This document shows positions 1 through 48,493 of a DNA stretch of 48,493 nt, piece by piece. The stretch lies in IMG/VR virus record IMGVR_UViG_3300006736_000009, positions 1 to 48,493 of that record; one strand, given 5' to 3'. Source of the stretch: a virus. Each line of letters begins with the position of its first letter. Positions within the stretch are counted from its first letter, which is position 1. The translations under genes and the position numbers were made by a program. A model generated the notes under the pieces. It saw nothing but the letters and a program-made list of their open reading frames with translations. It made no database searches and was not told where the DNA came from.

Positions 1-368
1 ACACCTTCACCGTTTAAATGAGAACAAACAATTCTATGACCTGGCGTATTTTCTAAATTAGATCCATAGCGATTAGTATGACAGGCAGTAGAAAAACCTG
101 CTAATGAATCATCTGGATAACATTTATTCAATACATCTAAACTAGCATTTGTATTAGACACACCATCAGTAGCAGGGCTATCTCCTAGATCATTATTAAT
201 TCTAACTTCATAACAAGCCATTCCCCAATTTGCTGTTCCAGGACTAAGGTTAGCATTTCTAATAATGGGGTTAACTGGTACATCAAAACCAGCATTTGCG
301 GCTTTATAAGCATTAGAAGATAGATCAGCATCTTGTTTTGAACCACTTTTTAATGTCCATATTGCCAT
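1..368 (-). CDS. Virion-associated protein, 3' end cut by window edge
   Basis: An open frame starts at ATG 368-366 and runs off the left edge, giving the first 122 residues. It begins MAIWTLKSGS and is rich in Asn, Ser, Gly and Thr, with several Cys (in ACYEV, NKCYP, STACH and IVCSH) and no membrane segment. The start overlaps the stop of the LamG-like gene (TAATG), which ties it to the same transcript. Its place at the end of the tail module suggests a tail-tip, fibre or receptor-binding protein; I recognise no family. Confidence 0.6.
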   Translation of the reverse strand, partial: MAIWTLKSGSKQDADLSSNAYKAANAGFDVPVNPIIRNANLSPGTANWGMACYEVRINNDLGDSPATDGVSNTNASLDVLNKCYPDDSLAGFSTACHTNRYGSNLENTPGHRIVCSHLNGEG

Positions 369-1603
369 TATAAATCAACCTCTTCAAATCTATAATATAA
401 TAATAAATCTCGGCTATTTGGCATTAAAGTATTTATACTTTCAAAACTAGTTTTAGCCCCTTTTGATATTGCGAATTCATGTAATTCTCCCATAAATTGT
501 GAGTATAAAGTATTAGTAGTAGAAACTGAATCAATAGTTTCAGTAGTAGCATAAGATGTTGAGCCTTGTCCTATTTTACAATCTCCTGGAGACATATAAA
601 ATGTAGAAAAATCTCCTGTATGTATAGCGCTATTAAGTAAATTTCCATCTAAATAAATAGATATAGTACCTGTAATTATATTAAATGTGGCAGCTATATG
701 GTAAGTATTAAGTAAATAAGGTGCTTCTCTTTTAGTGGGTTGATATAGTGTAGTAGCTGAACCCACAGCATGAGTAGCAGCTGTTATTGTAACAGTTGCG
801 CTTGTTGAATCATTAGATATAGAAGATACAGTAGCTAAATAAGTAAAAGTTTGATCACTAATAGTGTATAGTTTTTGTCCAGGATAAAAATAATCACTTT
901 CTCTCAACAACCCATTAGCTAAAGTTAGACTTGTTGCTCCTTCACTAATAGCATTAACTGTAGCTTCTATTCTATCATATTCAATTATATCTGAATCTGT
1001 GGAGTATTTTTGATTAGTGATAGTGCCTTCTTTACTTTTACCAGAATGATTTTCTCTAGATGTTATAATAGCACCAGATCGCACTATTGTTTCAGTACTA
1101 TTTTTATCTTTAACAGATAAACAGATTTGGTATTCAGCTGGTTGATTTTGATTAGTAGTTGTTGTATTTTGTAAATATAATTCTACATTTTCATTCCAGA
1201 AAAGTGACATTTTATATCCATCATTACCACTTGCTGAAGCTAATCTATGAGTTTTACTTAAATAAGTATTAGATTGTGATGTGGGATTAAATGCTGTACC
1301 AGATCCCGCAATAGTTCTGACTTGAGGTAGAGATTTTTTAGTTAAATATTCTGAATCAACTCCAAAATTTCCTAAAGATGGAAGCGTATAAAAAGAATTA
1401 CCATTGCCATTAATATCATAGGGAGTGATAATAGTTTCAATAGTAAAAGAATCAGTAGCCCAAATACCATATGTTTGTGGATAAGAAAAATAATGACCTG
1501 TCCTTGTGCCCGTTTCACCTTGTCTATATTCTATTGCTAAATATCCATCACACATGACGGGGAATATTAGAGCTTTCTTTTCACCCACATATGTTTGATA
1601 CAT
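368..1603 (-). CDS. LamG/concanavalin-like tail adhesin
   Basis: This 411-residue protein is Ser/Thr/Asn-rich and mostly beta. In the C-terminal third the pattern YHIAATFNIITGTISIYLDG, followed about 50 residues later by GELHEFAISKG, is typical of LamG/concanavalin A-like jelly-roll domains that bind glycans or proteins. The N-terminal half (WATDSFTIETIITP) may begin the same split fold. I chose ATG 1603 rather than the upstream TTG 1609 because the TTG overlaps the previous gene's stop and GGGG lies before the ATG. Position after the tape measure and a distal tail protein supports a host-recognition role at the tail tip. No enzyme motif is visible. Confidence 0.6.
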   Translation of the reverse strand: MYQTYVGEKKALIFPVMCDGYLAIEYRQGETGTRTGHYFSYPQTYGIWATDSFTIETIITPYDINGNGNSFYTLPSLGNFGVDSEYLTKKSLPQVRTIAGSGTAFNPTSQSNTYLSKTHRLASASGNDGYKMSLFWNENVELYLQNTTTTNQNQPAEYQICLSVKDKNSTETIVRSGAIITSRENHSGKSKEGTITNQKYSTDSDIIEYDRIEATVNAISEGATSLTLANGLLRESDYFYPGQKLYTISDQTFTYLATVSSISNDSTSATVTITAATHAVGSATTLYQPTKREAPYLLNTYHIAATFNIITGTISIYLDGNLLNSAIHTGDFSTFYMSPGDCKIGQGSTSYATTETIDSVSTTNTLYSQFMGELHEFAISKGAKTSFESINTLMPNSRDLLLYYRFEEVDL

Positions 1604-1605
1604 AA

Positions 1606-2433
1606 TCAAACCCCTATTTGTGCTATTTCAAAATCTAACGAAAAATCAACCCAAGGTTGTCCACCAACAAAAGTAGTATTAAAATTTCTAATAAAACCCT
1701 TAAGTCCTGAAATGTCTACTCCTGGTGACCAAATTTCATCGTTTCTCACACATTCATATTCACTTGTATAAGCACTATCACTACAAGTTCCTTCTACAAA
1801 AGGCTCAGGAAATTTACTAGCTTTAAAAGTAACATGTACTCCTTCACCATCTAATTTACCTTTTTGCCCTTTATCTCTTACATAGTAATTAAAAGGTATT
1901 GTTGGTAAGTCATCCATTTCTGTAGATTCAGCCGCCGCAAGTGTGCTTAAAGCGGAATAATACTGATAATCTTTTCCTACTCTTGATGGTATTAAAATTA
2001 TTAAATTATTTAAACTTTGATGGTGTTGAAATGTAGAAGAATCAACGTATGAATGTATTAATTGAGCAATTTCAAATGAAGTCATTTTAACTGAAACCAT
2101 TTTTTGATCTACTGCTTCAGGTATACCCCCAGTCTTTGGAAATTCCTCATCTTTAAATTTCTTTGTAATAAACTGTTCCGTTATAATACCACTAATATTT
2201 ACTGTTTTACTAGCCATTCCTAGATCCATAGCCATTGTTAGAGATTCACCCGTTGCCATTCCAGACATAGGAATAGGAAAAGACGGTATAGTTCTACTAG
2301 TTGTAATAGATATATTTTCTGCTTTTAATCCTACCCTATTAACATTTATACTTCCACCTAAATCGCCTCTAGCTTTTAATTCTAATAATACTGTATGTTC
2401 TCCGCCGTCTATTATATTACTTGCACTTGTCAT
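1606..2433 (-). CDS. Distal tail or tail-tip protein (hypothetical)
   Basis: The 275-residue protein has a GGTGATTAA site just before its ATG. It follows the tape measure gene by four bases, the usual place of a distal tail or hub protein. It is mixed beta/alpha with no transmembrane segment. A cysteine pair around residues 217-228 (GTCSDSAYTSEYEC, then a Trp) resembles a small disulfide hairpin that I know from marine phage structural proteins. It ends in a strand-rich stretch (PWVDFSLDFEIAQIG) like that of tail-tube-fold proteins. The distal tail assignment comes from position and composition, not from a recognised family. Confidence 0.45.
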   Translation of the reverse strand: MTSASNIIDGGEHTVLLELKARGDLGGSINVNRVGLKAENISITTSRTIPSFPIPMSGMATGESLTMAMDLGMASKTVNISGIITEQFITKKFKDEEFPKTGGIPEAVDQKMVSVKMTSFEIAQLIHSYVDSSTFQHHQSLNNLIILIPSRVGKDYQYYSALSTLAAAESTEMDDLPTIPFNYYVRDKGQKGKLDGEGVHVTFKASKFPEPFVEGTCSDSAYTSEYECVRNDEIWSPGVDISGLKGFIRNFNTTFVGGQPWVDFSLDFEIAQIGV

Positions 2434-2437
2434 TTAA

Positions 2438-4297
2438 TCACCTATGTACTGTTGAAGAAGAAGTAGTGCGGTTAATTTCTTGACTAACTAACCTTCCTAC
2501 TTTTCTTGCTATATCTCTTAATTCGGTATCTGATGCACCTACTCTTCCTTGAACATTAACTGTTATATTATTACCCATCATTTTTCTAGTATTAGCGTTA
2601 TTATGAACTCTAGCACCTGCTGGTAATGTTACTAATTCTGGCCCTTCTTCTCCTACTAAATATTTACCTGTTTTAAATACAGATCCACCTTTAGCATAAC
2701 CACCAGTCACATTACCAGCCCTACCAAGTAAACCTGCTGCCAGTGCTATACCTGCCATAGCTATACCAGCAGTTAGGAAACTCATTCCACTAGCAATTAC
2801 AGCAATACCGATAAGTAAAGCGCCTCCAATTAATATCACTTTAGACATAAATTTTATCAAATGACCAAATCCAAGTCTAATAAGAAGCCATATTTTTGTC
2901 AAGGGCGACTCATCCCCATTCCATATTTCTTTTATTTTAGTCCACGTTTCACCAAAGAAGGATATAATTAATCCCCATGCTATAGTTAAAAGACCCATGA
3001 GAATAAACCCTAAAGTACCAGCGGCTATTCTAAGAAAACCTGTAGCTAATAATAAAAGACCATTTAAAAATTCACCATCTTTAAATATTATTTGAATACC
3101 ATCCCATATATCAACAATACCCTTCCATACCATTTCTAACAAAGGATATAAAGCATTTTCCCATATAAATATAAATTGATGCCAATTTTCTTTAATACCC
3201 TCTATCATTCCAGATTGGCGTATTGCCCATACTACCAAAGCTAAAACAGCAATAAATAATAAAACTTTACCAATAACCACCATTACTTTTTTCCAACCAT
3301 CAAAGAAATTCTTAATACCTTTCTTAAAGTTTTCTTTATTAAAAATACTAGATAAATTTTCCTTTACATTTTTAAGCTGAAAACCGTAATATTGTTTCAT
3401 AAAACCTTTTTCAGGATCCATATTTTTATAAAATTTAAGCATCTGCTTTTGTCCTTTTGCGGTATCTGCAAATCCTGCCGCCCGCATTTTAAATGCTCCG
3501 CCTTTTTGATCTAACATAGCTTGCATATTTTTATAAGCGTTAGGTTTACGACCCCGCCGATGGCGTGGACGGCCTTTCTCGCGCCGCTTGGAATGAACCT
3601 CAGCCATATATCGTTCAATTCCACCACCAGCCAGACGCTTTCGGCCTAATCCAGTAAGACTCCCCCAAGGAATTTTTTTACCTTCAGTATCTTTGAATTG
3701 AGAGGGTATTTTAAGAGATGTTTTTTTAAATAATTTACCACTGTCACGTCTTAGTTTAAAACTTTTTTTATTTATATTAAATAAGTTAGTTTCTTCTTGC
3801 GCCAATTTTCTATTTAATAATAAAGACAATTTTTGAATACCTAGCCTTTCTCCAAAAAATTTAGTATATGATTGATAATCTTTCATTTGAGTAAAATTTT
3901 CATCTGCATTACCAGCTTCAGCTTTTGCTAACTGCTCTAAAGAAGAGGTAAGTCTTTTCACCCTATCATCCATCTCACCAACAGTTTCCATCATTTCTGT
4001 TTGTTTCTTTATAGCTTCAGCAGATCTTTCATTCATCATAAATATAGCTAAACCTACTCCTCTAAATTTATTTTGTAATGACCAAAAACCAGGTAAAACA
4101 CCAGATACCATCCTGCTCATAAATCCCCAAAGGGTTGATCTTTTAGATAATTCACCATAAGAAGTAATCATATTTCCTAATGAACTATTTACTTTCTCAG
4201 TAGCTTCTTGAACGCCTATATAATCATTCTTACTTTCTCTTATGGATTTAGTAAAAGTTTTAAACAGTTCTAAATCTTTAGCATCCATATCAGTCAT
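2438..4297 (-). CDS. Tape measure protein (short)
   Basis: The product is 619 residues from ATG 4297; a GTG at 4309 abuts the upstream stop, but GGTGTTAAT precedes the ATG at the usual distance. An N-terminal helical region is followed by hydrophobic segments near residues 338-358, 412-450 and 484-526. The C-terminal motif GGSVFKTGKYLVGEEGPE and the following LPAGARVHNN are hallmarks of tape measure proteins. Tape measures set tail length and form a channel in the host membrane during DNA entry. The length implies a fairly short tail of roughly 90 nm if about 1.5 angstroms per residue holds. A very basic patch (residues 236-252) lies in a GC-rich island. Confidence 0.85.
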   Translation of the reverse strand: MTDMDAKDLELFKTFTKSIRESKNDYIGVQEATEKVNSSLGNMITSYGELSKRSTLWGFMSRMVSGVLPGFWSLQNKFRGVGLAIFMMNERSAEAIKKQTEMMETVGEMDDRVKRLTSSLEQLAKAEAGNADENFTQMKDYQSYTKFFGERLGIQKLSLLLNRKLAQEETNLFNINKKSFKLRRDSGKLFKKTSLKIPSQFKDTEGKKIPWGSLTGLGRKRLAGGGIERYMAEVHSKRREKGRPRHRRGRKPNAYKNMQAMLDQKGGAFKMRAAGFADTAKGQKQMLKFYKNMDPEKGFMKQYYGFQLKNVKENLSSIFNKENFKKGIKNFFDGWKKVMVVIGKVLLFIAVLALVVWAIRQSGMIEGIKENWHQFIFIWENALYPLLEMVWKGIVDIWDGIQIIFKDGEFLNGLLLLATGFLRIAAGTLGFILMGLLTIAWGLIISFFGETWTKIKEIWNGDESPLTKIWLLIRLGFGHLIKFMSKVILIGGALLIGIAVIASGMSFLTAGIAMAGIALAAGLLGRAGNVTGGYAKGGSVFKTGKYLVGEEGPELVTLPAGARVHNNANTRKMMGNNITVNVQGRVGASDTELRDIARKVGRLVSQEINRTTSSSTVHR

Positions 4298-4309
4298 ATT
4301 AACACCCAC

Positions 4310-4893
4310 TTAATGTTTAATTTTTCTAGTTTCTTTTTCTATCATTTCTGCTTTGTAGCCTTCTATTTCTGTGTGTATTAAAAATAAATCTCTAAATAAA
4401 CTAATTGGTAATTCATATAATTCTAAGGGGCTTACTCCTAATCCTTTTGATAAAGCATAAATCATCATACGAGAGGCAATTTCAGGAGAATTACATATCC
4501 CCCTTCTAACTGCCCCTCTGATTAGTTTTTTCGTTCTTCACCACCCTCATCCATTAAATCAAAAGGATTAGGTAGTATTTCTTTAATTTGATTCCCTACA
4601 TAGGGATTGAGTCTGAGTAAATCAATTGTAGACAGATTAGGTTCTGTTTTCTCTACAAATGTTTCAAATAAATATCTATATAATTCAGACAAATTTAATT
4701 TAACATCTTGTGTTCCACTATTCATGTTTAAATCAAATACTTTTGTCTGAGCTTGTTCAATCTCAAAGAAAGTGGGTTCTTTTACCCATACCTTTAGGTA
4801 TTCCTCGGCATTGGGTTCTATCTGAATCCAATGACACATGCTTTCTTTGTTTGCAAATAACTTGTTTTTATCTTGTACTAATTTTTTCTCCAT
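4310..4893 (-). CDS. Tail assembly chaperone, -1 frameshift (gpGT-like) form
   Basis: Shifting to -1 at A AAA AAC continues for 71 codons to the TAA at 4312-4310, giving a product of about 194 residues. The extension starts LIRGAVRRGICNSPEIA, contains LSKGLGVSPLELYELPISLF and ends ETRKIKH. It has no start codon or ribosome site of its own, and it fills the whole gap between the chaperone stop and the tape measure start, which argues that it is translated by frameshifting. In lambda the analogous gpG/gpGT ratio is essential for tail assembly. Confidence 0.8.
4472..4531 (-). promoter_or_regulatory. Programmed -1 frameshift signal
   Basis: The minus strand has the canonical heptamer A AAA AAC (4531-4525) in the correct zero-frame phase, followed at once by the TAA stop. 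Five bases after it a possible stem begins: AGAGG (4519-4515) can pair with CCTCT (4476-4472), enclosing a weaker inner pairing of AGGGGGA with TCTCCT. The stem was paired by eye and its stability was not computed. Confidence 0.75.
4522..4893 (-). CDS. Tail assembly chaperone, short (gpG-like) form
   Basis: This 123-residue acidic protein contains VWVKEPTFFEIEQAQ (about residues 35-49), a pattern common in siphovirus tail assembly chaperones, which bind the tape measure before tube polymerisation. A GGTGAAATTAA site precedes the ATG. Its position between the tail tube and tape measure genes is the textbook place. The frame ends in CGA AAA AAC TAA, a slippery sequence directly before the stop, so a fraction of ribosomes should shift to the -1 frame and make the longer form. 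Confidence 0.8.
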   Translation of the reverse strand: MEKKLVQDKNKLFANKESMCHWIQIEPNAEEYLKVWVKEPTFFEIEQAQTKVFDLNMNSGTQDVKLNLSELYRYLFETFVEKTEPNLSTIDLLRLNPYVGNQIKEILPNPFDLMDEGGEERKN

Positions 4894-4943
4894 TTAATTT
4901 CACCCTCATATTTACCAACTTACCTTGGGGCCATTATTCATAA

Positions 4944-5180
4944 TCACTTTATCATAAAGTATCCAGCTACTAAAATGCCTATTAAACAAAATACATAATT
5001 TTTATGTTTTTGCACTAGTGCTATTAACTTATCATATTTACCATCTTCTAATAATCCTAAATCTTCTAAAACATCTGCTACTTCATCAGCATTTTCTATA
5101 ACTTTATCTACTACTTCTGTAACCTTTTCTGTTGTTTCGTCTATAATATCATCTTCTGTTACTTCTATTTCTTCTGTCAT
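4944..5180 (-). CDS. Small acidic protein with C-terminal membrane anchor
   Basis: The product is 78 residues from ATG 5180; GGTGATTGAA precedes it, so the GTG at 5189 is less likely. The first 45 residues are very acidic (EEIEVTEDDIID, then amphipathic helix). The last 20 (YVFCLIGILVAGYFMIK) form one hydrophobic helix near the C-terminus, as in tail-anchored proteins. It lies between the tail tube and chaperone genes. It could be a minor membrane-active tail protein or an unrelated accessory gene; I do not recognise it. Confidence 0.6.
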   Translation of the reverse strand: MTEEIEVTEDDIIDETTEKVTEVVDKVIENADEVADVLEDLGLLEDGKYDKLIALVQKHKNYVFCLIGILVAGYFMIK

Positions 5181-5181
5181 T

Positions 5182-5274
5182 TCAATCACCCTTTACTTTC
5201 TTTTTCTTTATAACCTTAGTTTTTTTAACTACAGGTTCTGGTACTGTGCTTCTATCTGATTTTGTTTTTCTCAT
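5182..5274 (-). CDS. 30-residue Lys-rich peptide
   Basis: ATG at 5274 is preceded by GTGATTAAA and followed by 30 codons to TGA. The peptide begins MRKTKSDRST and is very basic at the C-terminus (KKTKVIKKKKVKG). It fills the 90-base gap between the tail tube gene and the small anchored protein, and its stop lies just before the next start, as expected for translational coupling. The function is unknown. Being so short, it could be chance, but the ribosome site and tight packing favour a real gene. Confidence 0.5.
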   Translation of the reverse strand: MRKTKSDRSTVPEPVVKKTKVIKKKKVKGD

Positions 5275-5279
5275 TTTAA

Positions 5280-7550
5280 TCACTGTATAATCCAATGTGT
5301 CTTAAGTTCTGCTTTTACTAATTCTAATGGTTGAATTGTCCATTCAACTACTATTGGCCCCTTATCTTCTGGCAAAGGCCATGTATTATTTGTTACCATA
5401 AAATTCTTAAAGTGTAGTTTAATGTATTCTTCATTGTCTTTTGTAAATTCTAATTCAATTTGATTTGCTGTAGATTCATCAGCAGTTTCATTTAACAACT
5501 CATTAAAGATTTTATTATCTGTAACTAAACCAGTAAATGAGATCTCGTATGTGCGTTGTGAAGGGATAGCGTGTTTGTGCTTTTTATTCACACCAATAAA
5601 TCTTTTATCAGTTACTGTATTATTAATTGTAAGATTAACATTCTGTATTCTAATATATTCTGTATTCCAGATTTTAATAGATCCTTCGCTGAAGAAGAAA
5701 GGTGTTAAGAATTCTTGTTGTTTGCCAAACCCTGCGTTAGTATCTTGATTCCCTGCGGGTGCTCCAAAATTAACAAATTCGTTTTCATCATATTCATTTC
5801 TCATAATATGATAATTGGCACCTGGTTCTACTAATGCTTTAGTTGATAAATCAACACTCATTGTTAATTCCATATTTTCATCAGCTGTTAGTGTGAGTGT
5901 ATTAACTTGATTACCTGTAACAATTCTAGCCATTTTTATTTCTTCAGCTGAATCAGTCATTGATGCACTACCTAATTCTGTGCCTTTTTGATATGCAAAT
6001 TCTAATGCAAAAGATGGTAATGTTTGAGTGTTTGATTCGTCTAATGTATAAACTATTCCATCTGTAATTGCTCCACTTGTAATTGTGGGGTGGTCTATTT
6101 TTACATAATTAGTATGAGATGCTGACGGCGCATAATCAAGCAAAGGCGGGCAAAATGTAGTCGTACCATCAATAACTCTATGGAAAAATGGGCCTTGATC
6201 GGAAGCATCACCTTCTGATGTATTGAAATAAAAATCATCATGAGTAGCAGCCGCACTTCCTGATGAAGTATAAAAATTAGTAGGGGTTTGTGTAGTTTCT
6301 GTTGGCCCAGTAATATTAGTACAAGCACCTAAAGCATAATAAAGCCAAGCTCCATGATTTGCATTTAATGATAAATTAACACCGCTAACTGTGTGTGCTC
6401 CTTTATATTGATATGTCCAATTACGAGAACCTGCTAATGCTAGATTAAGTTGTTTCATTTCAATATCAACTGATGGTGGTGAAATTGATGTAACTAAACC
6501 TAACCAATTATCTGATAACAAAGATGTAGAACCAGAACCTAATACTGCTGTAAATGTGGCGTTTGTTGTACCTGCAGTTACATTCGCAATAGCAGGAGCA
6601 GATCCATAGCCGCCACCGGCATTTGTGATTGAGGTGCCGCTAATTTCTCCACCATTTACCATTTTAACTATTGTTAAAGGTGGTGTGCTTGCTTGACCGG
6701 AATCAGTGACATGACCGCCAACATCATTAGTGACAGTAATAACTGTTCCTGAAGCATTAGCAGTAATGCCCGTTTGAGCACTAATTATAAGTGCTAATTT
6801 AGTAGCTATTGTTTCGGCCCCATCACTACTATTAATAGTAGTTACTTCAACATCAGTAGGAGAACCAATACCATGAGAAGGAACTGTCGCACCTGCATCG
6901 TCAATATCAAACCAAAAAACTAAACTTAGTGGTGTTCCACCTGCAGTATAAAGTGATAACCATTTTCCATCATAATTAGTACCTGTTTCAGCAGTACAAG
7001 TTATTTCGTATTTTTCAGCACTTAATTGATAAGTTCCTGTTGCGGCAACGCTCGGTGAACCACCACTGAATGATAATGCTTGTGATGCAGCATAAGGAAT
7101 TGCTGCTCCATCGTTAGTTACTGTAATTGAACTTACTAAATTACCAGAACCAGCAAGAGGTATTCCTGGAATTGGAGCGCCAAAGCCTCTAATAATAAAG
7201 TAATCATCTGCATCAGCTAAAGTACCTATATCAGCTTGAGCAGCTTCAACGTAAAAAGAATCAGAATCATTATATTTAACTACATAAGAAGCAACATAAA
7301 CACCAACTTGATAAATATCTAAAGTGCAACCTTGATAAATATCTGGTATTAAAGCACTATACGCAGTAATCATATTAGCATGAAGCTGTATTTTTACTAA
7401 ATTTCCATTCGCGTCTGCAGTGAAACCACTGCTTGTTGACCCCCTATATTGATCTGACGAGGCATTATATTGACTCGTAAACCTTAAATCCCCTTCTGGT
7501 ATAAAAGTGACACTCGTGCCACTTCCTAACCATGTATCTGTTCTTACCAT
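5280..7550 (-). CDS. Major tail tube protein with large inserted domains
   Basis: This 756-residue protein has GGTGA eight bases before its ATG. The C-terminal region (about 600-756) has strands and a closing PIVVEWTIQPLEL typical of tail tube proteins, and it lies directly upstream of the tail chaperone. It is far longer than usual tube proteins (150-400 residues). The excess includes a beta-rich module around 190-290 (SLYTAGG, DGAETIATKLALIISAQTG, TVITVTND) and an ITNAGGGYGSAPAIANV motif near 308-324. I know both from surface-exposed phage structural proteins. The inserted domains probably decorate the tail surface. Calling the whole protein the tube subunit is moderately secure. Confidence 0.65.
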   Translation of the reverse strand: MVRTDTWLGSGTSVTFIPEGDLRFTSQYNASSDQYRGSTSSGFTADANGNLVKIQLHANMITAYSALIPDIYQGCTLDIYQVGVYVASYVVKYNDSDSFYVEAAQADIGTLADADDYFIIRGFGAPIPGIPLAGSGNLVSSITVTNDGAAIPYAASQALSFSGGSPSVAATGTYQLSAEKYEITCTAETGTNYDGKWLSLYTAGGTPLSLVFWFDIDDAGATVPSHGIGSPTDVEVTTINSSDGAETIATKLALIISAQTGITANASGTVITVTNDVGGHVTDSGQASTPPLTIVKMVNGGEISGTSITNAGGGYGSAPAIANVTAGTTNATFTAVLGSGSTSLLSDNWLGLVTSISPPSVDIEMKQLNLALAGSRNWTYQYKGAHTVSGVNLSLNANHGAWLYYALGACTNITGPTETTQTPTNFYTSSGSAAATHDDFYFNTSEGDASDQGPFFHRVIDGTTTFCPPLLDYAPSASHTNYVKIDHPTITSGAITDGIVYTLDESNTQTLPSFALEFAYQKGTELGSASMTDSAEEIKMARIVTGNQVNTLTLTADENMELTMSVDLSTKALVEPGANYHIMRNEYDENEFVNFGAPAGNQDTNAGFGKQQEFLTPFFFSEGSIKIWNTEYIRIQNVNLTINNTVTDKRFIGVNKKHKHAIPSQRTYEISFTGLVTDNKIFNELLNETADESTANQIELEFTKDNEEYIKLHFKNFMVTNNTWPLPEDKGPIVVEWTIQPLELVKAELKTHWIIQ

Positions 7551-7568
7551 TTTTTTTCACCTTTTTAC

Positions 7569-8168
7569 TTACAATGTTATTGCGAAATTCTTTATTTCTA
7601 AATTTACCTTATACCCAAAAATCTTATTTTTCTTATCGTTGCTATCCGTTCTATTACCTAAATGTATTTGATCAAATTTTCTTGAATCTGATCCCACCGT
7701 TACTGTTGCGCCCTTTCTGTTCTGTTCTATAGTACGTCTCAATACCTTATAAATGCTTTCCAATCTATCTAATCCAAATGAAGTATCATCCAAAGTAATT
7801 TGTTGTATAGCCCCACTTTGCGCTGCATAATATTTTCTATTATCGTGTTTTGTCTTAATATTTATACTAAAAGTATAATTTTCATCCCTAACTGACCAAT
7901 CTAATGTTGGGTATGTTAAATTTTGACCCATTTCCATTACTATAATCACATCATTAGTAGTTGCTAAATTGCTAGCATGTGTTCCATCACCCTCTACTCT
8001 TTTACTTAAATCAAATCTTTGTGCTTTATTAGGCACTAAGTTTCTTACATCAATAATGATTGGATGAATACTATGTTTATACGTTATATCACCAGCAGTT
8101 AATAATGCCGCAGCATGAGTATCCCAATTGTTTTCTAATAAATTAACAATATAACTTACTTCATCCAT
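7569..8168 (-). CDS. Tail completion/terminator-like protein
   Basis: The product is 199 residues, MDEVSYIVNLLENNW onward. An initial helix is followed by alternating strands, and a helix (LDRLESIYKVLRRTIEQNRKG) precedes a last beta section ending VNLEIKNFAITL. The size and the order connector, this gene, tail tube match the tail terminator or tail-to-head joining protein of siphoviruses and myoviruses. The start overlaps the upstream gene by 13 bases. No direct family signature was recognised, so the call rests mostly on synteny. Confidence 0.5.
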   Translation of the reverse strand: MDEVSYIVNLLENNWDTHAAALLTAGDITYKHSIHPIIIDVRNLVPNKAQRFDLSKRVEGDGTHASNLATTNDVIIVMEMGQNLTYPTLDWSVRDENYTFSINIKTKHDNRKYYAAQSGAIQQITLDDTSFGLDRLESIYKVLRRTIEQNRKGATVTVGSDSRKFDQIHLGNRTDSNDKKNKIFGYKVNLEIKNFAITL

Positions 8169-8371
8169 GATGCAACCCCCATCAATAATTTAATAGCTTT
8201 CTTACGTGATTTTCGTGTTAATAATTCTAAGATAGATTTATTAATAGAATCCTCATCCATATCTTTAGTATAAAAACCAATAGCATATAAGCCTTCTTTT
8301 AATTCAAGATACTTTTGCAATTCGTGAGCTAAATCACTTTCTATTATATCTAATTCGTTTTCAATATCCAT
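8156..8371 (-). CDS. Small helical head-tail joining candidate
   Basis: A 71-residue acidic N-terminal and basic C-terminal helical protein (MDIENELDIIESDLAHEL onward, ending RKSRKKAIKLLMGVASWMK). It sits between the connector and the tail terminator-like gene. I prefer ATG 8371 to the in-frame ATG 8383, because the latter overlaps the upstream stop and has no visible ribosome site; this is uncertain. The function is unknown; head-completion factors of this size occur at this position. Confidence 0.5.
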   Translation of the reverse strand: MDIENELDIIESDLAHELQKYLELKEGLYAIGFYTKDMDEDSINKSILELLTRKSRKKAIKLLMGVASWMK

Positions 8372-8372
8372 A

Positions 8373-16342: not shown

Positions 16343-18928
16343 TCACTCCTTGTTAGTTTCATTTATATATAAAGGCTTACCCGTTTTATCTAAATAAGTA
16401 ATAGTATTATACCTATCTTCATTAATATTCCAAACACCTTCATCACTTTCATCCGAAGTAGGTTCTAAATCATCTGCTCTAAATACCACCCATTGATCTT
16501 TATTATCAATAGGTACTATTCTAAATAATAATCTAATATTTAATTGATCCCCTTTTAATATATATTCATGAAAACCATTTCGTTGTGAACCTAATGTGAC
16601 TTTACCCTTTCTCATTATGTCTTCTTTTTCTGGTTTATCATCAATCATAGATCTAAACTTATCATTCTCTCTAATCAATCTATTATAATCTTCTGATTCA
16701 TCTTGTTCTATTCTCCAAGACATTTCATTATCTCCAAGATAAATACAGAAATTTATATCACCATCTTTTCTATTAGAAAAAATAAATTTTCCTGTTTGTA
16801 ATTTATTTGGAGTATCATATTTTTTATCTAACATATCTGTATCAGAAGTCACTTCATCTTTTTCTTTATCTAAACCATATGATTCAGCATTTCTACCTAA
16901 TCTATTTTCAAAGTCTTTTCTTTGTTTTTCTTTATCACCCTTAAAGTTTCTTTGCATTAATCTTTTATGGTTTTTCCACATATAATCCCAAATCTCATCT
17001 AAGGATTTACTATATTCTTTTTCAGGTTCATGTAGTCCTTCAATAAATATTTTAACTTCACTTAAAAATTCTGATCTGGCATCTTTTAATAATTTAGCTA
17101 AATCGTCACGCCAAATATCTAAATCAATAATAGCGTGTTTAGCCATTAAATTATTTTCATCAAAACCATATAAAACTACCTCTTCTTTCTCTTCACCTAT
17201 TTTTAATATAGCCTCACCATGTATGTCATCAGTAATAGTATAACCTTTTTCTAAAGCTTGTACTTTATAATCTCCTAATGATTTTTTATTACCCTCTGCT
17301 AATAATTGTAAAGTAATTACTTTATCTGGTAAATCAACTTCTGGTATTTCAATTATAAGAGCATTATAAATACTATAACCTTTACCTTTCTTTTTAACTT
17401 CATCTACTTTAACTCTAACAATTGAACCTTTATCTAATTCTTTTTTAGTATTTAATGCTTTACCTACATTTATATAAGATTCATTATTTATTTCTACTGT
17501 AGATCCATAATCAACATCTTCACCTATTGGCCCTGCTCCTAAAGTGTAACTAAATGTACCATTTTTATTTTCTCTTTTATCTAATATTATTAAATCAAGA
17601 TCAACAAATTTTTTCCATTTAATCCATTTAGGATTTTTCTTTTTACCAACAACATATGAAGAAGCTAAGTCTTTAATTACTACCCCTTCTGATGTAGGGT
17701 TTTCCATAATTTCTTTAGCATATTCGGCTATTTGATCTAAATTATCTGCAATTCTAGAATCCTGTTTATTAGGAAATTGTAAATAATCGTCTGAATGAGG
17801 AGCAAAATTTTGTTGTAAAGTTTTAAATCTATCATCTAATTTATTCATTGATACATTTTCTTCCTCATGTTTCATTATATCAAATACATGTATTTTAACT
17901 TCACCTTCATCTCGCCCATTAACATAAGCAATTGTTTCTGCTCTATGTAGAGGTTCTCCCTCTTTATATAAAACTGCTTCCGCATCTAATATGCAATCTC
18001 CAAAATGTTTTGCACTTAATATTTCTTTTTGTTTTGGGAATCTATCTGTAATTTCCCTACCCTTGAAAGAATATATTTTAATTGAATCGTTTTCTTTATG
18101 AATTTGTATTCTCATACCATCAAATTTTTCTTGTACTAACCAATTACCTGTAAAACCTTTTAATTCTTCAATATCTTCAATATTAAATATCCTATACATT
18201 GGTTTATTTGGAACCATAAATCCTTGTTCTCTTTCATCATCATCAGATTTTTTAATTTCTCTATCATGATCTTTCTGTGATTCTAATAAACGATCCCATT
18301 CTTTATCATTAGAAGTTTCCATAAAAACTTCTTCTAATAACGATAAGGCTGCTCTATATTTAGTTTTAATCCTTTTGAGATCATTATCATCCCCATAATG
18401 TTGTGAAAGCCAAGGTATAATTTGTTTAGCAGTTAAATCTAATCCTGGATATTTATTTGTAAAATCATCTATAAATTCTGAATGCTTTTTCCATGATTTT
18501 ACAGGTAAAGATTGTGAATTTTCTCTAAATGACCAATGAAGAAATACTGCTAATTTTTCAATATCTTCTGCTAAAACATCTATTAATTTATCACCATATT
18601 TTTTCTTAAATGGGTCTTTAGTAGATTCACCATCATTTCTTAAATTTTTAATTGCTTCGTAAACATGTTGAGAATTAGTACTTTGTGGATCCACAATATC
18701 ATCTGCAAATAACTCACCTTCATTAATTTTATTTCTTAATAAATCTCCCAAATCATTTCTATCATCCCATTTATCTTTTAATTTATTAATAAATTTAACC
18801 CATTCTTTTTTATAAGTTTTTGGGTTATCTCTAGCACTTAAATAATTAACTCTAGCTTCTTCAAATAAACGCCTAATATCAACCGCTATTGGGTCAACGT
18901 TTGCTTTGATAAATGGGGTTAGTGTCAT
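16343..18928 (-). CDS. ATP-dependent DNA ligase with N- and C-terminal extensions
   Basis: From ATG 18928 (TTTAGGAGAGATTACA before it) the protein has 861 residues. Motif I KFDGMR has the adenylated Lys268; further motifs are DAEAV 315-319, FDI 349-351, SEGVVIK 413-419 and KWIKWKK 434-440, followed by an OB-like domain to about 515. It seals nicks using ATP. About 240 helical residues precede the catalytic core. About 340 follow it, ending in a beta-rich part (YILKGDQ, DQWVVFRADDLEP) that faintly recalls phosphoesterase-like domains of LigD; that link is weak. The gene lies inside the head cluster rather than with replication genes. A TTG at 18973 could extend it upstream, and a tag-bearing mini-frame lies directly before it, one base out of phase. 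Confidence 0.85.
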   Translation of the reverse strand: MTLTPFIKANVDPIAVDIRRLFEEARVNYLSARDNPKTYKKEWVKFINKLKDKWDDRNDLGDLLRNKINEGELFADDIVDPQSTNSQHVYEAIKNLRNDGESTKDPFKKKYGDKLIDVLAEDIEKLAVFLHWSFRENSQSLPVKSWKKHSEFIDDFTNKYPGLDLTAKQIIPWLSQHYGDDNDLKRIKTKYRAALSLLEEVFMETSNDKEWDRLLESQKDHDREIKKSDDDEREQGFMVPNKPMYRIFNIEDIEELKGFTGNWLVQEKFDGMRIQIHKENDSIKIYSFKGREITDRFPKQKEILSAKHFGDCILDAEAVLYKEGEPLHRAETIAYVNGRDEGEVKIHVFDIMKHEEENVSMNKLDDRFKTLQQNFAPHSDDYLQFPNKQDSRIADNLDQIAEYAKEIMENPTSEGVVIKDLASSYVVGKKKNPKWIKWKKFVDLDLIILDKRENKNGTFSYTLGAGPIGEDVDYGSTVEINNESYINVGKALNTKKELDKGSIVRVKVDEVKKKGKGYSIYNALIIEIPEVDLPDKVITLQLLAEGNKKSLGDYKVQALEKGYTITDDIHGEAILKIGEEKEEVVLYGFDENNLMAKHAIIDLDIWRDDLAKLLKDARSEFLSEVKIFIEGLHEPEKEYSKSLDEIWDYMWKNHKRLMQRNFKGDKEKQRKDFENRLGRNAESYGLDKEKDEVTSDTDMLDKKYDTPNKLQTGKFIFSNRKDGDINFCIYLGDNEMSWRIEQDESEDYNRLIRENDKFRSMIDDKPEKEDIMRKGKVTLGSQRNGFHEYILKGDQLNIRLLFRIVPIDNKDQWVVFRADDLEPTSDESDEGVWNINEDRYNTITYLDKTGKPLYINETNKE

Positions 18929-18945
18929 TGTAATCTCTCCTAAAT

Positions 18946-18978
18946 TTATTGTCTGCCGGTGCGTTTTTTCCAACTCAT
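18946..18978 (-). pseudogene. Ten-codon frame with the tag start, out of phase with the ligase
   Basis: A full ribosome site AGGTGATTTAAA precedes ATG 18978, which reads MSWKKRTGRQ and stops at 18948-18946. The first residues match the start peptide of the four genes just upstream. One extra A in the run of six A, or a -1 slip there, would join MSWKK to the ligase frame at THRQTINLGEITMTL. It may be a real leader peptide, a slippage-controlled tag, a decayed N-terminus, or a homopolymer error. Confidence 0.5.
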
Positions 18979-18984
18979 TTTAAA

Positions 18985-19263
18985 TCACCTATTTATCCAT
19001 CCACTAGGACTTTTTGATGAGCGTTCTAATACAGCACCACTATTATCATATTCCTCTTCTGTTAAATAGCCCATTTGATATACTTGCTTTCCAGCAAATT
19101 TATTGTTATGTCTTTCCGCCATTGATTTTGCATCCGCTTCTGTGGTTTGCCAACGCCATGCCGCTTCTTGAGATACAGGTTTTCCACTAGTATTAACAAT
19201 TGTCAGTATCCATTCATTATCGTAATATTTTTTATCTTCTTTAAGTATATCTTTCCAACTCAT
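18985..19263 (-). CDS. Tagged small protein (MSWKDILKE)
   Basis: A 92-residue protein, starting at the fifth codon of the longest open frame so that the tag is N-terminal. After the tag (1-9) comes a mixed region: EWILTIVNTSGKPVSQEAAW, WQTTEADAKSMAERHNNKF and AGKQVYQMGYLTEEEYD. The last part recalls short SHOCT-like or LTEEEY helices. It has no membrane segment or metal site. The start peptide is almost identical to that of the adjacent 91-residue gene, although the bodies differ. The function is unknown. Confidence 0.6.
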   Translation of the reverse strand: MSWKDILKEDKKYYDNEWILTIVNTSGKPVSQEAAWRWQTTEADAKSMAERHNNKFAGKQVYQMGYLTEEEYDNSGAVLERSSKSPSGWINR

Positions 19264-19264
19264 T

Positions 19265-19540
19265 TTAATCATCATCTATGCCTCCATCTTGTTGTTCATA
19301 CCCATAATAATTGTCTAATACACTACTAATTTCACTTTTAATTTTTTCAAGTTTAGGTTGTAGAGTATCTAAATCTTGAAGTTCTTGAATTTTAAAATCT
19401 TTAATTAGATTTTCAAGCCTAGCAAGAGAACTAACAAATAGACCTCTATCAAAATCTCGCTTTCCTGTTTTAATTTCAAATTCCCTTACAATAGGGATAA
19501 ATTTATTTTTTTCATTTTTAACTATATCTTTCCAGTTCAT
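19265..19540 (-). CDS. Tagged small helical protein (MNWKDIVKN)
   Basis: A 91-residue protein with GTGATTTAAA before the ATG. The tag (1-9) is followed by a mostly helical, coiled-coil-like body (SLARLENLIKDFKIQELQ, LEKIKSEISSVLDNYYG) and an acidic end GGIDDD. Its stop lies next to the following gene's start. It probably forms a helical bundle or coiled coil; no known family is recognised. Confidence 0.6.
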   Translation of the reverse strand: MNWKDIVKNEKNKFIPIVREFEIKTGKRDFDRGLFVSSLARLENLIKDFKIQELQDLDTLQPKLEKIKSEISSVLDNYYGYEQQDGGIDDD

Positions 19541-19546
19541 TTTAAA

Positions 19547-19780
19547 TCACTCTTCTTCCTGCTTGTTTTTCAACCATTCTTGGTGTTTAGCTGTTGATCT
19601 AATATGAGTTTTCATAGCTTCTGCTTGTTCATCAGTCACCCCATCGCCATTATAATAATAACGTTTCCCGTCTACAACTAGGCTTGGCTTGTCCTGCCGG
19701 TGCGAGACATACCAAACTGGAGGTAAATGACGAAAGGGCTCTTTTTTTTTATCTACCTTTATTATATTTTCCCAACTCAT
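19547..19780 (-). CDS. Tagged small protein (MSWENIIKV)
   Basis: A 77-residue protein from ATG 19780; an ATG nine bases upstream overlaps the previous gene's stop and would bury the tag. The body has short aromatic strands (PPVWYVSHRQDKPSLVVDGK, then YYYNGDG) followed by a helix (TDEQAEAMKTHIRSTAKHQEWL). The strand part could be a small beta hairpin or SH3-like unit. The function is unknown. Confidence 0.6.
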   Translation of the reverse strand: MSWENIIKVDKKKEPFRHLPPVWYVSHRQDKPSLVVDGKRYYYNGDGVTDEQAEAMKTHIRSTAKHQEWLKNKQEEE

Positions 19781-19781
19781 T

Positions 19782-20030
19782 TTAATCATTCCTATATGGA
19801 TTTTTTCTATTTTTTGATTCTTCTAATTTTTTTCTTGATGCGTCTAATCTAGCAAGTCCAGCATCCATCTCTTCTGCTCGTTTAATATCTTCTTCAATAG
19901 TTGGTGGGGTTTTATCTGGAAACATTTGAGCAAACTCACGCAAAGCATCAGCCATTGATGTTCCTGTTTTTGCCCTATTTAAAACAAAATCTTTAGCAGA
20001 TTCTTCTTTAATAATTTTAAACCAATTCAT
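19782..20030 (-). CDS. Tagged small helical protein (MNWFKIIKE)
   Basis: An 82-residue protein with GTGATTATTA before the ATG. The tag is followed by ESAKDFVLNRAKTGTSMADA and LREFAQMFPDKTPPTIEEDI, a helix-loop-helix pattern, and a basic C-terminal helix (ARLDASRKKLEESKNRKN). The first part could be a small HTH-like unit but is too short to call. It lies in the tagged cluster between portal and ligase. Confidence 0.6.
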   Translation of the reverse strand: MNWFKIIKEESAKDFVLNRAKTGTSMADALREFAQMFPDKTPPTIEEDIKRAEEMDAGLARLDASRKKLEESKNRKNPYRND

Positions 20031-20036
20031 TAATAA

Positions 20037-20714
20037 TCACTCTCTATCATCTTGAATAGAAGGTTGTTTTCTATTATTTCCTGGTCTCATATCTGCAGGA
20101 GTATGTGCTGTTTCTTGAGGCACTCTTTGTGTTAAGCTTTGTTGGTTTATTACTTCTAATGTTTGTTTTAATTGATTAGTTAATTCTTCCATAGTGTGCA
20201 TTATTGCCTTATAATCTGGATCCTTATCATTTAATCCAGCAATGCCCATTAATCCACTTAATTCACCCATTTGGCTATTAGGTTCTCCGGTTTGTTGCAT
20301 AAAATTACCAAAACTTTTAGTTTCTTCATCACTTTTTTTGCCATCTAAACCTCCAAAAAAGAATTCGCTAATTTTTCCTTTATAAGCTCCATCTAAATTA
20401 CCTTCAGTCTTATGTACCCAACCTTTACCAGCAACATATTCTCCTTTACTAATAGATAAATCATTTGGCCCTGCTTTACTAGGAACTAATAAACCCCTAG
20501 CAGGTTGAATTACTAAATTACCTTCTTTTTCGGCTTTAGGTTTCTTTCTCTTTACATCTTCAGCATTATCTGGATCAACTGGGCTACCAATTTGATTATT
20601 TACTATTGCATTTTTGAAATGCTTAATAGAAGTTAATGCCATTGTAGCTAAATCATTTAATTCTCTTTCAGCTGTTAATAAACTTGCTGGTTCTCTTTCA
20701 TCTTCTTTTGCCAT
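20037..20714 (-). CDS. Untagged polar protein of the portal-ligase cluster
   Basis: A 225-residue protein from ATG 20714, placed after GGTGAATAAA (a GTG at 20723 lies within that site). It is hydrophilic with Gly/Pro/Asn-rich loops (LVIQPARGLLVPSKAGPND, GKISEFFFGGLDGKKSDEE) and a C-terminal helix (MEELTNQLKQTLEVINQQS). It lacks the start peptide of its neighbours. It may be a structural or scaffolding accessory protein; no family is recognised. Confidence 0.5.
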   Translation of the reverse strand: MAKEDEREPASLLTAERELNDLATMALTSIKHFKNAIVNNQIGSPVDPDNAEDVKRKKPKAEKEGNLVIQPARGLLVPSKAGPNDLSISKGEYVAGKGWVHKTEGNLDGAYKGKISEFFFGGLDGKKSDEETKSFGNFMQQTGEPNSQMGELSGLMGIAGLNDKDPDYKAIMHTMEELTNQLKQTLEVINQQSLTQRVPQETAHTPADMRPGNNRKQPSIQDDRE

Positions 20715-20715
20715 T

Positions 20716-20958
20716 TTATTCACCTGTTATCTTTGCTGCTAAATTATTTAATTGATCCCAATCCATTTTATTAATCATATCACTATCGGGCATTCCCGAT
20801 GTATTTTGATTAACTTTAGGAGCGGGTGTCACTGCCTTTACTAATCCCGTTTTCATAAGCAAATTATCTTTATTATAAACTGTATATTCAAGATTAGTTA
20901 TTTGTTCTTTCATTTTCAATAATATTTCTAATATTTCTTTATTTATTTCATCTGTCAT
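20716..20958 (-). CDS. Small coiled-coil protein
   Basis: An 80-residue protein preceded by AAAGGAGGAATAAAA, one of the strongest ribosome sites in the window. The first 35 residues form a long helix (INKEILEILLKMKEQITNLE), and a helix ends the protein (MDWDQLNNLAAKITGE). That C-terminal MDWDQLNNLA looks like the tag motif placed at the other end, which may be chance. It overlaps no gene and lies between an untagged and a tagged gene. The function is unknown. Confidence 0.5.
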   Translation of the reverse strand: MTDEINKEILEILLKMKEQITNLEYTVYNKDNLLMKTGLVKAVTPAPKVNQNTSGMPDSDMINKMDWDQLNNLAAKITGE

Positions 20959-20960
20959 TT

Positions 20961-22283
20961 TTATTCCTCCTTTTCTTTGGGAGCTCCTAATTCTTCTAAT
21001 TGCCGCCCAAGATTTCTTAATTTCGTATCCCTATTATGTCTTAAACTATCTGATATAACCTTTATTGTTTTTTCACTTATTTCTGGTTTATCTTCTTCAC
21101 CAAATATAATTGCATAAACTTGTTTGCTACTTAAATTATCTGAAATAACATCCCCAAATTCCTTTATATTTTCTATAATTTGATCCTTAAATCTTTCAGC
21201 ATCTCTAACATTAGCTCTTTCAATTGCGCTATCTAAATCAACAACAACATCTCTTTGTTTTTCTTCAATAACATATTGGTCTTTATCATCATCTTTTTTT
21301 CTTCTTAATAAAGAACTAATACCTCTTAAAGGAAAAGCCTCAGTATGAGCTTCTAATAAATATGAATATAATTCTCTATCTCCTATCTTTTGAGATAAAT
21401 TTTCTTTAATTTCCTTTTCTGTTTCTTTAATTAATTCTTCATCAAAATTAACTTTACCTGCTAAAGATTCTCCTTTCATGATTCTAGCTAAAACAGGAAA
21501 TAATTTTTTAGCTTCAACATCTCTAGTCATATATGTTTTATACCTTCTAGTAAATTTAGGTAAAATTCTATTATCTGTAATAAAAGTATTATCATTGATA
21601 ACACTTATTAATTCAGGTAATACCTTTTCATTAAAATCTAATAAGTCTTGTACTTCAAAAGGTAATTTTTCTATAGGTTTCTTTTTTGTTTCCTGCTGCA
21701 ACCTTTCTTTTCTTTTAGCACTTCCTCTTCTTAATTTTGGATCTAAATTCAAATCAATCAAATCATCTGACACAACTCGTGGTTCTATTAAATCTATATA
21801 CACGTCTAACATATGTAAAAATTCTTCAACACCAGCATTAGGTAGAATAACTTTGAAAGCAGCATACATTATACCTCCAGCTCCATCATCATCAAAAGAA
21901 TCAATTGGCCCAGTAGGTATATTAGGTATTTCTTCTTCTTGTAATAAGTCTGTAATAAAATTTGAATTTGGGTTTGGTTCCACATCTCTTAATATGGATT
22001 TATTAAATAATTCTGCCATATCGTTTTTATGAATTAATATTCCGTTACCAAAATTCTTTCCTAAATATCCTAGATCTGGGTGCTTAACTAAATAATGATT
22101 AGGAGTAGGAGCTACTACAGTATTATTTGCTAATGAACGGCCAACTAATGCATATCTTCCATGTCTAGTATCTATTGGTGAAGGCTCTTCTCTTTCTCTT
22201 CTTGCTCTTTCTGGTACTTCATATCCTAACTCTCTTAAACGAGCATCTTCTTTCTCGTCTTTTAGAATAGATTTCCAGTTCAT
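20961..22283 (-). CDS. Tagged helical protein (MNWKSILKD), 440 residues
   Basis: ATG 22283 follows GGTGATTAAA, so the three extra upstream codons are not part of the protein. Behind the tag come a charged helix (RELGYEVPERARREREEP) and a short beta section with HYLVKHPDLGYLGKNFGNG. A long helical body with many Glu/Lys residues follows (FDEELIKETEKEIKENLSQ, DVISDNLSSKQVYAIIFGEE). It is the largest tagged protein of this cluster. There is no metal site, ATP site or membrane span. I recognise no family; an internal virion protein is possible. Confidence 0.55.
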   Translation of the reverse strand: MNWKSILKDEKEDARLRELGYEVPERARREREEPSPIDTRHGRYALVGRSLANNTVVAPTPNHYLVKHPDLGYLGKNFGNGILIHKNDMAELFNKSILRDVEPNPNSNFITDLLQEEEIPNIPTGPIDSFDDDGAGGIMYAAFKVILPNAGVEEFLHMLDVYIDLIEPRVVSDDLIDLNLDPKLRRGSAKRKERLQQETKKKPIEKLPFEVQDLLDFNEKVLPELISVINDNTFITDNRILPKFTRRYKTYMTRDVEAKKLFPVLARIMKGESLAGKVNFDEELIKETEKEIKENLSQKIGDRELYSYLLEAHTEAFPLRGISSLLRRKKDDDKDQYVIEEKQRDVVVDLDSAIERANVRDAERFKDQIIENIKEFGDVISDNLSSKQVYAIIFGEEDKPEISEKTIKVISDSLRHNRDTKLRNLGRQLEELGAPKEKEE

Positions 22284-22292
22284 TTTAATCAC

Positions 22293-22454
22293 CTAAGCTC
22301 TTTTTGCAAGTTCTAAAGCATTAACAGCTCTTCTTAAATGAGGTACTTTATCTGAATTATTATCGGCATCTGTAGCAATTTTTTCATTAATAGCAGAAAT
22401 AATATTTTCAATATCAACATTGACATTTTTCTTTATTTTATTTTCCCAGCTCAT
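22293..22454 (-). CDS. Tagged 53-residue protein (MSWENKIKK)
   Basis: ATG 22454 lies after AAGGTGTTCATT and gives 53 residues to TAG 22295-22293. The start MSWENKIKKN is a variant of the tag with Lys at a position usually Ile or Leu. The rest is a two-helix pattern (VDIENIISAINEKIATDA and HLRRAVNALELAKRA). It fills a gap of about 180 bases between two other tagged genes and is easily missed by length filters. Confidence 0.55.
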   Translation of the reverse strand: MSWENKIKKNVNVDIENIISAINEKIATDADNNSDKVPHLRRAVNALELAKRA

Positions 22455-22464
22455 AATGAACACC

Positions 22465-22737
22465 TTATTCTCTTACTACTGCAATACCTGCTTGTTGAAT
22501 TTTAAATCTAATTTGACCTAAAACTTTTCGTTGATTAGTAGGATCTTTTCTTGCTTCTGCCATTAAACCAATTATATCATCTACTAATTCTCTAAATTGT
22601 CCTGTTGCTCGACCAGCTGTTTGTGTCATAACATCTCTTCTATCAAAACCACTAGGACTTACTGGTTGATTTTCTTCTACATCAGAATCTTGGCCTTCTA
22701 AATCTACAGGCTGTTTTATTATTTTTTTCCATTCCAT
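22465..22737 (-). CDS. Tagged small helical protein (MEWKKIIKQ)
   Basis: A 90-residue protein with AAGGTGATTTAAA before the ATG. After the tag there is an acidic linker, then two helices (GRATGQFRELVDDIIGLMAE and NQRKVLGQIRFKIQQAGIAV). The body resembles in general form the 116-residue gene next to it, which also has a helical region of this size, but no alignment was made. The function is unknown. Confidence 0.6.
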   Translation of the reverse strand: MEWKKIIKQPVDLEGQDSDVEENQPVSPSGFDRRDVMTQTAGRATGQFRELVDDIIGLMAEARKDPTNQRKVLGQIRFKIQQAGIAVVRE

Positions 22738-22748
22738 TTTAAATCACC

Positions 22749-23099
22749 TTATTTATCTTCTTTTGGTCTTAGACCTTTCGCTCTTAATTTAGTAAGCATA
22801 ATACCACCAATCTCTCTTTGCTTACCCACCTCAATATTTCCTTGAATTGCTAATTCAGCTATTTCTAAGAATAAATCTCCATAATGGCCTCTTGTAGTAG
22901 TCATACCATGTAGTTTGCGACTTAGATCTTTAATTCTTTGTGTAGGTTTAATAGAATCTCCTACATCTGTTTCTTCATGTCCTACCAAAGATTGTTTTTC
23001 ATCTCTTGAAATTTCATTTCTTTGCCAAGTTTGTATTTTATTAATTTTGGATTTTTTAATTCTAGCTGCATCTTTTTTATAATCTGGTGTCCAAGTCAT
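22749..23099 (-). CDS. Helical protein with degenerate tag (MTWTPDYKK)
   Basis: AAGGAGGTCTAATT before ATG 23099 decides the start, giving 116 residues. The N-terminus MTWTPDYKKDAARIKKSK keeps Trp at position 3 and a Lys near position 8 but lost the Ile/Leu pair. The body is helical: TQRIKDLSRKLHGM, then GDLFLEIAELAIQG and REIGGIMLTKLRAKGL. It may show a tag that has drifted, or one that can tolerate change. Confidence 0.5.
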   Translation of the reverse strand: MTWTPDYKKDAARIKKSKINKIQTWQRNEISRDEKQSLVGHEETDVGDSIKPTQRIKDLSRKLHGMTTTRGHYGDLFLEIAELAIQGNIEVGKQREIGGIMLTKLRAKGLRPKEDK

Positions 23100-23101
23100 A
23101 A

Positions 23102-23317
23102 TTAGACCTCCTTCCATTTATTAGGTATTTTTGGCCCGCCTACAATAACACCTGGAATTTTTGTATCATTAGATAACGTTTTATCCTGTGGTGGTTCTGG
23201 TAATCCAGGTGCCATATTTTTAGTAACCTTTTCTTTCTTTGGATTATCTAATTTTCTCTCTATCTGTTTGATAGTCGCTTTTGTTTCTTTTAATTTATTT
23301 CTAATTTCTTCTGTCAT
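23102..23317 (-). CDS. Small basic Pro/Lys-rich protein
   Basis: TTTAAGGAGAGAATAAAT before ATG 23317 decides the start; the protein has 71 residues. One N-terminal helix (TEEIRNKLKETKATIKQIER) is followed by an extended Pro/Gly/Lys-rich tail (APGLPEPPQDKTLSNDTK, VIVGGPKIPNKW). It is untagged. The helix plus flexible tail recalls small scaffolding or packing proteins, but no family is recognised. Confidence 0.5.
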   Translation of the reverse strand: MTEEIRNKLKETKATIKQIERKLDNPKKEKVTKNMAPGLPEPPQDKTLSNDTKIPGVIVGGPKIPNKWKEV

Positions 23318-23319
23318 AT

Positions 23320-23682
23320 TTATTCTCTCCTTAAACGCTTTACCCAATCTGGATCTTCTTCTTCATCATCCTGTCTAAAATCCAATTCTTTTTCTAGTTC
23401 TGTAATAATATTTTTATAGTATAATTTTAAATCTATACCTGGTATTCTTTGTTTTGTTTTTTTAGGTATTTGAGGAGCTCTTTTCCAAGATTGTTTGGCG
23501 GATTCTAATTTATCTAAAATTTCATTTTCTTCTAAATCTTGATATGGTCTTTTAGGTTCTATTCTTCTTCTATTCCTATTTTCTCTTTTAGAATAATTAG
23601 GATCAAGTATAGGGTCTCCTCTTACTTCATCCCCAGGATCTTCATATTCCTCATCTTCTATTAAACCCTCACCTTTACTCAT
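23320..23682 (-). CDS. Untagged highly charged protein
   Basis: A 120-residue protein from ATG 23682 after GGGTGGTTAAA. It is low in hydrophobic residues, with acidic (IEDEEYEDPGDE) and basic (RENRNRRRIEPKRP) blocks and a C-terminal RQDDEEEDPDWVKRLRRE. It is likely largely disordered. It lies between a tagged zinc ribbon and a small basic protein. The function is unknown. Confidence 0.5.
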   Translation of the reverse strand: MSKGEGLIEDEEYEDPGDEVRGDPILDPNYSKRENRNRRRIEPKRPYQDLEENEILDKLESAKQSWKRAPQIPKKTKQRIPGIDLKLYYKNIITELEKELDFRQDDEEEDPDWVKRLRRE

Positions 23683-23683
23683 T

Positions 23684-23797
23684 TTAACCACCCGCTAATG
23701 TGTCGCTTTCACATATAGGACAACCTGTTCCTGTGTATTCATGACCACATTCTTCACATTTTTCCCATTTTAATTTTAATAAATTAAACCAAGTCAT
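23684..23797 (-). CDS. Tagged 37-residue zinc ribbon (MTWFNLLKL)
   Basis: ATG 23797 follows GGTAGGTTAATT and reads 37 codons to TAA. The tag MTWFNLLK is followed directly by a zinc ribbon: CEECGHEYTGTGCPIC, two Cys-x2-Cys pairs ten residues apart. Almost the whole protein is therefore tag plus metal site. It sits beside the portal gene, whose protein also carries zinc ribbons. It would bind zinc and perhaps nucleic acid or protein. Confidence 0.65.
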   Translation of the reverse strand: MTWFNLLKLKWEKCEECGHEYTGTGCPICESDTLAGG

Positions 23798-23799
23798 AA

Positions 23800-25410
23800 T
23801 TAACCTACCTTCTTTTCAGTTCTTCTATCTACATTATTATTTGCAGCCGCTGCTGGTAATCCTGTATGCCTTTTAGGTGGCCCAACAGACATTTTAGCTG
23901 TTGAAGCACCACCACCACTTGAAGCGCCTTCACCTGCCATCATTTGGCCCATTTGACTAGCATCTACATTAGTGCCAGCATAAGGATCACTTTCTATTTT
24001 TTGATCTTTATCTAATTTTGGTTGTGATTCTTCAACATATGCTTTCTTATAAATAAAGTTTCCATCTTCATCCATATCCACATCAAAACCTAAATTTTTA
24101 ATTTGACCAGCAAGATTAACTTCAAGTTCTCTTCTTCTTAGTTGAGCCAATTCATCTTCTTCTTCTGAACGTGGTAATTGTAATTCCCAATCAGTAATAC
24201 CAAATTGTTTTGTAACATAAGGGAACATATATTTATTATAAACATTCTGAGCCATTTCAACAGCCCTATTAGTAACAAGGATTTGCATACCTTCATTATT
24301 TAATCCTCCGCTTGTTGAGGTATCGCTCATAAATATCTTACTTACACCAAAAAATGCAGAAATTCTATCTCTAAGATCATCTTTAACTGCAATATAGTCC
24401 ATTTCTTTTAAAGTGTTCATAAAAGGAACCCACTCAACAGAACCACGATTATTTCCTTCTGTTTCAATACCCATTATCGGTATATAGTGTGGATCTTTTT
24501 CTAATTTTTCTTTTACCCCTTTCCAGTATCTAACAAGAGATTCCATGTTATTTGTTTGTACTGCTAATACCCCTCTTGGTGTACGGCTTTTACTATAACT
24601 TGTATTAATATAATTTTCCATAGCAATAAGGGTTGTTATATTATTCCATAGTGTAAGAATAGGAGGGCTACCATATAATCGTGAAGGGCTATATTTACTA
24701 AAATGTACTACCTCTCCTTCAATATAATATTGATCGACTCCATGTACTTTATTAATATAATGTATTGGTTGAGCTTTACCTCCACATTGATCACATCTTT
24801 CTTCAGATTCATCTGTTATAAAATCTCTACATGAAATACAGGTAAATCTAGTTTGTCCTCTTTCACCGAATTCATCTGTTTCTATAAACATTGTTATAGG
24901 ATCTCCTCTAATGATTTCTTTTACTTTCCACATTACAGTTTCGCCATCACCGTCAATATAATACTCTTTAATAAATATTAAATAAGCATCATCAACTACA
25001 TTTAAATCATCTTCTAATTCCTTTAACACGTCTATAAATAACTGTAGGCCAGAATTAACAGAACCCTCAAAGAAATCTTGTGCATATAATTTTTGTCTTT
25101 TATCAGGTTTTCTTAAATTAGAACTACCGCAAAAACAAGTATCAATTTCCTTTTGATATTCTTCACCACAATCAACACACTTTACAGAAAACTTTTTTGA
25201 CCAAATATATCCTCTTCTAAATATTTCATTTTTTAATTGAACTAAACAAGTTCTAGTAATTGTAGAAAGTTTGGCTATTTGAAATAACATTGGGCCAGCT
25301 AAATATTGAGGATGAGAAGCTTCTTGAATACCCAAATTATATATATCTTTATCTAAAGGTAAAGGCGTCTTACGCTTTAATAAACCTCTAAACATATCTC
25401 TTACTCCCAT
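23800..25410 (-). CDS. Portal protein with two zinc ribbons
   Basis: From ATG 25410 (GGAGATGAATAAT before it) the protein has 536 residues. Features typical of portals include KLSTITRTCLVQLKNEIFRR, the NITTLIAMENYINTSYSKSR helix and FFGVSKIFMSDTSTSGGLN. It is followed in turn by small genes, ligase, protease and capsid. Unusually it has Cys-x2-Cys and Cys-x-Cys at 78-81 and 92-94, and again Cys-x2-Cys at 191-194 and 206-209, two zinc-ribbon-like sites in the outer part. The C-terminus is Gly/Ala/Ser-rich (MGQMMAGEGASSGGGASTAK). The portal forms the DNA-packaging vertex. Confidence 0.85.
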   Translation of the reverse strand: MGVRDMFRGLLKRKTPLPLDKDIYNLGIQEASHPQYLAGPMLFQIAKLSTITRTCLVQLKNEIFRRGYIWSKKFSVKCVDCGEEYQKEIDTCFCGSSNLRKPDKRQKLYAQDFFEGSVNSGLQLFIDVLKELEDDLNVVDDAYLIFIKEYYIDGDGETVMWKVKEIIRGDPITMFIETDEFGERGQTRFTCISCRDFITDESEERCDQCGGKAQPIHYINKVHGVDQYYIEGEVVHFSKYSPSRLYGSPPILTLWNNITTLIAMENYINTSYSKSRTPRGVLAVQTNNMESLVRYWKGVKEKLEKDPHYIPIMGIETEGNNRGSVEWVPFMNTLKEMDYIAVKDDLRDRISAFFGVSKIFMSDTSTSGGLNNEGMQILVTNRAVEMAQNVYNKYMFPYVTKQFGITDWELQLPRSEEEDELAQLRRRELEVNLAGQIKNLGFDVDMDEDGNFIYKKAYVEESQPKLDKDQKIESDPYAGTNVDASQMGQMMAGEGASSGGGASTAKMSVGPPKRHTGLPAAAANNNVDRRTEKKVG

Positions 25411-25411
25411 A

Positions 25412-27097
25412 TTATTCATCTCCTAATATAACCCATTTATTATTTTGATTACCGGAACTAGCAACATAATCTAGTACTTTAAACTTTTTAAGATCTTTTA
25501 ATTGCCTACTAATTAATTGGTGCCAATGACTTCCTATTCTATCTATATCTTTATTTGGGTAATCTCTTTCCCATCTTCTTTGAACTTCATCTCTTATTTC
25601 TTTTATTATAAAAGATTCTTTATTATCACGTTTCCAATTATTTATTATGCTTTCTACATACATTTTAATTTTAATAGAATCAGCAACTTTTATTATTGAA
25701 TCCATTTCATCCATTAAACCTAGTTTACAATTTTTTCTATACTTAGTAATATCATCTAAAGTAATATCATATTTATCTAATTCTTTTGTAGAAGCGGCAT
25801 CTTTCCAATTTTCATATTTTATGATTTTAAATATTTCTTGTATTCTTGGTTTAGCCCAATCTTCTTTCTTAAAATTTCTTTTGATTCTAATACATTCCAT
25901 AACAAGGTCAGCCTGTGGCCCCTTCATTTTTAGGTAGTGTGCCGACTTAGATAAAAGTTCCTCTATATCATTCATACTGTAAAAATTTAATCTATTAGTT
26001 GTTCTATTAGTTTCATTATATCCTGGTTGATCAAGATGTAGCTTACCAACTTTTAGTTCTTTATGCAATTCTTTAACAAAAGCTTTTCCTCTATCACCTG
26101 TGGCAACAATACCTAACCTTGGAGATCCCTTACTATCCATAGTAATAAAACCATCTGAATCTAATACTCCAGCTACATATGAATAAATATCCTTTTTAAT
26201 TTCATCAGAAAATAAGTAATATTTTCTATCAATAATAGTAGCTCCCTTGGATCTTAACATTTTTGAAATCATTTGTGTTGATGTCTGTCTTTTTATTTTA
26301 TTAGATAATAAATTATGTATATCCTTAACATCTTTACCTGGATATTCACAAACTGTTTTGATAACCTCTTCTTTAATTATTTCTTTTTTATCCTTTCTTA
26401 AAGATTGGTGAGCTACATTTTTTACTATACCATTAAAATCTTTTTTATGACCTTTCATCATTAAAGACAAATCTGAATATTTCCTACCATAATCTATAGA
26501 TTTTCTATTAAGATTACATTCCCAATATTCACATAATGAATCTATAAGTTTAGCTCTTGTATGTTCATCTTTAATATTGTCAATTTTTTCTAATTTTCTT
26601 TCTGTTAAACTCATATCTTTTAATGGTTTTTGATAAGATTTTAACCAATAAATACTATCTATAGATTTTTGGATATGTTCTTGATAGCCAGAAATAAGGT
26701 GGTCTATTGTTTTAGATATTTTTAATCTTTGCTTACCTTTAAACTTACGCCTCATATAGCGTAAATCTTTAATAAGTTCTGGTAAAGTTTGTTCTCCTAT
26801 TAAAGGGGAATCTGGGAATACAGGCATGGCCTTTTTAGCATCTGTTAAACTCATTTTAAATTCAGTTGATATATTTTTAATCATATCAAAATCACTTCCT
26901 AATGGTTGATCAAATATCCATGCTGCTAATTTTTCTTCATTAGGTTTGAGTACTTCTATGATTTTATCTCTAGCTTCATTAGTTTCCTCATTTTCTTTCT
27001 CTTCTTCACCTTGTTGATTTTTAAAATTATTCAACGCTGCTTCTAGAGCTGCTTTTGCATCTTCTGCTTTTCTAAAAATTGATTCCAGTAAAAGCAC
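25412..27097 (-). CDS. LAGLIDADG-type homing endonuclease-like protein
   Basis: 561 residues from GTG 27097, overlapping the end of the terminase gene by 26 bases; the true start could be further in. Residues 304-407 form a single LAGLIDADG-like domain: YSYVAGVLDSDGFITM with the acidic D-x-D-G end, then NRLNFYSMNDIEELLSK. Winged-helix-like segments lie at about 240-296 and 480-555. The segment 420-446 (FKIIK, then ENWKDAASTKELDKYDI) matches part of the 1028-residue protein. Such genes often sit beside terminase and portal genes. One motif means it would act as a dimer, if active. Cleavage activity is inferred. Confidence 0.6.
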   Translation of the reverse strand: MLLLESIFRKAEDAKAALEAALNNFKNQQGEEEKENEETNEARDKIIEVLKPNEEKLAAWIFDQPLGSDFDMIKNISTEFKMSLTDAKKAMPVFPDSPLIGEQTLPELIKDLRYMRRKFKGKQRLKISKTIDHLISGYQEHIQKSIDSIYWLKSYQKPLKDMSLTERKLEKIDNIKDEHTRAKLIDSLCEYWECNLNRKSIDYGRKYSDLSLMMKGHKKDFNGIVKNVAHQSLRKDKKEIIKEEVIKTVCEYPGKDVKDIHNLLSNKIKRQTSTQMISKMLRSKGATIIDRKYYLFSDEIKKDIYSYVAGVLDSDGFITMDSKGSPRLGIVATGDRGKAFVKELHKELKVGKLHLDQPGYNETNRTTNRLNFYSMNDIEELLSKSAHYLKMKGPQADLVMECIRIKRNFKKEDWAKPRIQEIFKIIKYENWKDAASTKELDKYDITLDDITKYRKNCKLGLMDEMDSIIKVADSIKIKMYVESIINNWKRDNKESFIIKEIRDEVQRRWERDYPNKDIDRIGSHWHQLISRQLKDLKKFKVLDYVASSGNQNNKWVILGDE

Positions 27098-28499
27098 CCC
27101 CTATTCTTGGTAAACTTGTTGTTGGAGTATTTAATAATCCTAAATCTTCAATATCAATAAAAGCGTCTGAGAATGTTTTAGTTGCATGGTTTGCTAATGC
27201 TAATGCTATCACTATATCATCGTGCGCTCCTACGCCTTCAATCTTTCCATTATAAGAAATACCAAAGGTAGACAATTCATCAATAATAGTATTAGTAACT
27301 CTTCTAGATTCTTCATTTCCTCTAGGAAATTTAATCTTATGATTTTCAATATTCATTTGTAAATTTAAAATAATTTCTTCTTTCTTTTTTCTAGACATGG
27401 TAAACTCCTTAACCGGATAATCTGTAATATCTTTTAATTCCATAGCAAAAGACTTTGCAAAAGTATTTGTTTCTATCATAACAATTTCAGGATCAAACTT
27501 TCTACATAACCCTATCATCATATTTATATGAGAACGAAAATCTAAATCTTTTTCTCTAACCATATGTACTATTCTTTTATTCATTTGTTCATCTATTTCA
27601 AGTACCATCATTACAGTATAATCACCATCAATAGATAAACTAGGATCATAACCAATATAATATCTATATTCACCCTCTCTTCTCCCATGTCTTAATATTG
27701 ATTCATCATCATAACAATTTTTAATATGTTCTGGATCAAACAACATTGTGCCCGTACTAATAGGCACACATAAATACTCTCTCGTAAATTTCAAAGAACC
27801 TATTTCTTGCTTACGTTTATTTAAAGCAGCTTTAGGCCATCTTTCGGGCCATAAGGGTTCATTGGATTGATCTAAGGCCGCATAAGTATTAAGAGTGTAG
27901 GCTTCATTCTCAGCCAATTGTGAAAATATATCTGTATAAGTGAATGGAGTACCTATCATTCGCAAGGAAGCTGTATGATGCAGGGTTGGTATCATATCGC
28001 CCCAAAACCAGTCTGTAACACGCTGTATGGCCGCTACTGAGAAGTCTTTGAGAGGGTCGTCAATTACGATTTCTTGGGGATGCAAACCCCTAATTTGAGA
28101 ACCTATTGAACGCTCTTTTATATTATTTCCATTAGTCAAGTGCATATCTCCCACTGCCCATCCACCTTTAGGTTTAAAGCGTTTTAGACAAGGAATATCA
28201 TTAAAATATCTATCTATCTCTTTCATGTGTACCATCGTTTGTTTATGATTAGAAGAGATATAAACAATTTGATAAGGGGGTTCTTGAAAACATAATTGAT
28301 AAACACACCAAGCATGAAAAAAGACTGATTTACCATGATCTCTTGAGCATATAATAACTGTGCGTTTTGTTTTATATACAAAATCTAGCCATTCTTTATG
28401 GAACCATGCTAATTGATAACCTAATACCTTTTCAAAAAAATAAGGGAAATTTCCCTCAGACATTTTTAAGTCCATTTCTTGAATTATATTTGTAGTCAT
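27072..28499 (-). CDS. Terminase large subunit (ATPase-nuclease)
   Basis: The 475-residue protein has Walker A CSRDHGKS (51-58), Walker B IVIDDP (144-149) and coupling motif MIGTPF (181-186). The RNase H-like nuclease has Asp285 (GYDPSLS), Glu343 (MIETN) and Asp427/Asp428 (GAHDDIVIA). All key residues are present, so it should pump and cut genome DNA at the portal. The start overlaps the upstream gene by four bases (ATGA), typical of coupled translation. Confidence 0.92.
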   Translation of the reverse strand: MTTNIIQEMDLKMSEGNFPYFFEKVLGYQLAWFHKEWLDFVYKTKRTVIICSRDHGKSVFFHAWCVYQLCFQEPPYQIVYISSNHKQTMVHMKEIDRYFNDIPCLKRFKPKGGWAVGDMHLTNGNNIKERSIGSQIRGLHPQEIVIDDPLKDFSVAAIQRVTDWFWGDMIPTLHHTASLRMIGTPFTYTDIFSQLAENEAYTLNTYAALDQSNEPLWPERWPKAALNKRKQEIGSLKFTREYLCVPISTGTMLFDPEHIKNCYDDESILRHGRREGEYRYYIGYDPSLSIDGDYTVMMVLEIDEQMNKRIVHMVREKDLDFRSHINMMIGLCRKFDPEIVMIETNTFAKSFAMELKDITDYPVKEFTMSRKKKEEIILNLQMNIENHKIKFPRGNEESRRVTNTIIDELSTFGISYNGKIEGVGAHDDIVIALALANHATKTFSDAFIDIEDLGLLNTPTTSLPRIGGAFTGINF

Positions 28500-29428
28500 T
28501 CTTCTTCCCCCAATTTCTCACCAAAACTCATTACTTCTTTTATTTGTTCTTCTGTTAACTTTAATTTGTTATCTCGTCTAATCGCAATTTGCATTAGTAT
28601 TCCTCCAACATTTGCTATTGCTGTTTTAATAAATGGGGCATTTCCTGGCAAATCAACACCTGTGAAATACAACGAAGTGGCTCGTATAGGAGCCCCTATC
28701 TTCCAGAATTGTATGCGTTCATATAAATTCATAAAAAAACGTGCCATATCATTTAACCTTTTTTGACTTCTTTCGTATTTTTCCGTTTCAAGCTTTGCTT
28801 CCTCTCTAAGAGTTCTAGGTTGTTTTCTTATCATTGTATTAAATATTCTATCAAACGAAGCATTTTTAGTATCATCTTCTTCAGGTTTTAATACAGGTTT
28901 AATAAAATAAGCATCTTTCTTTTTATATTCAGTGATTACATCATCTGGTATATCTGGATGATCTTTAATATTAGTATCGTAGCGCCCCGCATCTACTACC
29001 TTAGCTGCCCATTTTTCCACTGGCATATTTTTAACATTTATACCAACAATAGAAGGTTTATTTATTACTTCTAATGCATCTGCTCTTGCTCTTAATAATA
29101 ATGTAGTTAAACCACTTGGTTGATAATTTGGTGCTACATGTGTGCCTAAAGCAGTAGTATAAGTTTCATGTTCACCCCAGCCTACTTTAGCAATATAACC
29201 TCCATTATCCTTTCTAATATATACTATATAATCACCATCTATTTTACCAGCTTCACTAAGATTTTCTCTTATAGATCTTAGTCTATATTTATTTTTTAAC
29301 CCTGCTTGTTTATTTAATTCTGGATTACCAAAAGTATTATCATATATTTTATTTAGACCTTCTTCATTTGTTTTACGTACTTCATACTGAATTTTTTCTT
29401 GAGTCTTAGGGTGTATAAAGTGTGCCAT
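28496..29428 (-). CDS. GNAT-like protein (weak)
   Basis: I chose ATG 29428 (after GTGATTATT) over the ATG 15 bases upstream; this gives 310 residues. The region about 45-160 has GGYIAKVGWGEHETYTTAL, then HVAPNYQPSGLTTLLLRARA and VGINVKNMPVEKWAAKVVDA. It follows the general order of GNAT acetyltransferases: strand, V-x-P-Y loop, helix, strand, N-x-x helix. The acyl-CoA glycine loop (Q/R-x-x-G-x-G/A) is not intact, so enzyme activity is doubtful. The C-terminal half is helical. It sits directly before terminase, so a head role is also possible. Confidence 0.35.
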   Translation of the reverse strand: MAHFIHPKTQEKIQYEVRKTNEEGLNKIYDNTFGNPELNKQAGLKNKYRLRSIRENLSEAGKIDGDYIVYIRKDNGGYIAKVGWGEHETYTTALGTHVAPNYQPSGLTTLLLRARADALEVINKPSIVGINVKNMPVEKWAAKVVDAGRYDTNIKDHPDIPDDVITEYKKKDAYFIKPVLKPEEDDTKNASFDRIFNTMIRKQPRTLREEAKLETEKYERSQKRLNDMARFFMNLYERIQFWKIGAPIRATSLYFTGVDLPGNAPFIKTAIANVGGILMQIAIRRDNKLKLTEEQIKEVMSFGEKLGEEE

Positions 29429-29433
29429 AATAA

Positions 29434-29739
29434 TCACTGCCATTCTACTCTAAATTCATAACTAAATATTAAACCTGTTAATTCTTCTTGTCTATAAGGA
29501 TATTCTTCAAATAATATAATCATTCTATTAATAAATGTTATTATGTCTTTATCTGTTTTCATTCGATTAATTATTGCTATTATTTCTTTAGAAGTTTGCA
29601 TTACATTTTTACTTGCTTCTGTAACCACATTTTCTATTGGCCATAATTGAAAATCTAACAAATCCTCTTGAGCATATTTTCTTACTAATATAACCAAATC
29701 CTCTTTTAATATATCTATTGGTAATTCTTCTTTATTCAT
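29434..29739 (-). CDS. Small helical protein before terminase
   Basis: A 101-residue, all-helical protein (ELPIDILKEDLVILVRKYAQ, then SKEIIAIINRMKTDK and FINRMIILFEEYP). The start overlaps the previous gene by four bases (ATGA), and its stop lies inside the ribosome site of the following gene. Its size and place two genes before the large terminase could fit a small packaging factor, but there is no recognisable DNA-binding motif. Confidence 0.45.
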   Translation of the reverse strand: MNKEELPIDILKEDLVILVRKYAQEDLLDFQLWPIENVVTEASKNVMQTSKEIIAIINRMKTDKDIITFINRMIILFEEYPYRQEELTGLIFSYEFRVEWQ

Positions 29740-32327
29740 CTAAATAACCCCTTAATCTTATAAATTATTTCCTCTGAAAGGCCCATGCTTTTAGCAATTT
29801 TATCATAAGATTCTTGTTTAGTTAAAACTTCTTCTATTTCTTTTACTAATATACTTAAATCATCTTTATCTTTAATTTTCTTAATTACATAATCAACATC
29901 TTCAAAATCATCTATTTCTAAATATCCTTTGTGAATTTCCATTTCATTTAATTCACGCAAGGTATCATAAACATTTAACATAGACTTTTGTATTTCTCTT
30001 ACTATGTCTTTTACTTCTGATCTATTTAATTCATTTTTAAGTACTTTAACAGCTTTTATAATATGATTATTTTCTGATTCAGCTTTCGCAATCAATGATT
30101 CATAAACAGGATTAACTAATAAACTATATAGATTTTCTATATCAAAATCACTCTGTTCGTATCGTTGCATATAATAACTTAATTTATGACCTTCCCATGT
30201 TTCATTTTCTAAGTTTTCAGGATTTAAATCTGCTTCTGCATAATCGTATAATATGGCACCAAATAATATTTCATATTTATCTATTATTTCTCTTAATATT
30301 GAATCCCCATCAAAATTAGTTTCTTTAGATAAACCACCATATAATTTTAATAAACCTTCTAAAGCACCTGAAGCCTTTTCAGCAAATAACTCACTATAAT
30401 CTAATTCAGTTCCCTTTCTTAACTCTTTAAAAAATCTTGTTATTTTATTAACATCTTTAGCATGTAAGGTTACAACTTCATCTTTTAATAAACTCTTTAT
30501 TAATAAATTATTATAACTCTTATCTAATTGAACTCTAACTTTGTTATATGATGATGATAAAGCAAATTCTGGTAAATCATCTAAAGCTACTTGATTACTA
30601 CCCAATGGTGCAAAATAATAATCTTGCAACGCTACTAATACATTAGGTATAGCTTTAATTAATTTTACATTAACTTCACCTATTTGAGAAGGTTTTTCAA
30701 TAAACGTGGGTGAAGTAAAAGCAACAGTACTCTTTGCTTGTTTTTGTCCACCTTTAGGTCTAGCTAAAGGAAGCCTAGTTGTTTTACTCGAAATTTCTAA
30801 CATTTGGTACATAGTATCCATAAATTTAATTGTTTCTTTATTAAGAAAATTTACTGCTGATTTATATTTTAATCCCTTAATTTGTATATTAGATGCGTTA
30901 TCTCCAATATCAACATATTGTACTCCTATCTCTTTTTTATTAGCTGTATGTAATGCTATTTCAATTGCTCTAACATTAGAAGGATCATCAATAAGATGCA
31001 TGTAAAAGGGCGGTTGATTTGCTATTTGATCAGCAACCTTATATAATTTCATAAATCTATTAATATGTTTTAGATGTAATTTTTGGATTTCTTCTCTATC
31101 ATCATAATCATATAAATTTACAATTTCAGTGACCGCTTTTTCAATAATATTTTCATCTATTCTTATAAGTTTAGAATGTTTTGCTAATAATATTGCAAAA
31201 TAAGGATCTACTTCATCAAATGATTCCAATTCTGATAATCTAGATTCAGCTAAACTTTGGCTTAATGCTTCTTCTGATTCATAAGTCTGTGAGTCAGGAA
31301 TTGATGCTAATTCTTGAGGTAGTTCTTTTTCTTCTCCTTCTTCTTTAGTACTTTCTTCTAAATGTATATTAGAAGTAGTCCTTTTTGAATAAGGTTTTAA
31401 TTTTGTTGGTATATTAGATTCACCAGAAAATTCTAAATAAGAAGTAATTAAGTACTTTACTTTATCTTCCTCTGTATTAGCAGGTGATTTAATAATAGGC
31501 ATATTTAAAATATAATTAGGAATAATAACTTCATTAGCTTTTAAAGTTTCACTAATTTCTTCAATTTGGTCTCTTATTTCTTTAGGAATTTCTGAACTAC
31601 CACCTTGTCCTAAAGTTAACGTGCCCCCACTTAATCTATCCATTGTAAATGTTGATAACCACGCTTGTTCCATGCTAGAAAAAGCGTCAATTAATTGTTT
31701 ATATTTTTTATCAACGCTTTTCCAATATTCATAAAATTGTTCTCTTGTAGGCCCTTCTATTAATTCAATATCAGATATATCACCAAATAATTTAGATATA
31801 TTTTGTATATTAACCTTAGATGTGCTTCTAGTTGCAGTTATATCTAATTCATTTAATATATTTAACAACATATCAATATTATTTATATCCATTTCATTAA
31901 AAGGTTTATCCTGTTCACCTGTTGATATAGCAGGTGTATTTTCTTTAGACTCTTCTAAAAAAGCTATAGTTTGTTCTAATGTTTCTGGCTTTAACATAGC
32001 AGCAACGGGCCTGATATCACTTCTTTTTAAACTATGTATATGTTTTGATCTAGCATCTGTATCATTTCTAGTAGGATAATTAGATATGTTAAAACGTGAC
32101 ATTAAGGTAGAACGCGGATCATAAAACTCTTGTCTAGTAATTCTATTTTCCTGGGCATTTCTAATATATCTATATAGTGCTCTAGAATCTATGTCGATGT
32201 CTAATTCTTCAATTAATTCATTAATATCTTCTCTAGTTATAAGAGTCAATTCCTTTATTTCTTCCTCTATTTGTTCTTGAATTTCAGGAGATAAATTCTC
32301 TATATTAAATTGTTTTAATATTATCAT
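29736..32327 (-). CDS. Very large helical protein of unknown function (863 residues)
   Basis: It overlaps the preceding 1028-residue gene by four bases (ATGA). The predicted product is acidic and helical, with Glu/Lys-rich coiled-coil stretches and no membrane span. A strand-rich section (VNVKLIKAIPNVLVALQDYY, KVRVQLDKSYNNLLIKSLL) lies in the centre. There is no ATP-binding or nuclease motif. The gene is one of the two largest of the window and stands in the packaging region, so a structural or ejected virion protein is possible. Confidence 0.5.
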   Translation of the reverse strand: MIILKQFNIENLSPEIQEQIEEEIKELTLITREDINELIEELDIDIDSRALYRYIRNAQENRITRQEFYDPRSTLMSRFNISNYPTRNDTDARSKHIHSLKRSDIRPVAAMLKPETLEQTIAFLEESKENTPAISTGEQDKPFNEMDINNIDMLLNILNELDITATRSTSKVNIQNISKLFGDISDIELIEGPTREQFYEYWKSVDKKYKQLIDAFSSMEQAWLSTFTMDRLSGGTLTLGQGGSSEIPKEIRDQIEEISETLKANEVIIPNYILNMPIIKSPANTEEDKVKYLITSYLEFSGESNIPTKLKPYSKRTTSNIHLEESTKEEGEEKELPQELASIPDSQTYESEEALSQSLAESRLSELESFDEVDPYFAILLAKHSKLIRIDENIIEKAVTEIVNLYDYDDREEIQKLHLKHINRFMKLYKVADQIANQPPFYMHLIDDPSNVRAIEIALHTANKKEIGVQYVDIGDNASNIQIKGLKYKSAVNFLNKETIKFMDTMYQMLEISSKTTRLPLARPKGGQKQAKSTVAFTSPTFIEKPSQIGEVNVKLIKAIPNVLVALQDYYFAPLGSNQVALDDLPEFALSSSYNKVRVQLDKSYNNLLIKSLLKDEVVTLHAKDVNKITRFFKELRKGTELDYSELFAEKASGALEGLLKLYGGLSKETNFDGDSILREIIDKYEILFGAILYDYAEADLNPENLENETWEGHKLSYYMQRYEQSDFDIENLYSLLVNPVYESLIAKAESENNHIIKAVKVLKNELNRSEVKDIVREIQKSMLNVYDTLRELNEMEIHKGYLEIDDFEDVDYVIKKIKDKDDLSILVKEIEEVLTKQESYDKIAKSMGLSEEIIYKIKGLFR

Positions 32328-35300
32328 TCTTCTTCCTCCTCTATTGGTACTAAGTAACCATGCGCTATTAATGCTCCTCTAACTGTCGTTCTTTTTGCTT
32401 TAGGGTGGCCCTTTTTAGTTTTACCTAAACTAATTAATTTTATTTTAATTCCAGGAGTTGAACCAGCTCCCTCATTAGAAGTATTGGCTGCCACAGTATT
32501 TAACATTTCCCTAATAATATCTTGTAAAGAAGCCCTAATACCTTCTGTAGCATTACTAATATCATCTTCTATTGATTTTATATTTGATTCAAGTGAAGGT
32601 AATACTCCTGCTAAATTTTCCTTTTCATTAGTATCTAATTTTAATAATAAATTAACCCTTCTTTTTAAAGCTCTTCCTGCTACACCTTTTTCTATATTTT
32701 TTGGAAAATCTTCTATAATAGCTTTAGACAACTTAGTTCTTGTTGTCTTACTTTTATTTAATATTTTTTCATGGATGGTTAACCATGTTGCAAATGCTTT
32801 AGGGAAAGCATCAGGATCAGTAGTATTAAATTGACTAACATCAGCAATATAATCTTCAGTTCCTTCAGGTTCAAAGAAATCAGACATATGCCTACGATAC
32901 TCTTCTTTAGAACGAGTATTTGCGAAGGTAATTAACATTTCTTGAGCTAAGTTTTTTACTAAATCATTTTCAATATTATTAATAAAATCACTAGTATCTA
33001 ATTCTATATTAGAAACACTTAAAGACTCTACTAGTGATTCATCTATTGACAAACCTTCTTCTTCTAACGCACTAGTTAATTCTTCAGATGAAACCTTTTT
33101 ACCCTTAAATCTATCAAATAATTTACTATAGGTAGTCACCCATTCTCTATAATCTTCTGATTTATCTGAATCTGCTGATTTCATTCCTTCTGTAGCAGCC
33201 TTATGTCTTTTAACAGTTTCATCTTTAATTACTTGTTGTAAACTAAGCAGTCTATTAGAATCCTTAATACTAAATTCTTTGGTTTCACCATATTCATTTT
33301 TTAATTCTTCAAGTCTATTAGAATCACTTTCATTTAAATTATTTTTACTGCTTAATTTATTATATTCTGAAATATCTCGTTCCTTATTTTTTAAATTTCT
33401 AATTTCATTTTGATTGTTAGTATATTTATCTTGAGTTATTAACTCTTGACCCCAAATACTAGGATTAGATCGAGATGAAGTATGTTGTATAATTTTATTT
33501 TGAGCCCATGCTCTTTTAGGTTGAGAACCTTTCATAGTTCCTGTTCCTCTTAAATTCATTGTAAATTGTCTAATTTTTAAACTTGTATTTCTTGGCTCTT
33601 TGTATAATAACATTAAATATTCTAAAGCACGAGGTTTATCTTTCCATAAAAATAGTGGATTATCTTGAGTCATTAATGTTTTATCTTTAATCAAGTATTT
33701 TAAAATAGATCTTAATACTTCAACTTCTCTAAAAGTCATTAAAGCTTTTTCTGCTGAATCACTAATTTTATATGGCACATTCTGTGAAGTAATAGTTTCA
33801 GATGCCCAATCTGGAACAGTCTTATCTTCTGTTAGATTTAAAACGGTTCTAATTCTATTTACTACTCTTTGTTCTGCACTTCTTTTTATAGTGTTAAAGG
33901 CTTCTTGTTCTGCTTCATTATTCCTATTCTCAATAAGTTCTATTATTTTATTTGGCTTTAACCATTTTCTAAAAAAAGAGTTTGTTTCTAAAGTATCATG
34001 TTGAGGGCTTATTTTCTTTGAAGAGGTTACTCCAAAATCAGTAATAAAGGCAAACTTTCTAGCATCTGTTTCAGATTTACTAGAAATAAAATCTTGATAC
34101 ATTTTATTTAAAACAGACACTACATATTCTTTTTCAGATTGATTATTTTTAGGAGCTATTATATCATTAAAGGGTTGTAATTTTTTAAGACTAGGTAGCC
34201 TTTCATAAAATTTATTATAAATTTTGCGGGCCTTTTTAATTCTTTTTTCCACTTCATCTATATCATCAAGACGACCAATTAGACTTGATAAAAATCCATG
34301 GTTTGATTCACCAGATTCTTTATAGTTTTCTATTGCAGTTTCTATACCATTTAACATTAGATCTAACGATTGTAAACTAGCTCTTGCTGAATTAGTTAAT
34401 TTACCATTTTCCAATATATCGCTAAATTGTTCTATTGGTATATCATATCTATCTAATTCATTATTTTCAATAATATCTTGCCAATCTACTTTACTAGGGA
34501 AAGTAATTTGTTTTAAGATTGTCCACCATGATTTTTGTATATTATCAAGACTTATATTATTTATAGATAAACTCTTTAAATATCCTGGAACTACCCAGTG
34601 TTGAATCTCAGCTTTAATCTTATCAAAATTTAGGCTATTTTTCTTTTTAGAAGAATATTTTTCCAATCTTTCTAATTGTATTAATAGTTTTTCACCAGCA
34701 GCTACTAAAGAAGGAATATCATTAGTAGTAAGATCAATTCTATTTAAATTCTTTTTTACTTTATTTTGTTTGCTTTTAGAAAAAATATCAATTTTATCTA
34801 TAATTTTATTTTTAATCTTTTCTAAATGAACACTATAATCTTTTTTACCATCTATTTCTGATATTATTTCTTTTTGAGATTCTTTAGGTTCTACTATTTC
34901 TTCTTCTTCTAAAATACCTGTATCTACATATCTATTTGCAGTACGATGCATTTCATATTTTTTATGTTGGTATTCTCTAGTCATAGTTAAGACTTTCAAT
35001 TTCCATGAACTTATCTTTTTTATTTTGTCACCTGTCATTTTTATTCTAGGTTCTACTCTATACACAATTACTCCGTATATACCTTCGTTTGATTTTACAT
35101 CATTATAAAAAGAATTTCTCATAAGGTACCCTTGTGTCGCCCTAACACCTAAAGTTTCATCTTTAATTTTTTCAATAATATGTTCTGCCATTTTTTGTAT
35201 GCCGGATGTTAAAAATTTTGCACCCCCTGGATGAATAGGGTGTTGTCTGTTGTGAGGCCAATTTAATCTTTCAAATAAATGTTTTGTGATAGTAACTCTT

Positions 35301-35410
35301 AAACCACCAATATTAGATATTAAAGGTTTAATGCCTCTATATTTAGGTGGTATATATTTTTGACGTTCTTCTGTTGTTTTAACAACTGTATATCTTAATG
35401 AAGTATTCAT
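32324..35410 (-). CDS. Very large helical protein with internal tag-like motifs (1028 residues)
   Basis: GGTGATAAT precedes the ATG. The first 160 residues are mixed alpha/beta (GGLRVTITKHLFERLNW, GVIVYRVEPRIKM), and the rest is almost all charged helix. At 293-324 it holds SWWTILK and VDWQDIIENNELDRYDI, close to the tag of other genes (MWWTVLKES) and to residues 420-446 of the LAGLIDADG protein. No enzyme motif is seen. Located between the zinc/HTH gene and another giant gene, it may be a large internal virion or ejection protein. Confidence 0.5.
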   Translation of the reverse strand: MNTSLRYTVVKTTEERQKYIPPKYRGIKPLISNIGGLRVTITKHLFERLNWPHNRQHPIHPGGAKFLTSGIQKMAEHIIEKIKDETLGVRATQGYLMRNSFYNDVKSNEGIYGVIVYRVEPRIKMTGDKIKKISSWKLKVLTMTREYQHKKYEMHRTANRYVDTGILEEEEIVEPKESQKEIISEIDGKKDYSVHLEKIKNKIIDKIDIFSKSKQNKVKKNLNRIDLTTNDIPSLVAAGEKLLIQLERLEKYSSKKKNSLNFDKIKAEIQHWVVPGYLKSLSINNISLDNIQKSWWTILKQITFPSKVDWQDIIENNELDRYDIPIEQFSDILENGKLTNSARASLQSLDLMLNGIETAIENYKESGESNHGFLSSLIGRLDDIDEVEKRIKKARKIYNKFYERLPSLKKLQPFNDIIAPKNNQSEKEYVVSVLNKMYQDFISSKSETDARKFAFITDFGVTSSKKISPQHDTLETNSFFRKWLKPNKIIELIENRNNEAEQEAFNTIKRSAEQRVVNRIRTVLNLTEDKTVPDWASETITSQNVPYKISDSAEKALMTFREVEVLRSILKYLIKDKTLMTQDNPLFLWKDKPRALEYLMLLYKEPRNTSLKIRQFTMNLRGTGTMKGSQPKRAWAQNKIIQHTSSRSNPSIWGQELITQDKYTNNQNEIRNLKNKERDISEYNKLSSKNNLNESDSNRLEELKNEYGETKEFSIKDSNRLLSLQQVIKDETVKRHKAATEGMKSADSDKSEDYREWVTTYSKLFDRFKGKKVSSEELTSALEEEGLSIDESLVESLSVSNIELDTSDFINNIENDLVKNLAQEMLITFANTRSKEEYRRHMSDFFEPEGTEDYIADVSQFNTTDPDAFPKAFATWLTIHEKILNKSKTTRTKLSKAIIEDFPKNIEKGVAGRALKRRVNLLLKLDTNEKENLAGVLPSLESNIKSIEDDISNATEGIRASLQDIIREMLNTVAANTSNEGAGSTPGIKIKLISLGKTKKGHPKAKRTTVRGALIAHGYLVPIEEEEE

Positions 35411-35418
35411 ATTATCAC

Positions 35419-36081
35419 CTACTGTAATTCTTCTTCTATTTCACTTCTAATATTTTCCCAAACATCAGGATATTTATCTAATAAAACTCTTTGTATAATT
35501 TCAACTTGTTTTACAATAATAGTTTCTTCTCTTCTATGAATTAATTTACCCTTAAATTCTAATAAATATTTAAGAGATTCTCTAACTTCTTTTGCGAGTT
35601 TTGCTAACGCATCTATTTGTTTAAAAGATAAATCAGTTTCATGTAAAAGTTCATCTATTTTATTTCTTATTAATTCTACATTATCTGTTAGTACTCCAAT
35701 TTCATCCACTTCTCTTTGAGCAATTAATAATGCGGCTGATTTTTGTACTGCAGGTTTTAAATGATTATGAACATGATTTTGAACCCCTTTAATTGACATA
35801 CCTAAATGTTCAGATAATTCAGAAGTTTTAATATCCCCATTTCTAAGTTTTATTTCATATTCCTCTCTATGAGGTGAGGTGCATAAATTACATTGAGTAT
35901 TTGGTTGGCTATGATGTCCTGGAGCATGATGATCTAAATGCTTTTTTACTGTATTTGGTTTCCAACCTTGTTCTTTTTCTAAATCAAGAGCATTAGTTTT
36001 ACCGCTTGATAATACTTCTTCAAATTCTTCGCAATTTTCATGTTGGCAGAATTCACATCTTATTCTTACAATTCTATTCAT
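35419..36081 (-). CDS. Tandem zinc/HTH protein, candidate small terminase
   Basis: The 220-residue protein has two similar units. The first has Cys9-x2-Cys12 and His48 with nearby His; the second has Cys64-x2-Cys67, His103 and His107. Each holds an acidic E-E-x-E-x-x-L helix and an HTH-like part (LSEHLGMSIKGVQNHVHNH). They are followed by a long helix (IRNKIDELLHETDLSFKQID) that could form oligomers. DNA binding plus oligomer helix, upstream of the large terminase, fits the recognition subunit, though four genes lie between. It could also be a regulator. Confidence 0.45.
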   Translation of the reverse strand: MNRIVRIRCEFCQHENCEEFEEVLSSGKTNALDLEKEQGWKPNTVKKHLDHHAPGHHSQPNTQCNLCTSPHREEYEIKLRNGDIKTSELSEHLGMSIKGVQNHVHNHLKPAVQKSAALLIAQREVDEIGVLTDNVELIRNKIDELLHETDLSFKQIDALAKLAKEVRESLKYLLEFKGKLIHRREETIIVKQVEIIQRVLLDKYPDVWENIRSEIEEELQ

Positions 36082-37534
36082 TTAATTTCCCCTCCTTTTT
36101 AGTCCAAATAGGGTTTGCCTGACGCGTTTTATGTATGTAATATTCTTCTCCTGATGACTTTAATGTTCCTGTAAAATTTTCTTTTCTATTGAGTACTCCT
36201 GCAATATGATGACCCATATCTCTATTTCCTAAGTAAAAAACTCTTTGGGGATTCATTTCTTCCTTTGCATATTTTATAACTAAATCTCTAATAGAATTAT
36301 GATGTTTTTCACCACCCTTTAATTTAGTTAATTTAGTATCCATTTCTAAAGAATCCATATATTCTCTTGTAGCCTTTCTTACTAAATTCTGAGGTATTTT
36401 TTGTCTTGATCTTTTAATTATTGTCATTTGTTCTGCAATTTTATTTAATTGATCAGCCATTTTAATTAATACCCCTTCTCCATATTCTAATTCAGCAGGA
36501 GCTCCTTCTCCTCTAGGTCTAGTAACTTTTGATAAATCTAATCCTGGAATATTTTTCATTAAACTTCTAAGAGCACCAGCACTTTGAGGGAATTTTAATT
36601 TTATAGTAAATGTTCCATCAGTTCCTAGAATTTTATTAAAACCATTAACAAACATTAAGTAATCTCTTTCATTAGATCCTGTAATTTCAAAAACTTGTTC
36701 TTCAAATTTTTCTCGTAGTCTTGATAATATAATCTTTTTAGATTTACTTTTACCTCCTGGATATATATAAGGATCATTAAGTACTTCTTTTGCAAATTGC
36801 GCTATAGTATTTATTTGATGTAAGCCACCTTTAGAACCAGCATGAGTATCAGATATAAATAATAATAAAGGTTCTCCTTCTGGTAATTCTTTAGGGGCAT
36901 CTCTAGCATCTTTTGCTATTTCTAATAATGATATGACAGCTTGATACATAGGAGGGTTCGCTTTATTTTGAGACTTATTACCCCATTCAGATTCCGCTTC
37001 TGGTATTATAACATTAGTATCAATTAATCCTTGTTGTTTTTTCCATTTCATATATTGGACAAATGCTGGTGTTCTATAATGACCATACCAAGGAGAAGTT
37101 CTTTTGATAATAGGTTCACCGTCTTCATTTTTGGGTGCTTTAAATTTAGTAACAACATTACTAAATCTAATATTTTGTGGATTAAGATGAGGCTTATTTA
37201 ATATAGTTTCCATACTAACAATAACCTTATCTAATTTATTAATATCACTTTCAAGCACTACTTCTGAATTTACTAGTTTATCAACTTCTAACATTAAATT
37301 ACCAAAACCATATTCTATGCTTTCGGGTGGACTTCTTGCGTGTCTAGCTCTTCCATGTTCTTTAATTTGACCTACAACAGTTTTGGGTCTTGTTTCAAAA
37401 CCAATAATGCCCCACCTTTCTCCTTGATTCCATTCATTATACCATGATTTATATTCGTTTTGAAATTCTCCTTGATCCCAAATAGTATTAATGTTAGAAA
37501 CATTTTCAATTCTGCTCCTTGATTTTCTTCCCAT
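36074..37534 (-). CDS. Unknown protein with phosphoesterase-like first motif
   Basis: A 486-residue protein whose start overlaps the previous stop (TAATG) after GGTGATTCATA. Residues 223-232 read LLLFISDTHA, the form of motif I of calcineurin-like phosphoesterases, and a GNRD sequence near 436-439 recalls motif III. The spacing of over 200 residues and the missing GD-x-x-D motif make a real enzyme unlikely. The rest is helical with some strands (TFTIKLKFPQSAGALRSL). It overlaps the zinc/HTH gene by eight bases. Confidence 0.4.
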   Translation of the reverse strand: MGRKSRSRIENVSNINTIWDQGEFQNEYKSWYNEWNQGERWGIIGFETRPKTVVGQIKEHGRARHARSPPESIEYGFGNLMLEVDKLVNSEVVLESDINKLDKVIVSMETILNKPHLNPQNIRFSNVVTKFKAPKNEDGEPIIKRTSPWYGHYRTPAFVQYMKWKKQQGLIDTNVIIPEAESEWGNKSQNKANPPMYQAVISLLEIAKDARDAPKELPEGEPLLLFISDTHAGSKGGLHQINTIAQFAKEVLNDPYIYPGGKSKSKKIILSRLREKFEEQVFEITGSNERDYLMFVNGFNKILGTDGTFTIKLKFPQSAGALRSLMKNIPGLDLSKVTRPRGEGAPAELEYGEGVLIKMADQLNKIAEQMTIIKRSRQKIPQNLVRKATREYMDSLEMDTKLTKLKGGEKHHNSIRDLVIKYAKEEMNPQRVFYLGNRDMGHHIAGVLNRKENFTGTLKSSGEEYYIHKTRQANPIWTKKEGKLNE

Positions 37535-38460
37535 TATGAATCACCTAATCCTTCACTTAAATTAAGTGTCTCAATATTATTTTTATATATTTGCTGAATA
37601 AGACTGTATAACCACTTACTAGCATCATCAATATAATTATTACTAAAGTAAAGTGATTTTAAATTTCTACTATCTACTAAATCTCTATTACATAGAAAGA
37701 TAATTGTTACATCATTCCGATAATAACTATCGCGCCGAGATGCTTGAAAAGGAAGTAATATTTTAATATTTCTTACTTCTGCTCCTGTATGTGAATTTGC
37801 TAAATGTAAAGTAACTAACGTTACTTTTTCTGGATCTGGTGAAATTTCTATTCTACGACGAACAGGAGAATCTTGTTTCTTCTTGCGTGATTCACCCTTG
37901 CCATAGTGGCCCAACCTTTCTTTTTGGTATAGTTGTTTTGCTCTAGGCATATTCGGATACAACTTTAAAAATTCTTTAAGACTATCAGAATTTCTTAAAG
38001 CAGATTTCAATTGCTTTTCAAACTCCACTTCTATTTTAAGTTCATCAATTAATTGTTGCCAAAGTTGAGGATCATCTTCTTTTGCACCACGAGCAACCTT
38101 ACGTTTTCTTTCACGAGAGAATTCACTTGTAGCTACCTCGCCAGTTAATAACTCTTGTAAATATTTAGGTTTACCTGAATCTGTAATATTTCCCGATAGA
38201 ATATTATTCATAGACATATTATTTTCTACAGTATAAGAAATTATTAAATTATCTAAAGTATCTAAAGTTTGTTGCATTGCTCTATCCTCATTAAATTTTT
38301 TAGCTATAGTTTTTATATTTCCTATAACCTCCCTATTATTTGTTCCTCTAAAAGTTTTTTTATGAGTTCTAGTATTTTGAGCAGCATCAATAACAGTTCT
38401 TTCCCATTTAGCTTTATCAATATCATCTTGATAAAGTTTTATAATATTAAATAAATCCAT
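37534..38460 (-). CDS. Tag-like protein (MDLFNIIKL), 308 residues
   Basis: GGAGGGATTAATA before ATG 38460 sets the start. The first residues MDLFNIIKLYQDDIDK match the tag except that Leu replaces Trp. A helical middle is followed by a basic section (GKGESRKKKQDSPVRRRIEI) and a beta-rich C-terminal third (VTLVTLHLANSHTG, IKILLPFQASRRD, DVTIIFLCNRD). It may use the tag fold without Trp. The function is unknown. Confidence 0.5.
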   Translation of the reverse strand: MDLFNIIKLYQDDIDKAKWERTVIDAAQNTRTHKKTFRGTNNREVIGNIKTIAKKFNEDRAMQQTLDTLDNLIISYTVENNMSMNNILSGNITDSGKPKYLQELLTGEVATSEFSRERKRKVARGAKEDDPQLWQQLIDELKIEVEFEKQLKSALRNSDSLKEFLKLYPNMPRAKQLYQKERLGHYGKGESRKKKQDSPVRRRIEISPDPEKVTLVTLHLANSHTGAEVRNIKILLPFQASRRDSYYRNDVTIIFLCNRDLVDSRNLKSLYFSNNYIDDASKWLYSLIQQIYKNNIETLNLSEGLGDS

Positions 38461-38462
38461 TA

Positions 38463-39839
38463 TTAATCCCTCCAAGGTGCATCAGCATCTAAGTTCCTAT
38501 CAGCATCTCTAAATTGAGGAACTTCTTCTTTCTTTGATTCAACACCTCTAGTATTTATATTTGTAAAATTGATTTTACTAAAAACATTACTAAACTCGCC
38601 TTCAACATATTTTATATGTAACTTATTTTCATAATTAATTAGAGCCTCTGATAATATTTCAACTACTTCATCTGAAGGAAAATGTCTAGGCATAGTATTA
38701 CGTATTCTTGTATGTAAATGAGGCAAATATATCGTGATGCCCCTTTCTAATTTATGTTTTAAGCCTTCTTTAGTAAGATTTTCGTTTTCTGAGAAATATA
38801 CGTGAGCCATTTTAGGGTTTATATATTTATTTAATACTATTTCACCTGATTTTCTTGTTTCGTCGTTAGTAGCCTTTGTGCCTAATGATTTATCCAGTAA
38901 ATAATGCTTTTTTAGTGAAATCGTAATTGGCATATCTGAATCAACTATTTTAGTAAATTGTTTATGTTTTGACCTTTCTAATTGAGCACCAGTGTTATGA
39001 AATAATTTTATAAATCTATCTAATAAAGCAGTATCCCTTTTATCTACTTCAATTCGTTGTAAATTACCAGTTTCATCATATTTCCATTTAGGGGAATCTC
39101 CGCGTTGGCGAGATTGAGCTATCTCATTTCTATATACTCTAACCTTCTCTAAAAATTTTCTTATTGCTCTCATTTCATTAGAATTTGTAGTAAATGATAT
39201 AGTATCATGGCTTTTACCTTCTTTTTTACGTTGAAATACATTAACAGGTACAGGTTCTATCATCATTTTTAATACATCTAAGTCTGGCTCTTTTTTATTT
39301 TCTACAGATGAGACAAGCTCCTTTAAACCTTTCATAAATGCATCAATTCCCCTCGACCTTGACAAATCGGGCCTATAATTAATAAAAGCGGTTTCTATTG
39401 TTCCCCCTTTATGAGGAGCAGCCATTTTATTAAGTTCATTCATAAATTCAATTTGTAAAGTATGAACCATATCATCATATCTTTTTAACCACATTTCTAG
39501 TGCCTTAGTATCATCCTCTACTTTAGGAAAAGTATGAAAGTTATCTACTAAAGTAATTAAACTTTTTTCATAGTAAGGATCTAAAGGTATATTTCCTCTA
39601 TACTCTCCTAGAGCTTTTTTCATCTGAAGTAAGCGAGTTTTAAACCATTTTTCAAATTCACGAGCAGTTTGAAAATAATCTTCTATATTATCATAGTCTA
39701 CCCTGCTTTTTGATCCCATTCCATCTGTTTCATAATCCCACGCTTGTTGACTAATTGGATTTTTAATTGCTCTTTCTATATCAATATTAAGATCTTCTGC
39801 CCAACCTTTAACATCTTCCCAATATTCTATAACACTCAT
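38463..39839 (-). CDS. Unknown 458-residue protein with displaced tag-like start
   Basis: GGGTGATTTA before ATG 39839 sets the start; an ATG 12 bases upstream overlaps the ribosome site. The N-terminus MSVIEYWEDVKGWAED contains W-E-D-V-K four residues later than in other tagged proteins, so it may be a shifted or chance copy. The body is helical with a beta section (SHDTISFTTNSNEMRAIRK, then MPITISLKKHYLLD). No family is recognised. Confidence 0.5.
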   Translation of the reverse strand: MSVIEYWEDVKGWAEDLNIDIERAIKNPISQQAWDYETDGMGSKSRVDYDNIEDYFQTAREFEKWFKTRLLQMKKALGEYRGNIPLDPYYEKSLITLVDNFHTFPKVEDDTKALEMWLKRYDDMVHTLQIEFMNELNKMAAPHKGGTIETAFINYRPDLSRSRGIDAFMKGLKELVSSVENKKEPDLDVLKMMIEPVPVNVFQRKKEGKSHDTISFTTNSNEMRAIRKFLEKVRVYRNEIAQSRQRGDSPKWKYDETGNLQRIEVDKRDTALLDRFIKLFHNTGAQLERSKHKQFTKIVDSDMPITISLKKHYLLDKSLGTKATNDETRKSGEIVLNKYINPKMAHVYFSENENLTKEGLKHKLERGITIYLPHLHTRIRNTMPRHFPSDEVVEILSEALINYENKLHIKYVEGEFSNVFSKINFTNINTRGVESKKEEVPQFRDADRNLDADAPWRD

Positions 39840-39843
39840 TAAA

Positions 39844-40053
39844 TCACCCATGCATTATAATTTTATCATATAAATTTTCCATCTTACATATTAAATTTAT
39901 ATCTGTGCTATTATCTATTTCTTTATCTAATGTTTTTAACATTAAATCTTTAACTTGTGGATCTTCTATATCTAATTTATTAATAAAATCAGTTTTATCT
40001 ACATATTTAAATTTATGCGATAAATCCCAAAAGTGTTTTATTATTTCCTTCAT
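39844..40053 (-). CDS. Small helical protein
   Basis: A 69-residue protein (MKEIIKHFWDLSHKFKYVDK onward) with GGGGAGGAGAAG before its ATG, which overlaps the upstream stop (TAATG). It is helical, with a negatively charged middle (DIEDPQVKDLMLKTLDKEID). It is not tagged, though IIK occurs near the start. The function is unknown. Confidence 0.5.
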   Translation of the reverse strand: MKEIIKHFWDLSHKFKYVDKTDFINKLDIEDPQVKDLMLKTLDKEIDNSTDINLICKMENLYDKIIMHG

Positions 40054-41699
40054 TATCTTCTCCTCCCCATTAATGCGTCTACATTATATTGAGCTACGCC
40101 TTCTCCATTTTTCTTAAACATATAATTATTTTCTTCAAGATAATCAAGCACTCTTTTATTTGATTCTTCATTAGTTGGATCCCAAAATCCAAATTTATCT
40201 TCTAATACTTTTAATGTGTGTTCTAAGGGATAAATGTGAGGCTCTGGGCGCCTCATTGCGAGTCTAACCGCAGAATTTAATTGAGCCTGCATCTCAGCGT
40301 TCTCTTTAGTTATACCTTGAATAGACATTAATGCAGCAACTTTGTCACCTCTTGGTAATATCTTTTTATTATAAATACACTCAGTAGAATGACCACCTCT
40401 TCCTAAACCAATAGCTACTTTTGTCCATCTAGGTAATGTTGTTCTTTCACCAAATTGAGGCCCCTTAGAAGTTTCTTCCCATGAAGTAATAAAATCAAAT
40501 ACAACACGAGCCCTCTCTGTTTTCATTTTTTCAAGTTCTATATTCTTCTCATCTGCATCTGTATCTGCTGGAGTACCAAATAAACGTTGTGTTAATAATC
40601 CTGCTTTTTCTTTACTGGTCTTTTCTTTAACTTTTATTGTGGCAAAATCATATTCTTCAAATGGTATCCATGTTCCTCTTACATTAACACATACTCCTAA
40701 TACTCCATGCGCTCCTATTGTATCTACATTTATTAAAAATGAATCTTCATCTTCTACACTTTGCATCCATAAAAGTCCATCGTAATTCCAATATTGAGAG
40801 CCTAAACCAACTGTTCCATCAGGCCCCCTCACGCCCCCACCACTTCTAGATTTTAATCTAGGATAAACTATCCATTGTGCTCTCTTACCAAGCATCCTTG
40901 TTCCTCCTGATATAAAATTATATACGCCCCTTTCATCGGGGATATGATCAGAATAAAAAGTGTTAGTATGTTTATACCAGCTTAAATCTTTAGGAGCTAT
41001 GTAAATACCCACTGTTGAAGCGGGGGGTTCAAGATCCTTTGCTCTTAATGCATATTCAATATGTTCTTTACTTGGAAGAGATTTTAATAATATGGGCATT
41101 ATTTTTTTGAAGTTATCGTTATAATCGTCTAACAGCTTTCTGTAGAAAATGTCATATTGGGCTTTATAATTAACTGAACTGCTTAAAATACTTCGCACTT
41201 CAATATCTGATAAACTCGCCATAGAGTATTGGTCTGCAATTGCTACAACGCCAGGGGATGTCAGATGATTTTCTAAAAGAAATAAATCAGCCAATTCATC
41301 ATTCCTTTCTACTCTATCTTTTGCCCATGCTAATACTTCTTCTAAAGTTTGATTTTTAGGATCTCCTTCTTTAAACGATTGAATAGTTATTGTAAGATCT
41401 TTTGGTAATGATTTATATATATGTTCTTTAGCTAGATCCCAAAATTTATTAAAATCAAAGTCTATTTCCCAAACATACAAATATTCTCCGGGCCTATTAC
41501 CAATGTTTATCATATCTCGGTAAATACCAGTAGTAAAAATTTCAGGATTTTTTTCAAGCCCAAAATTTTTATAACCATGTCTATATAAAGAAACACAGAA
41601 CGAGTGATTAATTCTTTCAACCAGTTTTTTATATAATTGAGTATGTATCTCTTTTTTATCTTCATCACTAATACTTTCTTTTAAGACAGTCCACCACAT
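40053..41699 (-). CDS. Tagged protein (MWWTVLKES), 548 residues
   Basis: GAGGTGAGTGGT before ATG 41699 sets the start, three codons inside the longest frame. The tag is followed by helices and a beta-rich centre with Gly-rich turns (KSRSGGGVRGPDG, SQYWNYDGLLWMQSVEDE, INVDTIGAHGVLGVCVNV). Residues 445-454 read KKILPRGDKV, a motif shared with the adjacent 516-residue tagged protein. The C-terminus holds a helical pair (FGFWDPTNEESNKRVLDYLE). No known family or active site is seen. About 55 bases without a gene lie just upstream. Confidence 0.55.
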   Translation of the reverse strand: MWWTVLKESISDEDKKEIHTQLYKKLVERINHSFCVSLYRHGYKNFGLEKNPEIFTTGIYRDMINIGNRPGEYLYVWEIDFDFNKFWDLAKEHIYKSLPKDLTITIQSFKEGDPKNQTLEEVLAWAKDRVERNDELADLFLLENHLTSPGVVAIADQYSMASLSDIEVRSILSSSVNYKAQYDIFYRKLLDDYNDNFKKIMPILLKSLPSKEHIEYALRAKDLEPPASTVGIYIAPKDLSWYKHTNTFYSDHIPDERGVYNFISGGTRMLGKRAQWIVYPRLKSRSGGGVRGPDGTVGLGSQYWNYDGLLWMQSVEDEDSFLINVDTIGAHGVLGVCVNVRGTWIPFEEYDFATIKVKEKTSKEKAGLLTQRLFGTPADTDADEKNIELEKMKTERARVVFDFITSWEETSKGPQFGERTTLPRWTKVAIGLGRGGHSTECIYNKKILPRGDKVAALMSIQGITKENAEMQAQLNSAVRLAMRRPEPHIYPLEHTLKVLEDKFGFWDPTNEESNKRVLDYLEENNYMFKKNGEGVAQYNVDALMGRRR

Positions 41700-41754
41700 A
41701 CCACTCACCTCAATATTATATATAACCTATACCTTTATTAATAGTTCGCCTACT

Positions 41755-43305
41755 CTACTGACTTTGCTCAACAAATGGGTGAATTGCATTTCCAGCAAGA
41801 TATTTTTCAGCGCTTTCGTGAGTAATATATTGCGGTACGAAATCTAATTCTGGCTCATAAAATATATCAAAATCTGGAACTTCATCAGTGCTTAAAAAGG
41901 CATCTAAAGTTGATATATTTTTTCTACTAACTTCTTCATTCCTTAAAGATAAAACAATGTTAGCGACTCTATCACCTGTAGGCAATACTTTTCCTTCTAT
42001 TTGAAAGCACATTTTTATATCAACCTTATCCTTATTTAAATCTTCAAATGTTTTACCATCTCTCATTTCTGATTTAGATCTTTTATAAATTTCTAATTTA
42101 GAGAATACCCAGCAATGTGCGAGGTCATCATCATCCCATTGTAGAGGAACCCAATATGTTCTATTACTTATATTCCCTATCACTTTAACTGACGACACAC
42201 CATAAGCATTATGATCTATAGTGGCTTCTGGGATTTCTTCTATTATACTATCCATAAAACCATGCGCTCTTCTTTCTGGTTTTGTTTCTTCCCAATAGTC
42301 TATAATCCAATCTACTACTTCTTGAATTTCTTCATCAATTGAATAATTTAGCGAGCCCATGACGGCATCGCCTATATTAAAAACTTTTTCTTCATAACGC
42401 GCTCTAGTAGATGATGTTCTTATTGTATATTCATTAGTGCCAGATTTATTAATACTCACCCCTATTTTATTTGAAGGATCTTCTGTTGCTATTATTGGTG
42501 CCATAATAAAATCATAACTAAATATAGCATCTCTTATTTGCCTAAGAATATTACTATCTCTGTCAATGTGATTTTTCCATGCTTCTCTATCTACAGTATC
42601 TACAGTATCTGCTTTATTAATATCACTATATTTGCTAACTAAAGTATAAGTCAGGTATCTTATACCCTTTTTTCTTTTTGTATCTTTTGTTACTCTAAAA
42701 GGTATATTATTATTTACTTGTTTTACTTTTATAAATGCCACAAGAGTTCTTCCTAAAACATTAACATTTGGAGTAGAAGTATATTGTGGATAATATAAAG
42801 AGAAGTGTTCTAGTATATCAGACGAAGTGAAAGTATCTCCAATATTTAATTTTTCTAAAAAATTTATAATCATGCGCCTTGTTTTTTTACCTCTAGACGT
42901 CTCGCTTAATTCATGCCAATCGTATTGTATTTTTAATACGGGGTCTCTTCTTACTATAAATACTACTCGTTTTTGCATAGCTCTTTTATGAAGATCCTTG
43001 TGTTTAATAAAAATGTTGCGTATAGTACCAGACATATCTCTAGTCTTAATAGATCTTGCTGATGATATAGCTTGACTTTTAGTTAAACCTTCTTTCATTT
43101 TAATATTTGTTTGTTCAACTACATATTTTTCAATAACTTCTAATATTTTTGGGTCAGGTTCTATATGTTTATTATACCCTTTCTTATTTTGTATTCCAAT
43201 ACTTTCACCATGAGCCAAACTATCTACTTTTTCAAGTAGAAGTCTTTTAAATAAACTAAAATTAACGGGATTATTACCCCGCTTTTTTAAAATATTTTGC
43301 CACAT
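41755..43305 (-). CDS. Tagged winged-HTH protein (MWQNILKKR), 516 residues
   Basis: AGAGGAATAATT precedes the ATG. After the tag there is a helical part. Then a winged HTH at about 144-225 (MIINFLEKLNIGDTFTSSDI, KRKKGIRYLTYTLV) is shared in pattern with two small tagged proteins. The C-terminal half is alpha/beta, with GKVLPTGDRVANIVLSL near 438-454 matching the 548-residue neighbour. DNA binding through the wing is likely; the second half is unknown. The gene ends before the 55-base gap. Confidence 0.6.
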   Translation of the reverse strand: MWQNILKKRGNNPVNFSLFKRLLLEKVDSLAHGESIGIQNKKGYNKHIEPDPKILEVIEKYVVEQTNIKMKEGLTKSQAISSARSIKTRDMSGTIRNIFIKHKDLHKRAMQKRVVFIVRRDPVLKIQYDWHELSETSRGKKTRRMIINFLEKLNIGDTFTSSDILEHFSLYYPQYTSTPNVNVLGRTLVAFIKVKQVNNNIPFRVTKDTKRKKGIRYLTYTLVSKYSDINKADTVDTVDREAWKNHIDRDSNILRQIRDAIFSYDFIMAPIIATEDPSNKIGVSINKSGTNEYTIRTSSTRARYEEKVFNIGDAVMGSLNYSIDEEIQEVVDWIIDYWEETKPERRAHGFMDSIIEEIPEATIDHNAYGVSSVKVIGNISNRTYWVPLQWDDDDLAHCWVFSKLEIYKRSKSEMRDGKTFEDLNKDKVDIKMCFQIEGKVLPTGDRVANIVLSLRNEEVSRKNISTLDAFLSTDEVPDFDIFYEPELDFVPQYITHESAEKYLAGNAIHPFVEQSQ

Positions 43306-43307
43306 AA

Positions 43308-43874
43308 TTATTCCTCTAAAAATCTATTTATCTCGCCAGTTACCCCTTTTGATCTAAAATTTTCATTGCCTATATTACTACCACCATATATAGGGCTAAT
43401 AATATTTATTTCTCGCCCATCACTAAATCTATGAGTCATTACTTCCTTATCTTCTTCTTCTGGCATTATATCTACCTCTTCTAAATACCTTCTCATTATT
43501 TCTCTTTGTCCATCTTCACCGCCGAGTCTATCTAATAATACTTCTTGATGATTTCTATCATATCTTTCCAATTTAGAAGGAAGAAAATTCCGGCTATGTA
43601 AAGTAAAATCGTCTTGTGTTAAATATCTACCTAGATAGTGTTCAAGTAAAGGTATAGAAGGCATATTAACACCTTCACCATCAAAAGTATGTCCTTCATA
43701 ATTTTGTTTTGGTGTGTTTCTATCTATGGCTTGGTTCCAAACCCTATCTTTAATAGTATATGAATCGTATGCGCGTTGTAATGGAAAATCACGATTAATT
43801 CTTTCTAATCTTTCATGTCTTTGAAATTCCATGTAATGAAATCTACCTTGTTTAAGAATACTAAACCAACGCAT
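43308..43874 (-). CDS. Tagged protein (MRWFSILKQ), 188 residues
   Basis: GGTGAATAAA directly before ATG 43874 sets the start; a GTG nine bases upstream lies within that site. After the tag the protein is Arg/Glu/Asp-rich with many aromatic residues (RFHYMEFQRHERLERINRDF, LLEHYLGRYLTQDDF, LDRLGGEDGQREIMRRYLEE). It has no metal site or membrane segment. The function is unknown. Confidence 0.55.
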   Translation of the reverse strand: MRWFSILKQGRFHYMEFQRHERLERINRDFPLQRAYDSYTIKDRVWNQAIDRNTPKQNYEGHTFDGEGVNMPSIPLLEHYLGRYLTQDDFTLHSRNFLPSKLERYDRNHQEVLLDRLGGEDGQREIMRRYLEEVDIMPEEEDKEVMTHRFSDGREINIISPIYGGSNIGNENFRSKGVTGEINRFLEE

Positions 43875-43875
43875 T

Positions 43876-44049
43876 TTATTCACCTAATTCTTTAAGTTGT
43901 TTTTCTTTATCCTTTAGTTCTGATTCTAAATCTTTAATAGTAGATTTATCAACATCAGCCTTTTTAGCATTTTTAATACTTTCTTTAAGATTGAAGATTT
44001 TTTCTTCTAACCATTGTGAAGGGTCTTTAATTATTTTAAACCAACTAAT
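43876..44049 (-). CDS. Tagged 57-residue coiled coil with ATT start (ISWFKIIKD)
   Basis: GAGGTGATTAT lies directly before ATT 44049, which opens a frame reading (M/I)SWFKIIKDPSQWLEEK and ending in TAA 43878-43876. No ATG, GTG or TTG occurs in frame before the tag. The tag at the exact expected distance from the ribosome site argues for a real gene with the rare ATT start. The rest is one charged helix (IKDLESELKDKEKQLKELGE). A single-base change from ATG is the simplest origin. Confidence 0.6.
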   Translation of the reverse strand: MSWFKIIKDPSQWLEEKIFNLKESIKNAKKADVDKSTIKDLESELKDKEKQLKELGE

Positions 44050-44058
44050 ATAATCACC

Positions 44059-44310
44059 TCATGGCCCCTCTTCTTCATCCCATGAAGAGTCACTACTTGT
44101 TTTCTTATAACGGGGTTTTCTCACTTTAGCCTCCCAAGATGCAGGACAATCATTGTTCTTACATTTTTGATATTGGTTTGGATTACTTGGAACAAACATA
44201 TCTCTACCACATTGTTTGCATTTAGCCGGCACTTTCATATCTTCTGAAGCAAACTCTCTTGCAACAGCCCTTTCATACGGACTAACTTTTAATATATTAT
44301 ACCAATTCAT
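44059..44310 (-). CDS. Tagged zinc ribbon protein (MNWYNILKV)
   Basis: An 83-residue protein whose start overlaps the previous stop by four bases. The tag is followed by a short helix (YERAVAREFASEDM), then Cys31-x2-Cys34 and Cys50-x4-Cys55 around QCGRDMFVPSNPNQYQKC, a zinc-ribbon pattern. The C-terminus has basic (VRKPRYKKTSSD) and acidic (DEEEGP) blocks. It would bind zinc and possibly nucleic acid. Confidence 0.65.
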   Translation of the reverse strand: MNWYNILKVSPYERAVAREFASEDMKVPAKCKQCGRDMFVPSNPNQYQKCKNNDCPASWEAKVRKPRYKKTSSDSSWDEEEGP

Positions 44311-44564
44311 ACATTATCACCAAATATCTGATATTGGAGCAATTCTAAATTAGATACAAACGCACCATGAGCATTAATATATCTTGATAAGTATGGCACC
44401 ATATTTGCAAATACTTCTTTAGATAATTGAATATCATCTGTGTCCATAGCTTCATATAATGGATCAGTTAATTTTTGTAAAGTAGTAACTGCATCTATTA
44501 TTTCTTTAAATACTTCTTCAAGTTCTTCTTTACCAGCTTCTTTTAATATTTCTTTCCATTTCAT
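44307..44564 (-). CDS. Tagged small helical protein (MKWKEILKE)
   Basis: An 85-residue, all-helical protein: the tag, then EAGKEELEEVFKEIIDAVTT, LQKLTDPLYEAMDTDD and VPYLSRYINAHGAFVSNLEL. GAGGCAATTAC lies before the ATG. It may form a helical bundle and is acidic in the first half. A nine-codon frame (MTDIKEAIT) lies in the 27 bases before it and ends at this start. No family is recognised. Confidence 0.55.
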   Translation of the reverse strand: MKWKEILKEAGKEELEEVFKEIIDAVTTLQKLTDPLYEAMDTDDIQLSKEVFANMVPYLSRYINAHGAFVSNLELLQYQIFGDNV

Positions 44565-44591
44565 GTAATTGCCTCTTTAATATCAGTCATT

Positions 44592-44957
44592 TTATTCATC
44601 TCCAAAAGTAGTTTCTTTTCTATGTTTATCTTTTTCTTCTTTGTGTATAGCTTGATTAATTAATTTTACTATATGTTCTTTAGCTTTTTCACTAGTAGAA
44701 ATGCCGATTTCATGTCGCCTACTCCATGCTAGTTGTTTTTTATCATACATATTGTCATTATCTACCCACTCATTAAAATCATTAGCAGCTTCTATTAAAT
44801 AAGTAGGATTAATTTGAAATATTTTACTGGATCCTCCTGGGCCCCATTGATGTAGATTTAAACCTCGTAAATATCTAAGAGGAAAACCAGCTTCTAGTAA
44901 TACCATTTTAACACTTCTAGCGTATGCCCTACCTTTAATAATATTAAACCAATTCAT
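44592..44957 (-). CDS. Tagged protein (MNWFNIIKG), 121 residues
   Basis: The start overlaps the previous stop by four bases. The tag is followed by a compact mixed region (RSVKMVLLEAGFPLRYLRG, GPGGSSKIFQINPTYLIEAA) and a helical end (EKAKEHIVKLINQAIHKEEK). The Leu-rich first helix with Gly-Pro-Gly-Gly turns looks folded rather than disordered. The function is unknown. Confidence 0.55.
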   Translation of the reverse strand: MNWFNIIKGRAYARSVKMVLLEAGFPLRYLRGLNLHQWGPGGSSKIFQINPTYLIEAANDFNEWVDNDNMYDKKQLAWSRRHEIGISTSEKAKEHIVKLINQAIHKEEKDKHRKETTFGDE

Positions 44958-45160
44958 TCCTCTTCCTCCTCTATCTCTTTTATCTGACTCTCAAATTTTT
45001 CACGAGTTATATTACCTCGCTTAAGAGCTCCCCATAATCCTTTAAGTTTTTTATCCTTTATTTGATCTTTATTAAGATAAGGTTTTCTTCTTTGACGCCT
45101 ATTCTTTTTACGTGGTTTTCTTCTTTTACCGTATTTGCGCTTAAGTATATTTTGCCACAT
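44954..45160 (-). CDS. Tagged SHOCT-like protein (MWQNILKRK)
   Basis: A 68-residue protein with GGAGAATTAGATAAT before the ATG. The tag is followed by a very basic block (KYGKRRKPRKKNRRQRRKPY) and then KLKGLWGALKRGNITREKFE, which resembles the SHOCT C-terminal helical hairpin (short oligomerisation or anchoring domain). It ends acidic (KEIEEEEE). The basic block suggests nucleic-acid contact. The role is inferred. Confidence 0.55.
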   Translation of the reverse strand: MWQNILKRKYGKRRKPRKKNRRQRRKPYLNKDQIKDKKLKGLWGALKRGNITREKFESQIKEIEEEEE

Positions 45161-45161
45161 A

Positions 45162-45521
45162 TTATCTAATTCTCCTATATACTCTTCTTAACCTTCCTGA
45201 AGGTTTAGGTTTCTCCATTCTATCCACCTTTATCTGATTAAAGCTACCAATCATTGTATTTATTTGTATAGTTGTAGGAGAGGGGGCTTCTATAAATTCA
45301 GGTTCAGTACCACTTCTTGATATAACTTTCATATTATAATCTGTACCTTCTGTACCTTCACTACTTTCATATAACTCTGTTTCTTTTCTTCCCCATTTAA
45401 ATATATCACTGACTGCAAATTCATCTCCGATATTTAAACCATTAATATAATCTTCAATAAGCTTTTTTACAACCTTTTTATATTGAAAAGGCATTTTCTT
45501 TGTAATTATATTAAACCACAT
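45162..45521 (-). CDS. Tagged winged-HTH protein (MWFNIITKK)
   Basis: A 119-residue protein. Helix 1 and the turn YINGLNIGDEFAVSDIF (25-41) match the winged HTH of the 95- and 516-residue tagged proteins. The wing end KPKPSGRLRRVYRRI matches KKPSGRARIYV in the 95-residue one. The start overlaps the upstream stop (TAATG). It probably binds DNA. It carries an 18-base start identical to two neighbouring genes. Confidence 0.6.
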   Translation of the reverse strand: MWFNIITKKMPFQYKKVVKKLIEDYINGLNIGDEFAVSDIFKWGRKETELYESSEGTEGTDYNMKVISRSGTEPEFIEAPSPTTIQINTMIGSFNQIKVDRMEKPKPSGRLRRVYRRIR

Positions 45522-45760
45522 TATTCTTCCTCACATGTATTACATAATTTCGTTTGACCTTTTGGTGGATTTTTTGGGAAAAGTTTATCCATCTTTTTTT
45601 GATGTAATTTTTTATTTTTCTTTCTTTGTGTAATTTCTTTAGATTGTTGTGCAAATTTAGGATTTAATTCTTTTCCTTCCTCTACATTACCTTCTAAATC
45701 TTCTTGGACATTATCCGTAAATAACTTTTTCTGATCTTTTTTAATTATATTAAACCACAT
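45521..45760 (-). CDS. Tagged small basic protein with Cys pair (MWFNIIKKD)
   Basis: A 79-residue protein whose start overlaps the previous stop (TAATG). The tag is followed by Lys/Glu-rich, probably disordered or helical sequence (LEGNVEEGKELNPKFAQQSK, TQRKKNKKLHQKKMDKLFPK), and it ends in TKLCNTCEEE with one Cys-x2-Cys pair. A single pair could bind metal only with a partner. The function is unknown. Confidence 0.55.
   Translation of the reverse strand: MWFNIIKKDQKKLFTDNVQEDLEGNVEEGKELNPKFAQQSKEITQRKKNKKLHQKKMDKLFPKNPPKGQTKLCNTCEEE
45743..45760 (-). repeat. 18-base identical gene start, three copies
   Basis: The minus-strand sequence ATGTGGTTTAATATAATT is identical at the starts of three consecutive genes: 45743-45760, 45504-45521 and 46510-46527. 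Other tagged starts differ mainly at synonymous positions or by one or two residues. The identity suggests recent copying of gene starts, or selection at RNA or DNA level as well as on the peptide. Confidence 0.75.
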
Positions 45761-46527
45761 TAAGCATTCCTCTCTTCTTCTATTGAATAGTATGTTGGTA
45801 ATACTGAGTTCTTACGTTTTCTACTAGCCATTCGTGAATGAAATTTCACCAAATCTTTTTCACCACTTCTTTTATGCCTCTGCAGCATCATTTGATGAAA
45901 TCTTCCTTTATCATCATTAGACATATTTTCATATTCTTCTTTACTTGGCGTTGGTGTTCGCAAAGCATGTCGCCACTCTTCTTTTGATTTAGCATCTTCG
46001 GGGTTATATGGTGATGTATAATTAGGATTATTTCTCATTCTTCCGCGCTCGATCATGTATCTTTTATCTCTTAGGTTCTGAGCCATCCTATGATGATACT
46101 GACTTTTTTCTTCTCTACTAGCGGCATTATATTCTTCTTCTGTCATATCCCATTCTCCATATTGAATATTTCCCATAGGTGTAGTTTGTAATCTTTTTGT
46201 TGGTGGGTTTTTATCTTCTTCTATACTAAAAACCGATTCCATAACATTGTTAACAATCCGTTTCCTTTGAGTTTCATGAAAATTTCTTAACTTTTGTAAA
46301 TCAATTAATTCATTTTGTAAAGTTTCTGGTGCGGCTGCTAAAGGTTGGTGTCTTGCTCTTAATGACTGAAGTTGCCTTTGTAAAGCCGATTTCATTGATA
46401 GATGATAATCATGCTTATCCTTATTATCCATTTCATAATACTGTTCTCTTGTTAAAAACTTCCATTGTTGTTTCTTACCCGATTCTGAAAGGTAGGGGTT
46501 AGGCATTTTAATTATATTAAACCACAT
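45760..46527 (-). CDS. Tagged protein with three internal repeats (MWFNIIKMP)
   Basis: The 255-residue protein has GTGATATT before the ATG. After the tag there are three copies of a roughly 30-residue helical unit, at 22-52, 125-154 and 192-219. Each is of the form T-x-x-E/Q-Y-x-x-x-x-x-x-x-K-x-x-Y/F-H-x-x-M (for example EEYENMSNDDKGRFHQMM). Between them are basic linkers. The gene probably grew by internal duplication. Repeats of this type may bind protein or nucleic acid; no function is known to me. Confidence 0.6.
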   Translation of the reverse strand: MWFNIIKMPNPYLSESGKKQQWKFLTREQYYEMDNKDKHDYHLSMKSALQRQLQSLRARHQPLAAAPETLQNELIDLQKLRNFHETQRKRIVNNVMESVFSIEEDKNPPTKRLQTTPMGNIQYGEWDMTEEEYNAASREEKSQYHHRMAQNLRDKRYMIERGRMRNNPNYTSPYNPEDAKSKEEWRHALRTPTPSKEEYENMSNDDKGRFHQMMLQRHKRSGEKDLVKFHSRMASRKRKNSVLPTYYSIEEERNA

Positions 46528-46531
46528 AATA

Positions 46532-46906
46532 TCACATATTTTCCTTTTGCCAATTAGGACGCCTTAGATATTCCCTATAATTAGTTCCTTGTTCTTCATC
46601 ATCTATTTCTACACTAGGAGTTTCTCGATCAGGCGGCTGCAGACGAGAAGAACTATCTGTCATTTCTCTTTCAATAAAAGCCCAATATCTAGGTTCATTA
46701 GTAGCTGGGTCTATTTCTTGTCTAAATTTAATTGGTATTTGAAAAACAAAATCTGCTGACCAAGAATCTCTATCCTGTTTATTAATAAAAACTATATCAA
46801 GACCTTCATTACGCCAAAATATTTCTCCACCGAAAGCTTCTGCTGCAGTTGCCATCATTTGTAGCTTATTTACTTTTTTCTTTTTAATATTATCAAACCA
46901 CATCAT
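46532..46906 (-). CDS. Tagged protein (M-MWFDNIKKK)
   Basis: AAGGAGTGGTT lies before two adjacent ATG codons (46906 and 46903); the second gives MWFDNIKKKK, the tag with an Asn inserted before Ile. About 124 residues. The body has a short helix (QMMATAAEAFGGEIFWRNEG) and strands (DIVFINKQDRDSWSADFVFQ, RYWAFIEREM), then a polar C-terminal end. The region 15-85 may be a small alpha/beta fold. No family is recognised. Confidence 0.55.
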   Translation of the reverse strand: MMWFDNIKKKKVNKLQMMATAAEAFGGEIFWRNEGLDIVFINKQDRDSWSADFVFQIPIKFRQEIDPATNEPRYWAFIEREMTDSSSRLQPPDRETPSVEIDDEEQGTNYREYLRRPNWQKENM

Positions 46907-46930
46907 AACCACTCCTTAATTTTCTTTAAA

Positions 46931-47218
46931 TCATATACTCTCTTTACCTTTAACATAAATTCTTGCCCTACCACTCGGTTTTTTTACTACCGTAATCCCA
47001 AGCCTGTTTAATAAATGACCTAAAGATTTACCGTCTGGACTATATTCTGTAGAATATTCTTGTTGTTCTGGTTTTTCCCAAAACTGTATTATATCTTTCA
47101 CAGTAAATTCCTCACCGTTAGGTATTTGTTCTAAAAATCTTCTTATTATCTTCTTATTATACCGATATTTTTGTTTTCTAGATATTGGCACACCAATTTT
47201 TATTATATCAAACCACAT
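46931..47218 (-). CDS. Tagged winged-HTH protein (MWFDIIKIG)
   Basis: A 95-residue protein with GGTGAATAATT before the ATG. The tag is followed by a basic stretch and a winged HTH: IIRRFLEQIPNGEEFTVKDI, LGHLLNRLGITVVKKPSGRA and IYVKG. The spacing FLEQ, GEEFT, KDI and the wing K-P-S-G-R match two other tagged proteins (119 and 516 residues). It probably binds DNA and is nearly a minimal tag plus wing-HTH protein. Confidence 0.65.
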   Translation of the reverse strand: MWFDIIKIGVPISRKQKYRYNKKIIRRFLEQIPNGEEFTVKDIIQFWEKPEQQEYSTEYSPDGKSLGHLLNRLGITVVKKPSGRARIYVKGKESI

Positions 47219-47234
47219 AATTATTCACCTAATT

Positions 47235-47813
47235 TTATTCTATTACTACATTCTTAAGTTTCATCGCTGCTTGAATAAATGCTTCAATCTTTTGAGAGTG
47301 TTGTTCTAAATTTACATTATTAACGTCTTGTTCATGAATTTCATTACTATTTTGTTTTTCTGTAAGATGTGTGTTATAAATTTTAACCGCTTCTCTAAGT
47401 TCATTAATCGCATTATCAAAATTTGTATATTTTGTTTCAGACACAATCGTAAATTCCTCCCCATCATAGTCAGTAGTAATATCATCATTAGTTTGAGAAA
47501 GAAAGCTATTCCAATCATTATTATTTCCCTCATCCCTAGAAGTTATTGAGTATAATATTGCTCTTTTTATATTGTTAATTCTACTTAGAACATTACCATA
47601 AAGTTTGCTTATTTCTCGCCAAATCCAATATTGTGCTTCTGAATCTCTTTTACCTTTACCTCGCCACCTTCTTTTATTAGTCTGATGAAAGCGTATAATA
47701 TCAGAAATTTCTTTCTTAACCATCGGATTTAACCATTTCATTAAATCTTCATATGCTTTACCCATTGCGTCATAATCAACATTTTCTTCGTTTTTTAATA
47801 TATCAAACCACAT
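47235..47813 (-). CDS. Tagged helical protein (MWFDILKNE), 192 residues
   Basis: TAGGAGGAAATGAT before the ATG is a strong ribosome site. After the tag the protein is helical (YDAMGKAYEDLMKWLNPMVK, YWIWREISKLYGNVLSRIN), with a short acidic/strand insert (DITTDYDGEEFTIVSE) and a C-terminal helical pair. It may be an all-helical bundle. No motif of known function is seen. Confidence 0.55.
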   Translation of the reverse strand: MWFDILKNEENVDYDAMGKAYEDLMKWLNPMVKKEISDIIRFHQTNKRRWRGKGKRDSEAQYWIWREISKLYGNVLSRINNIKRAILYSITSRDEGNNNDWNSFLSQTNDDITTDYDGEEFTIVSETKYTNFDNAINELREAVKIYNTHLTEKQNSNEIHEQDVNNVNLEQHSQKIEAFIQAAMKLKNVVIE

Positions 47814-47814
47814 A

Positions 47815-47952
47815 TCATTTCCTCCTAGTATTCAACTCATCCATTATTTCATCAATATTTAATTCAAATGCTTCAGCACTATACATGGTTATTTCATATA
47901 TACAATAACAAAGGATTGCTGTTAAACCTAAAAAAGATAACATGATAATCAT
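47815..47952 (-). CDS. 45-residue membrane peptide
   Basis: ATG 47952 overlaps the upstream stop (TAATG) after GGTGGTAA, and 45 codons end in TGA just before the next start. The first 20 residues (MIIMLSFLGLTAILCYCIYE) form one hydrophobic helix; the rest is acidic (FELNIDEIMDELNTRRK). Two Cys in the helix could suggest lipidation or disulfides. It may act on the membrane in lysis, entry or signalling; I cannot say which. Confidence 0.5.
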   Translation of the reverse strand: MIIMLSFLGLTAILCYCIYEITMYSAEAFELNIDEIMDELNTRRK

Positions 47953-48362
47953 TATTTACCACCACTTTGATTTAATCGCCTTTCCCAGTCCTGTGTTAAA
48001 TTAAATAAAGCCGTTAATATATTTAATTCTACATCATGTTCTTCACTAAATTCAGTTCGACCTTTTGTAGAATTTATATTTACATTAGTATCATTACCTC
48101 TTAAGGTATTCATTCTATTTTCATGAATTCGTACTAATTCCATTGTTATATCCCATATCTCTTGTGTTGATTTTTGATCTATCCTTAAATTTAAACTTCT
48201 TTGTTCATGTTCTGTAGCTACCGGATCTTCTGTAATTGCACCTAACTTAGTATAATATTGATCCATTATTTCCATTAGTTCAGTTTCCATTTTATCTCTC
48301 AATGGTTCTTCAAAATCAATAGGATCTGGCACATCTTTCTTTATAACTTTAAACCAGCCCAT
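47952..48362 (-). CDS. Tagged helical protein (MGWFKVIKK), 136 residues
   Basis: ATG 48362 places the tag at the N-terminus; an ATG two codons upstream (MK-MGWFK) overlaps the previous stop and is also possible. The rest is acidic helices (LRDKMETELMEIMDQYYTKL, EIWDITMELVRIHENRMNTL, LNILTALFNLTQDWERRL) with a polar linker. It is the first tagged gene of the right cluster seen in the window. The function is unknown. Confidence 0.5.
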   Translation of the reverse strand: MGWFKVIKKDVPDPIDFEEPLRDKMETELMEIMDQYYTKLGAITEDPVATEHEQRSLNLRIDQKSTQEIWDITMELVRIHENRMNTLRGNDTNVNINSTKGRTEFSEEHDVELNILTALFNLTQDWERRLNQSGGK

Positions 48363-48364
48363 TT

Positions 48365-48493
48365 TCATCCCCACATTGAATTCCAATCTTTTTTATTACG
48401 TGACATTAATACCATAGTTGCTAAAAAATCATTCTTAGGATAATGTTGAAATTGTTTCTTACTATTTGGTGACAAACAAAGCTCACCAATACT
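48365..48493 (-). CDS. C-terminal end of a gene starting outside the window
   Basis: The last 42 codons of a frame end in TGA 48367-48365 (product end SRNKKDWNSMWG). It includes LCLSPNSKKQFQHYPKNDF and a short hydrophobic stretch (LATMVLMSR). The stop overlaps the following start region. Too little is visible to name it. Confidence 0.45.
   Translation of the reverse strand, partial: SIGELCLSPNSKKQFQHYPKNDFLATMVLMSRNKKDWNSMWG

Follow-up and report, generated by a model that had tools for sequence, protein, structure and literature searches.

A short N-terminal peptide, M-x-W-x-[DNE]-I-[LI]-K, is carried by 10 to 25 otherwise unrelated proteins per genome in a family of ocean archaeal viruses. 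Because this tag is similar to the C-terminal end of the scaffold that the virus itself encodes, it is probably the ticket by which late proteins of magroviruses would be loaded into the new capsid, docking as the scaffold tail does. The occurrence of one start peptide on many different proteins had been predicted from a single stretch of viral DNA, the 48,493-nucleotide IMG/VR record IMGVR_UViG_3300006736_000009 (here called the window), and is borne out by 159 tagged starts among the 1029 genes of the window and eight near-complete relatives, against 0.2 expected from the internal frequency of W..hhK in the proteins of these nine genomes. The shared start peptide is real and far from chance. 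Literature searches, both on the peptide string and on capsid targeting among archaeal viruses, returned no earlier description.

By its sequence the window is a magrovirus-type contig of an archaeal tailed virus, assigned by the published description of the Magrovirales. These are large tailed archaeal viruses with PolB, an HK97-type capsid and protease, and a replication module that lies on the strand opposite to the virion module; they are distantly related to Druskaviridae (PMC10768690). The major capsid protein of the window matches Druskaviridae and one methanogen virus, and relatives of 86-96 kb carry PolB on the strand opposite to the virion genes.

Distribution of the tag

In an ORF scan of the window the strict start M-(x)-W-x-x-[ILV]-[ILV]-K was found on 20 ORFs, all on the minus strand, where every feature of the window given here is located; the plus strand gave no matches. 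Seven strict tags fall within 19.0-23.8 kb: MSWKDILKE (92 aa, 18985..19263), MNWKDIVKN (91 aa, 19265..19540), MSWENIIKV (77 aa, 19547..19780), MNWFKIIKE (82 aa, 19782..20030, with a homologue also tagged in the relative G001), MNWKSILKD (440 aa, 20961..22283), MEWKKIIKQ (90 aa, 22465..22737) and MTWFNLLKL (37 aa, 23684..23797), the last with four cysteines in zinc-ribbon-like spacing. The other 13 fall within 40.0-48.4 kb: MWWTVLKES (548 aa, 40053..41699), MWQNILKKR (516 aa, 41755..43305), MRWFSILKQ (188 aa, 43308..43874, tagged in its G001 homologue as well), ISWFKIIKD (57 aa, 43876..44049), MNWYNILKV (83 aa, 44059..44310, a weak zinc-finger match), MKWKEILKE (85 aa, 44307..44564), MNWFNIIKG (121 aa, 44592..44957), the very basic MWQNILKRK (68 aa, 44954..45160), MWFNIIKKD (79 aa, 45521..45760), MWFNIIKMP (255 aa, 45760..46527), MWFDIIKIG (95 aa, 46931..47218), MWFDILKNE (192 aa, 47235..47813) and MGWFKVIKK (136 aa, 47952..48362). 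Five starts are degenerate: MSWENKIKK (53 aa, 22293..22454), MTWTPDYKK (116 aa, 22749..23099), MDLFNIIKL, which has L in place of W (308 aa, 37534..38460), MWFNIITKK (119 aa, 45162..45521) and MMWFDNIKK (124 aa, 46532..46906). The resulting total of about 25 comes close to the original prediction of 24 tagged genes and two degenerate ones, from which MSWKKRTGR was not recovered; both predicted clusters are present, but the strict part of the second opens at 40.05 kb and not at 38.4 kb. The ORF starting at 44049 uses ATT, with GGTGAT just ahead of it, and a GGTGAT-type Shine-Dalgarno region is common to the stretches preceding tagged starts.

The tag is restricted to one strand throughout. In 80 independently collected relatives, 201 matches at ATG starts were on the coding strand and none on the other, and no locus among 161 tag-bearing ones (783 tags) had tags on both strands. 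About 28% of late-strand genes are labelled. Every tag in the eight large relatives is on the capsid-gene (late) strand; the PolB, RFC-like, ligase and nuclease genes of G001 are on the strand opposite to the tags. Neither the replication proteins nor the main head proteins carry it: the terminase large subunit (27072..28499 in the window), the portal protein (23800..25419), the major capsid protein (13728..15056) and the prohead protease are untagged. The head-module DNA ligase of the window, beginning MTLTPFIKAN, was at first suspected of being tagged and is counted as untagged because its homologues are without the W tag. Cellular use of the peptide was sought in 84,980 genomes, which yielded 41 scattered matches, mostly out of frame and never clustered, with none in Poseidoniales. 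No GC-rich version was found in IMG/VR, and start tags were absent from the 48 kb of HCTV-1, a distant relative among the Druskaviridae, and from the T4 stretches examined.

Resemblance to the C-termini of two scaffold-type proteins

The first six tag positions were made into a profile and compared with 235,486 internal protein windows. The top matches were the C-termini of a protease-scaffold fusion and of a small coiled-coil protein, which made up 17 of the 22 top windows, although such ranking statistics count few independent events, since scaffold tails are homologous to one another. Given a W, the scaffold C-termini still ranked high without M1. In the window the two proteins are the prohead serine protease (Peptidase_S78) with its fused scaffold-type domain (15070..16362), which ends in the tag-like LSWADLEDLRKEMGY, and an 80 aa scaffold-like protein (20716..20958) composed of a coiled coil, a loop and a C-terminal helix-turn-helix with the tag-like KMDWDQLNNL. 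The small protein, 75-100 aa in length, is present in all nine genomes. Gene order, the protease fusion and predicted shape together point to a scaffold identity for both.

The tail motif MxWx[DE]I is conserved in both proteins, its W being kept in 60 of 61 and 29 of 31 unique tails and in all of 40 further ones; among 21 proteases W418 is invariant and M416 nearly so. The frequent tail form MDWSDIHK agrees with the tag MSWEDILK at M, W, D, I and K. The match is imperfect, because position 7 is L or I in tags and H, D or N in tails, and only roughly one tail in four or five has K8. The two sequences also travel together: selecting contigs by tag DNA alone gave 20, and in 19 of these both scaffold-type proteins are encoded, always with the tail motif. 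Covariation was considered for locus L263, where the small scaffold has F for W, and was dismissed since the L263 tags keep W.

In AlphaFold2 models of low to medium confidence (pLDDT 73 for the small protein and 62 for the protease fusion) both proteins end in a helix-turn-helix whose last helix begins with the motif. This predicted shape is a candidate counterpart of the P22 coat-binding domain, in which a C-terminal helix-turn-helix of the scaffold binds coat (PMC12005531, PMC9962691); in a fold search against the PDB the small scaffold model matched nothing. The tail W may belong to the fold of the scaffold itself and not to a docking face.

Peptide-level selection and alternative readings

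The W of the tag is invariant, I, L and V interchange through different codons, and third codon positions vary; the peptide, not the DNA, is therefore conserved. Conservation ends sharply after K8; no residue past position 8 is conserved, and no conserved protease site is apparent behind the tag. The tagged proteins of the nine genomes form 111 sequence clusters, 88 of them singletons, and few bodies receive a name from PHROGs and Pfam. Those that do include a CCA-adding enzyme, a HAD phosphatase, a tRNA-ligase-type phosphodiesterase, PAP2 and a pentapeptide repeat, and three adjacent tagged genes are RNA-repair genes. Only the N-terminal copy of the tag survives fusion or tandem duplication, leaving one per polypeptide: an 806 aa tandem-repeat protein is tagged at its N-terminus alone while each single-domain paralogue keeps its own tag, and a fused gene has retained the N-terminal tag and erased the internal one. 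Internal tag-like copies, KSWWTILKQ followed by VDWQDIIEN, are seen in a 1028 aa protein of the window (32324..35410). Taken together, the strict W, the free third codon positions, the sharp end at K8 and the erased internal copies give good support to the N-terminal docking tag that had been predicted. Some relatives do carry tagged-type bodies without the peptide, which had been named in advance as evidence against a tag; fusions or shifted starts account for several of them and sporadic losses for the others, as expected of a portable tag.

These observations bear on two readings in which the peptide would have no docking role. It is scarcely credible that the common start works as an expression or translation element, or as a recombination junction, with the peptide as its by-product. 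The common Shine-Dalgarno region would suit such an element and short common starts could seed gene shuffling, but neither accounts for codon choice as free as that seen here, for untagged neighbours in the same operons, for the decay of internalised copies, or for the matching motif that two scaffold-type proteins conserve at their C-terminal end, where there is no start codon. We consider it just as improbable that the tag marks duplicates of one ancestral gene whose bodies have diverged past recognition. A few paralogue families do exist, such as the NIQIS repeat family in G001; the preponderance of singletons, the unrelated folds and the abrupt stop at residue 8 argue against whole-gene common descent, as the original prediction had held.

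Two further readings retain a docking role and change the partner. It is very unlikely that the tag directs proteins to a site within infected cells, for example a membrane or replication compartment: an amphipathic helix of W, I and L could bind membranes, and several tagged bodies are enzymes and not typical virion proteins, but replication genes are untagged and on the opposite strand, cellular genomes offer only scattered chance matches, unclustered and none of them in Poseidoniales, and the scaffold-tail match would be left unexplained. Binding to the scaffold itself, the tag replacing the last helix of the helix-turn-helix or joining the scaffold oligomer, is unlikely. The tag resembles helix 2 of the predicted helix-turn-helix, and T4 internal proteins join the scaffold core via their targeting sequence (PMC3012670, PMC5694885); against this, the simplest meaning of a common motif is a common partner. 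By analogy with the T4 proteins the outcome would be the same, with cargo brought into the procapsid.

Proposed capsid loading and its relation to known systems

Loading of the tagged proteins into the capsid had been proposed from gene position only. The proposal now has independent evidence in the scaffold-tail match, in the confinement to the late strand and in the absence from replication and main structural proteins. The tag would form a short amphipathic helix mimicking the last helix of the scaffold's helix-turn-helix, so that during procapsid assembly tagged late proteins would bind at the docking site of the scaffold tail, which most likely lies on the inner surface of the major capsid protein. 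As the scaffold exits and DNA is packaged, the tagged proteins would remain inside and enter the next host together with the genome. Some tagged bodies are enzymes that one would want delivered, for instance for RNA repair, which suggests such loading. Tag dialects peculiar to single genomes were also considered. At position 4 the window prefers F or W (11/19; permutation P 0.0004), and at position 7 it prefers I (P 0.015), with nothing significant at other positions; for that reason, and because paralogues confound the comparison, the hint at a virus-encoded partner is only suggestive.

Short N-terminal capsid targeting peptides are known for a handful of proteins of a few bacterial phages, and the predicted analogy with the T4 capsid targeting sequence fits. 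About ten N-terminal residues are common to the different internal proteins IPI, IPII, IPIII and Alt of T4, just as the tag is a short N-terminal peptide on diverse proteins, and the aromatic-x-x-hydrophobic-hydrophobic pattern of MKTYQEFIAEA (IPII/III) and MKTFKEFT (IPI) recurs in M-x-W-x-x-I-L-K. Counter-defence proteins are among the varied internal cargo of T4 (PMC3012670). The start of the T4 scaffold gp22, MLKEQLIAEA, also resembles the T4 cargo tag, whereas the magrovirus likeness is to the scaffold C-terminus. The two tags show no sequence homology, T4 internal proteins being without the W; the magrovirus tag further differs from the T4 one in its absolute W, in having no apparent conserved cleavage site behind it, in the 10-25 putative cargo genes per genome and in belonging to an archaeal virus. 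The predicted likeness to encapsulin cargo peptides holds less well, because those peptides direct cargo to an encapsulin shell and mostly sit at the C-terminus, whereas the tag sits at the N-terminus, in a genome that codes for a tailed-virus capsid, portal, terminase and protease.

In phage P1 an N-terminal segment of DarB sends this large antirestriction protein, or a reporter, to the head (PMC9024508), although that signal is 30 residues on one protein and not a short motif over many genes. In P22, cargo fused to truncated scaffold becomes enclosed (PMC9962691, PMC12005531). That loading is man-made and uses a whole scaffold domain, whereas a natural eight-residue N-terminal imitation is proposed here. 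Herpesviruses have a protease-scaffold fusion and a separate scaffold with a common C-terminus (UL26/UL26.5), a pair like the magrovirus protease-scaffold fusion and small scaffold; we know of no cargo tag that imitates the herpesvirus scaffold tail. As cited in PMC12005531, the 25 C-terminal residues of the herpesvirus scaffold are required for capsid assembly.

Magroviruses are widespread viruses of marine archaea and, to our knowledge, have no cultured representative. If the present reading holds, capsid targeting appears to be a family-wide rule among them, and the tag, which suggests a minimal loading signal, would let the internal cargo of virions be read directly from metagenomes, so that hundreds of unknown genes would gain a role. 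The tail helix of the scaffold would be a concrete docking interface, and its match to the tag offers a route to asking how capsid targeting sequences work in general. We see an even chance that this is a general delivery system, in which the head takes up, and the virus injects, any late protein bearing an eight-residue copy of the scaffold docking helix. Each virus would therefore ship a fast-changing set of 10-25 effectors, among them RNA repair enzymes, phosphatases, DNA-binding proteins and unknown proteins, into its archaeal host.

The tag and the virus carrying it

Terminase, portal, S78 prohead protease, major capsid protein (MCP) and tail proteins were recognised in the window with Pfam and PHROGs, and the relatives of its capsid protein among deposited phages are the haloarchaeal Druskaviridae and one methanogen virus. 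Relatives of the window in IMG/VR, all of them metagenome sequences, reach up to 86–96 kb; in one of these, G001, the capsid genes occupy one strand, and PolB, a nuclease, a ligase and an RFC-like clamp loader are encoded on the other. These features agree with how Magrovirales, an order of viruses infecting marine Poseidoniales archaea, is described in print (PMC10768690). Between terminase and portal, a protein (25412–27097, minus strand) is kept in all nine genomes (eight near-complete relatives and the window); in the window it contains a LAGLIDADG-like stretch (YVAGVLDSDGFITMD) and had no Pfam match in the scan.

The window's gene set lies on the minus strand, where 20 ORFs start with M-(x)-W-x-x-[ILVMF]-[ILVMF]-K, here called the tag, and five further ORFs carry degenerate forms; tag matches on the plus strand numbered zero. 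The original prediction of 24 tagged genes in two clusters, plus two degenerate forms, is essentially right in counts and coordinates, except that the strict second cluster starts at 40.05 kb and that one quoted start, MSWKKRTGR, was not found in the window. For the tagged ORF at 43876–44049 (minus), ATT is the only sensible start, preceded by a GGTGAT ribosome-binding site, and since the conserved tag fixes this start codon the virus probably uses ATT starts. A similar case, GWEIILKQ, occurs near 3.6 kb in the relative G013. Tag-like sequences were also seen within two untagged proteins (AWWNIIKL near residue 30 of 9458–9988, minus; SWWTILKQ and DWQDIIEN inside the 1028 aa protein 32324–35410, minus) and are possibly internal docking motifs.

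Selection on the peptide and its behaviour in fusions

ORFs were called by a purpose-written script in which tag starts were favoured where present. In the nine genomes 159 tagged genes were observed, against 0.22 expected from the internal motif frequency. Each large relative has 10–25 tagged genes, all on the same strand, and in none of 161 tag-bearing loci (783 tags) are both strands tagged; among 80 loci retrieved because their terminases are similar, ATG-start tags were found on 201 ORFs of the coding strand and on none of the other. The tag is present on about 28% of those late-strand ORFs that reach 60 aa. The W is absolute, with no F or Y variants, and a normal Shine-Dalgarno signal lies upstream of tagged starts. 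Because third codon positions are free to vary and conservation stops after K8, the codon pattern indicates that selection acts on the peptide. Clustered tag use was absent from a scan of cellular genomes, which makes a viral partner for the tag more likely than a host-encoded one.

The bodies behind the tag are diverse, forming 111 clusters of which 88 are singletons. Most received no family assignment, and the few that are recognisable include a DUF5754 group, PAP2 phosphatases and pentapeptide repeats. Three neighbouring tagged genes in G013 (L120:4712–6855) encode a tRNA-ligase-type phosphodiesterase, an RNA-repair-type HAD phosphatase and a CCA-adding/poly(A) polymerase; together they may be a tRNA repair kit for delivery. 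In the nine genomes the tag is never found on terminase, MCP, protease-scaffold or the conserved tail proteins listed with them. The head module also holds a large DNA ligase (16343–18928, minus), which is conserved in all nine, lacks the tag and may be virion-associated and loaded via another route; G001 has a second ligase on its replication strand.

A tagged paralogue array in G001 (L089:3832–9600), with a NIQISxQ[KR]TSS domain, is a putative cargo family in rapid expansion. Each single-domain paralogue consists of the tag followed by NIQIS, and an 806 aa version that strings four of these domains together carries the tag at its N-terminus only, the W and the hydrophobic pair having gone from the three internal domains. 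Two genes that are each tagged in G002 and G009 are a single fused gene in G004 and G014, where the N-terminal tag persists, slightly altered to NWEDIIQ, and the internal one has eroded. This loss of internal tags from tandem and fused proteins indicates that the tag acts once per polypeptide and lies outside the fold of the body; intact internal copies do exist in a few proteins.

Resemblance to scaffold tails

When a profile of tag positions 1–6 was scanned across 235,486 internal sequence windows, 17 of the 22 top matches were C-termini of two scaffold-type proteins, the protease-scaffold fusion (15070–16362, minus) and a small coiled-coil protein of 75–100 aa encoded between portal and protease (20716–20958, minus). 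The two families have a C-terminal domain in common: in most contigs a model of the small protein gave a second, shorter match, at E values of about 1e-3 to 1e-7, that overlaps the C-terminal end of the protease. The scaffold-tail motif is strongly conserved, most commonly as KMDW or MDWSDIHKMV. Tags and both sets of tails agree at M1, W3, acidic 5 and I6, whereas position 7 is hydrophobic in tags and polar in scaffolds, and K8 is found in only about one fifth to one quarter of the tails. When W is given, positions 4–6 are by themselves enough to rank the scaffold tails clearly higher than the other windows with W (Mann-Whitney P 4e-10, which overstates the independent evidence as the 18 windows are mutually homologous).

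In AlphaFold2 models of low to medium confidence, the small protein begins with a long helix, followed by a loop and a C-terminal helix-turn-helix in which the last helix starts at the W; the fusion runs from its protease domain through a disordered stretch and long helices to the same ending. This predicted layout is that of scaffolds like P22 gp8, which bind coat protein through a C-terminal helix-turn-helix (PMC12005531, PMC9962691). Among the matches listed, 20 contigs were selected by the tag DNA pattern and screened for the two families; both are encoded by 19 of them, the remaining one may be a fragment, and the W motif is present on all 40 tails recovered, one contig having two copies of each family. 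In the 184,733-base contig IMGVR_UViG_3300021958_000021 the two copies of both genes lie ~91 kb apart, and the contig is probably either a misassembly or a join between two related genomes.

A proposed route into the capsid

With strand restriction, protein-level selection, once-per-polypeptide behaviour, scaffold resemblance and scaffold co-occurrence in hand, the tag is best read as a capsid-loading signal imitating the scaffold's docking helix. The literature searched yielded no earlier account of it. It would work like the N-terminal CTS common to the otherwise diverse counter-defence set of T4 internal proteins (PMC3012670), the N-terminal packaging signal of P1 DarB (PMC9024508) and the propeptides of giant phage SPN3US, for which a similar role is proposed (PMC5694885); the likeness of the magrovirus tag to these systems is one of proposed function and not necessarily of descent. 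The starts of T4 internal proteins read MKTYQEFIAEA and MKTFKEFT; that of gp22, the T4 scaffold, reads MLKEQLIAEA. Resemblance of a cargo tag to a scaffold end may hold in T4 too, or the likeness may merely reflect a shared protease site.

As a loading signal, the tag would dock its protein on the inner face of the MCP, or on the scaffold itself; the cargo would then stay within the head and be delivered upon infection. If the RNA-repair trio is injected in this way it could, speculatively, give protection from host tRNA cleavage.
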